This document shows positions 1 to 64,000 of a stretch of 64,000 nt of DNA, one piece after another. A model generated the notes under the pieces. It ran no database searches. It was not told the origin of the DNA and saw only the letters and a list, made by a program, of their open reading frames with translations. Within the stretch, counting starts at the first letter, position 1. Each line of letters starts with the position of its first letter. The stretch comes from Corbicula japonica (Eukaryota; Mollusca; Bivalvia; Venerida; Cyrenidae): contig JAZAYU010000012.1 in assembly GCA_038501625.1 (NCBI GenBank), forward strand, positions 806,001 to 870,000, read 5' to 3'. A program made the position numbers and the translations under genes.

Positions 1-1340
1 AGAAATTAAATGTTACCTGCTCCCTACTGAGACATTTTGGTGAAGAGTCCAGTTCATATGGGTGCAACACTTGAGGGTTACTCACAAATGATGTTTCTTA
101 TGCCAACTGCTAAGTGCGACTGTCGTTAGATCAGTCGTTAACAATGGTGAGACCCAAATGAGAAAAACATATATTTCATGAAAGAATTATTGTATTATTA
201 CATTAAAAACCATTTGCTTATATACACAGTGCATGAAATGGGTATTTCTAAAGCACAACACTTGAGGGTCGCGGTAATTGTTGATTGCATTACAGAGCCA
301 TTTCGCGGGCAATAAAAGAATTTTTTGTGTATAAACAGAGTGTTTCATGTCACTTAATGTTGATATGTTCTGTAAAGTAAAACACTGTGGAAGAATCCAT
401 TTGCAAAGGGTACAACGCTTGAGGGTCAGCGAAATACAACTGTCTTTATATTGAATGTGTTCCTTACTGCTTTGCGATGTCTCTTGAATTGTTATGAAAG
501 GTCATATGAAAGGATCTTATTCATGTAATTTTGTATGAATATATGAAGAACAATCACTTAATTCTATGTTCAGCACATAAAGTTGGAATTTCTAATGCCC
601 AATACCTGAGGGTCGCGAACATCGTAAAGTGCATTTTACAGCCATTTCGTGCAAGAAAGAGACTTATGTTCATGTAGTTAGTTGTTATAAGCAGAGTGTG
701 TTCTGAAAATTAATGTTAAGTTCTGTAAACTCGAACATTGTTGAAGAATCCATTTGCAAAGGGTACAACGTTTGAGGGTCAGCAATAAATAACGTTCTTT
801 GTTTCAAATGGGTTTCTAACTGCTTTCCGAGTTCTCTTAAATTATTATCCGAAACCTTGGAAAGGGACGTGATTCGGATATTTTGTATGAATAAATGAAA
901 ACTAACCACTTTATTCTATGTACAGTGCACATAGTTGGTATTTCGAATGTCCAATACCTGAGGGTCGCGAACATCGTAAAGTGCGTTTTAGAGCCGATTC
1001 TTACACGAAGGAGAGTTTGTGTGTGTAGAAAGTTGTTATAAGCATAGAATTTAATGTCACATAATGTTAGGTTTTGTAAACTTAAACATATTGTTCAAGC
1101 GTACATTTGTAATGGGTACAATACTTGAGGGTCAATAATAACGTATGTACCTTATAACAAATGCTGGTTGTTGCTGTCATGCGATTTCTCTATTATTATG
1201 TTGAGAATCGTAAGAAAAATATCTGATTCATGTTTCGTTTACCTAATACATTAAAACCAATCACTTTATTCTATTAACATCACGTATTTTGAGCATTTCT
1301 AAACCCCAACACCTGAGGGTCGCGAAAAAGACAAGAGAAA
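1..1340. repeat. ~350-bp satellite with two related half-units, first block
   Basis: A core of the form CAAYRCYTGAGGGTC recurs near 66, 258, 411, 599, 766, 951, 1117 and 1308. Spacing alternates so that every second core is 341-357 bp apart, giving a ~350-bp unit made of two diverged ~175-bp halves. One half reads TTTGCAAAGGGTACAACG before the core; the other reads TTTCTAA(A/T)GC and is followed by GTCGCG. The 12-15 bp core is kept better than the flanks. The block starts at or before the window edge and ends at the TTAA where a transposon begins. No coding potential is evident. Confidence 0.8.
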
Positions 1341-1369
1341 CGGAATGGTTTTTTTTTTCATTAACTTAA

Positions 1370-3473
1370 AGGAATACGTTTGGCTGGATTTCACCAGTAC
1401 TATGTTATTGAGCGTTACTTATGCATCATTTTGACGTATAAAACTTTATTTTATGTTAAATATTGACAAAGTTATCTCCATTCAAAGATCCGTTATTTGC
1501 AAAATCGGCGGGCATCCATGGCCGTCGCCATGTTTGTTTCCTTTTCGATGCGCGCACCTGCTGATGACGTCAATTACACACTTCCGGTTCGTATCGTTTC
1601 CATTTTATTTCCAATTCTTAGCATTCTCAACAATGGAATATTCATTCATTAAACAAATTTAAAATAGTGTATGATTTTGAGCCTGAAAATTCTGAAACTG
1701 AATTAGCCAAAACTGAAAGAAACTGCTTGTTTTGCCACCATTAATTACAAAAGAATGCCGAAAATTGCAGCACGTTTTAACCTATTTTCTTGTTTAAAAG
1801 TATGTAGTGAGGCCATTATATAGGTGTAAAGTTTGTGATATTTTTCCTGAACGACTTTGCAGATTTTTCGACCAAAATGCGTTTACTAACGTTTGAATTC
1901 AGCGATCTAGCATCATTGTTGTATGCGGCATCTGAAGCGATCAAATTAACCACTTTTTTTCATTTTGTATTAACAAGTACCAATGACTTTTTTAAAAATG
2001 TAATACATAGATCCCTGAAAATACATCTTTCATGAATTTATTATTCAACAGTCGAATACTTCTAACTTGTTTTCACTAAATTCTCATAGTTATGTTTTTC
2101 TCCTGGTGCAAAAATAATAATTATATCGTTTGCGTAATTGTTACTCGACTTCAGGTGGTCCGCGCTATCAAAAGACACCAACAAGCATACTAATCGGGAG
2201 GCGGAGTTTACCCAGAAAAAAGTAGAGAAATCGATCGTCATTGGCTAATTTGCTTTACCGTAACGTTTTTGACCTGTATATTTCATTTGCGACCTGAAGA
2301 CACAATAACTTTATGACACGACGAATTTGAATAAACGGATGTCGGCGAATTTAGAGCTTGTCATATATTTGTCTGGGGTTGTAAACGGTTTGTGTTTCCC
2401 ACAACAGTGCAAATGGCTTGGGGGACATTGAGCTGTTTATTGAATATGAAGCCATTCCGACCAAGATTAAAGACAGATCAATCGTCCCATATAAGTTTGT
2501 TAAGAAATTAAGGCATACCGGTGCCAGTATGTCATAATGGCCTGGATAAGGCCCTGAATTGAATTAATGTATTTTTGAAAATTTAGGTTGATGACAAGGG
2601 AACTTTGAAAGTCACCGAACCCTGTCAAATATGAAAATGTTTCAGGCCCGGTTTGATTAAGCTTGTTCATGGGTATTAATTGAAATGCATATTGATCCAC
2701 ACGCCGCTAAGCTTGGGGTTGAGTGCAACTCAATACTTCAAAACGAACATTTACTGTAAAATTGTATATTTCTTTCTTAAATCTAATTATAAAATTTAAT
2801 GTTGCACACTGAGTGGTACAAGTTTTAACACCCCCGTGTTATTGTTAATTGCCTCTAACTGATACGTTAATCTCACTAGCCAGCTTGCTCCGAAGAAGAT
2901 CGGGTGACTTATTAAAATGGTGTGAAAAACTTATTTGACATATTTAATTTGAGGAGAAGTGAGGGGACAATAGTAAACTCAATGTTAATTTATACTAAAA
3001 GGAAAATTTCAAATTAGCGATCGGAGCGTATCACATTCTCATTTAACATATTGTCTTTTGAATCCTAGTGAGCGATGCAATTACTTGAGCAAAATGTAAG
3101 ATAAGAAGGTAAAAACACTCAATACACAAAAACTATATAGTGATTTTTTCCTATTTGTGCTCCTTTGCAATAACTTCCCGCATGTAGCAATGTTTTCATA
3201 TAAATAAATTTGCCTGCATTCATCTCTGCGTATATTCGTTATGAAACGGAAGTGTGTAAATGACGTCACGCCTCGTTGTTTTATCTCTCGCGAGACAACG
3301 AGATGTCAATAATGGCCGCACTCATGCTACGCTCGAAAAAACGATTATCAGTGTAATTAAAAGTAAGTTTTATAATTATCGTATTCGTCGTCATCAATTG
3401 ATTACGAAAATTGTATTATTCAAAATACATTTTATCATTTAAACAAAGGTTATAACCAGCCGAACGTATTCCT
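1370..3473. mobile_element. TTAA-flanked DNA transposon, non-autonomous (2.1 kb)
   Basis: Ends are an 18-bp inverted repeat, AGGAATACGTTTGGCTGG at 1370 and its complement (one mismatch) ending at 3473. The element is flanked by TTAA at 1366-1369 and 3474-3477. A second inverted match lies deeper: GACGTCAATTACACACTTCC near 1566 against its complement near 3245-3265. Satellite sequence resumes on both sides, so the insertion interrupts the array. No transposase reading frame is visible; only frames of 60-70 codons without recognisable motifs. TTAA target duplication suggests mobilisation by a piggyBac-type enzyme (inference). Confidence 0.75.
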
Positions 3474-3477
3474 TTAA

Positions 3478-3957
3478 ACGAATTGTTGTTAAGTAACAAG
3501 TTGTTAGAACTTTAGTTAGTCAAGAGATTAAAAGTTAGCTGCTGCCTACTGAGACATTTTGGTGAAGAGTGCAATTCATATGGGTGCAACACTTGAGGGT
3601 TACTCACAAATGATGTTTCTTATGCTAACTGCTAAGTGCGACTGTCATGAGATCAGTCTTTAACAATGGTGAGACACCAATAAGAAAAAACATATATTTC
3701 ATGAATGAGTTATTGTATTATTACATTAAAAACCATTCGCTTATATACACAGTGCATGTATTGGTTATGGCTAAAGCACAACACTTGAGGGTCGCGGTAA
3801 TTGTAAAGTGCATTACAGAGCCATTTCGCGTGCAATAAAGAGCAATTTTTGTGTATAAGCAGAGTGTTTCATGTCACTTAATGTTAATATGTTCTGTAAA
3901 CTAAAACACTGTCGAAGAATCCATTTGCAAAGGGTACAACGCTTGAGAGTCAACGAT
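3478..3957. repeat. ~350-bp satellite, second block
   Basis: Satellite continues after the 1370-3473 insertion, with cores near 3588, 3778 and 3937. The stretch 3525-3955 closely matches 1-420, including the wording around ACTGAGACATTTTGGTGAAG. Subtracting the inserted element and its target duplication, these two copies are about 1414 bp apart, four ~350-bp periods, which points to a higher-order unit. The block is cut at the TA-rich left end of the next transposon. Confidence 0.75.
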
Positions 3958-5462
3958 ATATACGCCTTTCCAATAATTCGATGAATTTATTTGGTTACCT
4001 CCCCTGTCCAGTCACGTGACTGCTTTACAGGAAAAAATGATTGCGCGCTGTAATAACGTAATAGGGAATATGTACCTACAACTTTCATTTTTATCATAAA
4101 ATTATTTTTTGAAAAATTTATTTTCTCTTTGAATTAGTAATAATACATCAGCGTCATGATATTTTTGAAAATAATTGATAAAACAATCAGGTTTCTGACT
4201 AAAAGTGTCAATTCATTTTTCCTCGCATTAAACACTAAACGACTTGAACTAACAGACAGTCGCAGGGTTCTCTTCACGGCTTAATTGAGTCTCGTTTCCG
4301 GATTAGCGTGTCTATTCAACTATTGACATCATGTTGTGATTATGTCGGCGGCGATTGATTTTGAAGGCGGCATGCCATAAACATGTCAAACTGTCTCGCA
4401 CATGGGGTCATCTGTCAATTACTTAAAGGGGCAGATATCATTGACCAATAGAGATCGTGTAATTTCTGTTTGCAAGGTATCTACACCTCCCAATTCTTAA
4501 GTATTTCGGAGTCCTTTAACTACTGGATGTGCCAGCAAATGTATTTGATTTAGCACTTAAATGGATTCTTAATCAACATTACGACACGTTATAGAAACAA
4601 AAGCCGTCAATAAGAAACAAATCTTGTCAAAACATTTTATATATGTTTAATTAAGAGTTTGGGCTTTTATGCCAAAATTACAATCTGTCAAACCTAAGAA
4701 ATCTAAATTGGATATTTAACCATATTGTGATATAAATATTCCCATCTTTTTGGAAGCCGGCATCTAAATCCTTGGATTTTATTCTACGAATGATACTTCT
4801 ACAACAAACAATCAGATTTCCGATCCTGTTTTATTTCAAGACAGAATCAATCATATTTGCTTGTGAAGTATACGTAACATTTTAAATATTCAAATTATTT
4901 ATTCGTTGACCATAAACGCCTTAAATTTTTAGGACAATTCTATTGTTCAATTGTGTAAGTATGAACAAATTCAGATTGTATTTTTTGTCTACAGATCATG
5001 TAACCAGATGTTGACATATCACGATTTCCGGATAATAGCGCATTACTAGCCTTAGCAATTTGCAACATTTACACCAGTAAAATATATTTTCAGCAGAAAA
5101 GATATTAAGAAGAAATTGTTGTACATAATTGGTAAAATTAATGCTTATGTTTGTCCAAATTGCGTTTCATACTGCCTACTACTAACAACAAGAATGGTAC
5201 ATGTTCTTAAATCATTAAAAATCTAAATATCTAACAAATAGTAAACATAAAAAAGTCTGGCTAGAATAACAGACCAGCAACTTATTTTTTCACCGCCGGC
5301 GACGAACGCAGACCTGCAATATAGCGGATAAGGTTAGCTATTATGTGCTTAAGCCATTAGCCCGATCGTTGAGATATCCTGCAGAGCCTCGTTTTGAATT
5401 GATTTTCTGTCGCGGGAAGTAACTCGTACAGGACTGCGAAACTGTTTATTGGAAAGGCGTAT
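3958..5462. mobile_element. DNA transposon with 18-bp perfect inverted repeats and TA-type target (1.5 kb)
   Basis: TATACGCCTTTCCAATAA near 3959 and its exact complement ending near 5462 bound a 1.5-kb insertion in the satellite. The intact satellite copy at 425-460 serves as an empty site: the left flank ends ...GTCAACGATA and the right flank resumes TAACCGTCTTTATTTTG. The inserted piece therefore sits at a TA or TATA. The exact target length is ambiguous because the repeat itself starts with TATA. No transposase frame is seen, so it is probably non-autonomous; a Tc1/mariner-type origin is only suggested by the TA target. Confidence 0.7.
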
Positions 5463-5645
5463 AACCGTCTTTATTTTGAATGTGTTCCTTACTGCTTTGC
5501 GATTTCTCTTGAATTGTTATGAGAGATCACATGAAAGGATCTAATTCATGTAATTTTGTATGAATATATGAACAACAATCACGTAATTCTATGTTCAGCG
5601 CATATAGTTGGTATTTCTAATGCCCAATACCTGAGGGTCGCATTG
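5463..5645. repeat. ~350-bp satellite, last partial copy
   Basis: Continues the satellite after the 3958-5462 insertion, with one core near 5624 followed by GTCGCATTGG. It ends about 190 bp before the WDR18 start codon, so the array abuts the gene's promoter and 5' leader region. Confidence 0.7.
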
Positions 5646-5834
5646 GTTAAATGCAGTCCTGTAACTAATTGGAACAAGGCGGAGCAAATGGGCGGAGCAT
5701 TTAAAGTAGGCGTGCCACCCTCACGTATTGTGTCCCTGAAGTATCGAGAAATAGCGTTTCCGCATTTTCAGCGATTAAAGGAAAATGAAAGTAGAAAGGA
5801 AAGTGACCGAACGAATCCGAATGATGTTTACAAA
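5646..5834 (+). promoter_or_regulatory. Presumed promoter and 5' leader of WDR18
   Basis: Non-repeat sequence between the satellite and the WDR18 ATG, slightly richer in G+C (GGCGGAGC and GGGCGGAGC near 5680-5700). No TATA box is clear. The WDR18 frame is open upstream without a stop as far as 5556, with in-frame ATGs including one near 5688, so a longer N-terminus is formally possible. An out-of-frame ATG at 5785 would open a small upstream reading frame that overlaps the start codon and stops just inside exon 2. The transcription start is not known. Confidence 0.4.
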
Positions 5835-5840
5835 ATGGAG
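5835..5840 (+). CDS. WDR18: WDR18 exon 1, coding part (Met-Glu)
   Basis: ATGGAG followed by donor GTAAAG. Joined to exon 2, which begins GTA TTG, it gives MEVLISSD, matching the family's MEV start. This conserved start is why the ATG at 5835 is preferred over in-frame ATGs upstream. It leaves a two-codon coding exon, which gene finders would probably miss. Confidence 0.75.
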
Positions 5841-8800
5841 GTAAAGCATGCTTGTCATTTTTTTCTCAAGATTTAAAATAACAGTTAGATCTATAGTAAT
5901 ATATATTGAACAATGTACCTACCTAACATCTGTTTTATTGATATATTCATTCCGAAGTTTTAATGATGCTTTTGAAGGCATTCATTACTTCTGTACGTGG
6001 TTTTCGCGACATAGAATGAAAGAAAGCAACATGTTGTTTTGGTATCATTATTAAATAGAACTAACCTAGAGACATCATAAGTCATGAGCGTAGTGAATAG
6101 GGCAGCAGTGACAGCGACTGCCCCCCCCCCCACCCCTATTATTTCGACTAGCTGCCATTATATTTTAGTCTTGCTTCTTAAATATAATTTTTCGTGTCGC
6201 TAAAATAAAGAAACTTGAAGTGTAACAAAAAACTTCATTTCTACATGCACAGGAATTCACCACTCTCAACTATGCAGTTGCGGTTTTTGAAAAAAATATT
6301 ACCCATTTTTATACCCCAGTCCAAGACCGGTCATAATATAGGAACACATCTTATGGGAAAACCCATGGCAGTGAGTCAGGCTTGTGGCGTCCACAGCTAT
6401 GTCTGCTCAATAACTTAAACAGTTGTTGTACGATCTTTATGTTTTTTGGGAAGTTCACCTTGTCCGCTCTCTATCTCAAACATGGCTCTTCATGAAACTT
6501 GGGGAAAATGTCTGTTGGCATAATAACCGCTACCTTTTAAATTTGGACAGCATTTTCTTTAAAACAGCTTACATTGTCAAACTACCCACTGGGAATAAAC
6601 AACGTAACAAATACTTCGTTGCCACAGTGAAACAATGCAGGAATTCAACTAAATACTGCATAAAAGTAGAAAATTGCCACCTATCATTGAATTTCACTCA
6701 ATTCAGAGACGGAATGTACGTCAAAACTCGATGTTTTGATAGATTGGTATCATTATTAATTCAGCGTGCAAATAAAAACTGACCACCTTCCTTTCCTGAT
6801 CAGAATAAACGTTGACAGTACCATCACCGGAACTTTGCTGAACATTTTTCTTGTTTCACCAGCGGTAATGGTTCCCAGCCTCCTCCCATCCCCTCGTCCC
6901 CCACCGCCAACCCCCACCCCATGTTATAGATCAAAGCCTTGACAAACTTGACTTGTTCCCAAGCCACCTGAATGACATTTGTCTAACCTTTGCAGTGTTT
7001 TTTTTTTATGCCAGATATTTGGAGAAATTTGGCCCCATTCCCCCCCTCAAATAGTATATATTTTTACCCCATTCCAATAAAAAATTCCCCCTTTGCCGAA
7101 GTCTGTTATGGACCGTTTGATTTGTTCCGCTAATGTGTTTTAGCGTGATAGTGAAGATGATAAATCTTAATTTTTTTCTGATGCAAGAAAATTCAACTCT
7201 GGGAAGTATGAGGCAAGATTTACTTGGTTGGACTATAGTGTTAGCAAAGCAAACAGCAAAAGATCAGTGAATTCTTTGGGGTTTTTTTGTGTTTGACAGC
7301 TGCAGGTTTCTTCCAAATATTCTCCCTTTCCTTTATTCGTGTTGCATTTTCCCCCTCCAAAGGGCTGTGACCCTTTCCCCCAAAAGTGAAAAAGAAACAC
7401 TGCTTTGTAATCAACAGACAAGCCTCAGAATGAAATCAAGTCTCAAGACGTGTATCCCAAGGATTTTCCTAGGCCCTCTTCTATTTATCCTGTTCTGACA
7501 TAAACAATTTGCCTGACGAAGTTCAGTCCTATTACAAACTTGTGCAATGTTTGATGATGGTGGTAAACTGTGTAAAGACCCTTATGCTTAAGATTTTAAA
7601 ATTGTTCAACTTGATCTTGATAAATAAGTGGCTATGTATTTATATATTTACAAGTGTATGGTCATGTGTATTGGTTAAAACAATTCTTGCTTTATTTATG
7701 AAATGAAAGATAAACAGTAATATTAAAACATTGCCAGTTGAAAAAAAAACAACAAAAAGTGGTCTTTGTCTCTGAAGACTAATGTTCTTTATTCACAGCT
7801 GAATTTGTTCTTATAATCAGTCAGTGGGACAAATGAAATTGGGCTTTTACCAATGGTGGTCTTTGTTTACAGGTGGTCTTTAGCACATATTGGACTGTAT
7901 TGTTTTGTGGGTCTCTTTCAGGTATTATTGAGCAGTGATATATCTGGACAGCTATGGAATGTTTATGTTTGGGATATCAACACACATATAAGACTATTGT
8001 TTTGTGGGTCTCTTTCAGGTATTATTGAGCAGTGATATATCTGAACAACTATGGAATGCCTGTGTTTGGGATATCAACACACATATAAGACTATTGTTTT
8101 GTGGGTCTCTTTCAGGTATTATTGAGCAGTGATATATCTGAACAACTATGGAATGTCTATGTTTGGGATATCAACACACATATTAGACTGTATTGTTTTG
8201 TGGGTGTCTTTCAGGTATTGATCAGCAGTGATATATCTGGACAGCTATGGAATGCCTGTGTTTGGGATATCAACACTGGAGCAAGTCTCACGTCATACAA
8301 GGGAGAAAGCACCGGACATAGAGGGCTTTGTCTCCTTGGTAACCAGTACCTGCTGGGTGCGTCATGCTCAAAACCACTCATCCATGTCTGGGCACTGCAG
8401 AGGCGGGTATGCAACATGGTGTACTTGTTATAAAAACATGTGCTAAAATGTTGTTTTTATTTTACGCACTGTCACTGTATGGGTTCGATTTCCAGTGAGG
8501 ACTTATATTTTACAATTCACAGTAGCACTGTTTGAGCAGTGTGAAGGCCATAGAAAGTCTTCCTGTGCAAATTTATTAATGATTACACTGTTATCAGTAT
8601 AAAATCAGTAACCAGTGTCATATAATGGTAGTCACATTTATCAGGCAAACTTTCTTGGGGGTTGTACCGGCTAGCTCAATCGGTAGCCTGCTCAGAGTAA
8701 TGGCTAGGTGCTGTTGTTGTATGGGTTCGATTACCCATGAAGACTTGTATGCTTTTTTGCAACTGTTACATGCAATTGAAGTTCAGATTGGACAAGAGAT

Positions 8801-11800
8801 TGGAGACAGTCTGAAATCTCAAGCTTCTATTTAGACACTGGTATAAATTTCTACCAACCAGATGCTTCGGATTTGAGACTGGTCACCTGTCTTAGTTTTC
8901 TCAAATATTTTTCATAATTTCATTTATCACCTTACATTTGTTACTTCAGGATCAGCACCAGTTGAAGATGATATGTCCTGGTAGGGTTACAGCCCTTACC
9001 GTCACACCTTGTGCAACATACTGTGTTGCTGCTGTAGCGGAGAAAATACACATCTGGCAGGTAATGGTGGACTTATGACTGGTTAGAACAATCTAAGACC
9101 AGTATCTCGCAAATTCATGATTATAGGTGAATGGTGAGTGATGTTAGCATAAAATTATCTGTCTGTAAACCAGACATTATAAATCAGAAAGCAGTACTTT
9201 ATTGTGTTTGTTAACTTTGTACTAGTAAACATGTTGAAATATATATTTTGCCAAATTTTATTTTGGGGGAAGGTGAAGGGCCTGGTGAAAAGGTGAAAAA
9301 GGGAACAGAATGATGTATATGCTTCTGGCAACTAAATTGGGGGTTTTTCTGGTAAATTTGTATTAATAGGTTTCCAAAATGTCTGGTTAATTCATTCAAA
9401 TTATATAATGGAACTGTTATTTTATCAAACTCATTGCTTTATTTGTCTGAGGATCTTATGTGTTTTGTGGTTGGTGTTTCTGTTACTGTTGAATATTGCA
9501 TTGACCCTTTACACCATGGAAGAAACAGATCAGTCATCTAATCAGGATCTAAACTATAAGCTTCCTTGTCAAAAATAACTTAATAAATCAAAAATGAAAC
9601 ACAGTAGATCCTGATCAGATGGTACAGATGTGCTGGCTGATATGGATCTACATTGTTTGCCCATGGATAACAGCCATAATCCACGGAATATAGGGTTAAC
9701 TTGAAAATAATGCGTTTCCTGTAATATTTACTTACAATGTAGTCCAACAAAGTATGTTAACCCTTTCCGCCATATAAGCACATTTTTAAGCATGTGCAAA
9801 CAGTGCAGATCCTGATCAGACGGCACGGATATGATGGCTGATCTGGATCTACACTGGTTGCATTTTGGTCAGATAGATAACCTCATGAATCAAATTGTGA
9901 ACAGTGCAGATCCTGATCAGATGGCACAGATGTGTCAGCTGATCTGGATCTACACTGTTCGCCCACACTATAAAGGTGTGTCTATGGAGGAAAGGGATAA
10001 CAAGGTAAAATCCCGGCAGTACTTGTCAGAAGTTGGTATTACATATACATGTACATTTTTGGACATTGCAGGTATGTTCGGGGAACTTGATGGCAGTTTT
10101 AAGTCGACACTACCAGACAGTAAATGTTATCAAATTCACACACAATGGCAGCCATTTTGTTTCTGGCGGAGAAGACAATTTGGTAATTGTTTGGTCATTG
10201 GCAAGGTACCGGCTTTTCATTCTTCTAATTAATTTTAATTACTTGAAAGATAGTTGCGGTTATTTTCGGTTTTCACAAGATTATTTATTTTACATGTTCA
10301 CCGTTTGCATGAACAGTTGAAATTCACAAACTAGGTCATTGAACAGTGATCAATATAAATTGATTCACAAGTATTATTTAACTGGTTACTACATATATAT
10401 GCCTTTTTACGCATGTGTGACCAGTGCAGATCCAAATCAGCAGGCACATCTGTGCCATCTGAACAGGATCTGCACTAGTCACTTTTTGGTCAGAGATAAC
10501 CTAACAAATCAAAAAGTGAACAGTTTAGTGAACAATAAACACAGTTCAGTCAATGTTTTAACAGTTAATTTATTTTCTTCAAACTTAGCCAGAATTTTAG
10601 GGGCACACATTCTCGAAGACTGTTATTGAGTGAGATTAATCAAGAGTTGTTCCAATTGATAGGGTCATATCTTTAGCTCCCTTTCAAAAAAGTGGGGGTA
10701 TATTGCTTTTCACATGTCCTGTCAGTCAGTCCGTCCGACCGGATAAATTGGTACTTAGGTGGCTATAGGGACAATAGGTAACTGTACATTTTCTTTGATG
10801 TCATTCATTCCGTAATGGGTTTATGTGGCTATTTCTGTTTATGTGGCTAAAAAGAACAATGGGGAGAACAAAAGGATAGCCACTTAAGTACCGATTTGTC
10901 AGGACGTCCGTCCACCGGTCTGTAACCAACCTTTTTCCAATCAATAACTAGACAGTGATTTGGCATACAGTCCTCAGATTTGGTAGGGAGGTTTGTCATC
11001 ACATGTAGATGAACCCTTTTAATTTTGAGGTCAGAAGTTCAAAGGTCAAGGTCACATTGAACTTCAATAAAATACAGAACATTACTATCCAGTTGTCGTT
11101 TGTAGGGCATACATGTTTTAAAAAAAAAACTCTCTTGCTTATTTCTGTTGTGTTTTTTTTTTCAGTGGATAATATATTTCTCCACTTATCTTCACCTTAT
11201 TATGATAGGCATAAGACCTCAAAACAAGTTCAATTTTGGGCAAGATCTGACTTTTAATTCAAATCATATGGTCATCATTCGGTTAAAATTTGTGATTATT
11301 AATATTGAGTCTTTTCCAATAATTAATATTGACTGCTTTCTAACAAAAAACTTAACAAGTTAACTTAACAAAAAGTCACACCCAATCGCATATTGAAATA
11401 TTTGTAAAATAATAAATAATTTTCTGACAATTTTCTAACTTATTAACAAGGACTTCTTTAATATTTCAGTGTGCTGTCCTCTGTAAATAACCCAAGTCAG
11501 AAGGTGGAGCCCGTGAGGATCTGGTCAAGCCATTCCCTGCCTGTAACAGACGTACATGTTGGTCTTGGAGGGTACAGGTGCAGGGTGGTCTCTTCATCTC
11601 TTGATCAAACATGTAAGGTAAGTCTGGTCTCAACATCAACAAACAACACTTACTGCTGGGCACCAGAAAGCATGACTTTGTTGGCATATAGAGCCCAGCT
11701 CAAGATCAACAAACAACACTTACAGCTGGGCACCAGAAAGCATGACTGTTGGCATCTAGAGCCCAGCTCAAGATCAACAAACAACACTTACAGCTGGGCA

Positions 11801-14800
11801 CCAGAAAGCATGAGTTTGTTCGCATCTAGAGCCCAGCTCAAGATCAACAAACAACACTTACAGCTGGGCACCAGAAAGCATGACTTTGTTGGCATATAGA
11901 GCCGAGCTCAAGATCAACAAACAACACTTACAGCTGGGCGCCAGGAAGCATGACTTTGTTGGCATATACAGCCCAGCTCAAGATCAACAAACAACACTTA
12001 CAGCTGGGCGCCAGAAAGCATGACTTTGTTCACATCTAGAGCCCAGCTCAAGATCAACAAACAACACTTACTGCTGGGCACCAGAAAGCATGATTTTGTT
12101 CGCAACTAGAGCCCAGCTCAAGATCAACAAACAACGCTTACTGCTGGGCACCAGAAAGCATGACTTTGTTCGCAACTAGAGCCCAGCTCAAGATCAACAA
12201 ACAACACTTACTGCTGGGCGCCAGAAAGCATGACTTTGTTCACATATAGAGCCCAGCTCAAGATCAACAAACAACACTTACTGCTGCGCACCAGAAAGCA
12301 TGACATTGTTGGCATATAGAGCCCAGCTCAAGATCAACAAACAACACTTACTGCTGGGCACCAGAAAGCATGACTTTGTTGGCATATAGAGCCCAGCTCA
12401 AGATCAACAAACAACACTTACTGCTGGGCACCAGAAAGCATGACTTTGTTGGCATATAGAGCCCAGCTCAAGATCAACAAACAACACTTACTGCTGGGCA
12501 CCAGAAAGCATGACTTTGTTGGCATATAGAGCCCAGCTCAAGATCAACAAACAACACTTACAGCTGGGCACCAGAAAGCATGACTTTGTTGGCATATAGA
12601 GCCCAGCTCAAGATCAACAAACAACACTTACTGCTGGGCACCAGAAAGCATGACTTTGTTGGCATATAGAGCCCAGCTCAAGATCAACAAACAACACTTA
12701 CTGCTGGGCACCAGAAAGCATGACTTTGTTGGCATATAGAGCCCAGCTCAAGATCAACAAACAACACTTACTGCTGGGCACCAGAAAGCATGACTTTGTT
12801 CACATATAGAGCCCAGCTCAAGATCAACAAACAACACTTACTGCTGGGCACCAGAAAGCATGACTTTGTTCGCATCTAGAGCCCAGCTCAAGATCAACAA
12901 ACAACACTTACTGCTGGGCACCAGAAAGCATGACTTTGTTCACATCTAGAGCCCAGCTCAAGATTAACAAACAACACTTACTGCTGGGCACCAGAAAGCA
13001 TGACTTTGTTCGCATCTAGAGCCCAGCTCAAGATCAACAAACAACACTTACTGCTGGGCACCAGAAAGCATGACTTTGTTGGCATATAGAGCCCAGCTCA
13101 AGATCAACAAACATCACTTACTGCTGGGCACCAGAAAGCATGACTTTGTTGGCATATAGAGCCCAGCTCAAGATCAACAAACAACACTTACTGCTGGGCA
13201 CCAGAAAGCATGACTTTGTTGGCATATAGAGCCCAGCTCAAGATCAACAAACAACACTTACAGCTGGGCACCAGAAAGCATGACTTTGTTGGCATATAGA
13301 GCCCAGCTCAAGATCAACAAACAACACTTACAGCTGGGCACCAGAAAGCATGACTTTGTTGGCATATAGAGCCCAGCTCAAGATCAACAAACAACACTTA
13401 CAGCTGGGCACCAGAAAGCATGACTGTTGGCATATAGAGCCCAGCTCAAGATCAACAAACAACACTTACTGCTGGGCACCAGAAAGCATGACTTTGTTGG
13501 CATCTAGAGCCCAGCTCAAGATCAACTAACAACACTTACAGCTGGGCACCAGAAAGCATGACTTTGTTGGCATCTAGAGCCCAGCTCAAGATCAACAAAC
13601 AACACTTACAGCTGGGCACCAGAAAGCATGACTTTGTTGGCATCTAGAGCCCAGCTCAAGATCAACAAACAACACTTACTGCTGGGCACCAGAAAGCATG
13701 ACTTTGTTGGCATCTAGAGCCCAGCTCAAAATCAACAAACAACACTTACAGCTGGGCACCAGAAAGCATGACTTTGTTGGCATCTAGAGCCCAGCTCAAG
13801 ATCAACAAACAACACTTACTGCTGGGCACCAGAAAGCATGACTTTGTTGGCATATAGAGCCCAGCTCAAGATCAACAAACAACACTTACTGCTGGGCACC
13901 AGAAAGCATGACTTTGTTCGCATCTTGAGCCCAGCTCAAGATCAACAAACAACACTTACTGCTGGGCACCAGAAAGCATGACTTTGTTGGCATATAGAGC
14001 CCAGCTCAAGATCAACAAACATCACTTACTGCTGGGCACCAGAAAGCATGACTTTGTTGGCATATAGAGCCCAGCTCAAGATCAACAAACAACACTTACT
14101 GCTGGGCACCAGAAAGCATGACTTTGTTGGCATATAGAGCCCAGCTCAAGATCAACAAACAACACTTACAGCTGGGCACCAGAAAGCATGACTGTTGGCA
14201 TATAGAGCCCAGCTCAAGATCAACAAACAACACTTACTGCTGGGCACCAGAAAGCATGACTTTGTTGGCATCTAGAGCCCAGCTCAAGATCAACTAACAA
14301 CACTTACAGCTGGGCACCAGAAAGCATGACTTTGTTGGCATCTAGAGCCCAGCTCAAGATCAACAAACAACACTTACAGCTGGGCACCAGAAAGCATGAC
14401 TTTGTTGGCATCTAGAGCCCAGCTCAAGATCAACAAACAACACTTACTGCTGGGCACCAGAAAGCATGACTTTGTTGGCATCTAGAGCCCAGCTCAAGAT
14501 CAACAAACAACACTTACAGCTGGGCACCAGAAAGCATGACTTTGTTGGCATCTAGAGCCCAGCTCAAGATCAACAAACAACACTTACTGCTGGGCACCAG
14601 AAAGCATGACTTTGTTGGCATATAGAGCCCAGCTCAAGATCAACAAACAACACTTACTGCTGGGCACCAGAAAGCATGACTTTGTTGGCATATAGAGCCC
14701 AGCTCAAGATCAACAAACAACACTTACTGCTGGGCACCAGAAAGCATGACTTTGTTGGCATCTAGAGCCCAGCTCAAGATCAACAAACAACACTTACTGC

Positions 14801-17800
14801 TGGGCACCAGAAAGCATGACTTTGTTGGCATATAGAGCCCAGCTCAAGATCGACAAACAACACTTACTGCGGAGAGCATGAATGATCATCTAGAACACCG
14901 TGATGTCCAATCACTCAGAATTAATTGAATTTTTTTTTTCAGAAAAGTCCAATACAGAGGTGTAGAAATTTTCTTGGACCCACTCGCCCTGCAGACATTT
15001 TAAATAAAATACTCTTTCTGTTGCAATTTTCGTTTTTCTATTCGTTCTATCTCTTTCTTACTATCTCGCTCATTCTCTCGCTTTTCATCATCACCCCTAC
15101 CTTGTGTAAAAAACGTTATCTTCATTTGTTTCGACATTTTGACATATAGCGGGAAAATACGTGCACTTGCAGCCTCGTTCTGATTTGGGAAACCCAATGA
15201 GGATAAAAGTAAATCGCTGCTTTTACCTTTACATTAAAAACGTTCCGAATACATTGGAAATCGACCGAAATACTGGAAATCGAATTGTATTTTATAAACA
15301 AAGTGAAAATATTTCATTTTTCTGAAGAAAACACACATGCTTTGCTGAAAAATTTACTCGCCCGGTCGGTCGAGTGTTTCGGCCGCTTCACTTGACCCAA
15401 CGGATCATTTACAAGCCATGGCGAGCGGTAGAGTGGAATTCTACACCTCTGCAATATGACTGGTTTTTAACCTACACGATATACGATATATACATTTTTT
15501 ATCGCATGTGTGAACTTTGTATATCCACATCAACTGGCACATCCATGCCATCTGATCGAGATCTACACTGTTTGCTAATTTGTCAGAAATAAGGAATGAA
15601 TAAAAAAGCCGACAGTGTAGATCCTGATCATATGGAATGGATGTATGAGCTATCCATGCCAGCTGATCAGGATCTGGATCTAGACAGTTTTCCCATGGAT
15701 AAGTGCCATATCTCACGGAGTAAACAGTTAAGTAACCCTTATGATATATTTAATTTGAAAAACAAACCCATGTATTTTAGATATGGGATATGGTTTCTGG
15801 AGAATTGTTACAAACCATCATTTTCCCAGCCAGTGTGATGTCGGTTGCCATGGATACGGCAGAATATCGTCTGTTTGCAGGAGCCAGCAATGGAGATATA
15901 CACTGTGTCAATATGTATGGCCAGGTAAGATGCTTGTCTTAATAAATACATGGATGTGGCGGGGATTCTAAAATTTACAGCATGCTGGACATGTCAGAAT
16001 TTCAGAGAAAAAAAGTATAATTAACCGGTTACTCCATATATACACTTTTTTACGCATGTACGGCCAGTGTAGATCAGATCTGTGCTATCTGATCAGGATC
16101 TGCACTGTTTGCAATTTGGTCAGAGATAACCTAACGTATAAAAAAGCAAACATTTTAGATTCTGATCAGACAGCACAGATGTGCCAGCTGATCTGGATCT
16201 AATCTGTTTGCCCTCGCAATTGAGGTGTATCCATAGAGGAAAGGGTTTAAATGCGAATTTTAATGAAAGAGATGATGGTGTATTGCATCAAAGATGCCGA
16301 ACTCCGTAAACTAAAAAATTGTGCTCATCGCTTTAAAATTGGTCGTTACCAGTGTTTAAAAGAATTTAAATCTGTCTACACCTTGGAAATCAATTGATGG
16401 ATTGGATTGATATTTGATGGTTTTCATTTTGCTATGGAAAACAGTTGGGTTCATTTTGGTATGGAAAACAGTTGGGTTCTTTTAAGTGTGTGAAGCCCCA
16501 AAAGCTAGCTGAACAATGAGGCTGTTGAAAGTGATCTCTTGATGCCATCACTTCAGATGCTAATACATGTACTTTCAATCGTATTAAAATCATCTCCTGA
16601 AAACCGCTGCTATCAGGATCTGACGACGAGTAACTTAAACAAGCTTTTAATTAACCCTTTGAACTAATCAGATTGTCACAGAAATCGCAAAAATTAAAAT
16701 AAAATTAGTATTTTAAACCATGGAAAGAGTTGACAGCCTGCGTAAGACATATTTTACTGGAGATATATGTGTTTATGTAGTATTGCATCATTCTAATGTA
16801 ATGATATCTTCAGATCATTCTGTGAACGTTATAAATTATGCTTCTTGTGTTGACAATTTCTAAAAATAGTAATTGGTGAAAACCGCAATAGCTTATGCAT
16901 GGTGTCTGCGGGCTGTCATCAGATCTAACAGATAGTTAGATCTGACTTTAGTGAGATTGATGTACTTGTATAGTCATCTTGTTTTATTGCAATAACATCA
17001 ATATCATGTTCACCATGCAAATACCATTCAAACAGTATTTTTCTTCAATTTATTTGCAGCCAGTTAGAACAGAGCGTCACATAGATACCACAGATCAGCC
17101 AGGTGTTGCCTGCTTTAAGGGACATAGGTTAGCTTGTGTGCAGTATTTAATTATTTCACAATGATTTTAACACTGATCTTTACTTCATATATATGGGTTT
17201 TGTCACATGTGCGAACAGTGTAGTTTTAGATCAGCCAACACATTGTACCATCTGTTCATGATATACTCTGTTCGCTTCTTGGCCAGAAATAACCTAGTTC
17301 GCTTCTTGGCCAGAAATAACCTAGTTCGCTTCTTGGCCAGAAATAACCTAAAGAATAAAAAAACAAACAGTGTATATCCTGATCAGACTGAAAAAATGTG
17401 CTTGCTGATCTGGTTGTACACCGTTCACCAATGCCATAAAAGTCACCTATGGAGTAAGGAGTTAAAGCTTGAAAACTTATTTTCAGTTTTTAATTTTTGA
17501 AATTATATGGCAGAGATGTTAACGCTTTCCTTCATAGATGGCATGTGCAAACAGTTTTGATCCAGGTCAATGCTGTCTGACCAGGATCTGCACTGTTTGC
17601 TTAGGTTATTTCATACCAGAAGGTGAACAGTGCACTGCAGATCCAGACCGTTATCGGTAACCATCAAAGGTGCGAACAAAGGCGCAAAAATGTCTCGCCA
17701 ATTAGGACGATATGCTATTTAATTTAGTAATTAAATATAGATAACAAATTAAAGCGGATGAAAATATTTTGTTAGCTCACCTGTCACGAAGTGACAAGGT

Positions 17801-20800
17801 GAGCTATTGTGACCGCCTGATGTCTGTCGTGCGTTGTCCGTTGTGCGTCATCAACAATTGCTTCAATCGACTTCTTCTCTGAAACAGCTTGGCCAATTTT
17901 GATGAAACTTCACAGGAATAATGCTTAGATGATGCCCTTTCAAAATTATTCAAAAAATGGAATTCCAAGCAGAACTCTGGTTGCCATGGCAACCTAAAGG
18001 AAAAACTTTAAAAATCTTCTTCTCTGAAACCACAAGGCATAGAGCTTAGATATTTGGCATTTAGCACCCTCTAGTGGAACTCTACAAAGATTGTTCAAAT
18101 TATTTCGCTGGGGTCAAAGTTGGCCCCGCCCCAGGGGTCACTTCATTTAACATATACTTATATAGGAAAAACTTTAAAAATCTTCTTGTCTGAAACCACA
18201 AGGCCTAGATCTTAGATATTTGGCATTTAGCACCCTATAGTGGAACTCTACAAAGATTGTTCAAATGATTTCCCTGGGGTCAAAATTGGCCCCGCCCCAG
18301 GGGTCACTTCATTTTACATAGACTTATATAGGAAAAACTTTAAAAATCTTCTTGTCTGAAACCACAAGGCCTAGAGCTTAGATATTTGGCATTTAGCACC
18401 CTCTAGTGGAACTCTACAAAGATCGTTCAAATGATTTCCCTGGGGTCAAAATTGGCCCCGCCCCAGGGGTCACTTCATTTTACATAGACTTATATAGGAA
18501 ATCTTTAAAAATCTTCTTCTCACAAACCACAATGTGTACAGCTTAGATATTTGGTAAGTAGCATTGTCTAATGGATGTCTACTAAATTTGTTCAAATTAT
18601 GTCCCCTGCACCAAAATCAGCCACGCCCTAGGGTCTTCTTGGTTTACATGTAGTTATATACGAAAAACATGAAAATCTTCTTCTTTAAAACCACAAGGCC
18701 TAGAGCCTTAATATTTGATATACAGCATCATCTAGTGGTCCTCTACCAAATTTGTTCAAACTATCCCCCTGGGGTCAAAAATGGCCCTGCCCCAGGGGTC
18801 ACTTGTTTACTTAGACTTATAAAGGGAAAACTTAAAAAAATCTTCTCTAAAACCACAAGGCCTAGAACCTTGGTATTTGGTATGTGTCATCATGTAGTGG
18901 TCCTCTACAAAAGTTGTGCAAATTATTCTCCTAGGGTCGAAAATGGAACTGCCCCGGGGGTCACTAGTTTTATTACATAGTGCTATATAGTAAATCTTTA
19001 AAAATCTTCTTCTCTGAAACCATAAGGCCTAGAGCTTAGATATTTGGTATAGAGCATCATCTAGTTACATTTTCTCCACAATAGCAGCTTAATTTTTTTT
19101 AAATTTTTGACTTGATTTTACCAAACTTGCACACAACTCTTGCAACCATTGAGCAGTTGTTGACAGGTGAGCGACCCAGGGTCCTATGGACCCTCTTGTT
19201 TTTATTATGTTTTTATGTTATTTAACTGTTTTGCTTATATATAATTTCAAGATTAAAACTATGTTTCTTCATTATCATGTATGCTTGTCTTATTTTAAAA
19301 AGAGAAGATATATTTAATACATTAACATTAGAAATATAATGAATTGTAATGTGTTTGCTTAGTTTGGTGAACAGAAACCAATTCTCACATACCAACCGCA
19401 GATCGAAATGCTAATCCGAGTAATCGCTCGAACACAATCTGCCAGTCGCGTGGAGTTCTAGCCATCGAAGTTTGACTGTAACACAAAATGAAACATTAAA
19501 GCATCTCACTTGTTAAGCGGGCTTCATTAATAGTATGATACACTACAGTGCTCTTGTTTTGTTGTTGCAGTAAGCAAGTGACGTGTTTGTCTGTCAACAT
19601 GGATGGTACAAAGCTCGCCTCGGGATCACATGACAGTTCTGTGAAGATCTGGGATGTATTTAGTGGGCAGTGCTTGCGTACTCTGCCACACAAAGGTATC
19701 TTTCACTTTAAAAAATGTGAAGCTACAGTCTAACCTGTAGCAAAGACCACCTGTGAACAAAGACCATGTGGGATAAAGACCACATTATGTTTGTTCCATT
19801 GACTGGTGAAATGAAGATATTCACCTGTGATCAGAGACCACCTGTCTTCAAAGACCACTTAAGGGGTTTCAAATGAGTGGTTTTTGAAGACAGGTTTGAC
19901 AGTACATACAAAACCCATCAACATCATCATCACATTGAAGTATAAGTGTAAGGAATTTATTCCTGTAAAACATATGGAATAGCTTTTGAATGATAAACAG
20001 TGAAAATGTAATAACAGATTTGTTTGTATAGAGGTACAAGAGTTGCAAACATAAAACACAACCAACAATCGACAAAAACTTGCTAGATTCTAAATATTAG
20101 TCATTTTAAATCCATTTTTTAACATGTAAATCCATTTTCTTGATTATTGTAGGACTGCAGTTTACATTATTTTTAATAATTAACTCACCTTAAAACTCCT
20201 AGTACTAGCCATCCATTCCAGTTTGATCCACCTGGGCTATGTTGTCATGCTTTTGTTACATACAAAATCGCTGTTATATTTACGTTTGTGATGACTCCAT
20301 CATAATCATTGCACATTCAGTGAAATCACACGTCAGTTGGCAACTTTTTCTAAGATGATCATGTATTCAGATTTTCATCAGCAAACTTAGTATTTAGAGT
20401 GCATAAAGAGGTATGTCCACAATTACATTTAACCCTTTACTCCAAAGATATTACCTCTATAGCATGAGCAAACAGTGTAGAGCCAGATCAGCCAGCATAT
20501 CTATGCCATTTGATCAAGACCTACACTGTTTGCTGTTAGATTCATTTGGTTATTTATAACCAGAAAGGGAACAATGTAGATCCTGATCAGTCGGAAACAG
20601 ATGTGCCTGCTGGCCAGCTGATCTGTTTTCACATGCAGTATAACCGTGATATATGGCGTAAAGGGTTAAAGACATCAGTAATTTTAGTTGTCAGTCAATT
20701 AAATGTAGGGGATTAGGCATGAGGAAAGCTAGACAAGTAACTAGCTGCATTTGAGGCCCAACTGTAATTGTAATTATAAGTTACTTAGTCAATTTAAATT

Positions 20801-22327
20801 TTAAACAATGAAAACTTATTTTAACATTTTTGAGAAACATTTAAACAGAAATTTAAAGGAACGTTATGTTAAGCCGATAATTTGTTGTTACAGTGATAGT
20901 GAAAATATAGTTTTGTTGCATCATTCTGTTTTACAATCAGATGGGCCTCATAAAACATGCTTAGTGAATAATGGATAAATGTACCATTAGAGGTGCATTT
21001 GCACATGGAAAGCATGTATAATTTTTCATTATAAATTGAGAAGGCTGTACCTTTCCCTTTAATGTTGTATTAATCACTAAAACTTTTCAGAAGTTTGCAG
21101 CTAATCCTGTTTGGTTTCTGTAGGTCAGGTAACAAACACTGTGATAGTCCCTACACCGCCTGCCATAAATAACCCAGAAATAAAGCCAACACTACCACTG
21201 CTGCCGTTCAAGCGCCACCTGTATACAGGGGAAGATAACTCTGAAGATGGTGAGGTGCTGAACATACGCCTGGCCAGACATCAACCAGAAGAGAATGCTG
21301 CGGTAGATCTGGCTGATATACAACAACAACATTCTAATGTAAGAAAACTGTGTAAATGATGCAAACTGTTTTGCAAAATTTTGTTTAACCCTTTCCTCCA
21401 TATATATGCCTTTTTACGCATGTGCGACCAGTGTAGATCCAGATCTGCCGGCACATCCGTGCCGTCTGATCAGGATCTGCACTGGTCGCATTTAGGTCAG
21501 AAATAACCTAAAGAATCATAAAGCGAGTTAAGATCCTGATCAGACAGCACAGATGTGCCGGCTGATCTGGATCTGCACTGGTGACATTTAGGTCAGAAAT
21601 AACCTAAAGAATCATAAAGCGAGTTAAGATCCTGATCAGACAGCACAGATGTGCCGGCTGATCTGGATCTAAACTGTTCGCCCTAGCAATAAAGTTGTAT
21701 CTATGGAAGAAAGGGTTCATATGTTCTATGTTTCAAAACAAGTTTTGATGTTAGTTAACCTTTTACCCCATGGGATATAGTTGTTAATCCGTGGGCGATC
21801 TGATCAGGATCTTCACTGTTATCTTTTAGATTAAATACTGGTAGGTTATTTCTGACTAATAAGCGAACAAATTAGATCCTGATCGAATGGCACAGATGCT
21901 CCAGCTGATCTGGTCAACTCAATATCAGTTCCTGATGTTCACTCATGAAATAATATCAATATTTCACAAAAACCAACAAATATCTGCTACTGTTTTTTGT
22001 ATCATTTAATTTTGCGGGGATCAAATTTCGTGCAAATGACATATGTGACAATTTTGCAAGGGCTTATATTCCCGCATTTGTTTTACTCTAATAAGACTAG
22101 ATATTCTATTGTTAGATTTCGCTAGGGTTTGATTTTGCGCACTTACCGTAGCACGAAATACGCGAAAATTGAACCACTGCAAAATATATTGACACCACAG
22201 TATATTTTTGTTATTCCAGGAAACAAGTGTATCAAGTTTGAAGGAAGAGCTTCAGCATCTGAAGTCCATCAATAAAGAATTGTATCACTTTTCTGTCAAC
22301 AAAATATTACACAATAAAGTTACATAA
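5835..22327 (+). CDS. WDR18: WD repeat-containing protein 18 (Ipi3 homologue), complete gene of 10 exons
   Basis: Exons 5835-5840, 8215-8406, 8950-9060, 10072-10205, 11470-11617, 15781-15924, 17060-17127, 19571-19695, 21124-21338 and 22220-22327 join through GT-AG introns into one 416-residue frame ending in TAA. Length fits the family (about 430 in human). The protein starts MEV like vertebrate WDR18. WD motifs include VWDINTG (18-24), IHIWQ (99-103), VIVWSLA (141-147), IWDMVSG (198-204) and VKIWDVFSG (292-300). [13 protein letters not shown] follows repeat 2, and SLDQTCKIWD and [10 protein letters not shown] mark later blades. The C-terminal ~35 residues form a short coiled coil ([17 protein letters not shown]), typical of WDR18. 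In other animals WDR18 works with PELP1 and TEX10 in the nucleolus/nucleoplasm in ITS2 processing and 60S maturation. Two splice boundaries are embedded in tandem arrays. AATAAA occurs inside the last codons, 10 bp before the stop. Confidence 0.93.
5841..7757. other. WDR18 intron 1, unassigned part
   Basis: No gene, RNA or intact element recognised. It has a C-rich run at 6120-6137 and C-rich tracts at 6860-6920. A short repeated phrase, TTGGTATCATTATTAA, occurs near 6040 and 6744. Frames of up to 119 codons (for example 6423-6782) show no domain. Confidence 0.5.
7758..7887 (-). repeat. Fragment of the AAAGACCACC MITE family
   Basis: GTGGTCTTTGTCTCTGAAGA near 7759 and GGTGGTCTTTGTTTACAGGT near 7855 match, in opposite orientation, the body of the element at 19724-19904. 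Confidence 0.5.
7922..8214 (+). repeat. Three decoy copies of the WDR18 exon 2 acceptor and exon start
   Basis: Units start at 7922, 8019 and 8116 (period 97 bp), followed by the true exon at 8215 (99 bp later). Each unit has the acceptor context GGGTCTCTTTCAG followed by GTATTATTGAGCAGTGATAT and the rest of the first ~77 exon bases up to GATATCAACAC. It then falls back into intron sequence with no donor. Copies differ from the exon at several bases, and their frame meets a stop, so they do not encode extra protein. Confidence 0.85.
8215..8406 (+). CDS. WDR18: WDR18 exon 2
   Basis: 64 codons, phase 0 at both ends, acceptor TCTTTCAG, donor GTATGC. Encodes the first blade, with VWDINTG and then [13 protein letters not shown] and IHVWALQRR. 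Its 5' end is preceded by three decayed tandem copies of its own acceptor and first ~77 bases (7922-8214). Confidence 0.93.
8665..8742 (+). repeat. tRNA-derived SINE-like sequence
   Basis: GGCTAGCTCAATCGGTAG resembles a polymerase III A box, and GGGTTCGATTACCC, 45 bp on, resembles a B box with flanking T-stem. A second B-box-like GGGTTCGATTTCC is near 8479. The cloverleaf is imperfect, so I call it a SINE or tRNA relic, not a tRNA gene. Confidence 0.45.
8780..8886. repeat. Diverged GAGACTGG fold-back repeat
   Basis: GAGACAGTCTGAAATCTCAAGCTTC near 8800 and ATGCTTCGGATTTGAGACTGG near 8864 form an imperfect inverted repeat. It is related to the near-perfect palindrome at 57040-57175. Confidence 0.5.
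8950..9060 (+). CDS. WDR18: WDR18 exon 3
   Basis: 37 codons, phase 0, between acceptor TTACTTCAG and donor GTAATG. Encodes [20 protein letters not shown] and ends IHIWQ, matching the family's ICPGPVTCL-type segment. Confidence 0.93.
9597..9693. repeat. GATCAG MITE, right half
   Basis: Right half only: GATCCTGATCAGATGG, GCTGATATGGATCTAC, and an end in AGGGTTAA. Family description is given at 56486-56729. Confidence 0.7.
9757..10000. repeat. GATCAG MITE, full length
   Basis: Starts TTAACCCTTTCC and ends GGAGGAAAGGGATAA. It contains both internal hairpins (GATCCTGATCAGACGG and GATCCTGATCAGATGG with their partners). It ends about 70 bp before exon 4 of WDR18. Confidence 0.85.
10072..10205 (+). 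CDS. WDR18: WDR18 exon 4
   Basis: 134 bases, phase 0 in and phase 2 out, acceptor TTGCAG, donor GTACCG. Encodes [20 protein letters not shown], then [14 protein letters not shown]. The exon itself starts GTATGT, so the acceptor reads AG|GT. Confidence 0.93.
10377..10570. repeat. GATCAG MITE, partial
   Basis: Left end, first hairpin and the TTTTTGGTCAGAGATAACC linker are present. The second hairpin is replaced by unrelated AT-rich sequence. Confidence 0.75.
10668..11260 (+). repeat. Hairpin-headed noncoding repeat with nested MITE
   Basis: Head AGCTCCCTTTCAAAAAAGTG then GTCAGTCCGTCCG. After a nested insertion it continues GTCCGTCCACCGGTC, CAATCAATAACTAGACAG and GGTCAAGGTCACATTG. These phrases are shared with the elements at 35122 and 40436. 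No coding frame. Confidence 0.6.
10750..10892. repeat. 143-bp MITE nested in the 10668 repeat
   Basis: Inverted ends GGTACTTAGGTGGCTAT and ATAGCCACTTAAGTACC (one mismatch). The host repeat's GTCCGTCC text is interrupted by it and resumes after it. Confidence 0.7.
11470..11617 (+). CDS. WDR18: WDR18 exon 5
   Basis: 148 bases completing a split Ser codon (AG|T), then [20 protein letters not shown] and SSLDQTCK. The donor is the full consensus AAG|GTAAGT. A 70-bp minisatellite of about 46 units starts within 10 bp of this donor. Confidence 0.93.
11627..14872. repeat. 70-bp minisatellite, about 46 units, directly after the WDR18 exon 5 donor
   Basis: Unit includes CTCAAGATCAACAAACAACA, TTACTGCTGGGCACCAGAAA and GCATGACTTTGTTGGCAT. 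Most units are 70 bp; some are 68 bp through loss of TT in GACTTTGTTGG. Variant sites (CTG/CAG at ACTTAC, ATAT/ATCT at GGCAT) form phased patterns. The marker pair GACTGTTGG and ATCAACTAAC near 13423-13521 recurs exactly 768 bp later, revealing an 11-unit recent block duplication. The array starts within 10 bp of the donor and fills most of the 4.2-kb intron 5. Confidence 0.95.
14940..15465. repeat. Inverted-repeat element (ACAGAGGTGTAGAA ends)
   Basis: CAATACAGAGGTGTAGAAAT near 14950 matches the complement of ATTCTACACCTCTGCAATAT near 15439. ACCCACTCGCCC and ACTCGCCCGGTCGG also lie near the two ends. The interior is AT-rich with no transposase frame; likely a MITE of about 0.5 kb. Confidence 0.6.
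15468..15733. repeat. GATCAG MITE, diverged
   Basis: Ends TTTTTAACC and GGAGTAAACAGTTAA. Internal blocks CATGCCATCTGATCGAG and GTAGATCCTGATCATATGG are diverged but in family order. It lies 48 bp upstream of WDR18 exon 6. Confidence 0.75.
15781..15924 (+). CDS. WDR18: WDR18 exon 6
   Basis: 48 codons, phase 0, acceptor TGTATTTTAG, donor GTAAGA. Continues the WD motif across the junction as [14 protein letters not shown], then [20 protein letters not shown]. Confidence 0.93.
16021..16251. repeat. GATCAG MITE
   Basis: Starts TTAACCGGTTACTCC and ends GAGGAAAGGGTTTAA. Both hairpins are present, the first shortened. Confidence 0.8.
17060..17127 (+). CDS. WDR18: WDR18 exon 7
   Basis: 68 bases, phase 0 in and phase 2 out, acceptor TATTTGCAG, donor GTTAGC. 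Encodes [15 protein letters not shown] and ends FKGH plus a split Ser codon, matching the family's VFKGHRNQVTCLS region. Confidence 0.9.
17188..17466. repeat. GATCAG MITE with internal triplication
   Basis: Family order is kept, but TTCGCTTCTTGGCCAGAAAT plus AACCTAG (27 bp) is repeated three times between the hairpins. Ends GGAGTAAGGAGTTAA. Confidence 0.8.
17518..17655. repeat. GATCAG MITE, left half
   Basis: Starts GTTAACGCTTTCCTTCAT. One hairpin (TGATCCAGGTCA with GACCAGGATCTG) and the linker follow, then the copy stops. Confidence 0.65.
17774..19201 (+). repeat. Hairpin-headed repeat, AGCTCACC type, with six to seven ~165-bp internal units
   Basis: Head hairpin TAGCTCACCTGTCACGAAGT then GACAAGGTGAGCTATTGTG. 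Body repeats CTTTAAAAATCTTCTTCTC, AAGGCCTAGAGCTTAGATAT and GGCCCCGCCCCAGGGGTCAC about every 165 bp from 18000 to 19070. The tail is GGTGAGCGACCCAGGGTCC then TATGGACCCTCTTGTT, a second hairpin. No reading frame. It sits in WDR18 intron 7. Confidence 0.85.
19571..19695 (+). CDS. WDR18: WDR18 exon 8
   Basis: 125 bases, acceptor GTTGTTGCAG, donor GTATCT. Encodes the clearest WD blade: [20 protein letters not shown], then [18 protein letters not shown]. Phase 1 out. A MITE begins 29 bp after the donor. Confidence 0.95.
19724..19904. repeat. MITE with TACAGTCTAACCTGT ends
   Basis: Left end TACAGTCTAACCTGTAGC; right end ACAGGTTTGACAGTA is its imperfect complement. Body AAAGACCACCTGTGAACAAA and similar. 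The terminal TA fits a mariner-type target (inference). Confidence 0.65.
20429..20669. repeat. GATCAG MITE, TTAA on both sides
   Basis: TTAACCCTTTACTCC at left and GGCGTAAAGGGTTAA at right. Both hairpins are present with moderate divergence. Confidence 0.85.
21124..21338 (+). CDS. WDR18: WDR18 exon 9
   Basis: 215 bases, acceptor TTTCTGTAG, donor GTAAGA. Encodes the post-propeller linker, with [20 protein letters not shown] and [12 protein letters not shown], resembling the family's SLPLPHFNKHL and LRLGLHQ segments. Ends in Gln-rich QQQHSN. Confidence 0.92.
21385..21718. repeat. GATCAG MITE with duplicated internal module
   Basis: Well-kept copy. The ~95-bp block from TTAGGTCAGAAATAACC through GCCGGCTGATCTGGATC occurs twice in tandem. 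Starts TTAACCCTTTCCTCC; the right end reads GAAAGGGTTCA, having lost TTAA. It begins 47 bp after WDR18 exon 9. Confidence 0.85.
21754..21925. repeat. GATCAG MITE, degraded
   Basis: Starts GTTAACCTTTTACCCCATGG. Remnants CTGATCAGGATCTTCAC, TTATTTCTGACTAATAAGCG and GATCCTGATCGAATGG follow. Confidence 0.65.
21988..22202. repeat. MITE with TACTGTGG-type ends
   Basis: About 215 bp. It shares AAATTTCGTGCAAATGAC, GGGTTTGATTTTGCGCACTT and CCACTGCAAAATAT with the copy at 39929-40139. The right end ...CACCACAGTA lies 18 bp before the exon 10 acceptor, so it forms part of the branch-site region. Confidence 0.75.
22220..22327 (+). CDS. WDR18: WDR18 exon 10 with stop codon
   Basis: 35 codons plus TAA, acceptor TTATTCCAG. 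Encodes the C-terminal coiled coil ([20 protein letters not shown]). The acceptor lies 18 bp after the end of a MITE (21988-22202). Two AATAAA hexamers fall inside the coding end, so where the transcript is cleaved is uncertain. Confidence 0.92.
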   Translation, partial: ETSVSSLKEELQHLKSINKELYHFSVNKILHNKVT

Positions 22328-22392
22328 CAGTAAATATATGTCTTTGGTATATTTTGTTAAAGTCAGATATGCCAGTATAACAAAACTTGGGT

Positions 22393-22596
22393 TTAACCCT
22401 TTATTCCCTTCATATGCAATTTATATGCCTTTTAATAGCATGAGTGAACAGTTTAGATCCAGATCAGCTGGCACATGTCTTTATGAGTATACCCCCACTA
22501 TGCAGATCCTGATCAGATGGCCAGGATGTGCCAGCTGAAATGGATTTACACTGTCTGCCCATGCAATAAAACTCATATATATGGAGTAAAGGGTAT
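22393..22596. repeat. GATCAG MITE
   Basis: TTTAACCCTTTATTCCC at left, GGAGTAAAGGGTATAAC at right. The first hairpin's 3' half is replaced by a short AGTATACCCCCAC segment also found near 23412. Immediately followed by another copy. Confidence 0.75.
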
Positions 22597-22765
22597 AACC
22601 TTTTCCTCCATAAATACGCATTTTACGCATGTGCAACTAGCGTAGATCCAGATCAGCAGGCACATCCGTGCCGTTTGATCAGGATCTGCACTGGTCCCCT
22701 TTTGGTCAGAGATAACCTAACAAATCAAAAAGGGAACAGTGCAGATCCTGATCAGACGGCACAAC
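22597..22765. repeat. GATCAG MITE, left two thirds, abutting the previous copy
   Basis: Starts CCTTTTCCTCCATAAATACG directly after the previous copy. First hairpin and linker are intact; it stops after GATCAGACGGCACAA. Confidence 0.75.
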
Positions 22766-23078
22766 CAATTTAAGTTATTTCCAAAAATATCAAAACCCCA
22801 AAATGACAAACATATCATTTAAGACATATTTTCCCAAGGTGCAGCTCAAAAAATAATGATAATATCTGCAACCATAAATGATAAGCTCGCATTAAATATG
22901 TTAACACCATCATGTAAATTTTGAAATCATAATGTTCTTTTCTGTGAATCAAACTGGGTAGGTTTATCAGGTCTGACTAATGAATTTGATATCCTGCTTC
23001 TCTGACTAAACTGTACCAAGTCTTCCAGATAAAACTTTAAAACCAGGTCCAGTTCTGAAGTGCTATACAATAGGCATT

Positions 23079-23297
23079 CAACCCTTTCATCCACAGATAA
23101 AATTCTTTTTTTGCATGGGCGAACAGTTTAGATCCAGATCAGCCGGCACATCTGTGCCATTTGATCAGGATCTAAACTGTTTGCTTTATGATTTGGTAGG
23201 ATTTCTGACCTAAATGCGACCAGTGCAGATCCAGAGCAGACGGCATGGATGTGCCAGCTGATCTGGATCTACACTGGTCACACATGCGTAAAAAGTA
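23079..23297. repeat. GATCAG MITE
   Basis: Starts CAACCCTTTCATCC. Both hairpins are present and it stops at CACATGCGTAAAAAG without the terminal GGAAAGGG. Confidence 0.8.
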
Positions 23298-26043
23298 GGG
23301 ATGGCAATTTTCACCTATTTTACCATTCGAATGTTCGAATCAGTTTGCATTCGAACGTTCGAATTATTCACAAATCATACATGTGTATAAACCATGAAAT
23401 ATGTCTTTAGGAGTATACCCCCACAGTATCCGTTATACAATAAAATTGTCATACAAATAGATTTTGCCGATGTTCTAAAATTTTAATAGGCGGGTTTATT
23501 TACCTGAGCATGAGACTGTCTACTGATCTACCTCTAGAAATATACTAGTGGTCAACTTGATGGTTTCCTGGTACACAAACATTCTGTCTCATAAATGTTA
23601 AACTCGAACCCATTTTAAGAGGTCGCAAACATTGCAAATGGCAAAAAACATGCTAAAATTTCAAAAAATGAATTTTGGGGGAAATACTTATTGCCACCTA
23701 GATTTTATTTAATAAATGTATTTAGCTATGGATGTAGTAAATGTTTGCAAGCTCAGTTTAGTCTCATTCATGTTCTAATTACCGAGCACTTACTAAAACA
23801 AAAGAAAACCCTTACATCAGACAGAACATTGTCACTTAACTTGCACCCAGTTGTTTTGTTTTAGTATATGCTAGGTTTGCTGTTGCTTCTACAATCTGGT
23901 AAGTAGCTTGACGAACAATGGACAGAGGCAGATGGTATAAGATATAACAGTAAGTTGTGTTCACTGTTGTTTTTTTTTCACTGGATATACAGGATAACAA
24001 GGGTGATAACTCTATGTAGTGTGACTTACAGGAAAAAAGGGCAATAAATCTAGGTAGAGTTTTCAACATTAAATTCGTATGAAAGCCATTAGTGAACAGT
24101 AATGCAAAGTATTATAATTGTCATATGATATGAGCCTTTTTAAAGTTTTTAGTGGTCGGACTAAGTAATTTCACTATTATTCTGTTATGATTATTCTGTC
24201 CGAAAAATACCGCGTTGTCCGAATTAGCCGACACTTTCTCAACCGGTGCGCAGGTAAATTGTAACTGAACAGAAACGCAGGTAATGATAAGTTGCTTTTT
24301 GAATGCAAGGTTACTTTGTTAAAAACACCTGGAACCGTGATCTTTTGTAAATAAAAGAAGTGTTGGTTACCTTGTCTGCTATCATACTGTTGAAATTGAA
24401 TGACGATTCATCTTTTTGCCCATTCGATTTTGGTTCTACTTAGCAGTAATTTCAGTACTGAATGAAATTGGGACTTATAGTTCAATTTGCAATAGAAATT
24501 TTACAATTAGTCCGCCCTAAAATGCTTACCCTTATACAGGAATCTTGTGCTGACATTAAAACAAAGAGGAACCCCGAATCGTCTGATCATAATACAAATT
24601 TTAAAACCTAATGGATTTTGGTCATTACCCCTAAATTGTTTACTCCTAGATATTTTCCCCCTCCTTACAATTAAGCCCTGTGTGATTTTTTTTGTCCATA
24701 CCTGTTTTTCGGAGGTCATGTTGGCCGCGTTTTGAGGTAGGATGTGGCAAGAGCAGAGAGGAAGCACATCACAACCATGTTTGCACAAGGTGTGAGTACG
24801 TGGCCCACACTCCACGTCTAGGGGTTGCATGCGTCGTACGTTGCATAGGTGGTAAGTGAGTTGTACATGCTGGCAACATGCTTACAACATAAAATCTCTG
24901 TGGTATTGCCATGTTAAAGTACGGAGGCAGTACTTAAATGGGCTGCTCATGTACAGTGCTCGCCTGTTGTAAGTGCATGCAAGTGCGGTAAACATTAGTT
25001 TATTTCTGCCGCTATTGGGTGATATAAAGATGACCTATAAATGCTCCTCCAAAATCACAGCTGGTGCTACCTTGAAATGCTGCCCCTACAACAGCAGATA
25101 CTGCGAATTCTTCTGCAAAAACAGCTTGCAGTGGCCACTTGCTTCTTTTTGGCATCTTTTCTCGCTGCCTTGATCGGTGGCATCTTGAAGACAAATGCTT
25201 CACTCATCCTTCGCCTCTACTTTTATATGCTGCAGAGGTCGGTGCGCACACCATGCGTTGTAAGTCTTACCTTGCTTGGTAAGGTCCGTCTGAGTTCTGT
25301 GCGCCTTTCGGACAGTTGAACTGTGGAAGTGCCGAGTAAGCATGGACCATGCGTGGACGACACACTTATTACATGCGCAGCACGTGGAGCAAGTGATGAT
25401 GGGATTTTTTTTTTAAAGACTTGTGGAGGCAGTGCGTTATGTGGACGTACAGGGCACGCGCGTCACATGTACTGGGGGTGAATCCTTAGCCCACCCGCAG
25501 CTCGATCGCAGAGAAAGTTTTGCATGCACTTTACATGCTTCGGCGTGTCTGTGTGCTCCCAGTTCCGTACAGAGGCAGTACTCACCATGTACGGATCACT
25601 AAATTTGGCCCATGTTTTTGCAAGTACAGCGGGTTGTGACCAGGGCTTTACAGGCAAATCATTGGTTCACAATGATTGGGAAGGCAGTGGCTGGCTGAGT
25701 CAGCAAACACGGTGGGCCAGAGCGGGGGTTCCCCTCGATGTTGCACTAAGAAAATGTTAACAAATTAATTAGCAAGTGGTGCAATTTTAGGCTATAATTT
25801 ATGGTAGTTACTACTTAGTTATTAATATTCAAAATCTTTTGGTGGCAGTTGCCACCCCTGTTGGATTGCCAGACTTTTGCACCAGGCATGACACCTCTGA
25901 TGTATATTTTGTTTTATACGGGTAATTCAAAATGAGATAATGTTAGTCACAGTTTGGAACTTAAAAATCATATTAGAGAAATTATGAGTATTACTCTTTA
26001 CCCCACTGGATATGTTCTTTAAATTAAAATAATAAAATAATAC
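23298..26043. other. Intergenic sequence, no gene recognised
   Basis: Two ATTCGAAYGTTCGAAT palindromes (23325-23340 and 23349-23364) suggest the edge of a diverged element. 24700-25760 has higher G+C and recurring GGAGGCAGTACTT-like phrases (24926, 25428, 25570) but no domain in any frame. 25840-25900 holds GGTGGCAGTTGCCACCCCTG, a short palindrome. No exon-like ORF with homology was recognised. Confidence 0.4.
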
Positions 26044-26049
26044 CATTGC

Positions 26050-28147
26050 CAGGGGGGTCCAACGTATTTGGTTTTTGCGGAAAAGTAAGTGAGGGAGATG
26101 TTTTGTGCGGAATAAAATGGCGGAATATTTCGTTATTTTGTGCATTTCAGGAGATATTTTGACCTGGTAAGTAGGTTTATATCACTGGTATCAAAATATA
26201 AATACGCCTACCTGGAGGCCAGACATGTAAGCTCCACTCGGTTTTTCAACCTATGTTTGTAGAGGCCTTAACAAAAAAGTTATTGAATGTATAAACTGAA
26301 AGATTGTTTGTTTACAAAGTGAAAATAGAAAATTGCGTGACTTTAAACTGTGTTTTAAGTCAAAATATACTGTTCTTGGACCTATTTTAGCTAAACTATT
26401 ACCGAGTTTTTGCATATATTTCTTCACGACGGCTTTTGCACTTAACATGAGTACTTCATGACCAATTTTTTAAAGTTCAAACACCTTAAATGTTTGCCGT
26501 GGAAGTGGTAAGCATTTTTGTTTTCGGTGCAGAATCTGAATAACACACTCATATGCGCTAGGTGTAAGTAAGACAAGAGCTGGTAACAAATGTTAATAAT
26601 CAAAACAAAAGCCGATTTGTTACCCAAACATACATATGTTCTTATCTATATATGCTAATGGACAAAAGTCTTGTCCGATAGGAAGATTGAAATTTTTTGC
26701 ATGCCAATTTTCAACGCATTACTCTACCGGCAGTTGTGGCTCAAATTCTTAAATTCTTTTTTCATAAACATATGCATAAAATGTCCTCTTTTTCTATTGA
26801 TACCAAATTCATGTCTGTAAAGCAATGAGGAATTTAGATTTCACGTTTTCAAAAGATATTATAGAAAACCATACCGCACAAGACTTTTGTCCACGAGTAT
26901 ATAAGTACCGTGTACTGGTAGTCCCAAAAATAGCGGCACACATCAAATATAGATGTACACTACACCTCTATTTCTTATCCCAAGAGTAGAGGTGCACCTC
27001 TCTAAATTCAGAGAACACCTCTATTTCATTGTTTGGACATATAGGAGCACCTCTTTATTTTGACCTGCACCTTGAAATATAGAGTTGCGACTATAAATAT
27101 AAAAACGAACCTTTTAGTTAGATATACGTATATTTAATACACATAACGACTTGTACAATGTTACTTTTGACCCAAATAGTACTTCATTTATTTAAACATA
27201 ACAAGTCAAGTAAACAATCATCATTTTAGGTGTTGTTGTGCCGCAAATACGCTTCAAACGTTTGTATGGCGTGCCCCTCTTCTCAAAATGCAGATGAGAC
27301 TTCTTCTTATATCTTGGCATCATGAATTGTCTCGATCTGAAATAGGTACAGAGACTATGTAACAACACCATGACCATTTACATATAAAGGTGCGCCTAAA
27401 TATTTATAGGTGCGCATGTATTTTTTGGTAAACTACTACTAAGTACTATAGTACTATAGTACTACTAAAAAGTTATAATGTAATGAACACAAATCAAGAG
27501 GCAGAATAATATACAAGTGTATATGGTAGGTAATTTTGCATAACAAATACAAGAGACATTCGTATTTGGGTAACAAATTGGCTTTTGTTTTGATCTTTAA
27601 CATTTGTTACCAGCTCTTGTCCTACTTACACTCATATTAACGCATTCAAGTTTGTTATTCAGATTCTGCACCAAACAAAACAATGCTTACCACTTCTGCG
27701 GCAAACATTTAAGGTGTTTGAACTTAAAAAATTGGTCATTAAGTACCCATGTAAAGTGCAAAAGCCGTCATGAAGAAATATATGCAAAAACTCAGTGTTA
27801 AATTAGCTAAACTAGGTCAAAGCACGGTATATTTTGACTAAACACGCAGTTTCAAGTCACGCAATTTTCTATTTTCACTTTGCAAACAATCTTTCCGTTT
27901 ATACATTCAATAGCTTTTTTGTTAAGGCCTCTAGAAAAATAGGTTAAAAAACCGAGTGAAGCTTACATATGTAGTCTGGTCTCCGGGTAGGCGTATTTAT
28001 ATTTCGGTAACAGTGATATAAACCTACTTACCAAGTCAAAATATCTCCGGAAATGCACAAAATAACGAAATATTCCGCCATTTTGTTCCGCACAGAACAT
28101 CTCCTTCACTTACTTTTCCGCAAAAACCAAATACGTTGGACCCCCTG
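26050..28147. mobile_element. Fold-back transposon with ~590-bp inverted arms
   Basis: The left arm (26050-~26632) and right arm (~27530-28147) are complementary over nearly 600 bp with about 10 percent divergence. Ends are CAGGGGGGTCCAACGTATTT and its complement ending GGACCCCCTG. CATTGC flanks both sides (26044-26049 and 28148-28153), a likely 6-bp target duplication. The ~0.9-kb centre carries a nested MITE and CACCTCTATTTC tandem phrases but no transposase. Arms cover frames of 60-70 codons without motifs. Superfamily unknown; long arms recall MULE or fold-back elements. Confidence 0.8.
26660..26896. repeat. MITE nested in the fold-back centre
   Basis: Inverted ends GGACAAAAGTCTTGTCCG and GCACAAGACTTTTGTCCACG bound about 235 bp with no coding frame. 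Confidence 0.65.
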
Positions 28148-28263
28148 CATTGCACATTGTAAAAATATTGATAATTTAATCTAAAATGGGGATAAACTTA
28201 AATACTTTGTAAAAATTATGTTTGAAAGTTGAAGTTGTTTATTTCCAGTCAATAATTTTCCTT

Positions 28264-28410
28264 TTCTCTATATATATAACCTTTATTGCATGGGCGAACA
28301 GTGTCGATCCAGATCAGCCCGCACATCCGTACCACCTGAACGGGATCTACACTGTTTGCTTTTTTGTTTGTTTGGTTATTTCTGACCAAAATGCCACCAG
28401 TGCAGATAAA
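28264..28410. repeat. GATCAG MITE, left part
   Basis: First hairpin GATCCAGATCAGCCCGC with GAACGGGATCTACAC, and the linker GGTTATTTCTGACCAAAATG, then it stops. Confidence 0.7.
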
Positions 28411-29595
28411 CTAATTACACAAGCTCCTATAGATAATCAGCAGCCTTTTCAGACCTGATTAATGATTACATGATCTTGAACATTTAGTGATTTCATAAAA
28501 GCTGTGAAAATGTGTAACAATTTAGTTGGCAAATTAATTTGCTTCTTTAAAAGAACATTAATATAAGGCGTGAAAATGTCACAATTTGCCAGACAAGAAG
28601 TAATATAGACAAGAGACTCTCATAAAGATCAATAAGCCACTAGACTGGTAAAATGACATGATCAGGCAAATTAAAGCACAATTTGTGTAAGTAGTGACAC
28701 TTAAAGACGTAAAGCAGAGGATTTTCTTTATTTAAATGCTAAGTGCAAACACTACATTATGCAATGGGTTTTTTTGTTACTTAATCTTAAAACAAGATTG
28801 CCAAAGTGCCACAAAATACGCCCATCGAAGAATTTGCAATTTTTTGTACCAATAAAGGGCCATTACTCTGAAGTGGCTGAAGCAATTTGGCTGGTCATGA
28901 ACTTGGTCAATATATTATGGCCATAAACATTTTGACCAAGTTTCAACAACTGTTTGAGTAATTGAGCGGACATCTCTGTGGAGGCTGCCTGGGCACCCAC
29001 CCGCCTGCCTGCCTGCCCAACATGGGTGTTTCCATACTAAAATGGCAGTAATTACTGCCCGGGCACCAGCCCATCTGCCTGCCTGTCATTTCCATACTAT
29101 GACCTGTCTTTGACAGGTGTATAAAAATGTTATTTTCTCTGTGTAATAGGTTCATAGAAGTTATGTTCATCTTGCAGGGCTCTCATTAGAGGGAGACTTG
29201 GAAAAAGTGGTTTCCCAAAACAAACCAGACTTCTCCTTTCTTTGAGCTATGGGAGAAGTCATTTTGTATAGACTATATAGGGAAAAAATGCGGTTGACTG
29301 CAAACTTCACCATACTTCTTCAGTAAAATTATGACAAAACGTCTCCCTGATTTGCAAGTCTTGTGAGAACCCTGTTAGACTTGGCAATTATGCAAATGAA
29401 GTTTATTTAAACAAGTTTATTTAAACAAATCATTCAGAACATTATGTCCATTCTCTGACTTTTTGGCTGTTTGGCACTTGTGTTCCAGTTGAAGTGTGAT
29501 GTGTTTCTAAAATTATGCTTTAATTTCTCTAAATACTTTTTCTGAATTGTTGAGCATGATGTTGTTCCTAACATGCTCTTGTTGAACGTGTTTTT
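28411..29595. other. Intergenic sequence, no gene recognised
   Basis: AT-rich; contains a CCTGCCTGCCTGCC tract near 29003-29016 with a partial echo near 29077 (CTGCCTGCCTGTC). No conserved frame. Confidence 0.4.
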
Positions 29596-30466
29596 AGCTC
29601 ACCAGAGCCAAAGGCTCTTAGTGAGCTATTGTGATCAGAAAGGGACCAGATGTCCGTCGTCCGGCGTCCGTCAACATTTTGTTTGTTAACGCGATAGAGG
29701 CCACAATTTTTAACCGATTGTCATCAAACTTGGTCAGAATGTTTCTCTTGATGGTGTGGCGATCCCTTTTGAAACTGGGTCATTTTGGGTCAAAAACTAG
29801 GTCACTAGGTCAGATTAAAGCAAAATTGTTGTTAAAGCAATAGAGGTCACATTTTTTATCCAATTGTCATCGAATTTGGTATGAATATTGATATTGATGA
29901 TCTCTACTCAAATTATTAAAATCGTGTCCTTGAATTGCCCAGAAGCCCCGCCCTGGGGTTTTAAATTTTTTTTTCTTTTAAAATCTGTTTTTAACCTTTG
30001 ATTTTCTACAGTTATCAACCAGATATTGGCACAAACTTTATACCGTCTTAAAATTCAATCTTTCCTGAACATTTCATTCACTGGTTGTTCAGTGATAAAA
30101 TTTGAAACAAAAATTTTAATAGCAGGGTGAAAATTTCAAGTGTCAAAATTCTAATAGTTTTACCTGTCTTCAGCTATATTTAGATTCAATCTTAATATGT
30201 TAAGATGTATTAGTTCATTCCTCCTGTTGCTGGTCTATGACCTATTGAACTTTCCTGCTTAGATCTGTGTCCTGCAATATTAAGAACTTTGCTCTGGAAG
30301 ATTTATAAGGTAAATTTTGTCATTTTCTAAGGATACTGACCAAATAAACATTCTTACTTTATAGCACTTTGAATATCAGGCTTTTCTTAATATTTTATTC
30401 ACTGTTTGTAAGTAAAACAACAATTACAACAAATTTGAAGCACATTCTAAAAATATTCAGACTATA

Positions 30467-30709
30467 TTAACCCTTTCCTTCATAGACACAACTTTATTAC
30501 GTGGACGAACAGTGTAGATCCAGATCAGCCGGCACATCTGTGCCATCTTATCAGGATCTATACTGTTTGCTTTTTGATTCATTAGGTTATTTCTGACCAA
30601 AATGGGACCATTGCAGATCCTGATCAGACGGTGCCGAATGTGCCTGCTGATCTGGATCTACACTTGTCGCAGATGCGTAAAAATGGGTATATTTGGAGGA
30701 AAGGGTTAC
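30467..30709. repeat. GATCAG MITE nested in the 29596 repeat
   Basis: TTAACCCTTTCCTTC at left, TTGGAGGAAAGGGTTA at right. Both hairpins are intact. Confidence 0.85.
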
Positions 30710-30896
30710 AGAGAGGTCTCAGCTGTATACAGTGTATGTACACAAACTGGCAAATTAATATGAGGTCTCAGAACTCATGCATTTGATTTTTTTCTAAGAC
30801 TAGTATCAGTTTTCGGCAGTCAGATGCTTGAGAATTGAGTATGGTCTCTAGTCTCAGTTTTATTGTCTTTGGCCCTGATCTTGACCAAACCAGTCT

Positions 30897-31137
30897 TTAA
30901 CCCTTACCTCCATATATACACATTTTTATGCTATGCCAACAGTGTAGATCCAGATCAGCTGGCTCATTTGTGTCGTCTGTTTAGGATCTGCACTGGTTGC
31001 ATTTTAGTCAGAAGTAACTGAACAAATTAAAAAGTTAACAGTGTAGATTTTGTTCAGATGGTAGGGATATGCTGGCTGATCTGGATCTACACTGTTTGTC
31101 CACGCAATAAAGGTATATATATGGAGGAAAGGGTTAA
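30897..31137. repeat. GATCAG MITE nested in the 29596 repeat, TTAA on both sides
   Basis: TTAACCCTTACCTCC at left, ATGGAGGAAAGGGTTAA at right. The AACAAATTAAAAAGTTAACA linker is diverged. Confidence 0.85.
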
Positions 31138-31687
31138 GCATTTTTGTAGGAAAAGGTATATTCTATTAATTTCAACCAAACTACTGCCTCAAAAGAAAAC
31201 AGATTATTTTAATTTATGTAATGGATTGAAGACTAGAGGCTTCTTGGAATTAAACACAAGTGTGACAGTATGAAATGCTATAATACACCAGCAAATGAAG
31301 TAGAATAGTCATCTCATGAAATGTGAAAACACATCTTTGTGTGATGCTATAAGGCCCGTTATTTAAATTGTTGCAAAGTCAGCTCTGTTACTATTTGTTA
31401 TTTTCTTGAATATTTTTCTACCTTTCATTTCATGAATCCAAGAATCTGGTGAGCGATAGGGCTATTGGCCCTCTTGTTGTTTGTGCTATGTTTTTAGTCT
31501 TTTTAAATCTTTATTATTATTAAAGCTTCATTAAGGTTTGTTTTTGCTTACATGTACTTGTGTTCTTTTTATAGTGACAGACTGGTTACTGGTTCTGCCT
31601 GCAAACAAGTTAGTGATATAACAACAAACTGACTTTGGCATGACTTTCTCTCCAACCTGTGTTCTTTTTACATTGACTTTACCATCC

Positions 31688-31812
31688 CTAAACCCTAATA
31701 CATCTATATGGGTTTTATTGCGTAAATGACAAGTGTAGATCCAGATCAGCCAGCACACATGTGCTGTCTGATCTGGATATAAACTTGTTAATTATTGGTT
31801 AGAAATAATCCA
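31688..31812. repeat. GATCAG MITE, left half
   Basis: TAAACCCTAATACATC, the first hairpin (GATCCAGATCAGCCAGC with GTCTGATCTGGATAT) and a TTGGTTAGAAATAATCC linker. Confidence 0.65.
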
Positions 31813-32202
31813 ATCTCACTAGTCAGATATATCAAAATGTTACATCTGATGACGGCACCCAGACACCGCACATAAGAAATAGCAGGTTTCACCAATTACT
31901 ATTTTTAGAAATTGTCAACACAGGAAACATGATTAATAACACTCCCAAAATGATCTGAGTATATCATTACATAAGAAATGAATGCAATACTACATAAACA
32001 CATATATCTCCAGTAAAATATGTCTTCCGCAGTCTGTCAACACTTTCCATGGTTTACAATACTATTTTAACTTTCACTTTTGCGATTTTGTAGGGGACAA
32101 TCTGATTGGTCCAAAGAGTTAGTGATAAAAGCATGTTTTAGTTACTTGTCGTCAGATCCTGATAGCCTAGCGGTTCTCAGGAAATGATTTTAATCAGATT
32201 GG

Positions 32203-32330
32203 AAATAACCGAAATAATTAAACTGCAAACAGTGTAGATCCTGATCAGATGGCATGGATGTGCCAGCTGATCCGGATATAAACTATTTGCCCATGGATAA
32301 CAGCTATGTCCCATGGAGTAAAGGGTTAAA
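32203..32330. repeat. GATCAG MITE, right half
   Basis: GTAGATCCTGATCAGATGG, GCCAGCTGATCCGGATAT, ending CATGGAGTAAAGGGTTAA. Confidence 0.7.
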
Positions 32331-32511
32331 AAGGAAATTATACTAAGTTTTCACTTACATGTAGTCTAGAAATAACAATTATTTCCAATGCTATGACAGC
32401 TCTTGCCATATGTATTCACATAGCATTAATTAATATACTATATAATTACAGGGAATACAGGTTTGTATTGACAAACATTAGCCTGATGTCATTTGTTATT
32501 GTTGATTTCAG

Positions 32512-32643
32512 ATTGTAGCTGTATATGATGCCTTCCAGCAGTGACAATATTGCTTTCTGATGGTATGGAGGGCATTTGCAAGCTGTGTGCAGGATACGTA
32601 AACTAAGTTGCTACGGGAATGGAGGAAAGTTATAAAGAAGGAG
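32512..32643 (+). other. Possible noncoding exon (speculative)
   Basis: TTGTTGATTTCAG at 32499-32511 is a good acceptor context and GAAGGAG|GTAAAT at 32643 a fair donor. They enclose 132 bp of non-repeat sequence, with stops in every frame, between the two genes. It might be a 5' leader exon of the sugar-transporter gene. No coding or homology support. Confidence 0.15.
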
Positions 32644-32737
32644 GTAAATGGAATACATGTAGAAATTATTTATTATAATTATTAGCACACATGAGTAAAG
32701 TGTGCAGATATTGTGTTTTCAGGTCCCAATGTTGAAA

Positions 32738-32865
32738 AAATAAGAATGGAGACCAGTCTCAGATCTAAGAAATGATTGGTTGAAATTGAGCACAGTCTTG
32801 GATATGAACAATAGGATGCTTGAGCTTTTCTTAATTTGATGAATTAGGGGCCATATCCTGTGATT
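32738..32865. repeat. Diverged GAGACTGG fold-back repeat, one arm
   Basis: GGAGACCAGTCTCAGATCTA and AAATGATTGGTTGAAATTGAG match one arm of the palindrome at 57040-57175. Confidence 0.5.
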
Positions 32866-32923
32866 ATAAAAGTTTCTTTATGGTCTCAATTTGAACGTGA
32901 AAATCTGATGTTTGATTCCTTTC

Positions 32924-33053
32924 GTAATAACCTAATGAATGTAGAGCAAACAGTGTAGATCCTTATCAAATCCCATGGATGTCATGGCTTATCTGTATCT
33001 TCATTGTTTGCCCATGGGATGACAGCTATATCCTATGGAACCAAGGATTAATA
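32924..33053. repeat. GATCAG MITE, degraded right half
   Basis: GTAGATCCTTATCAAATCCC, CATTGTTTGCCCATGG and a terminal CAAGGATTAA. Confidence 0.55.
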
Positions 33054-33287
33054 TTTTTGGAAGTTTCTATAATAAACAAGGTATGAATTTGAATGACATT
33101 TACCTTAAAAATACAATATTTTATTATTTCTGTTTTAGCTGGATAGTGAAAGATTGACGGTCTGTAGCATCTCTCTGCCCAGTACAAAATGTTAAAAAAA
33201 GTTTGAAGTTCCCGTTTGATACTTGTTAAATAAATCATTTTTAAATTACTCAAAAACTACTTGTCAAAGGGTGAGAAAGAATGTGCA

Positions 33288-33358
33288 GCCAGAATTGGAC
33301 TCAAACCCTGGACCCATCACTTAAAGGGCGAGTGCTCTCCTGACTGAGCTATTCATCC
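33288..33358 (-). repeat. tRNA-like SINE head or tRNA relic
   Basis: On the minus strand GATGAATAGCTCAGTCAGGA supplies an A box and GGGTTTGAGTCC a B box, with GAGCAC and a T-arm-like GGTCCAGGGTTTGAGTCC. The anticodon stem (CTCGC against GTGAT) does not pair, so a working tRNA is unlikely. Confidence 0.5.
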
Positions 33359-33670
33359 ACTTACACATCTTCTCCCCAGGTAGTGACTAGATTCATTCCG
33401 CTACATACTTAAGTGACTGATTTCAAACAGCACACACATTTTTTTTAATGATCTGTAATTTTCATTACATTTCCTGTACCATTATTCTTTTTTTTTTGTA
33501 TTTCACAGTTTTGCCTCTATAAATATGTACATTCAAATGTTTCTCCAACAACATTGACCTGGCCATCTTGAATTTCACCCTGTAGTCGGTTTATTTCGTA
33601 AACTTTATGATCTAAATTTAAATCGATATGTTATGTATAACCAATTTTAATAAGCTACAAAATTTAAGAA

Positions 33671-33745
33671 GCCCGCTTAGTGCAGTCGGTAAAAGTGTTT
33701 AAATTCGAGAATAAAGACGTAAACTCGGTTCGAATGAATGTTTTA
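33671..33745 (+). repeat. tRNA-like sequence
   Basis: GCCCGCTTAGTGCAGTCGGT resembles a D arm and A box; CTCGGTTCGAATGAATG resembles a T arm and B box 55 bp later. Anticodon arm not convincing. Confidence 0.35.
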
Positions 33746-34035
33746 GCCACTTTTGTTTGTTATGTTTTAATTTTAAAATTTCCATTCTTTTAAAACTCGT
33801 ATAGACTGTTATTTTTCTGTGTAAACTATCGGTGTAGTGTGAAGTATTTTATAACTGAATATTTTGCGTGTATGGGTTAAAGTAAAATGCATTTATAGCC
33901 TATACGGTTGCATAATGTCACAAATAAAATTGTAGAAAAACACTATTCAAAAGGTATTCTAAAACCAGATGTAAGAGTAGTAAAACGATTTCAAATGATT
34001 TTTTTACAAGTAAAAGTATTTTTATAAAATAATGT

Positions 34036-34106
34036 TTGTAAGGATTCGAACCAGAGACCATCAGATCCGTAGTCCAGCATGTATACCAATACACCACAAC
34101 TCACTG
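34036..34106 (-). repeat. tRNA-like sequence, ACG in the anticodon position
   Basis: On the minus strand GTTGTGGTGTATTGGTATAC (A box region), CTACGGA as a 7-base loop and CTCTGGTTCGAATCC (B box and T arm) fall in tRNA order. Anticodon stem pairing relies on wobbles. Could be a diverged tRNA-Arg-like pseudogene or a SINE head. Confidence 0.4.
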
Positions 34107-35121
34107 ACATTCGGAGTGAACAATTATATCAATTTGTTCTCTGGTTACATGTATGTCACAGTGTTTTTCCTATGACCTTTACAAAATTTAATGAGGTGCC
34201 AGGTCAATGTTGTTGGACAATAACCTTAAAACTACTTCAGTGTAAAAGGTTTCTTTGTTTGTTAAGTATACTGTTAAGTATACTTTAAATGTTACAACTA
34301 TATTGAAAATTGGATTACATGTACAATGCATTTAACTTGCAAATGTTGGTGCACTCTCTTACACTATCGGCTCATTACAATCACCTCTATTATAGGCTGG
34401 AATTACTTTCAACTACTTTTACTTTAACTCAAAAAAATTGTTCAACAGTTACATTTAAAATTGCTTGGGTTTCTTTGGTTTGAATGAAAGATAGTAAATA
34501 TATCTGTTATTTGTTTTTCCACAAGCTTTCATATTCATAGGTATGACTGTATAAAATAATGCTGTCGAGTTATGTCAAAAATCTTGACATTGAGCCTTTC
34601 GCAGAGATGTAAAGTAAGTGTAAGGAACAAAACTCTGCAAAGGAGATTGATGTTGATGTTATCTTTTTTTTCAAAATAGCGTTCAACATTATGGAGAATC
34701 AATAATGCAGTTTCAATAGACTTCATTTAATTTGTAAGATACATATGTTACACATACCGTTATAAATTGTATGACTGTATTTTAAATACGAAAAAAATAC
34801 ACTCAGATAAAATTGCTAGTGATGAAAATCGGTCCCATAATAATTATGAATCTTTTTAAAAAGCTATAAATAAATAAATAATATTAAATTAATTCCTGCA
34901 ATAATATTCATCTATGCAAAATTTATAAAAATGATTAATAACAAAATTAAAATATGCTATTTTAGTTTTCCGCCATACAGCATTAAGCATCTTACACGTT
35001 GACGTAACATCCGTTTTAATTGTTTGTATTTATTACCCAGAAGCAGGCGGAAGCTGAAACGTCGGTGGAATACATATTTAAAATGTTAATTGTGTTTGGT
35101 ATTGTCTTTAATTATTTTTAT
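34107..35121. other. AT-rich intergenic sequence
   Basis: No gene or repeat family identified. TTTAATTTGTAAGATACATATGTTACACATACC (as two parts) near 34727-34760 reappears near 38710-38743, showing a small dispersed repeat. Confidence 0.4.
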
Positions 35122-35483
35122 TATGCCCCCGAAGGGAGGCATATAGTAATCGGACCGTCCGTCCTTCCGTCCGTCCGTCCGTCCGTCCGTCCGAAATAAT
35201 CTTGTCCTCGCTTCTCCTCTGAAACCGCTTGAGGGATTTCTTTGAAACTTCACAGGAATGTTTGTCACCAAGCCTAGTTGTGCATATCGTCAGGAATTTC
35301 TGCTCCGATTATTTTTGGCTGAGTTATGGCCCTTTGAAGCAAAATCTTGTCCTCACTTCTTCTCCCAAACCGCTTGAGGGATTGCATTGAAACTTCACAG
35401 GAGTGTTTGTCACCAAGCATAGATGTGCATATCCGAAGGAATTTCTGATCGGATTATTTTTGGCCGAGTTATGGACCTTTTTA

Positions 35484-35533
<50 letters not shown>
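35484..35533. repeat. Interstitial telomeric tract 1
   Basis: About 50 bp of CCCTAA repeats, the complement of TTAGGG, with two extra A (CCCTAAA) variants. It follows GAGTTATGGACCTTTTTA in the TATGCC-type repeat. Confidence 0.9.
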
Positions 35534-35658
35534 GTAAACTGAAATCGCTTGAGGGATTTCATTGAAACTTCACAGGAGTGTTTGTCACCAAGACTTGTTA
35601 TGCATATCCAAAGGAATTTCTGATCGGATTATTTTTGGCTGAGTTATGGGCCTTTTTA

Positions 35659-35659
35659 C

Positions 35660-35700
<41 letters not shown>
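35659..35700. repeat. Interstitial telomeric tract 2
   Basis: About 42 bp of CCCTAA repeats with one CCCTAAA variant, 175 bp after tract 1 and after the same GAGTTATGG-CCTTTTTA lead-in. It sits at the switch from TATGCC-type to AGCTCACC-type sequence. Confidence 0.9.
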
Positions 35701-35702
35701 GG

Positions 35703-37020
35703 TAAATTTTGTTAACGCAATAGAGGTAACATTTTTGTCCGATTGTCATGAAATTTGGTCAGGATGTTTGTCCCAATGATTTCTTGGACGAGTTTTAATA
35801 TGGGTCATCAGGGTCCAAAAACTAGGTCACTGTTACTAAAAATAGAATTTTCTTGTTAACACTCTAGCGGTCACATTTTTGCTCCGATTGTCATGAAACT
35901 TGGTCTGGATGTTTGTCCCAATGAATTCTCGGACGAGTTCGAATAAGGTTCATCCTGGTCCAAAAACTAGGTCACTGTTACTATAAATAGAATTTTCTTG
36001 TTAAAACTCTAGTGGTCACATTTTTGCTCGAATTATCATGAAACTTGGTCAGGATATTTGTCCCATTTATTTCTAGGCCGAGTATGAATATGGGTCACCT
36101 GATCCCAAAAACTAGGTCACTGTTACTATAAATAGAATTTTTTTGTTAACACTCTAGCAGTCACATTTTTGCTCCAATTATCATGAAACTTGGTCAGGAT
36201 ATTTGTCCCATTTATTTCTAGGCCGAGTTTGAATATGGGTCACGTGGGTCCAAAAACTAGGTAACTGTTACTATAAATAGAATTTTCTTGTTAACACTCT
36301 AGCGGTCACATTTTTGTTCTGATTGTCATGACACTTGGTCAGGATGTTTGTCCCAATGATTTCTCGGACGAGTTTGAATATGGGTCATCTGGGTCCCAAA
36401 ACTAGGTCACTGTTACTTAAAATAGAATTTTCTTGTTAACACTCTAGAGGTCACATTTTTGCTCCGATTGTCATGAAACTTCGTCAGGATGTTTGTCCTA
36501 ATGATTTGTCAGACAAGTTCGAATATGGGTCATCTGGGTCCAAAAACTAGATCACTGTTACTAAAAATAGAATTTTCTTGTTTACACTATAGTGGTCACA
36601 ATTTTACTCTCAGATTGTAAAGACACTTGGTCAGGACATATGTCCCAGTTATTAATTGGTTGAGTTTGAATATGGGTCACCTGGGTTCAAAAACTAGGTC
36701 ACTGTTACTATAAATAGAAAAATCTTGTCCATGCTGTAAATTTGTTATTTCTCATTGGATTTTAAAATAACTTGGCTCAAATGTTTACCATGACAAGGTG
36801 TACTTTCGCGTACAATACCCATGCCTGTTGGTCCAAGGTCAAGGTCACTGTTACTAAAAATAACATTTTCTTGTCTTGGCTGTTAATTCCTAATGAATGA
36901 AGTGATTTCAAAATAACTTTACAAAAATATTCACCATGACAAAGGGATGTGTTGCTTACAATACCCATGCCTGTAGGTCAAAGGTCAAGGTCACTGTTAC
37001 GAAAAATAGCATTTTCTTTT
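35703..37020. repeat. ~142-bp tandem units
   Basis: Units recur with CACATTTTTGCTCCGATTGT, CATGAAACTTGGTCAGGATG and AAAAACTAGGTCACTGTTAC. About six are well kept, then diverged ones with TTCACCATGAC and GGTCAAGGTCACTG. Confidence 0.85.
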
Positions 37021-37328
37021 CCAAGCTGTAGATTTGTTGTTTCTTATTGGATTTTAAAATAACTTGATGTAAATGTTCACCATATCGAGACGTTGCACTC
37101 AGGTGAGTGATAAAGGGCCATCATGGACCTCTTGTTCATATTAATATTTAACTTTATTTAACTATATATTTACTACAGACTTGAAACATAATTAATATCC
37201 TTTCATCTTTCACATTATATGCATGCAGTATGCTTCGTCTTCCACAAGCATATTTTTCATTACATATGTTTATTTATTACATATGTATACCTATTTGATT
37301 TCAAGCTGCATTTCGGGGGCATATGTCA

Positions 37329-39127
37329 ATTCCAGTGACAGCTCTTGTTCCTTTGTATTTTAAATGCAGCTGTAACGTGCCCCGAGCGGAAGGCACATAA
37401 AACAGACTATTTGTCTCAGCTTAAATATATACTAATTTTTCTCTCAAAAAATGATTTCAACATATATGGCTGAGCAATGTATTTTGGTTAAACAATATAA
37501 TGAATTTTTCTAAGCTACTTTGCTCAAAAATGATTACAATGATTTCTGAAATGATTCGGACGAAACGAAATTATCAAGGTTAGAATCAGCCGAACATATG
37601 CAAACAATCTCCAGGACAATGAACGCCTGGACAAAATGATTATTCTTAATCTCTCAGTCACTCACCCTGAGCACAATCACAGTTAGAAATAAAACAATCT
37701 TACATGAACCTCAAGCACACCATCAACGCATACGCTGAGCAATTAACTATGACAATGAAGCTTCGAACTACAAGGTTCAACAAATCCTCAAACAATAAAT
37801 TACTCTCTTACAATGATCAAATCCGAGCAACCAGAACTTTCAAACAGTGCTCAACAAAATCATGAACAATCACTATTCAAACAAAACCTCAACCAAAACG
37901 ACTTCAAACATACACTCAACACTAATCCCTGCTGACCAATAGTGTTTCAGACCTATGTGATATCCCGAGGATACGAGAACTTCTTTGTCAGCAATAGTCT
38001 GAGAACACTGTCTAACCTAAAACCTATCCTCAACACCTACTCTGAAACTACCTGAGGGACAGAAGTGTCTCAGACGCATGTGTTTCCAGCAATTGTCTGA
38101 AGGCACTATCTAGAAACCCTACCCTCAACGCCTACTCTGAAGCTACCTTAGAGACACAAGTGTCTCAGACGTATGTGTTTCCAGCAATTGTCTGAGGTCA
38201 CTATCTAAACCCTATCCTCAACACTTATGCTGAAGCTACCTTACAAGTGGCTCAGACGCATGTGTTTCCAGCAATTGTCTGAGGTCACTATCTAAAAACC
38301 CTATCATCCCTAGCTTCAACCAAAAGTATTCACACCATAAACGTTGAAACAACCCGGTCAATATGTCCTAGTACAGAGCTGTACTATATTGGACCTATAA
38401 TGCAGACCAAAATATTGAATCAAAATTCAATGATGTGAACACCTCGTCACTCAGAAACAGACTGCCTAGTGTCCTTGTTGTTGTTTATTCCCAGTTTATG
38501 GACCCTCCCGCCTCTGACCGAGGACATTATGGTGTGGTCCGACTGCCTAGTGTCAATGAACGGCACTTGCTTTTATACCATTTGAAGGAATTCCTTGGAC
38601 TTTACCGTTCAACAACACTAATTTAACACAAAGTATTAAAATAACCAAAAAAATTTAGCAGTAAGACTCGGCCCAAGCTAAATCGTCAAATAATTTTCCT
38701 CACACAGCATTTAATTTGTAAGATACATATGTTACACATACCATTATAAATGGTGTGAGTGTATTTAAACAGCACTTAATTTGTAAGATGTGTATGTGAC
38801 AGTTGTTTGCTGTTGCGACGATGCCATATGTTTACAATTCCCCTTTTTACTGCAAACCTGTTTTTGCCCCAAACGTTTGCAGAAAGGGGGTCATTTTTAA
38901 AGCCAAAACATATATTTAAACAAGCCACAGACAAAAAAAAAAACAAGTTTGAATAAAAAAATTCAAAAGCTATATTTTAACCTTAAATGCATATCAGCCC
39001 CTTAGATTGATGAATAACTAAAGAATGTTGGGGCCTAATGTCCCCATACTTTTGTTGATTGTTGTTCATTTCAAATTTCTGACTGTTGATATTTTGGTCA
39101 ACAGATTGATGGTTAAGGTCACATAAT
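37329..39127. other. Intergenic sequence with a ~86-bp tandem repeat
   Basis: Around 37990-38310 about three units of 85-87 bp share TGTGTTTCCAGCAATTGTCT and CTATCCTCAACACTTATGC-like text. GACTGCCTAGTGTC is duplicated at 38460 and 38541. No coding region recognised. Confidence 0.6.
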
Positions 39128-39352
39128 TTAATTGCATGGGCAAACATTATAGATCCAGATTAGCTTGCGCATCTGTGCCATTTGATCAGGATCTGCACAG
39201 TTTGCTATTAAAGTCATTAGGTGATTTATAATGAAGAAGCAAACAGTGTAGATCCTGATCAGATGGCACAGATGTGCCTGCTGATCTGGATCTACACTGT
39301 TAGCCCACGCAATAAAGAATGTATCTACGTGTATAGAGTAAGGCGTTCAATG
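39128..39352. repeat. GATCAG MITE
   Basis: TTGCATGGGCAAACATTATAG, both hairpins (the second intact: GATCCTGATCAGATGGC with CTGCTGATCTGGATC) and a degraded end AGAGTAAGGCGTTCAA. Confidence 0.75.
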
Positions 39353-39394
39353 CAAAGACTTCTACAATCAATAAATAACCATCGATAACTTAAT

Positions 39395-39520
39395 AACCCT
39401 GGGGGCCTAGTGTTCTGAAACTTGGTTGGTTGGGCATGACAAGGATGTGACCTAAATCTAAATCTGTTGAGGTCAGAAGGTGAAAGGTCAAGGTGACCTT
39501 TATCTATCTGTATACAATGT
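39395..39520 (+). repeat. Fragment of a hairpin-headed repeat body
   Basis: TCTGAAACTTGGTTGGTTGG and GAAAGGTCAAGGTGACC match the internal phrases of the 10668 and 40436 elements. Confidence 0.5.
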
Positions 39521-39928
39521 AATAGGCAAAGTAAAATTCTGCCATTCGACGAGCATACATGTTTTACAAACATCTTTTGTAACATGAACAAATTTTAATT
39601 ATATTCTACCTGTTTCATAAAATAAAATTATCAGTTTGATTGACAGTGTTACACTTATTACAAAAATCAATGTTTGTTTATAGATAAGAGACAGAACAAG
39701 GGTTCGATAGACAAGGAAGATTTATTCAATATATTTCATTAAAACGGTAGTGATTTCATCTCAAGCTGTCTATTACATGATAGACTGAAGAGTATACCTT
39801 TATCTGTTTGTAACATCGCCTTATAGCTCTGTGTCTTTCACCTGTCTTTGTTTCTTTTATGGATATACTGGAAATGTGGAAATGAAGACAATTCAGTTGG
39901 CAGTGAAAGTTGAAATTTTAAATTCAAT

Positions 39929-40139
39929 TACTGTGGTATTATTTAATTCTGCTTGGACCAAATTTCGTGCGTAAAACGTAAATGACAATTTTGCGTGGAC
40001 ATTAATTCGTACAGTTGTATTTTTCTTATGAAATCAGTCATTCAATGGTTTGATTTCATTGGGGTTTGATTTCGTGCACTTTCCGTAGTGCAAATTAGGA
40101 GAAAATTAATCCCCTGCAAAATATTATAATACCGTAGTA
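39929..40139. repeat. MITE with TACTGTGGTATTAT ends
   Basis: TACTGTGGTATTATTTAATT at left and ATTATAATACCGTAGTA at right are inverted. Second copy of the family at 21988-22202. It ends 120 bp before the transporter start codon and may overlap its promoter. Confidence 0.75.
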
Positions 40140-40259
40140 AATGAAATCACTTCCTTTTAGAGTTTTTACTTTACTTATTCATTGGACGTATTAAAATTTT
40201 TCTTTCTGAGTTTTCTGCGAAATTTGATAATAAAAGATTCATTGTTTTAAAAGTTGTTC
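40140..40259 (+). promoter_or_regulatory. Presumed 5' leader/promoter of the SLC2A gene
   Basis: AT-rich single-copy sequence directly before the ATG (context GTTCATGGCG). No TATA box or initiator that I can defend; an unseen noncoding first exon upstream is possible. Confidence 0.3.
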
Positions 40260-40356
40260 ATGGCGAACAGGAACTCTGTTTATTGTGATGAAAATAGTGG
40301 TGAAAGTGATGAGGAGGGTTATCTTACAGTGGAATCTATGAGACAACTGGAGAAAA
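40260..40356 (+). CDS. SLC2A10/12: SLC2A-like exon 1
   Basis: 32 codons plus one base, donor GTGAGT. Starts MANRNSVYCDE and continues with an acidic DEEGYLTVESMR segment. First ATG after a stop-rich leader. The N-terminus has no homologue I recognise, so exon 1 rests on splice fit and phase. Confidence 0.75.
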
Positions 40357-43300
40357 GTGAGTGTATTCAATTTTTCAGTCAAACATTGGAAGATATTTAA
40401 CCATTTACTCCATGGGATATTGCTGTTATCCCATAATTATTATTATGTCTCCCGCCCTCTGGTGGAGACATAATTGTTTTTGCCTTGTCCGTCAGTCCGT
40501 CTGTCACACTTCGTTTCCGCTCAATAACTCGAGTACCCTTTGACCCAAAGCATTCAAACTTCATAGGGTGATAGCCCTTATTGAGTAGAAGAACCCTATT
40601 GATTTTGGGGTCAGTAGGTCAAAGGTCAAGGTCACAGGGGCCCAAATAGTGAAAACCGTGTCCGCTAAATAACTCGAGTACCCTTTGACCCAGAGCATTC
40701 AAACTTCATAGGGTGATAGCCCTTATTGAGTAGAAGAACCCTATTGATTTTGGGATCGGTGGTCAAAGGTCAAGGTCACAGGGGCTCGAAGAGTGAAAAC
40801 CGTTTTCGCTCAATAACTCGAGTACCCTTTGACCCAGAGCATTCAAACTTCATAGGTTGATAGCCCTTATTGAGTAGAAGAACCCTATTGATTTTGGGGT
40901 CAGTAGGTCAAAGGTCAAGGTCACAGGGGCCTGAAGAGTGGAAACCGTTTCCGCTCAATAACAGGAGTTCTATTTCACCCAGAGCCTTCAAACTTCATAC
41001 GATGGATGTCCTTATTGAGCAGAGGACTCCTATTGATTTTGGGGTCAGTAGGTCAAATCTGGATCTGTACTTTCGCTTTTAGATTCTGACCAAGAAACAG
41101 TATAAAGTCTAGTTAGAATAAAAGAACAGTGTAGATCTAAAGGAGACTGCATAGATATACAGGCTGATCTGGATCTACACTGTTTTCCTACTGAATATAA
41201 GCTTTATCTATTGATTACATGTAGATCCAGATCAGACATCATATATGTTCAGGCTGATCTGGATCTAGCTTTCAGCGGCATTTATGCCCCCATTTTGCAT
41301 TGAGTTTTATACAAAAATTACACATAAATACAGTGGAGCTCCGCTATATCGCGATCCGCTATATCGCGAAATCCAATATAACACGGTCGATCCGTGGACC
41401 CCGTTTGTTTCCTATAAAATGATACTGGTATTTTGTATGTCTACGGACGGAAATAAAAACTTCTGGCTGAACGAATATTTAGAGACGAGAAGTTTTATTT
41501 AATGAAAGATTGTCCGAACATTTAGATACATGTACATTAATTAACACGTCCATAAACGTAAGCTGAAAATAAGTTAACACCTGTCAGACGTTTCTTCCTT
41601 TGAAATTTCTGCTTACCTTTGTCAAGCAATTAACTCCATAGATGTTAAATAAACATCCTATTGTTGTATAATTAACAAACTCGATGGCTTTGCAAATAGG
41701 GGTGAAATAGATTAGTTGCAAACTGCCAATTGGGCGCATGGCCGGTAATGCAGACACAAACACAACCTGATCAGAAATTAGCAATAATTACACTAGATAT
41801 GCTGTCAATCAAACAATCAGCTGATTTAGAAATGGAATCATCCTAGTTTGTTGATGGGTTGAAATTCTTTTGTACAATAGCGTCGATCAATTTTTGTGCG
41901 GTGCGCACCGTTTCAACTTGACGTCGGCGTCTTTGATATTAAATACACAAGCATCACTGACATTTTAGATCAAAACATTCAATGACCAGGTGTCGAACAG
42001 GTGTTCATAGAAGTTCTAAATTTGATGATTTTATTCAATGTACATGTATCATTTCTCGGATATTTTATGGGCAAGTATTAACACAATCAAAAATATAGTA
42101 TCATTCACTTTATTCGTAATAAAAATTATGAACATCAGACTTAAACATCGTAAATTAAAATGCATGGTCAGAAATTTATGTCGTTCATATTAGTCTGTGT
42201 TATTTTATGCGACGAACCTTGTGTATTACTGGAAGAAGAAATGTTGTTTTCGGTTGTCCCATTGTTTAAGAGGCAGAAAAAAATTATTTTGGCAAAATAA
42301 TTTTGGTGTCTGAAGACAAAATACCAATAAAACGTAATGATAAATAACTGTGAACATGTATTATAATGCTTACCCAGGGTTACATTACATCCGCCATATA
42401 AGGACTTATGATTAGTGTTAAGTTCCTTTGTCCCTCTAATATCTGGGAGCCGATAATAACGCGGTTTGAGGGTCCGGACCCCATGGACCGCGTTATATTG
42501 GATCTCCACCGTTTTATAGTTTTTCATGTTCTAAATACAGTCAAAATGCTCTGTGTCAGATTTGCGTTAGTCAAAACTTTCAAATACAGTTTTGGGCAAA
42601 ATTTGTTCTTTCCCTGTACTTGGCCATTTAAGTGGAATTGGGTTACTGGTTGTTAATTGTTAAATTCTTCTTTAACTGGCACAACAAGATAAAACACTAG
42701 TTACTACATTCAAATATTGTAATATTGTTTATCTGACAACATGTTACCAAGACCGATCTATTTCAGTAGGATGAGTTGCTGGAACATCTGCTGTTTTACA
42801 ATAAATGATCTGTTTGTATACGCTGTTGTCAATATGTCATAACCCTGTACAACAATTTATATGTTTAGTGCACAATTTTACCTTTGATGTCATTCGGGAA
42901 GTTTCTTGTTTACCCTTTACTCCATACATAAGGCTTTTATTGCAAGGGCGAACAGTTTAGATCCAGATCATTTGGCACATCTGCGCCATCAGATATGAAT
43001 CTAAACGGTTTGCTTTTAGATTCTTAAGGTTATTTCAGATCACATTGTGACCACTGCAGATCAGGACAGCCAAATGGATCAACACTGGTTGCACATTTGT
43101 TATAAGTTTATATGGAGTAAATGGTTAATTCAAACATTTGTCATTGTCTTTGCATTTTCTAAGCATTAAATGAAATTGAATGTGAAAACATTGAAGATTA
43201 GCCAGTATCAAAACACTTCCAAACTGTACAACTCTTAGAGAACAATGGCTGTGCTAAAAGCTTGCTAAGAAATCACATAATAAGCAAAATGAGACAGAAA

Positions 43301-46300
43301 TACAAAACAAATTGTCCCTATAATATTAAAAAGACATAATTCTAAAACTTTGTATGATAAATTTGTGCAATTTTGTTTTTCATCTGTTGAAAAGCTCTCA
43401 GCTAAGGTACTCCTCGTTTGGCTAACAAATGGGGCACGTCACGGGAAAAGGTACCTTCGGTCAATTTAAGTGATATTTTGATTTTACTAAATTTAGAAAG
43501 AACTTAAAATTATTAATCAATTTCTTATAACAAAAATGTGATTTTATTACACATTTTAACAATAAAATGGTATTTTTTACCGCTAAATGCATAAAAAATA
43601 ATGTCGTCTGCTCAAATTTATGACGTCATTTCAAAGATTGACGTCAACTGTCCGAAGGTACCTTTTCCCGTGACGCGCCCCAAATAAGATAGTCCAAACA
43701 GAGCATGTTATATTTTGAAGGATTTCCATTAGTTCTTTTCCTTTTTTTTCTTCCAAAATGTTGTATAATTGGTATACAAAATGTATTGAAAGATTATATT
43801 TTATGTTTGTTGAAATTTTCAGAGACACTGATCAGTCACAATGGTGGTCATGATTCTGATGATGGTGCTGAGGCCTTTCAGATGGAGCTGTCAGAACACA
43901 ATGATGGAAGTGGAGCAAACTCTAGCAGTCCTGCCACCTCAGCTACAGCCAAACACTGGGCCTGGTTTTATGTCATATCAGCATCCATTATGGCCTCACT
44001 GGGTGGTGTCCTCTTTGGATATGATATGGGTAAGTGCTGACTGGGTCTCACTGGGTGGTGTCCTCTTTGGATATGATATGGGTAAGTGCTGACTGGGCCT
44101 CACTGGGTGGTGTCCTCTTTGGATTTGATATGGGTAAGTGCTGACTGGGCCTCACTGGGTAGTGTCCTCTTTGGATTTGATATGGGTAAGTGCTGACTGG
44201 GCCTCACTGGGTGGTGTCCTCTTTGGATAAGATATGGGTAAGTACTGACTGGGCCTCACTGGGTGGTGTCCCCTTTGGATAAGATATAGGTAAGTGTTGC
44301 CTGTGCCTCACATGGTAGTGTCCTCTTTGGATATGATATGGGTAAGTGCTGACTGGGCCTCACTGGGTGGTGTCCTCTTTGGATTTGATATGGGTAAGTG
44401 CTGACTGGGCCTCACTGGGTGGTGTCCTCTTTGGATATGATATGGGTAAGTGCTGACTGGGCCTCACTGGGTAGTGTCCTCTTTGGATATGATATGGGTA
44501 AGTGCTGACTGGGCCTCACTGGGTGGTGTCCTCTTTGGATTTGATATGGGTAAGTGCTGACTGGGTCTCACTGGGTAGTGTCCTCTTTGGATTTGATATG
44601 GGTAAGTGCTGACTGGGCCTCACTGGGTGGTGTCCTCTTTGGATATGATATGGGTAAGTGCTGACTGGGCCTCACTGGGTGGTGTCCTCTTTGGATATGA
44701 TATGGGTAAGTGCTGACTGGGCCTCACTGGGTAGTGTCCTCTTTGGATATGATATGGGTAAGTGCTGACTGGGCCTCACTGGGTAGTGTCCTCTTTGGAT
44801 TTGATATAGGTAAGTGCTGACTGGGCCTCACTGGATGGGGTCCTCTTTCGATATGATATAGGTAAGTGCTGACTGGGCCTCACTGGGTGGTGGATATGGG
44901 TAAGTGCTGACTGGGCCTCACTGGGTGGTGTCCTCTTTGGATTTTATATAGGTAAGTGCTGACTGGGTCTCACTGGGTGGTGTCCTCTTTGGATATGATA
45001 TGGGTAAGTGCTGACTGGGCCTCACTGGGTGGTGGATATGGGTAAGTGCTGACTGGGCCTCACTGGGTGGTGTCCTCTTTCGATATGATATGGGTAAGTG
45101 CTGACTGGGCCTCACTGGGTGGTGTCCTCTTTGGATATGATATGGGTAAATGCTGACTGGGCCTCACTGGGTGGTGTCCTCTTTGGATTTGATATGGGTA
45201 AGAGCTGACTGGGCCTCACTGGGTGCGGTCCTCTTTGGGAATGGTGTTGTAAGGGCCTCACTGGATGTTACCGTCTTGGGAATGGTGTTGTATGGGCCTC
45301 ACTGGATGTTACCGTCTTGGAATTGTGTTGTATGGGCCTCTATATGTTACCCACTTGATATTGGTGTTGTATGGGCCTCACTAGATATTACCGTCTTGGG
45401 AATGGTGTTGTATGAGCCTCACTTGATGTTACCGTCTTGAGAATGGTGCTGAATGGGCCTCACTCTGTTGTGTTTTTTTTTTGAGAATCGTGTTGAATGC
45501 CCCCATGTATTTGGCATTGACTCTAGCAAGAGGAGACTATATATATTTAGTAACTTGCAAGAGTGTGAGGTAAAGATGGAAAAATCTGTAACCAAGGGTG
45601 AACTGTTTTGCCGTGTTCCCACATCAACAATTCAACCGAGGTGACAGATTTTTCTATCTTAGTTGAATGTCATATGCAAGATACTTTTTCTTGCATATCT
45701 ATGTTGTTCATAATATTTGTGTACAAGTATACCGTCTAAAAATTTGTTTTTAAGTGCTAAAACATGAAAGTTAACATACCTAATTTTCTAAATGAGGTCA
45801 CTTTCTTTAATACATGACATCAAATACCTTATGGGGCGCGCCGCGGGAAAAAGTGCCTTCGGTCATATTTTGTGACATTTTAGTTGTTACTGTATTTAAA
45901 AAGAACTTACAACTTTTTTTAAAATTTCTCATAACTAACAAGTGCTTTTCTTACACATTTTGGCAATAAAATGATTTTTTAACGCAAAATGCATAATTAT
46001 TAATGTCGTCTGCTCAATTTTATGACGTCATTTCAAAGATTGACGTCAACTGTCCGAAGGTACCTTTTCCCGTGACGCGCCCCTTATGATGTGACGTCAC
46101 TCATTTAAGATGTGTGACTCATTCTACATGGGGGTTGTAGGATCTAAATTTCCTACACAGGTGAAAAAACCAGATGACCTGATCTGGTAAGCAAGAAAAA
46201 ATGGTTCTGGATATTTGGACTAAAAACTATATTTCAAATAAAAGGGTAATCCCGATTAGATGCATGGATGTGATAGCTGGATCTACATTGTTGGTCCATG

Positions 46301-49300
46301 CAATAAAATGGTGTATATAAGAAGTATAAGGGTTAAAGGAGCACTTAGAATGATGTATAATAACCATAAAATCTGATCAAAAATAGCCATGTTTTGGCAA
46401 TGATGTTGATTGGCTAATGCTTTATGACATGGATGTTTCAGGTATCATATCTGGAGCGATACTTCAGCTTCGAGATGTCTTCTGTCTTTCCTGCCTCGAC
46501 CAGGAGCTTGTCATCAGCGCAATGTTGATGGGGGCAGTCCTTGGATCTTTGCTTGGCGGTATGTCAGAAACTTTATTGCCATCATAACGTTAGCCGTATA
46601 CTTAATGAAATGAGGCACGCCACGGGAAATGGTACCTTCGGTCATTTTTTGTGTCATTTTTGTTGTTATTATATTTGGAAAGAACTTTAAAATTTCTATT
46701 ATTTTCTCATAACAAAACAGTGATTTTGTTACACATTTTGACAATAAAATTGTATTTTTACCGCGAATTGTATAATAATTAATGTCGTCTGCTCAACTTT
46801 ATGATGTCGTTTCAAGAATCGACGTCAACTACCCGAAGGTACCTTTTCCTGTGGCGTGCCTCAAATATAGCTATTGAGGATGTGTTATCAATGCTTTTAA
46901 ATTTTTTAGATTTTACTTATTTCTGAGCGGCTTATATTCAGACAATGACGGTATTTCTGAGCAAGATATTACTGTAGATCCAGATCAGATGACATGGGTG
47001 TGCTGGCTGATCTAGATCTACACTATTCACCATTATTAAATCATATTGGTTTGACGTTTCTCATTGGATTAAACGTGATCACATGATATGCGATAAATTT
47101 CGATATTGACTCATAGGCGGAGTCTAAATCAAATATTGACCTGGGCGAAAAATTTCATGCGCGAATCGGCTTAGGTACGAAATACGTCACAGCGCTGTTA
47201 CGTCACAATAAATACAACCGTTGTAAACAAATGGCGTCGACTGTTGGAGACAGAAAAGTAAAACTGCTGCTAAAAGCACTGGTGGAAGACATAACTGGCT
47301 TTATTTATGATATCTGGGTGTTGCAATGTGAAATTATATCAGGCAATGCTTCATGGTAAAGTAATGTTGCCAGTTGCAGCAACGAAACGGACAAAACATA
47401 CTGTTCCCTGATTACCATTTCGTAACCTTAATTAACATAAAACACAATATCCAAATTCAATTTCAACATTTAATTTGGAAAATCGCTAGGATAGCACTTG
47501 GGTATACCGAATGAACTCTATTAATTATAACATTTGCAATGAAATCATAGATTTCTCAATACATATATTTCCTTACATATATTGGCAACACATATCGTAC
47601 AAATTACTTAAACAAATGCATGTTATGACACCGCAAATCATTAACCAGTTCATGAACAACTGAATTCGTTTGCTATTAGCTGAACAGATTTTATACATAT
47701 AAAAAATCAGTGTGTACACTTCGGTAACCCAAAGCTGAATGCCAACCCTGCGATATACAGCACGAATCTCTCGTGCGAAAACTGCCATCTAACGGTTACT
47801 TCATTACAAACAAGGGAAATTAATTTTCTTCTTATTCGTACCTCAAACGCAGAAAATTATATTTCCCTGATTACCATTTCGTAACCTTAATTAACATAAA
47901 ACACAATATCCAAATTCAATTTCAACATTTAATTTGGAAAATCGCTAGGATAGCACTTGGGTATACCGAATGAAATATTAAAGAACGGGGACTTCCGTAA
48001 AATCAACTTCGAATACCGATGATATATTATTATAAGATAGTTTGTCAAACTTGAATTTGCAAAATAAACCTGTCCTTATTAAATTCCAATCTGTTCAGCT
48101 ATACAAAATCTAAGGACACATACATAATAAAAGACTCAATGACAATAATACAGATATTATTTCTTGTAAAGAATCTTTCATATATCAGTCTTTTGCTAAC
48201 TCACAAAGTCAGCGTCCATGACATTTAACCATTCTGTCGTTTACACCATAATTATCAGCACATGCAAAAGATCTTAGCGAGTGTAAACAATATTTTTAAA
48301 ATCACTGATATGTAGAACACGTGCTCTTAATTACTCTTCATATAAGTTTGTGTATGACATCTGTTTGTTACACATCCCCACAGAATGCCCGTTTTTCGGT
48401 TTTACACAAATAACACAATTTGCCCAGTTCAAAGTTTTCAGTATTTCCCACAGGAAATAAATAGTTTCTAGTTCTCGCAATAGTAATTCATATATCTATT
48501 AGTTTCAGTAATGCTTTCTATGAATATACTCATGTTTCATCAAACTCATACTCAGAACTGTGCTTAGATCCAGCAAAAGCTATAATGACGCACAAATAAT
48601 ACGCCGAATTTTCAAATCGAAATCCACATAAATTTGATTATAACTATTTAATAGAATTTCTGCTGTCACAGGCTCCTTTTTAACAACTTGTTTAGATAAA
48701 ATTCTTTTCGTGCTTTTAAAACATTACAGACTAATTTTTTTTTTTAATCAATTGGGGACTTTAAATCGTAAATTTCCTGAAACATTTAATAGCATAAAAT
48801 GCTGATATAACTGATGCTGGACTAGATGACTTTGAAATATAAAAAACGAATTTATAGCTAATGTAAACGCCTTAGCAGGCAAAATATCCCTTCTCCCTAA
48901 ACCACTGTTCAAAGCCCACTTATTACATTACATAAAACGTTTCCCGTATTTCCAACTTAATGAATGCTCTTGAATTCTGTCTGTAACAGGTCCGGGAGAA
49001 GTTCCACCTTGCCCGCATAGACTTCCGGTATAGCTTCAATCTCAGATTTATGAGCCTGAAAAAATAAACAGTTCTGTTTACAAATAATTAAAGAATATGG
49101 TATGCTATGTATTTCATTGTTAAACTAACTATACTCATCAAAATATTACAATATGAAAGATGCATAATTTACACGTGAATAAATTAAGGGTGTAATGTTA
49201 CAAATCTTAATTACAGTGTATAATACATGTTTTGCTCATAACCCTCTATAAATAACAGACAATATCGCCCCATTTGTAGCGATGCCGCTTTCTGTATTTA

Positions 49301-52300
49301 AAATACTACTTAATTTGTAATTCCAGGCAATGCCGCCTTACTTTAGCGATGCCGCTCGCAATATTCAAAATACTACATATATTATCAAATCCAGGCGATG
49401 CCGCCTTACTTAACGATGCCGCTCTATAAAGTTATAATACTATATAAATAATCAAATCCATGCAATGTCGCCTTACTTTAGCGATGCTGCTTGCAATAGT
49501 TAAAATACTACATAAATTATCAATTCCAGGCGATGCCGCCTCACTTAAGCGATGCCGCTCGCAGTAGTTAAAATACTACATATTATCAAATCCAGGCGAT
49601 GCCGCCTTACTTTAGCGATGCCGCTCTCAATAGTTAAAATACTACATAAATAAATGACCAAATCCAGGCGATGCCGCCTCACTTTAGCGATGCCGCTCTT
49701 TATACTTAAAATACTACATATATTATCAAATCCAGGCGATGCCGCCTTACTTTAGCGATGCCGCTCTCAGTTAAAATACTACTTTAATTATCAAATCCAG
49801 GCGATGTCGCCTTAGTAGTTACACCACTACCTTCAAAATTCTCAAATACAGGCGATGCCGCCTTGTATCACTGATGCTTCTGCAATATAAAATAAACATG
49901 TAAAATGTTTACACTTTGTAAAATATATATAAATATCACACGCGCAAACATCAGGCGCATATACAATTCATCTCAAACAAATAAAAAGCTGCTTATCAGT
50001 TAAAGGGAGGTAATCCAATGAAAACTTCGAAAGTTACTATGTCACCCTTGAAACCAATATTACACGGCTAACTTTCTAAACAAAGATAATATTTCCGAAA
50101 CAAAAGACCAAATTCATAATGCCATGATTCAGCAAATTCATCAATTACATTAAAAGACAGGCTCCAGTAAATAGAGCATATTTTGGCAATTTTGCATTGT
50201 GTTCCGATGCAAACCAATAATCTGATGTTGACCAAACCTATTTTGAACTACTGAAAAAGTTCAAATACCCCAGTCATCGTATCCGACTATGCGTGATAAA
50301 TAATCGGCCCTCTCATTTACAGACTTGACACCCCCTCTAATTCCTCAATAATATAATTTCTAGTGCAAACTCTTAACTCTTGTAATAACCTAAAGTTCTC
50401 TTTTCATGGAACCTTCTGTAAATCAACGCAACACTGTGATTGTATGAAAACCACTTCACCTATATAGCCAAAACTCTACTAAAAGATTTCAACACATGCA
50501 ATACCGCTACTAATTCTCGCCGGATGACTTGGCTGCCTCAACAGCATTCCACTGATCGTGTGATACTCCATTGATAGTGTTAGCCTCGTAACCTGCATAA
50601 TCATTGCTAATGGCGTCAGAAAATACCATTTATCTCTAAATACATATATGTAATGTTCACAAGCCTCAAGTGAGACTGACAGATTTTTAACTGATATATT
50701 TTTCCTGCGAAATGGGCATATAGGATCACAATGTAATGCTGTCAAAATATCGAAACTATCGTATTTAGAGGCAGGTGACCAATTACCAAAGACATAGATA
50801 TTATCTGTCTAACTTTGCCAGCGAACTTGCGAAACGGCACTCGTATGTGCGTCTTAATAAAATAATTTTTAGCAGATCTTGTCCAAAGCTTATATAGCCT
50901 ACGTTCAGAAATCAAAATAATTCCTTGTAAGGGCTTAATAAGCCCTTTTCAATATCTGGTACAGACCCACTCAGACTTTGGCGCATCCAATCTTGAATTC
51001 AACAAGTCAGCCTTAATAGATGTGTAGCTAATTGTTCAAGACAAAGAAATTATGTGCGCAGCCTAAACCATCATCAAGAAACATAACACGTTCACATCGT
51101 CCAACCATTTTGCTTTAAGAGGCATAATTACCTTTAAAAAAAAACTGAAGCTTACTAGACTGACCAAAAGTTAATACCAGATATGTGTTAAACTGCATTT
51201 CCCTTCTTGTCATTCCAAGAAGACACTAAATCTTGGTGTGGGGTTGGTAAATTTCAATGAAATGATACACGCTCGCCAAATCAACTTGGTCATAAAAATC
51301 AATTTTTAAATAAGGTATTACTATCATATTTAACATATTGTTTCCGATTATGCTTTTTAACAACGCGTAAATTTTAAAATGAGTTTTCTTTCTTGAATAT
51401 TGCACTGAAAAGTCAAACGATTTACTACATAATAAGGTCTGAACATTTTTCTATTCAATTTCTGTCATCAATCTTGAATACTTCCGCTAATACAATCGGG
51501 TTTTAACAAAGCTGATTTATTATTGTTAAAAGATTCTGGTTGGCTGATAAAAAGCGCAAGTTGATATCCATTTTTGAATAATGTCTTTTACACAAAACTT
51601 TAGCTCCTATTGCTTTCCATAAATGAATATTATGTCTACATCGCATTGTAATTTGTGTTTCTGCCCCCGTTTGTATTCATAGTAATCATGTGTTAACATA
51701 CAAAGATCAAAATTATACTTATCTTTAATAAACGATCTCATTATCAATTCCCTTGTACGTCACAAGGCTCATTTTTGCTCTACCGATTACTCTCTCGAAC
51801 GAAGGGAAGTTCTTCCGGAAGTGGGTGTTCTCTCCACATGCAAAACATGGTCCAGGGGCGAAGCCACTGAACTGAACAAAAGTGACTCCTGGAGTTAAGA
51901 CAGTCTTGCTGTAGCTGTATGAGCCTCTCAAAAGCTTGCCTCGACCTGTCTGGGTTGAAAGCCAGAACCCCAAGGTTAACAACCAAACAAACCAGCAATA
52001 GAAATATGTAATGCGTAGGTCGAACCTCTGTCACGAAAACTACTTCGCCTCCGCTTAAGCACCCGGTTTTCGCCTTATTGATCCTCGACTCATCTTCCGA
52101 GTCACTCGCAAATGATTGGTTTCGTACTGACGGACGGTTTTTCAGACGCCGCCAGAAAAGTCTAACAATTCTAAGCAGTTCCTTTTCTTCAGAAGGTCTA
52201 GTGCCTCAGTGAAAATTCCTTCCAATAGTCCAGTTTCCTTTTCTCAATAATCCAAACAACCGTGTTAAAATGTCACCGATACTGAAGTTAAAATCATACT

Positions 52301-55300
52301 GAATATCATTTTCCTCGTTTCTAACCTCAAAAAACACAGTCCAAATCCTTCACAAAAAGATTGAACCTCAGCAGTTGTCGACTTATTTTAAAAGATAAGT
52401 CATTCAAAGTCAAATAGATTTCACGTGGTCGTTAAAATTTTCCGCTACGAGTATAATAGAGTTAACACTAAAAAATCAGTGTGTACACTTCGGTAACCCA
52501 AAGCTGAATGCCAACCCTGCGATATACAGCACGAATCTCTCGTGCGAAAACTGCCATCTAACGGTTACTTCATTACAAACAAGGGAAATTAATTTTCTTC
52601 TTATTCGTACCTCAAACGCAGAAAATTATATTATCGGGCACGGTATGTGACAAGTTTGGAAATTAGAATAATTTTAAAATTAAGATTTAATAATAAAGCA
52701 ATTGTTGCATTTCAGTTTCGGTCAATATGGTGATTTATCGACCTGACGAAGCAATATCGCCTCGGTCAATAACGATTTTTTAGGTCAATATCACAGCATA
52801 TTTCCCAGCTAATAAGTAAATAATTGTACAATAGATAATAGCCATATCCATTGGAGTATAGGAATAACTCTTTGCATTTAGATTTATTAGCTTATTTCTA
52901 ACCAAGAAATTACCAGTGAAGATCCAGATCAGATGGCTCTGTTGTGTTCTGTCATACATGGATAAAACATACATTGATATATTGAGTAAAGGGTTATTCT
53001 AAATAATATGTTTAATATATATTCTTTTCTGTCTCACAAATATCAGATTGAGATTACAGCGGAAGTCTTTCTGTGATTAAATCCTGCATCAAGATAAACA
53101 ATTTAATATAAGTTTGGACTGTATCAAAAATTTGGACCTAATGGACTTGGTGTCAATTTATCATGTTTGTTAATTCAGTTTGTAAGCTGTATTTCAAGTT
53201 CTTTTAAGTTTTCATTAAGTACAAAGAAGGGCATTGATTTTGGATCTTAATTTTATTGCATTTTCTAAATAGACACGTTTAACTTTAAAAATAAGTGTAT
53301 CCATTTTCAATCAAATTTATTTAAGATATTATCATACAGATGTATTTAATTTGTTTGCAAGAAAAGAACTTATGACAAGGGTTATTCATTAACTTTTCAC
53401 TCTAGATGTGCAGGTGTTATTGCCTGTTGGAACAGTGTAGATCCAGATCAGCCAGCACATCTGTACTATCTAATCTTTACTTTTCACTTCTTAGAAATAA
53501 ACGAGGCACGCCATGGGAAAAGGAACCTTCGGTCATATTTTGTGACATTTTAGTTGTTACTATATTGAGAATGAACTTACAACTATCTTTTAGTTTTTCA
53601 TAACTAAAAAGTGATTAGGTTACACATTTTGACAATAGAATGGTATTTTTGCCGCGAATGCATAATAAATATTATTACACCTCACGTGATTAGTTTACTA
53701 TATAGCGTAATGTGACGTCACAGGGAGATAATCGCTACTGTCACATATGCAACAGCATCATGTCACCCTCGCGTGGATCTAAAAATAAATATCTTGGAAA
53801 TCCGATTACAAATTAACTTCTACGCATGCGTTATTGACCAAGGGAGATAATCGCATTTTGATCATTATTTGTAGCCGCTTATTGAGCATTACTGATTTTG
53901 GACTTCCGGCGCTTGATTTTGTTCCCAAACGAAATTTGGTCATAGCCAAGATCTCTAAAAAAACAAATGTTCGGTGTAATAAAATAAATATCACATCCCA
54001 TTGGGGGAAACAGTACGAAATGTTAACCCTTGAGAAGGTAATGTCAACCTCGGCTAACGCCTCGGTTGACATTACTTCTCCCGGGTTAACATTTCGTACT
54101 GTTTCCCCCAATGGGATGTGATATTTATATAATGTCGTCTGCTCAACTTTATGACGTCATTTCAAGGATTGACGTCAATTGCCCGAAGGTACCTTTTCCC
54201 ATGGCGTGCCTCAAATAAACAAACTAATTAAAATAGTGAAGAGTGTAGATCCAGATCCAGATCTACACTGTTTACCGATGGATAACAGGCATATCCCATG
54301 GATTCTTGCATACCAGATCAGGTCATCCGGTGATTTCACCCGTGTAGGAAATTTCGATCCTACACCCCCCCGTGTAGAATGAGTCACGTGAGTGACGTCA
54401 TATATTCAATTTATTGACGTCATTTATAAAAAAGGTTAGCGTTAATGTCAATATTTCAGCATAAGGAAAATAAAAAAGTTTGTATACATACATAGAAATG
54501 TTATAGATAATAAAAGGTATGCAAGAAAAAGTATCTTGCATGAGACATTCGGTAAAGATAGAAAAATCTGTCACCTCGGGTGAACTGTTTTGGCGGGAAC
54601 TCGGCAGAGCCTCGTTCCCGCAAAACAGTTAACCCTCGGTGACAGATTTTTCCATCTTCACCTCACACTCATGCATGATACTTATAGTAAAGGGTTAAAA
54701 AAATATCAGGGTAAGATTTCCCACACACTTTCAAATTTTCAGATGTTAGATCAGTAAAATGAACTTGTTAGGACAGCAACAGGACCGATCATTTTTGACC
54801 TACAGAATCATTTTATTGCTCGTTGTGGTGTTTCTTACAGGTTTCCTCATAGATCACTGTGGTCGTAGATTGACAATCATTGCAAACTCTGTGGTGTTTC
54901 TTACAGGTTTCCTCATAGATCACTGTGGTCGTAGATCGACAATCATCACAAACTCTGTGGTGTTTCTTACAGGTTTCCTCATAGATCACTGTGGTCGTAG
55001 ATTGACAATCATTGCAAACTCTGTGGTTTTTCTTACCGGTTTCCTCATAGATCACTGTGGTCGTAGATTGACAATCATTGCAAACTCTGTGGTGTTTCTT
55101 ACAGGTTTCCTCATAGATCACTGTGGTCGTAGATTGACAATCATGGCAAACTCTGTGGTGTTTCTTACAGGTTTCATCATAGATCACTGTGGTCGTAGAT
55201 TGACAATCATTGCAAACTCTGTGGTGTTTCTTAATATCAGGGTAAGATTTCCCACACACTTTCAAATTTTCAGATGTTAGATCAGTAAAATGAACTTGTT

Positions 55301-58300
55301 AGGACAGCAACAGGACCGATCATTTTTGACCTACAGAATCATTTTATTGCTCGTTGTGGTGTTTCTTACAGGTTTCCTCATAGATCACTGTGGTCGTAGA
55401 TTGACAATTATTGCAAACTCTGTGGTGTTTCTTACAGGTTTCCTCATAGATCACTGTGGTCGTAGATTGACAATCATCACAAACTCTGTGGTGTTTCTTA
55501 CAGGTTTCCTCATAGATCACTGTGGTCGTAGATTGACAATCATTGCAAACTCTGTGGTTTTTCTTACCGGTTTCCTCATAGATCACTGTGGTCGTAGATT
55601 GACAATCATTGCAAACTCTGTGGTGTTTCTTACAGGTTTCCTCATAGATCACTGTGGTCGTAGATTGACAATCATGGCAAACTCTGTGGTGTTTCTTACA
55701 GGTTTCATCATAGATCACTGTGGTCGTAGATTGACAATCATTGCAAACTCTGTGGTGTTTCTTACAGGTTTCCTCATAGATCACTGTGGTCGTAGATTGA
55801 CAATCATTACAAACTCTGTGGTGTTTCTTAAAGGTTTCCTGATAGATCACTGTGGTCCTAGATTGACAATCATTGCAAACTCTATTGTTTCTTCCAGGTT
55901 TCCTCATAGATCACTGTGGTCGTAGATTGACAATCATTGCAAACTCTGTGGTGTTTCTCATCGGAGCGCTCATTCTGGGATTTGCACCAAACTTTGCAGT
56001 ACTGGTAAGATATTAGTTTATTATTTCTCTGATATATAGAGGAATATTTGTTTCTTTCAGCAAATATTGATTTTATTTCATGAGTGAACACCAGAAACTG
56101 TTATTTTAATTAGTTGCCATTCTTGGTGTTAACAAGTGAAATTTTTTAAAATCAATATTTCATGTGAAAAATCATATCAAAACTAATAATTAAATAATTA
56201 TTTTATGTTTTCTTGTCAAACTAATTGAGACATTGGAAATTGGGTAATAAGTACATGTAGTTCCACAAAAAGCAGTAAAAAAATGATATTCCAAAGTTTA
56301 AAAACAGCAAAAGTACAAATTTAACTGAGAATATACTTCACTAGGAAACATAAAATGAAATGTGTTTACTTGGTCTTAACAGACACATGTTTATCCAGCT
56401 TTTCTTTGTCCTTGGTCCATTTCTTCAGGTCAACAAATACATGTATTGATCTCATCAAGTTTATTATTGTATTACTGGGAATTCATTAACCCTTTCCTTC
56501 ATATATATGTGCATATTTACACATGTGCGACCAGTGTAGATCCAGATCAGTCAACACATCCATGCTGTCTGATCTGGATCTGCACTGGTCATGTTTTGGT
56601 CAGAAATAACCTAATGAATCAAAAAGCGAACAGGTTAGATCCTAATCAGACGGCACAGATGTGCCGGCTGATCTGGTTCTGAACTGTTCGCCCTCGCAAT
56701 ACAGGTGTATCTATGGAGGAAAGGATTAATAAATGTATTTGTTGTTTACTAATTGTCATGGAATTAGTGGGGATATTGATCCAGAAATTCAAACCACTGA
56801 AAAATAGAGAATTGAACCTTAATGTATTTTTGAAAATTAAAAACCATGAATTTAAGAACCCGGGAAAATGCTGTTAAACGATTTACTTCATAAAGGGTTT
56901 TTTGTGACCATGAATCTCTTAATCTACACTGGATCTTCACACTTAATAGTTGCTTCTTGGTCATAAATAACCTAATGGAGCTAAAAGCTAAGTGTAGATT
57001 TAGATTAGATGGCAAAAATGTGCTGGCTGACCTGTGCCCAAGGTTATAAAACTGAGCATGGAAACCAGTCTCAAATCTCAAGCATCTGATTGGCTGAAAT
57101 GGCAACTGGTCGCCATTTCAGCCAATCAGATGCTTGAGATTTGAGACTGGTTTCCAATCTCAGCTTTATAACCTTCAGGCCTGGGTCTGGATTGCAATTG
57201 TTCAATTAAGGAGGAGCATTCCATAGTGTTAGGTGTTAAATAGAACAGATAATACTGAAATCCAAAAATTGTATAACTCACAAATATAAGTGGATCTACA
57301 CTCTACAGTATATTACAAAGTAAACATATGTAAAATGTGAGTTGATATTTCAGGTTGTGGGCAGGTTGCTGGTTGATCCTACATAATATGTGTGTTGATA
57401 TTTCAGGTTGTGGGCAGGTTGCTGGTTGATCCTACATAATATGTGTGTTGATATTTCAGGTTGTGGGCAGGTTGCTGGTTGATCCTACATTATATGTGTG
57501 TTGATATTTCAGGTTGTGGGCAGGTTGCTGGTTGGGTTCGCTGTGTCAGTCTCCGCCACCGGAGAATGTATCTACATCTCAGAAATAGCTCCAGCGGTAT
57601 ATAACTCTTTGTTTCCCTCCATTCTTGGTCAACTACATCACTGAATCAAGTCAAGCCTATGCTTGCCAATTGTGAAACATTATCATAAATATGTTGTGCG
57701 GAATATTAAAATCATTTACCCCTAGGATGGCCACAACTAGCTCTTTCGCTCACATACCTTATGAAAAATGAGGATAAATCATTTTAAGATACATTACAAC
57801 ATCCAAGAGTTGTAGAGTAGTAACTAGCGACTGGTATTTGATTTATTTGCAAATAGAAATACTTTGTAAAAGCAATCAAAGAACAAAATAGCGTCAAAAT
57901 AACAAGTTCTTAAGAAAAACATTCATCATTGCTCACTGGGAAAAAGTTCTGGCTGGAACAATTTACGTGTTTAAAATATAAAACTATGTTTTCCGTGAAG
58001 CTTCATTATTATTACACAGCACAACATTCCCCGATTTCTGTAAAGTTTTTCTGTCTTATTAAGAAAACAATTATTGGTCATACTCACTTTTTGTAAACAA
58101 AACAACACTTTCACTCATTCTCGGAAGTGGCTTTGTTCATTTTGCTATGTTCTCTTTTTTGGTTGTGGAGCGAATGTTTACCAGTTGGGTATAATGTGCC
58201 TTAATAGAATAATACAGTCTGCACGAATATGTGATTTTCCATGTTTGCAAGAAAATTTGTCTACACAAAATTTACACTTTTGTCCATATATACACTAATG

Positions 58301-58676
58301 CATTTAACGCATATGCCACCAGTGTAGATCCAGATCAGCTGGCACATTTATGCCATCTGATCTGGATTTTCACTGGTTGCATCTTGGTCAGAAATAAACT
58401 AATGATTGAAAAAGCAAACAGTTTAGATCTTTACCAGATGGCATGGATGGGCTGGATTTTATTTATCTTAACTGTTTGCCCACACGATACAAGCCATATC
58501 GGTGGAGTTAAGTGTAAAATTATACCACAGTACTATTTTATGATTTCATGCAGCCTGTGTTTGTTGTTTCAGAGACAGCGTGGTTTGTTGGTGTCACTGA
58601 ATGAATTGGGGATCACACTGGGCCTCTTGCTGGCCTACCTTTGCAACTTCCTGTTCATCAGTGACCCCAGAGGATG
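40260..58676 (+). CDS. SLC2A10/12: SLC2A10/SLC2A12-like facilitated sugar transporter, 5' six exons, cut by window end
   Basis: Exons 40260-40356, 43823-44029, 46442-46558, 55898-56004, 57513-57596 and 58573-58676 join in frame into 238 residues plus two bases of a Trp codon. Residues 1-75 are an acidic, Ser/Gly-rich cytoplasmic tail, longer than in vertebrate GLUT10. TM1 ends LFGYDMGIISGA (95-106). LSCLDQE lies in loop 1. LLGGFLIDHCGRR (138-150) holds the TM2-TM3 GRR motif. VVGRLLVGFAVS (177-188) is TM4. SEIAPARQRG (199-208) is the family's E-x6-R loop before TM5. The C-terminal half (PESPR, QLTGQ, PETKG motifs) is absent and should lie downstream. Such class III proteins move hexoses across plasma or internal membranes; substrate here is unknown. 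Identity between GLUT10 and GLUT12 is mixed, so the symbol is provisional. Confidence 0.88.
40398..41280. repeat. GATCAG MITE pair interrupted by a hairpin-headed repeat
   Basis: TTAACCATTTACTCCATGGG starts a MITE at 40398 that breaks off at about 40436. MITE text resumes at 41050 (CTGGATCTGTACTTTCGCTT, GTAGATCTAAAGGAGAC, AGGCTGATCTGGATCTACAC). A further hairpin, GTAGATCCAGATCAGAC with GGCTGATCTGGATC, follows to 41273. Confidence 0.7.
40436..41058 (+). repeat. Hairpin-headed repeat (TATGTCTCCC type) nested in a MITE
   Basis: Head hairpin TATGTCTCCCGCCCTCTGGT then GGAGACATAATTG, GTCCGTCAGTCCGTC, then about four ~133-bp units with AATAACTCGAGTACCCTTTG, CATTCAAACTTCATAGGGTG and GGTCAAAGGTCAAGGTCACA. 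No reading frame. In transporter intron 1. Confidence 0.85.
41331..42511. mobile_element. DNA transposon relic with CAGTGGAGCTCC-type inverted ends (1.2 kb)
   Basis: CAGTGGAGCTCCGCTATATC at left and ATATTGGATCTCCACCG at right are imperfect inverted repeats, each followed inward by CGCG and GATCCGTGGACCCCGT or GGACCCCATGGACCGCG. The pattern resembles mollusc pogo/Tigger-like ends (from memory, moderate confidence). Inside, no transposase frame is kept. Confidence 0.6.
42909..43128. repeat. GATCAG MITE, diverged
   Basis: TTTACCCTTTACTCC at left, GGAGTAAATGGTTAA at right. The second hairpin is reduced. Confidence 0.75.
43431..43681. repeat. GGTACCTTCGG MITE, copy 1
   Basis: 251 bp with long inverted ends GGGGCACGTCACGGGAAAAG-GTACCTTCGG and its complement. 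Flanked by AAAT at 43427-43430 and 43682-43685. Internal ATGTCGTCTGCTCAA and TTTATGACGTCATTTCAA are shared by all four copies. Confidence 0.85.
43823..44029 (+). CDS. SLC2A10/12: SLC2A-like exon 2 (N-terminal tail and TM1)
   Basis: 207 bases, acceptor TGAAATTTTCAG, donor TGG|GTAAGT. Encodes a Ser-rich linker, then WAWFYVISASIMASLGGVLF and GYDM. The last ~36 coding bases and the donor are repeated about 23 times downstream. Confidence 0.9.
43994..45237 (+). repeat. 52-bp array of exon 2 end plus splice donor, about 23 copies
   Basis: Starting at the true exon 2 end, the unit CCTCACTGGGTGGTGTCCTC, TTTGGATATGATATGG, GTAAGTGCTGACTGGG recurs every 52 bp. Two units, near 44880 and 45020, are shortened to about 30 bp by loss of the middle. 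Each full unit carries the coding text for SLGGVLFGYDM and a GTAAGT donor; ATAT/ATTT and GGGT/AGGT variants are scattered. Most units keep a donor of full consensus. Confidence 0.95.
45238..45465. repeat. ~41-bp tandem repeat following the donor array
   Basis: GGGAATGGTGTTGTATGGGC plus CTCACTGGATGTTACCGTCT recurs about five times. It shares GGGCCTCACTGG with the 52-bp unit, so it probably evolved from it after loss of the donor part. Confidence 0.85.
45547..46200 (-). repeat. Fold-back repeat, inverted relative of the 54305 element, carrying a MITE
   Basis: GGAAAAATCTGTAACCAAGG and GACAGATTTTTCTATCTT form a fold-back (45574-45660), followed by GCAAGATACTTTTTCTTGCA, and at the far end ACATGGGGGTTGTAGGATC, TTTCCTACACAGGTGA and ATGACCTGATCTGGTA. 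All match 54305-54683 in reverse. A GGTACCTTCGG MITE (45833-46083) is inserted. Confidence 0.7.
45833..46083. repeat. GGTACCTTCGG MITE, copy 2
   Basis: 251 bp, ends GGGGCGCGCCGCGGGAAAAA and its near-complement, flanked by TTAT on both sides. Inserted in the fold-back repeat above, whose other copy lacks it. Confidence 0.85.
46240..46338. repeat. GATCAG MITE, right remnant
   Basis: GGATGTGATAGCTGGATCTAC, CCATGCAATAAAATGGTG and a terminal AAGGGTTAA. It lies about 100 bp before exon 3. Confidence 0.6.
46442..46558 (+). CDS. SLC2A10/12: SLC2A-like exon 3 (loop 1 and TM2)
   Basis: 117 bases, acceptor ATGTTTCAG, donor GTATGT. Encodes IISGAILQLRDVFCLSCLDQ, then ELVISAMLMGAVLGSLLGG. A MITE begins 53 bp after the donor. 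Confidence 0.93.
46612..46862. repeat. GGTACCTTCGG MITE, copy 3
   Basis: 251 bp, ends GAGGCACGCCACGGGAAATG and its near-complement ending GGCGTGCCTC. Flanked by AAAT on both sides. Confidence 0.85.
46965..47038. repeat. GATCAG MITE fragment
   Basis: GTAGATCCAGATCAGATGAC with GGCTGATCTAGATCTAC: one hairpin only. Confidence 0.6.
47040..47403. other. Flank of the split-repeat insertion with a 43-codon frame
   Basis: ATGGCGTCGACTGTTGGAGA at 47232 opens a short frame (MASTVGDRKVKLLLKALVED, then ITGFIYDIW) ending at TGGTAA. CGATATTGACTCATAGGCGG and ATATTGACCTGGGCG on this side resemble GGTCAATATGGTGATTTATC on the other side of the insertion (52720-52790). An older element may therefore have been split by it. 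Not assigned. Confidence 0.3.
47404..47515. repeat. Direct repeat B2 of the split-repeat element
   Basis: 112 bp beginning TTCCCTGATTACCATTTCG and ending GGGTATACCGAATGAA; partner at 47863-47974. Confidence 0.9.
47700..47863. repeat. Direct repeat A2 of the split-repeat element
   Basis: 164 bp beginning TAAAAAATCAGTGTGTACAC and ending CAGAAAATTATATT; partner at 52469-52632. No differences noticed by eye. Confidence 0.9.
47863..47974. repeat. Direct repeat B1 of the split-repeat element
   Basis: Partner of 47404-47515, same orientation, starting at the base where repeat A2 ends. Confidence 0.9.
49258..49880. repeat. ~60-70-bp minisatellite inside the split-repeat element
   Basis: About nine units with CCAGGCGATGCCGCC and TTTAGCGATGCCGCTC separated by AAAATACTACATAAATTATC-like text. 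Unit length varies through the AT spacer. On the minus strand the GC-rich parts read GGCGGCATCGCC. Function unknown. Confidence 0.85.
51725..51985 (-). pseudogene. gag-like zinc-knuckle fragment
   Basis: Open frame of 85 codons on the minus strand with FSGFAPGPCFACGENTHFRK NFP near residues 53-72. The CxxC-x4-H pattern matches a retroviral-type zinc knuckle, but the fourth ligand is replaced (Asn-Phe where Cys is expected). No capsid-like domain is recognised upstream. Position close to the A1 repeat fits a 5' gag in the split-repeat element. Weak on its own. Confidence 0.35.
52469..52632. repeat. Direct repeat A1 of the split-repeat element
   Basis: Partner of 47700-47863, same orientation, 4.77 kb away. 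Forms the outer right boundary; TCGGGCACGG follows. Confidence 0.9.
52846..52999. repeat. GATCAG MITE, diverged
   Basis: Linker GCTTATTTCTAACCAAGAAA, GAAGATCCAGATCAGATGGC, and a terminal GAGTAAAGGGTTA. Confidence 0.6.
53503..54212. repeat. GGTACCTTCGG MITE, copy 4, itself carrying an insertion
   Basis: Ends GAGGCACGCCATGGGAAAAG and its near-complement ending ATGGCGTGCCTC. Perfect 8-bp direct repeat AAATAAAC at 53495-53502 and 54213-54220. The other copies are 251 bp; here an extra ~460 bp (about 53668-54129), including a long palindrome, splits the interior. Confidence 0.85.
53985..54129. repeat. ~145-bp palindrome
   Basis: AATATCACATCCCATTGGGG-GAAACAGTACGAAATGTTAAC on the left is mirrored by GTTAACATTTCGTACTGTTTCCCCC on the right, with a short loop (CTCGGCTAACGCCTCGG). 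Arms are near-perfect over ~60 bp. Confidence 0.9.
54305..54683 (+). repeat. Fold-back repeat, inverted relative of 45547-46200
   Basis: CCAGATCAGGTCATCCGG, GTGTAGGAAATTTCGATCCT, then a hairpin from AAGTATCTTGCATGAG to CTCATGCATGATACTT. The inner arms are GAAAAATCTGTCACCTCGG and CCCTCGGTGACAGATTTTTC around GGCGGGAACTCGGCAG. Confidence 0.75.
54703..55897 (+). repeat. 66-bp array of exon 4 acceptor plus exon start, 14 decoy copies
   Basis: Unit TGGTGTTTCTTACAG then GTTTCCTCATAGATCACTGT and GGTCGTAGATTGACAATCAT recurs every 66 bp: six copies in 54830-55230 and eight more before the true exon at 55898. A 531-bp block containing a non-array segment (ATATCAGGGTAAGATTTCCC ... CAGAATCATTTTATTGC) plus the first copies is itself duplicated (54703-55233 and 55234-55764). 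Units stay open in all frames used, coding FLIDHCGRRLTIIANSVVFL on +. The last unit is 64 bp, shifting frame before exon 4. Confidence 0.95.
55898..56004 (+). CDS. SLC2A10/12: SLC2A-like exon 4 (GRR loop and TM3)
   Basis: 107 bases, acceptor TTGTTTCTTCCAG, donor GTAAGA. Encodes FLIDHCGRRLTIIANSVVFL, then IGALILGFAPNFAVL. Preceded by 14 decoy copies of its first ~56 bases plus acceptor. The final spacing of 64 rather than 66 bp makes this last acceptor the only one that reads in the correct frame. Confidence 0.92.
56486..56729. repeat. GATCAG MITE, reference copy for the family
   Basis: TTAA at both ends (56486-56489, 56726-56729), then CCCTTTCCTTCATATATATG and its complement-like right end GGTGTATCTATGGAGGAAAG. 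Inside are two modules, each a hairpin: GTAGATCCAGATCAG with CTGATCTGGATCTGCAC, and GATCCTAATCAGACGG with CGGCTGATCTGGTTC. A linker, TTGGTCAGAAATAACCTAAT, separates them. The whole is about 236 bp and roughly palindromic. About 28 full or partial copies occur in the window. TTAA targets and CCC ends fit piggyBac-mobilised MITEs (inference). Confidence 0.9.
56930..57035. repeat. GATCAG MITE remnant
   Basis: TTCTTGGTCATAAATAACCT-AATGGAGC and GTGCTGGCTGACCTG are the only recognisable parts. Confidence 0.45.
57040..57175. repeat. Near-perfect 136-bp palindrome (GAGACTGG fold-back MITE)
   Basis: Arms of about 64 bp: AAGGTTATAAAACTGAG-CATGGAAACCAGTCTC ... GGCTGAAATGGC and its complement, with AACTGGTC as loop. 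The central 44 bp per arm are perfectly complementary. Related diverged copies at 8780-8886 and 32738-32865. Confidence 0.9.
57354..57512 (+). repeat. Three decoy copies of the exon 5 acceptor and exon start (53-bp unit)
   Basis: Copies begin at 57354, 57407 and 57460; the true exon follows at 57513, all exactly 53 bp apart. Unit: GTTGATATTTCAG, GTTGTGGGCAGGTTGCTGGT, TGATCCTACATAATATGTGT. Only the first 22 exon bases are included, then TGATCC replaces GGTTCG, giving an in-frame stop. Copies are almost identical, so the event looks recent. Confidence 0.93.
57513..57596 (+). CDS. SLC2A10/12: SLC2A-like exon 5 (TM4)
   Basis: 28 codons, phase 0, acceptor TTGATATTTCAG, donor GTATAT. Encodes VVGRLLVGFAVSVSATGECI, then YISEIAPA. 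Preceded by three decoy copies of its acceptor and first 22 bases. Confidence 0.93.
58284..58518. repeat. GATCAG MITE
   Basis: CATATATACACTAATGC, first hairpin GATCCAGATCAGCTGGC with ATCTGATCTGGATTT, the linker, then a degraded second hairpin. Ends about 55 bp before exon 6. Confidence 0.75.
58573..58676 (+). CDS. SLC2A10/12: SLC2A-like exon 6 (loop 4-5 and TM5)
   Basis: Acceptor TTGTTGTTTCAG. Encodes RQRGLLVSLNELGITLGLLL, then AYLCNFLFISDPRG. The donor is placed at TG|GTCAGT so that the split codon can restore Trp, as in the family's GW motif; a weaker donor than the others. Intron sequence runs into a hairpin-headed repeat 38 bp later. Confidence 0.85.
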
Positions 58677-58713
58677 GTCAGTAGAACATTTCTTTGAGCA
58701 TATTTTTATGCCC

Positions 58714-58945
58714 CACGAAGTTGGAGGCATATAGAGTTGCACTCATCCGTATGTCTGTACGTCCCCAAAATCTTGTGGCATCAACTCCTCATTAACTGTC
58801 TGGTGGATTTCTTTCAAATTGCATGGATGATCAAGCACGATGTTTAGATGATCATAAGGAAAACATACTTTTCTGCTACCATTTTTATGGCCCTTTGTTA
58901 CAAATGTTGTTGTAGCAGTGGGGGCATCAATGTCCCCAGGACCCA
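58714..58945 (+). repeat. Hairpin-headed repeat (TATGCCCCACG type), short
   Basis: Head TATGCCCCACGAAGTTGGAG then GCATATAGAGTTGCACTC, GTACGTCCCCAAAATC, TTTCTTTCAAATTGCATGGA and an end GTAGCAGTGGGGGCATCAAT. Member of the same class as 35122 and 40436. Confidence 0.7.
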
Positions 58946-59161
58946 GCCTGGTTACAAATTTACCTAAGATTTGGCCTCCTAGTATCTAACCAGTTCCATG
59001 ACAGTCAATGTCAGCAAGCAGATATAAAATATCCTGGTATGTAATTGTGGTGGAACATACCAGTATAACAAATTGTCTTCCGCAGAATCAACTAACCTGG
59101 AATCAATCTAACCCAGGATAGGTAGTTGGCTAAAAGAATGAGGTTGACTGAGAAATAGTGC

Positions 59162-59387
59162 TTAACCCTTTCCTGTACAGATACACCTTTATTGCTAGGG
59201 AGAACAGTTTAGATCCAGATCAGCCGGCACATCAGTGCCGTCTGATCAGGATCTAAACTGTTCGCTTTTTGATTCATTAGGTTATTTCTGACCGAAATGC
59301 GACCAGTGCAGATCCTGATCAGACGGCACGGATGTGCCGGCTGATCTGGATCTGTACAGGTCGCACATGTGTAAAAATGCGTTTATA
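59162..59387. repeat. GATCAG MITE, well kept, right end lost
   Basis: TTAACCCTTTCCTGTACAG at left and both hairpins intact. It runs to GTAAAAATGCGTTTATA, where the AT-rich piggyBac-bearing region begins instead of GGAGGAAAGGG. Confidence 0.85.
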
Positions 59388-59639
59388 TCCTTTCCCAGCC
59401 CGTAACGTAATTAAACAGTACAAAAAATCGCGTTTCTAAAAACGGGACCTTTTTTGTGTATGAAAGCCTATAACGTACTAAAACGTCCTGAAATTTCTCA
59501 CTTTTAAAAACGGGTATCGTTTTGTGGTCGGAAGCCCGACGGATTTTCATTTTTTCCTGTCCAAACTGGTCATTTTTTAGGTTGATGAAATGGGCATAGT
59601 CAATAATTTTTATCATTATCATTTAGGAATTTTTATCTT

Positions 59640-60980
59640 CTTTAAATTGATTACGTGAGACTTAAAATTAAAAAACGAGTGATTTGTTAATTGGTTAATT
59701 AAAATGTTAATTAGCTTAATTTTGCAAAACCCCAAATTTATATACCTATTATAAAAATTATTAAAAAATAGATTAGAGAGTGATTTTTTTCGAACGAGAG
59801 TAAAAATGTTTTGTTTTTGTATGTAATTAGCTTTTGCATCCAGTTATTTGATAAAATAGTTTGCCTTCTTAAAAATAATTAAGTTTAATTAAATTAATTA
59901 CTTTACGTAATTTTACGTTCTGGGTCGATTGTTGTGTTCTTTCAAACCGCTTTTATACGCTACCGGTCGGGTCACTCAAAGTGTTGTACGAACATTGTTT
60001 TTAAAAACCCGTATCGCTTTTAAACGTTTTAACCACAATTTAATACGTACTAGGTTTTATTAGACTGCATGTGATGAAATTTACCAGAACGTAAATAAGC
60101 GTTCTAATCATTAGTTAGAAACTATTTCAACTGAGATAAGTACAAGCCAACCTTTTGATGATGTTATAAAACGCTTTATTACGTTTAATTACGTTGTAGT
60201 CTTCCATAACTCGAATATGCTTGTGGTAAAATTAAAGATTTTGGGGGGATAGGGCTGTAAGAAGATATTGTACTCAAGCGTTTATAAACGTTTTATTACG
60301 CTCTGGTTTTACAGTATTCAAAGACTGAACTCAAACGTAAACATAAAATTTCGTTGATTTTTTTTCTCTAAACGAACTGTCTTTAAATCTATATTTTCTA
60401 CACGTGTCTTAGACAGACACTTGTTAAGTATATTCTAGTATTTTGGTATCTTCGATGTCTAAGACCAATCTAAATGAATGAAATATTTACGAGTTTAGAT
60501 ATGTATACGATTATTCATTTGGAGAATAAATGAGGTTTGAAAGCTTGATAATTAGCATAGTAAGACCAAACATCCTCTTGTGTTGGATTAATCAAAGAGG
60601 TTCCATCGTAACAAATACAGTAAATATTGTTTTTATAACAATACTTTATCACATATTAATTCAATGTAATTTCTAAGGCTTTTCCACTCTTTCATGTCTG
60701 TTTGTTTTTTCTTGGTAGGCATAAATTCACTTTATATTCTTTTTCCTCGGAGACCTTTGCAGTGGTAATAAACGAACTGAGACAGAACCTGCAATAAAAT
60801 AAAAAGAAGTCTTTACTAATCAGCATTCACTTAAAGCCTCGAAAAGCTTGAAACTTTTGTATGCCTAATTTCATTTTTGACATAAGGTAAATAAAAGTAT
60901 GCACTTTAAAACCCATATTCACTTTGAAAAAAAAACAAACAGCTTTATATTTAAAATTACTTTAAATTATTCAGGACGGT
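59640..60980. other. AT-rich sequence, nothing coding recognised
   Basis: Lies on the 3' side of the transposase relic (minus strand). Repeated AAACGTTTTAT and TACGTTTAATTACGT words; no reading frame with a domain. Confidence 0.4.
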
Positions 60981-60989
60981 GTCAAAACC

Positions 60990-61680
60990 AGTGTTCTAAC
61001 ATGGTTAGCGTTCAGGATGGATACATGACGATTGTCCTTTTAAAACTGTCGCTACCAATCTGTCGTCTTGGACGGGTTTCATACTCTTTATTCGATCATC
61101 TTTTTTCTTCTTTGATTTTTACTTCTTCAATTTGGCAGGTCAATATTTTATATCAGTTATCAACGATCCGCAAATGTATGTATCCCATTCTAGTAGGGAT
61201 AAGGCAAGAGACACAGATTTATAGAATTCATCCACAAATACTAGGTGGTTCTGCCTGATATTTCTTCCGTGAGATTTTCTACAACGCGTTGCGTAATCCA
61301 ACATATTTATGCTTACGTAGATGCACCACAAATCATAATGGTACCCAGTATGGCTATCTGCGAGTACCAAAAAACGTTAAACCCTCTCTTAGCATGTTTC
61401 TTTGGGGCTCCAACAATTTCACAGTGTTATGTGTTGCATTTTATCACTGCCTCATCCACGGCTACTTGGTGTTCATTGTATCTCCCTTTACTGTTTTCTC
61501 CGATTTTCTCCATCAATGGAAAAATTTCGTACAGTGGATCTTTTCGCAATACTGTTCTGGATCCCTTTTTTATCCAGCCATGAAGGATCTCATGTGGAAT
61601 CTTATATACATGAATGTATCTCTGAATATTTTAACCTTTCTCTGGACATTGTGCTGGCAATATAGATCTGCCTTATAATT
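60990..61680 (-). pseudogene. Broken piggyBac-type transposase (DDE_Tnp_1_7)
   Basis: Minus-strand segments in different frames match the family in order: MSRERLK (near 61646), KDPLYEIFPLMEKIGENSKG and VAVDEAV (61440-61545), KHAKRGF (near 61395), VLADSHTGYHYDL (61330-61369), LVFVDEFYKSVSLALSLLE (61185-61245) and DTYICGSL (near 61165). The family's three catalytic Asp positions fall in VDEAV, LADSHTGY and FVDEFY and all survive. At least three frameshifts and several stops separate the pieces, so no intact protein is made. Upstream (61680-62220) an acidic stretch may be the N-terminus. Confidence 0.75.
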
Positions 61681-61689
61681 TATTTCCGT

Positions 61690-63380
61690 TGAAGTAGAAG
61701 AACTGCCTACTTTGTGTTCTACCTTTTTAGAAATTTTGTTTTATGTCACATAGTGGTAGTTTGTCTGGATTTGAATACGTGTCTTCAAAAAAATCTTTTG
61801 GTACTGTCTGTGCGTTAGCCGTTGGCAATAAAAGTGGCCTAGATGTTTTCTTTGTTAGCCATTAAGAAATCTTTACTTTCGCATATTATTTCCTTGTTGA
61901 GCGAAGCTCTTTGGTGTGTATTGTTTTCTTTCCGGTGGCCAAGTTTTTTTTAATTATTTGTCAAATGCTCCTCGAACTTCGGTAATATTGCTTGACTCAC
62001 TTCTTCTTTTAGTTTTGTTCAACAATAACATTTTCTTCAGTTTTAATTGCTGAAGCTGACTCAGCTATTTTGGTATTTTCTACAAGTCTTGAGAGAACGG
62101 CGTACAAAAACTCATTTCCTTTGCTGGTTTTCTGGTTAGTAGCTGTGTATTTTAAAGACAAAGACAGAGCGGTCATCAACGCTATCGTCATCAAAATCCG
62201 GTTCCGAAAATAAATCAAGCATTAGAGCAAAATTGTTTTGTTCAAAGACAGAACCTTTTCTGTTGTCCACGTTTCCATCCCTTGCACACATTAAGTCCAC
62301 ATTGTGTATACTGTTTCCATATTCACACGATTGTGAAGTGGCTTAACTGCTGTGAAACAGGGGATGAATTGACTTGTAACTTATCAAAAAAAACTGACAT
62401 GATGTTCTTTTCTAAAACAGATGATAGCACCTAGCATAAGCATGACCAGATACCCCTCAATTAAGAGAAAAGACAGGTTGTAATTGTATTATTAAACTTA
62501 TTCTTTGCTAATGTGACGAAGAATTATTTCAGCTCTTGCTGATTTACGTGGCATTTTAGATATTGATCTCCGAATTGATCGATTTCTCGTTATTTAACTG
62601 ATCATTTGCAGAAGAATGACCTTTTGCAAATGTTTCATGTGTGACAAGCAGAAACTTAAACAATGTAGTTTTTTCATTTAGTCATTAAGAACTAGTTATT
62701 TCTTTCCTTACTTACATTTCAATATTATTGACACTGTGTTATACAATAACCATTTCCGGTTGTTTTAATCGGCCTTCTTCCAGTAATGTCTTGCGGCAGT
62801 AAGCATTTGCCAACTCATCTGTTAGTCAACTACCTGATTTAGGTTGTTCTTGATTTTATAAGTCACTTGATATCAGCTTAAAAAGATGTTCAATAAGGAT
62901 CCTGTCATCTAGTTTAATTAGAGTTTTTACCTGGCTCAGTACAGACATCTTCCGACAATTAAGAAAAATTCCAGGTTACACAAAAACTGCCCCAGAGGAG
63001 TCCACACTTACGTCAATGGTCATCACATAGTAAATAAAGATAAAATATTTATACAATTATGCTTTTACTTAAGCGTTTCTTTACATGTCTTTAATGAAAT
63101 AGATGAATTACTTACCTTAAATTATACCATGTTTTCCCAGAACTAATACATTTCTTTCTTCGATTGTTCTAGTAGAATGGAATTTCTAACGGTAAAACAA
63201 CACTGTCCAGATAAAACTTGCATCGTGAGAAAAGAAATTGTAAGAGGCTTATTTGATAGTTTTGTGTATCGCTTTATTTACAGCTTGTTTAGTTAGTTGC
63301 TGAAGTTTAGATTAATTTTTTGTAACCACTTGAAATGAAGCATACAATGCTAAAATATTGCTGAAACCGTAGCCAAATTA
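61690..63380. other. Sequence upstream of the transposase relic
   Basis: A minus-strand frame at 62009-62218 (69 codons) is low in motifs; a neighbouring frame reads DDDSVDDRSVFVF, an acidic run such as piggyBac N-termini often have. Otherwise nothing is recognised. Confidence 0.35.
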
Positions 63381-63540
63381 AACGTTTAAAAACGATTTGA
63401 AAGTAATAACCAATTCGTAAAAGGAAAAACTATCAAAAGACGGTACGGTATTTAAACATATAAGTTTTTATAAAGAATATATAAATCTACAGCGTATTTT
63501 AACATACAGGTATTTAAAACTCACTGCTTATTTTCTGTAT

Positions 63541-64000
63541 TGTTAGATATCGATAGCGTTCTAAAACGTTTATAAACGTTTCATACATTAAACATGTATT
63601 GCTCGATATTCCGAGACAAAAGAAACTAACTAAAACCGAAACGTATTTTACCGTAAACTATTTTTAACATACAAAACCTCTTACGTAATTTTGCGGTACA
63701 TGTCATTTCGAAGAAAACGACCATAACGTACACAAACGTACAAATCTTTTATACTTACTGCCGTATCATCAGTTTTGCTAAATATCAATAGCGCACAAAA
63801 ACGTTTATAAACGTTTTTATACATAAAACATGTATTGCTCAATGTTCCGAGACAAAAGGAACGAAGTAAGCCCGAAACGTATTTTACCGTATAACATTGT
63901 TTTTACATACAAAACCGATATCGTAATTTTGCGGTACATGTGGTTTGAATGAAAACGACCATAACGTACAAATACGGAAACTAAGTATAAAATACCGCTT
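63541..64000. repeat. ~238-bp tandem repeat in the piggyBac region
   Basis: AAACATGTATTGCTC recurs at 63590 and 63827, and CGACCATAACGTAC at 63719 and 63956, with matching text between: ATTCCGAGACAAAAG, CGAAACGTATTTTACCGTA and GTAATTTTGCGGTACATGT. Two units are visible, with a third diverged echo from about 63390. Could be subterminal repeats of the transposon. Confidence 0.75.

Follow-up and report, generated by a model that had tools for sequence, protein, structure and literature searches.

Four of five minisatellite-like tandem arrays at splice junctions of two neighboring genes in the clam Corbicula japonica are probably mirages

Five tandem arrays lie at splice sites of two neighboring genes in a 64,000-nt stretch of the Corbicula japonica genome (hereafter, the window; assembly GCA_038501625.1, contig JAZAYU010000012.1, positions 806,001-870,000 of the forward strand), which raises the question of how such arrays come to be at exon-intron boundaries and whether they are found there more often than random placement predicts. 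Arrays were detected with TRF in the window and in the wider neighborhood of 264 kb around it; the window set was limited to periods of at least 20 bp, and its TRF rows were merged by hand to yield 14 arrays. All five arrays that a preliminary description had placed at splice sites were recovered by TRF, at the same positions (Table 1).

The first gene encodes WDR18 (E=1e-81 to human WDR18 in a PDB search), with 78% protein identity to the ortholog from Mercenaria and 70% to that from Mactra. Both alignments are gap-free from exon 2 onward, including the exon 5/exon 6 junction, until the variable C-terminus, so that neither ortholog has an insert at the WDR18 junctions; the N-terminus of the Mercenaria protein is longer by 4 residues, within exon 1. 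The second gene codes for a sugar transporter of the SLC2A type (Pfam Sugar_tr, 6e-34). Of the 29 splice sites counted in the preliminary description, 28 were placed in the two gene models and the other one, presumably the donor of SLC2A exon 1, was not found.

Table 1. Exons and tandem arrays at the array-bearing junctions of WDR18 and SLC2A (window coordinates)
Feature	Position	Strand	Basis
WDR18 exon 2, genuine	8215..8406	+	Gene model; PDB WDR18 E=1e-81
97-bp array, 3 spare copies (intron 1 tail + acceptor + WDR18 exon 2 start), genuine copy last	7898..8276	+	TRF; unit alignment; ortholog alignment
WDR18 exon 5	11470..11617; donor GT 11618-11619	+	Gene model
70-bp array, 46.4 copies, WDR18 exon 5 side	11629..14870	+	TRF; sequence
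SLC2A exon 2	43823..44029; donor GT at 44030	+	Gene model; Pfam Sugar_tr
52-bp array, ~24 units, SLC2A exon 2 donor	43992..45238; degenerate 41-bp tail to 45464	+	TRF; unit alignment
Second-order duplication, 531 bp x2, 99%, intron flank + part of 66-bp array	54702..55764	+	TRF; sequence
66-bp array, 14 spare copies (acceptor + SLC2A exon 4 start), genuine copy last	54824..55958	+	TRF; unit alignment
SLC2A exon 4, genuine	55898..56004	+	Gene model
53-bp array, 3 spare copies (acceptor + first 22 bp of SLC2A exon 5), genuine copy last	57331..57534	+	TRF; unit alignment
SLC2A exon 5, genuine	57513-57596	+	Gene model

In four of the five arrays, the repeated unit includes the splice site together with adjacent coding bases, as had been proposed; the 52-bp unit, for example, consists of the last 38 bp of SLC2A exon 2 and the first 14 bp of the following intron, including GGTAAGT. 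The exception is the 70-bp array, which starts 12 bp past the last base of WDR18 exon 5 and leaves the donor outside the unit. The units of the junction arrays in the window and upstream of it include between ~3 and 75 bp of exon, with edges that vary from array to array, which argues against any cutting at the splice site itself. At SLC2A exon 4, the 12-bp sequence TGTGGTGTTTCT occurs both in the intron ahead of the first unit and in the exon that follows the last, one period apart, as expected for a duplication between short direct repeats; a flanking repeat of this type is clear in one of the four spanning arrays. None of the five units recurred elsewhere in the 264 kb, which bears out the earlier view that the units are unrelated and do not represent one transposon family; none of the 10 junction arrays belongs to the 23 dispersed arrays of the neighborhood (see below), and an origin from a single transposon or dispersed repeat family was rejected on the evidence of these 264 kb. 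Introners copy the whole intron, with unit edges exactly at the splice sites; reverse-splicing insertion of this kind was rejected as well, since the clam units carry exon sequence and only part of the intron. The order of the copies, in which the genuine exon closes an acceptor array and opens a donor array, had been noted before but is forced by topology: any tandem copy of a junction-crossing segment must look so, and the rule is therefore worth nothing as evidence.

Use of the spare sites would in most cases interrupt the reading frame. Premature stops follow 19 of the 20 spare acceptors (14 of 14 at SLC2A exon 4, 2 of 3 at WDR18 exon 2, and 3 of 3 at SLC2A exon 5), and read-through past the SLC2A exon 2 donor immediately encounters TGA, so a normal protein requires splicing at the outermost site. 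The remaining spare acceptor, in WDR18 (exon start at 8116), is predicted to produce an in-frame insert of 33 amino acids.

The preliminary description knew of no named system with these properties, but such a system exists in amphioxus (PMC3902484), and related human cases have been published (PMC2812944; IFI6). Amphioxus “mirages” are described as minisatellite-like repeats across exon-intron boundaries in the genes for Adh3, the globins BflGb6 and BflGb9, PGBD5, and troponin C, with units of 10-72 bp in Adh3 and 150-160 bp in BflGb6 (PMC3087553, PMC3902484); they were first described in lancelets, in a small number of genes, and were considered possibly general in cephalochordates (PMC3087553). 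Judged by sequence, the four spanning arrays of the window are probably mirages. Like those described in amphioxus, they are minisatellites whose units cross the boundary (four of the five window arrays), affect either boundary (three acceptors and one donor in the window, four donors upstream of it), are unrelated and of differing length (97, 52, 66, and 53 bp, each at a single place in the 264 kb), and retain splice signals in many but not all copies: AG is present at 12 of the 14 spare exon 4 acceptors, and among the spare donor units that are exactly 52 bp long, all 19 have kept GT and 18 have kept GTAAG. The 70-bp array was not filed as a mirage because its unit lacks an exon-intron boundary. 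Unlike the amphioxus cases, the arrays described here are from a bivalve, comprise up to ~24 junction-spanning units, occur several to a gene, and are accompanied by an excess of arrays with one donor motif across the genome (see below). Normal splicing and length instability have been reported for amphioxus mirages, whereas the clam arrays are known from the sequence of one assembly. A literature search of open-licence PMC papers found no mirage-type cases in mollusks, and, as far as these searches show, mirages are new for this phylum. Their repeated occurrence in a bivalve suggests that they are not peculiar to lancelets.

Human IFI6 (6-16) reportedly carries a minisatellite with multiple splice donors, to go by the title of an article by Turri from 1995. 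Two downstream repeat units are described as being used as donors, giving rise to three mRNAs (PMC4526556); the likeness to the clam lies in a minisatellite supplying repeated donors at one exon end, and the difference in the reported use of the downstream units and in the description of a single gene. In human segmental duplications, copy-number-variable minisatellites are reported at exon-intron boundaries, with 27 intron modifications (PMC2812944), but these have units of 30 bp on average, repeated four times, lie in recent primate duplicates, and go along with altered splicing and putative new introns. Tandem genomic duplication has also been described as a source of intron gain (PMC4974935; the Rogers model, cited in PMC3087553), and splice signals are likewise involved; there, however, an exon segment with a proto-splice site turns into a new intron, whereas in the clam it is existing introns that lengthen, none being shown to be new.

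Four of the five arrays are thus probably mirage-type minisatellites that arose by junction-crossing tandem duplication, were tolerated owing to splicing at the outermost site, and then expanded. As to the order of events, the site spliced, the near-neutrality of the copies, and the mechanism of turnover, we infer the following scheme. A short segment (here, of 52 to 97 bp) that straddles a splice junction would be duplicated in tandem. The spliceosome would stay on the copy joined to the intact exon, the last one at an acceptor and the first one at a donor, so that the spare copies would become intronic and carry a low cost. Slippage, unequal exchange, and second-order duplication could later expand the array. 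The idea of local duplication at splice junctions, put forward earlier, gains support from the single-place units and from the excess of arrays there.

In the window, 4 of the 14 arrays span a splice site, compared with 0.61 expected by random placement (P=0.0024); for the arrays within gene bodies (n=10), the expectation is 0.76 (4 observed, P=0.0042), and counting arrays that span a splice site or lie within 12 bp of it gives 5, against 0.77 expected (P=0.0006). Nor is the phenomenon confined to two neighboring genes: the 264 kb contain at least 8 spanning and 2 abutting arrays, including four junction-spanning donor arrays upstream of the window, with units next door of 25 to 83 bp. The 61 arrays of the 264 kb were divided into 38 private and 23 dispersed ones, a split made after the arrays had been seen. 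At least 8 of the private arrays span a junction (a lower bound, as exons were looked for at 12 of the 47 arrays beyond the window), compared with ~1.05 expected, and the excess holds (P=0.007) even if 300 splice sites are assumed in the 264 kb. Under the same assumption, all 61 arrays taken together show no excess (5.9 expected, P=0.25). Seven further junction candidates (71x4.5, 50x9.9, 48x2, 141x3.4, 43x5.4, 24x11, and 27x12) were inspected and not accepted. Among the exon candidates, Pfam had no match for 9 of 10 short exons in one search; in another, it had none for the exons of 82 and 44 bp and sub-cut-off matches for those of 83 and 25 bp. PDB searches gave nothing for a TM9SF-like exon and nothing convincing for locus L042 or the 82-bp exon. 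A weak test for splice motifs within the units of the 61 arrays picked out 4 donor and 6 acceptor cases at p<0.05, with ~3 expected for each.

Genome-wide, the donor motif AGGTAAGT in triplet forms 18 arrays on contigs C1-C13, compared with 6 to 8 for the reversed motif, despite being the rarer word (33,684 versus 58,521 occurrences), which amounts to four to five times as many arrays per occurrence. The acceptor motif TTTTCAGG shows no clear excess genome-wide (34 versus 8 arrays on C1-C67, P=0.08): an apparent surplus of 288 versus 119 matches ceased to be clear once base counts were considered (82,307 versus 35,011 for the control; match-level ratio, 1.03). Triplets of AGGTATGT (1310 versus 572 matches) were not used, as a single array on C3 swamps the listing and they came without base counts or a control listing. 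At nine PF00083 sugar-transporter loci (L001-L009), no array was seen by eye to touch the match ends. If the junction excess holds genome-wide, it would provide a large natural experiment, with rows of near-identical splice sites competing and the outermost one seemingly winning, as well as a route of intron growth that can be measured. A bolder proposal, in which minisatellites of this bivalve lineage arise preferentially at splice junctions, a considerable fraction of splice sites carries tandem decoys, and introns grow by repeated duplication from their own edges, strikes us as rather unlikely. For gene prediction, the arrays are a warning that decoy exon edges can be present in many copies.

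The excess might also arise through survival. Duplications could be born anywhere in introns, and arrays with one selected unit would stay similar and remain visible longer, becoming over-represented at junctions in the absence of any hotspot. This is a real possibility, if not the one we favor: the ortholog alignment shows the genuine unit to be coding sequence under constraint, the exon parts of the 14 spare exon 4 copies have 0 to 3 differences from the genuine one over 44 sites, and the SLC2A exon 2 array decays into its 41-bp tail far from the exon. However, there are fresh-looking private arrays not known as junction arrays, such as the 55 bp x28 array at -32437 with 98% matches, and array identities in the window overlap (84 to 98% for junction arrays and 82 to 100% for the others), so that the two classes are not cleanly separated.

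Alternatively, arrays could be born at junctions more often if structures linked to transcription or splicing (R-loops, pyrimidine tracts, or nucleosome edges) provoked duplications at exon edges. The excess of private arrays at junctions and of AGGTAAGT arrays is what such a mutational hotspot would produce, but the acceptor motif lacks a clear genome-wide excess and the variable unit edges indicate no fixed place of cutting, and we consider this explanation less likely than not. Chance combined with post hoc choice, in a minisatellite-rich genome where cases at exon edges are noticed for their meaning, appears improbable. The tests were indeed designed after the observation, with the splice-site number outside the window extrapolated and the private/dispersed split made post hoc; yet the excess is also seen in the outside neighborhood and for the genome-wide motif, neither of which was used to form the claim, and the private-array result withstands the assumption of 300 splice sites.

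That the spare sites are kept as functional alternatives, regulating or protecting splicing, is very hard to believe: the well-preserved donor and exon 4 acceptor motifs and the in-frame WDR18 acceptor would fit, but the stops behind nearly all spare acceptors and the insert-free orthologs do not, and the mismatch rate of the splice motif in the donor array, at 1.5%, is intermediate between 3.7% for the exon part and 0.6% for the remainder of the intron part (28 mismatches in total). An assembly artefact, with repeats collapsed or expanded, is scarcely credible: copy numbers in such arrays are prone to assembly error, and the draft genome of amphioxus appeared to contain one misassembled mirage (PMC3087553), but the clam units differ from each other by single bases, the contig is 12 Mb long, and similar arrays are found at many places.

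The window (806,001 to 870,000 of contig 12 in an assembly of 1.07 Gb and 1630 contigs) carries WDR18, identified by its match to human WDR18 (E = 1e-81, PDB search) and 78% and 70% identical to its Mercenaria and Mactra orthologs, respectively, and a second gene coding for a sugar transporter of SLC2A type (Sugar_tr in Pfam, 6e-34); 28 splice sites were placed in the window from sequence and homology. The WDR18 identities indicate that the animal is probably a bivalve close to the venerids. All five tandem arrays named in the preliminary description were found again by Tandem Repeats Finder (TRF), and its observation of arrays at splice junctions is right. The 70-bp array that follows exon 5 of WDR18 is an intronic neighbor only, without mirage status. 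Since repeats spanning exon-intron boundaries are known as mirages, the other four are filed under that term, and the statement that no named system does this was mistaken: mirages have already been described in amphioxus, in a literature that cites Canestro 2002. Other examples are PGBD5 and troponin C (PMC3902484). In humans, IFI6 and repeats that sit at exon-intron boundaries within segmental duplications parallel the clam junction arrays; no molluscan report of such arrays was found in the open-licence literature. No junction array was seen at SLC2A exons 7 to 12, roughly placed by eye.

Junction arrays and other repeats (window coordinates, negative values upstream of the window; G000 entries are contig places elsewhere in the genome)
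Feature	Position	Relation to exon or intron	Copies and remarks
97-bp unit	WDR18 exon 2	~35 bp intron end, ~60 bp exon start	3 spare copies, then real exon
70-bp array	WDR18 exon 5	begins 12 bp into intron	unit without splice site
52-bp unit	SLC2A exon 2	38 bp exon end, 14 bp intron start including donor	~24 units to 45238, then degenerate 41-bp tail
66-bp unit	SLC2A exon 4		14 spare copies
53-bp unit	SLC2A exon 5	22 bp exon, 31 bp intron	
82-bp array	-88567, minus strand	spans donor; open-frame exon	x4
83-bp array	-80798, minus strand	spans donor; open-frame exon	x7
44-bp array	-54429, minus strand	spans donor; open-frame exon	x9.6; few exon bases in unit
25-bp array	-51805, minus strand	spans donor; open-frame exon	x13
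40-bp array	109756, downstream	begins ~1 base into intron after amino-acid-transporter exon	Pfam Aa_trans, 2.1e-10
Dispersed element	21459-21670		type GATCCTGATCAGAC...CAGCTGATCTGGATC
CCTAAC runs	35484-35533; 35659-35700		within 145/175-bp repeat complex
164-bp pair	47700-47863; 52469-52632	long SLC2A intron	identical, ~4.8 kb apart
112-bp pair	47404-47515; 47863-47974	long SLC2A intron	identical
AGGTATGT-unit array	G000:C3:2368265-2368622	coding-like exon end	LSDKEAQLNMEVNNNQ before donor, by eye
66-bp repeats	G000:C68:1903546-1943495; C228:190917		
L036 array	G000:C16:5670100-5670700	acceptor-type by look	open exon of ~70 codons

The spare copies of the 97-bp unit (those other than the genuine one joined to the intact exon) have common differences that are absent from real exon 2, which suggests that they probably diverged from it first and multiplied afterwards. 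At SLC2A exon 4, a second-order duplication of 531 bp doubled some of the spare 66-bp copies once more, and 12 bp are common to the intron flank and the exon, one period apart, consistent with an initial duplication event between short direct repeats; such a flank/exon repeat was not clearly seen at the other arrays. The proposed rule that the genuine exon comes last at acceptors and first at donors holds as an order but is worthless as evidence, because geometry alone imposes it: when a junction-crossing segment is copied in tandem, the copy still attached to the remainder of the exon can only close the row at an acceptor and open it at a donor.

Among the 14 window arrays with a period of at least 20 (TRF rows merged by hand), 4 span a splice site versus 0.61 expected with one unit of each placed randomly (P = 0.0024), as do 4 of the 10 in gene bodies (0.76 expected, P = 0.0042), and 5 span or lie within 12 bp of one (0.77 expected, P = 0.0006), all in tests devised post hoc, after the claim had been made. 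With 100 kb added on each side (264 kb; period 20 to 250, TRF score at least 100), there are 61 arrays, 47 of them outside the window; 12 of these 47, picked by unit, were examined for adjoining exons, so the junction counts, at least 8 of the 61 spanning and at least 2 abutting, are lower bounds. The exons at the four upstream donor arrays were called coding from the open frame between acceptor and donor and had no accepted family match; a laminin-EGF exon (Pfam, 7.7e-9) is situated among these arrays. BLAST within the 264 kb divided the arrays into 38 private and 23 belonging to dispersed families, and all 10 junction arrays were private, in agreement with the earlier view that they are not one transposon family. 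A dispersed element listed in the table occupies 22 separate places in the 264 kb. For private spanning arrays, a division drawn post hoc with the arrays already seen, 1.05 would be expected with 116 splice sites, a number extrapolated from the window (P = 1.4e-5), and P is 0.007 if 300 sites are assumed. For all 61 arrays, 2.3 spanning are expected with 116 sites (P = 0.003), and there is no excess with 300 assumed (5.9 expected, P = 0.25).

Genome-wide tests were based on sequence words, independently of gene annotation. The donor word AGGTAAGT in triplicate, with 42 to 72 bases between copies, gave 734 matches versus 269 for the reversed word. Since long arrays inflate such counts, distinct arrays were counted instead: among the matches listed on contigs C1 to C13 there were 18 versus 6, or 8 if three neighboring places on C5 are taken separately. 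As AGGTAAGT occurs less often than the reversed word (33,684 single occurrences versus 58,521) and yet has more arrays, its per-occurrence excess among these matches is 5.2-fold (P = 0.0001) or, with the control at 8, 3.9-fold (P = 0.0007). The acceptor word TTTTCAGG gave 34 arrays versus 8 for its control on C1 to C67, with 82,307 versus 35,011 single words, and its excess was not upheld (array ratio 1.8, P = 0.08; match-level ratio 1.03). A genome-wide excess is thus supported for one donor motif only. The suggested junction effect on array placement draws on the excess in the window and 264 kb and on AGGTAAGT, but the acceptor word shows no clear excess; support for the junction effect is moderate. 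Arrays may be over-represented at junctions because they arise there more often (a hotspot), because a functional unit anchors them so that they persist longer, or for both reasons.

Fifteen distant arrays (8 donor type and 7 acceptor type, including one acceptor-type array taken from the control list) were hand-picked for coding- or splice-like units, so that no rate can be derived from them. In nine, a canonical splice site links the terminal copy to a convincing open exon; in one of these, L033, the unit reaches the acceptor but its exon part mismatches the exon. Homology supports four of the nine: SLC13 (E = 2e-6), a TMC-like protein (2.7e-4), PDB 2pft, titled "Exocytosis Protein" and known as Exo70/EXOC7 (0.0035, with all 35 residues aligned), and the TM9SF family (EMP70, Endomembrane protein 70, in Pfam; 1.4e-13). 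The other six (L032, L035, L037, L040, L043, and L044) gave no clear junction call, the sequence examined for L037 stopping short of clearly reaching the first unit. The L036 array was found via the control motif only, the C3 array is a candidate junction array, and the C68 and C228 repeats resemble, by eye, in-frame coding tandem repeats.

At SLC2A exon 4 the last unit is shorter by 2 bp, which puts all 14 spare acceptors out of frame and leads them into stops; 2 of 3 at WDR18 exon 2 and 3 of 3 at SLC2A exon 5 run into stops as well. The only stop-free in-frame case among the 20 is the WDR18 spare acceptor nearest real exon 2 (exon start 8116; 8116-8406), which would insert 33 residues. Spare acceptors, if used, would be dangerous. 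Together with the TGA that ends the frame beyond the SLC2A exon 2 donor and the lack of any insert at the WDR18 junctions in protein alignments with the Mercenaria and Mactra orthologs, these stops lead us to infer that the outermost splice site is the one used. GT is present in all 19 of the spare donor units whose length is exactly 52 bp, and AG in 12 of 14 spare exon 4 acceptors; the retained sites may be either harmless or young.

The interstitial CCTAAC runs detected by TRF are telomere-like. The identical 164-bp and 112-bp pairs suggest recent insertion of a mobile element in the long SLC2A intron, which also holds a 68-bp array.
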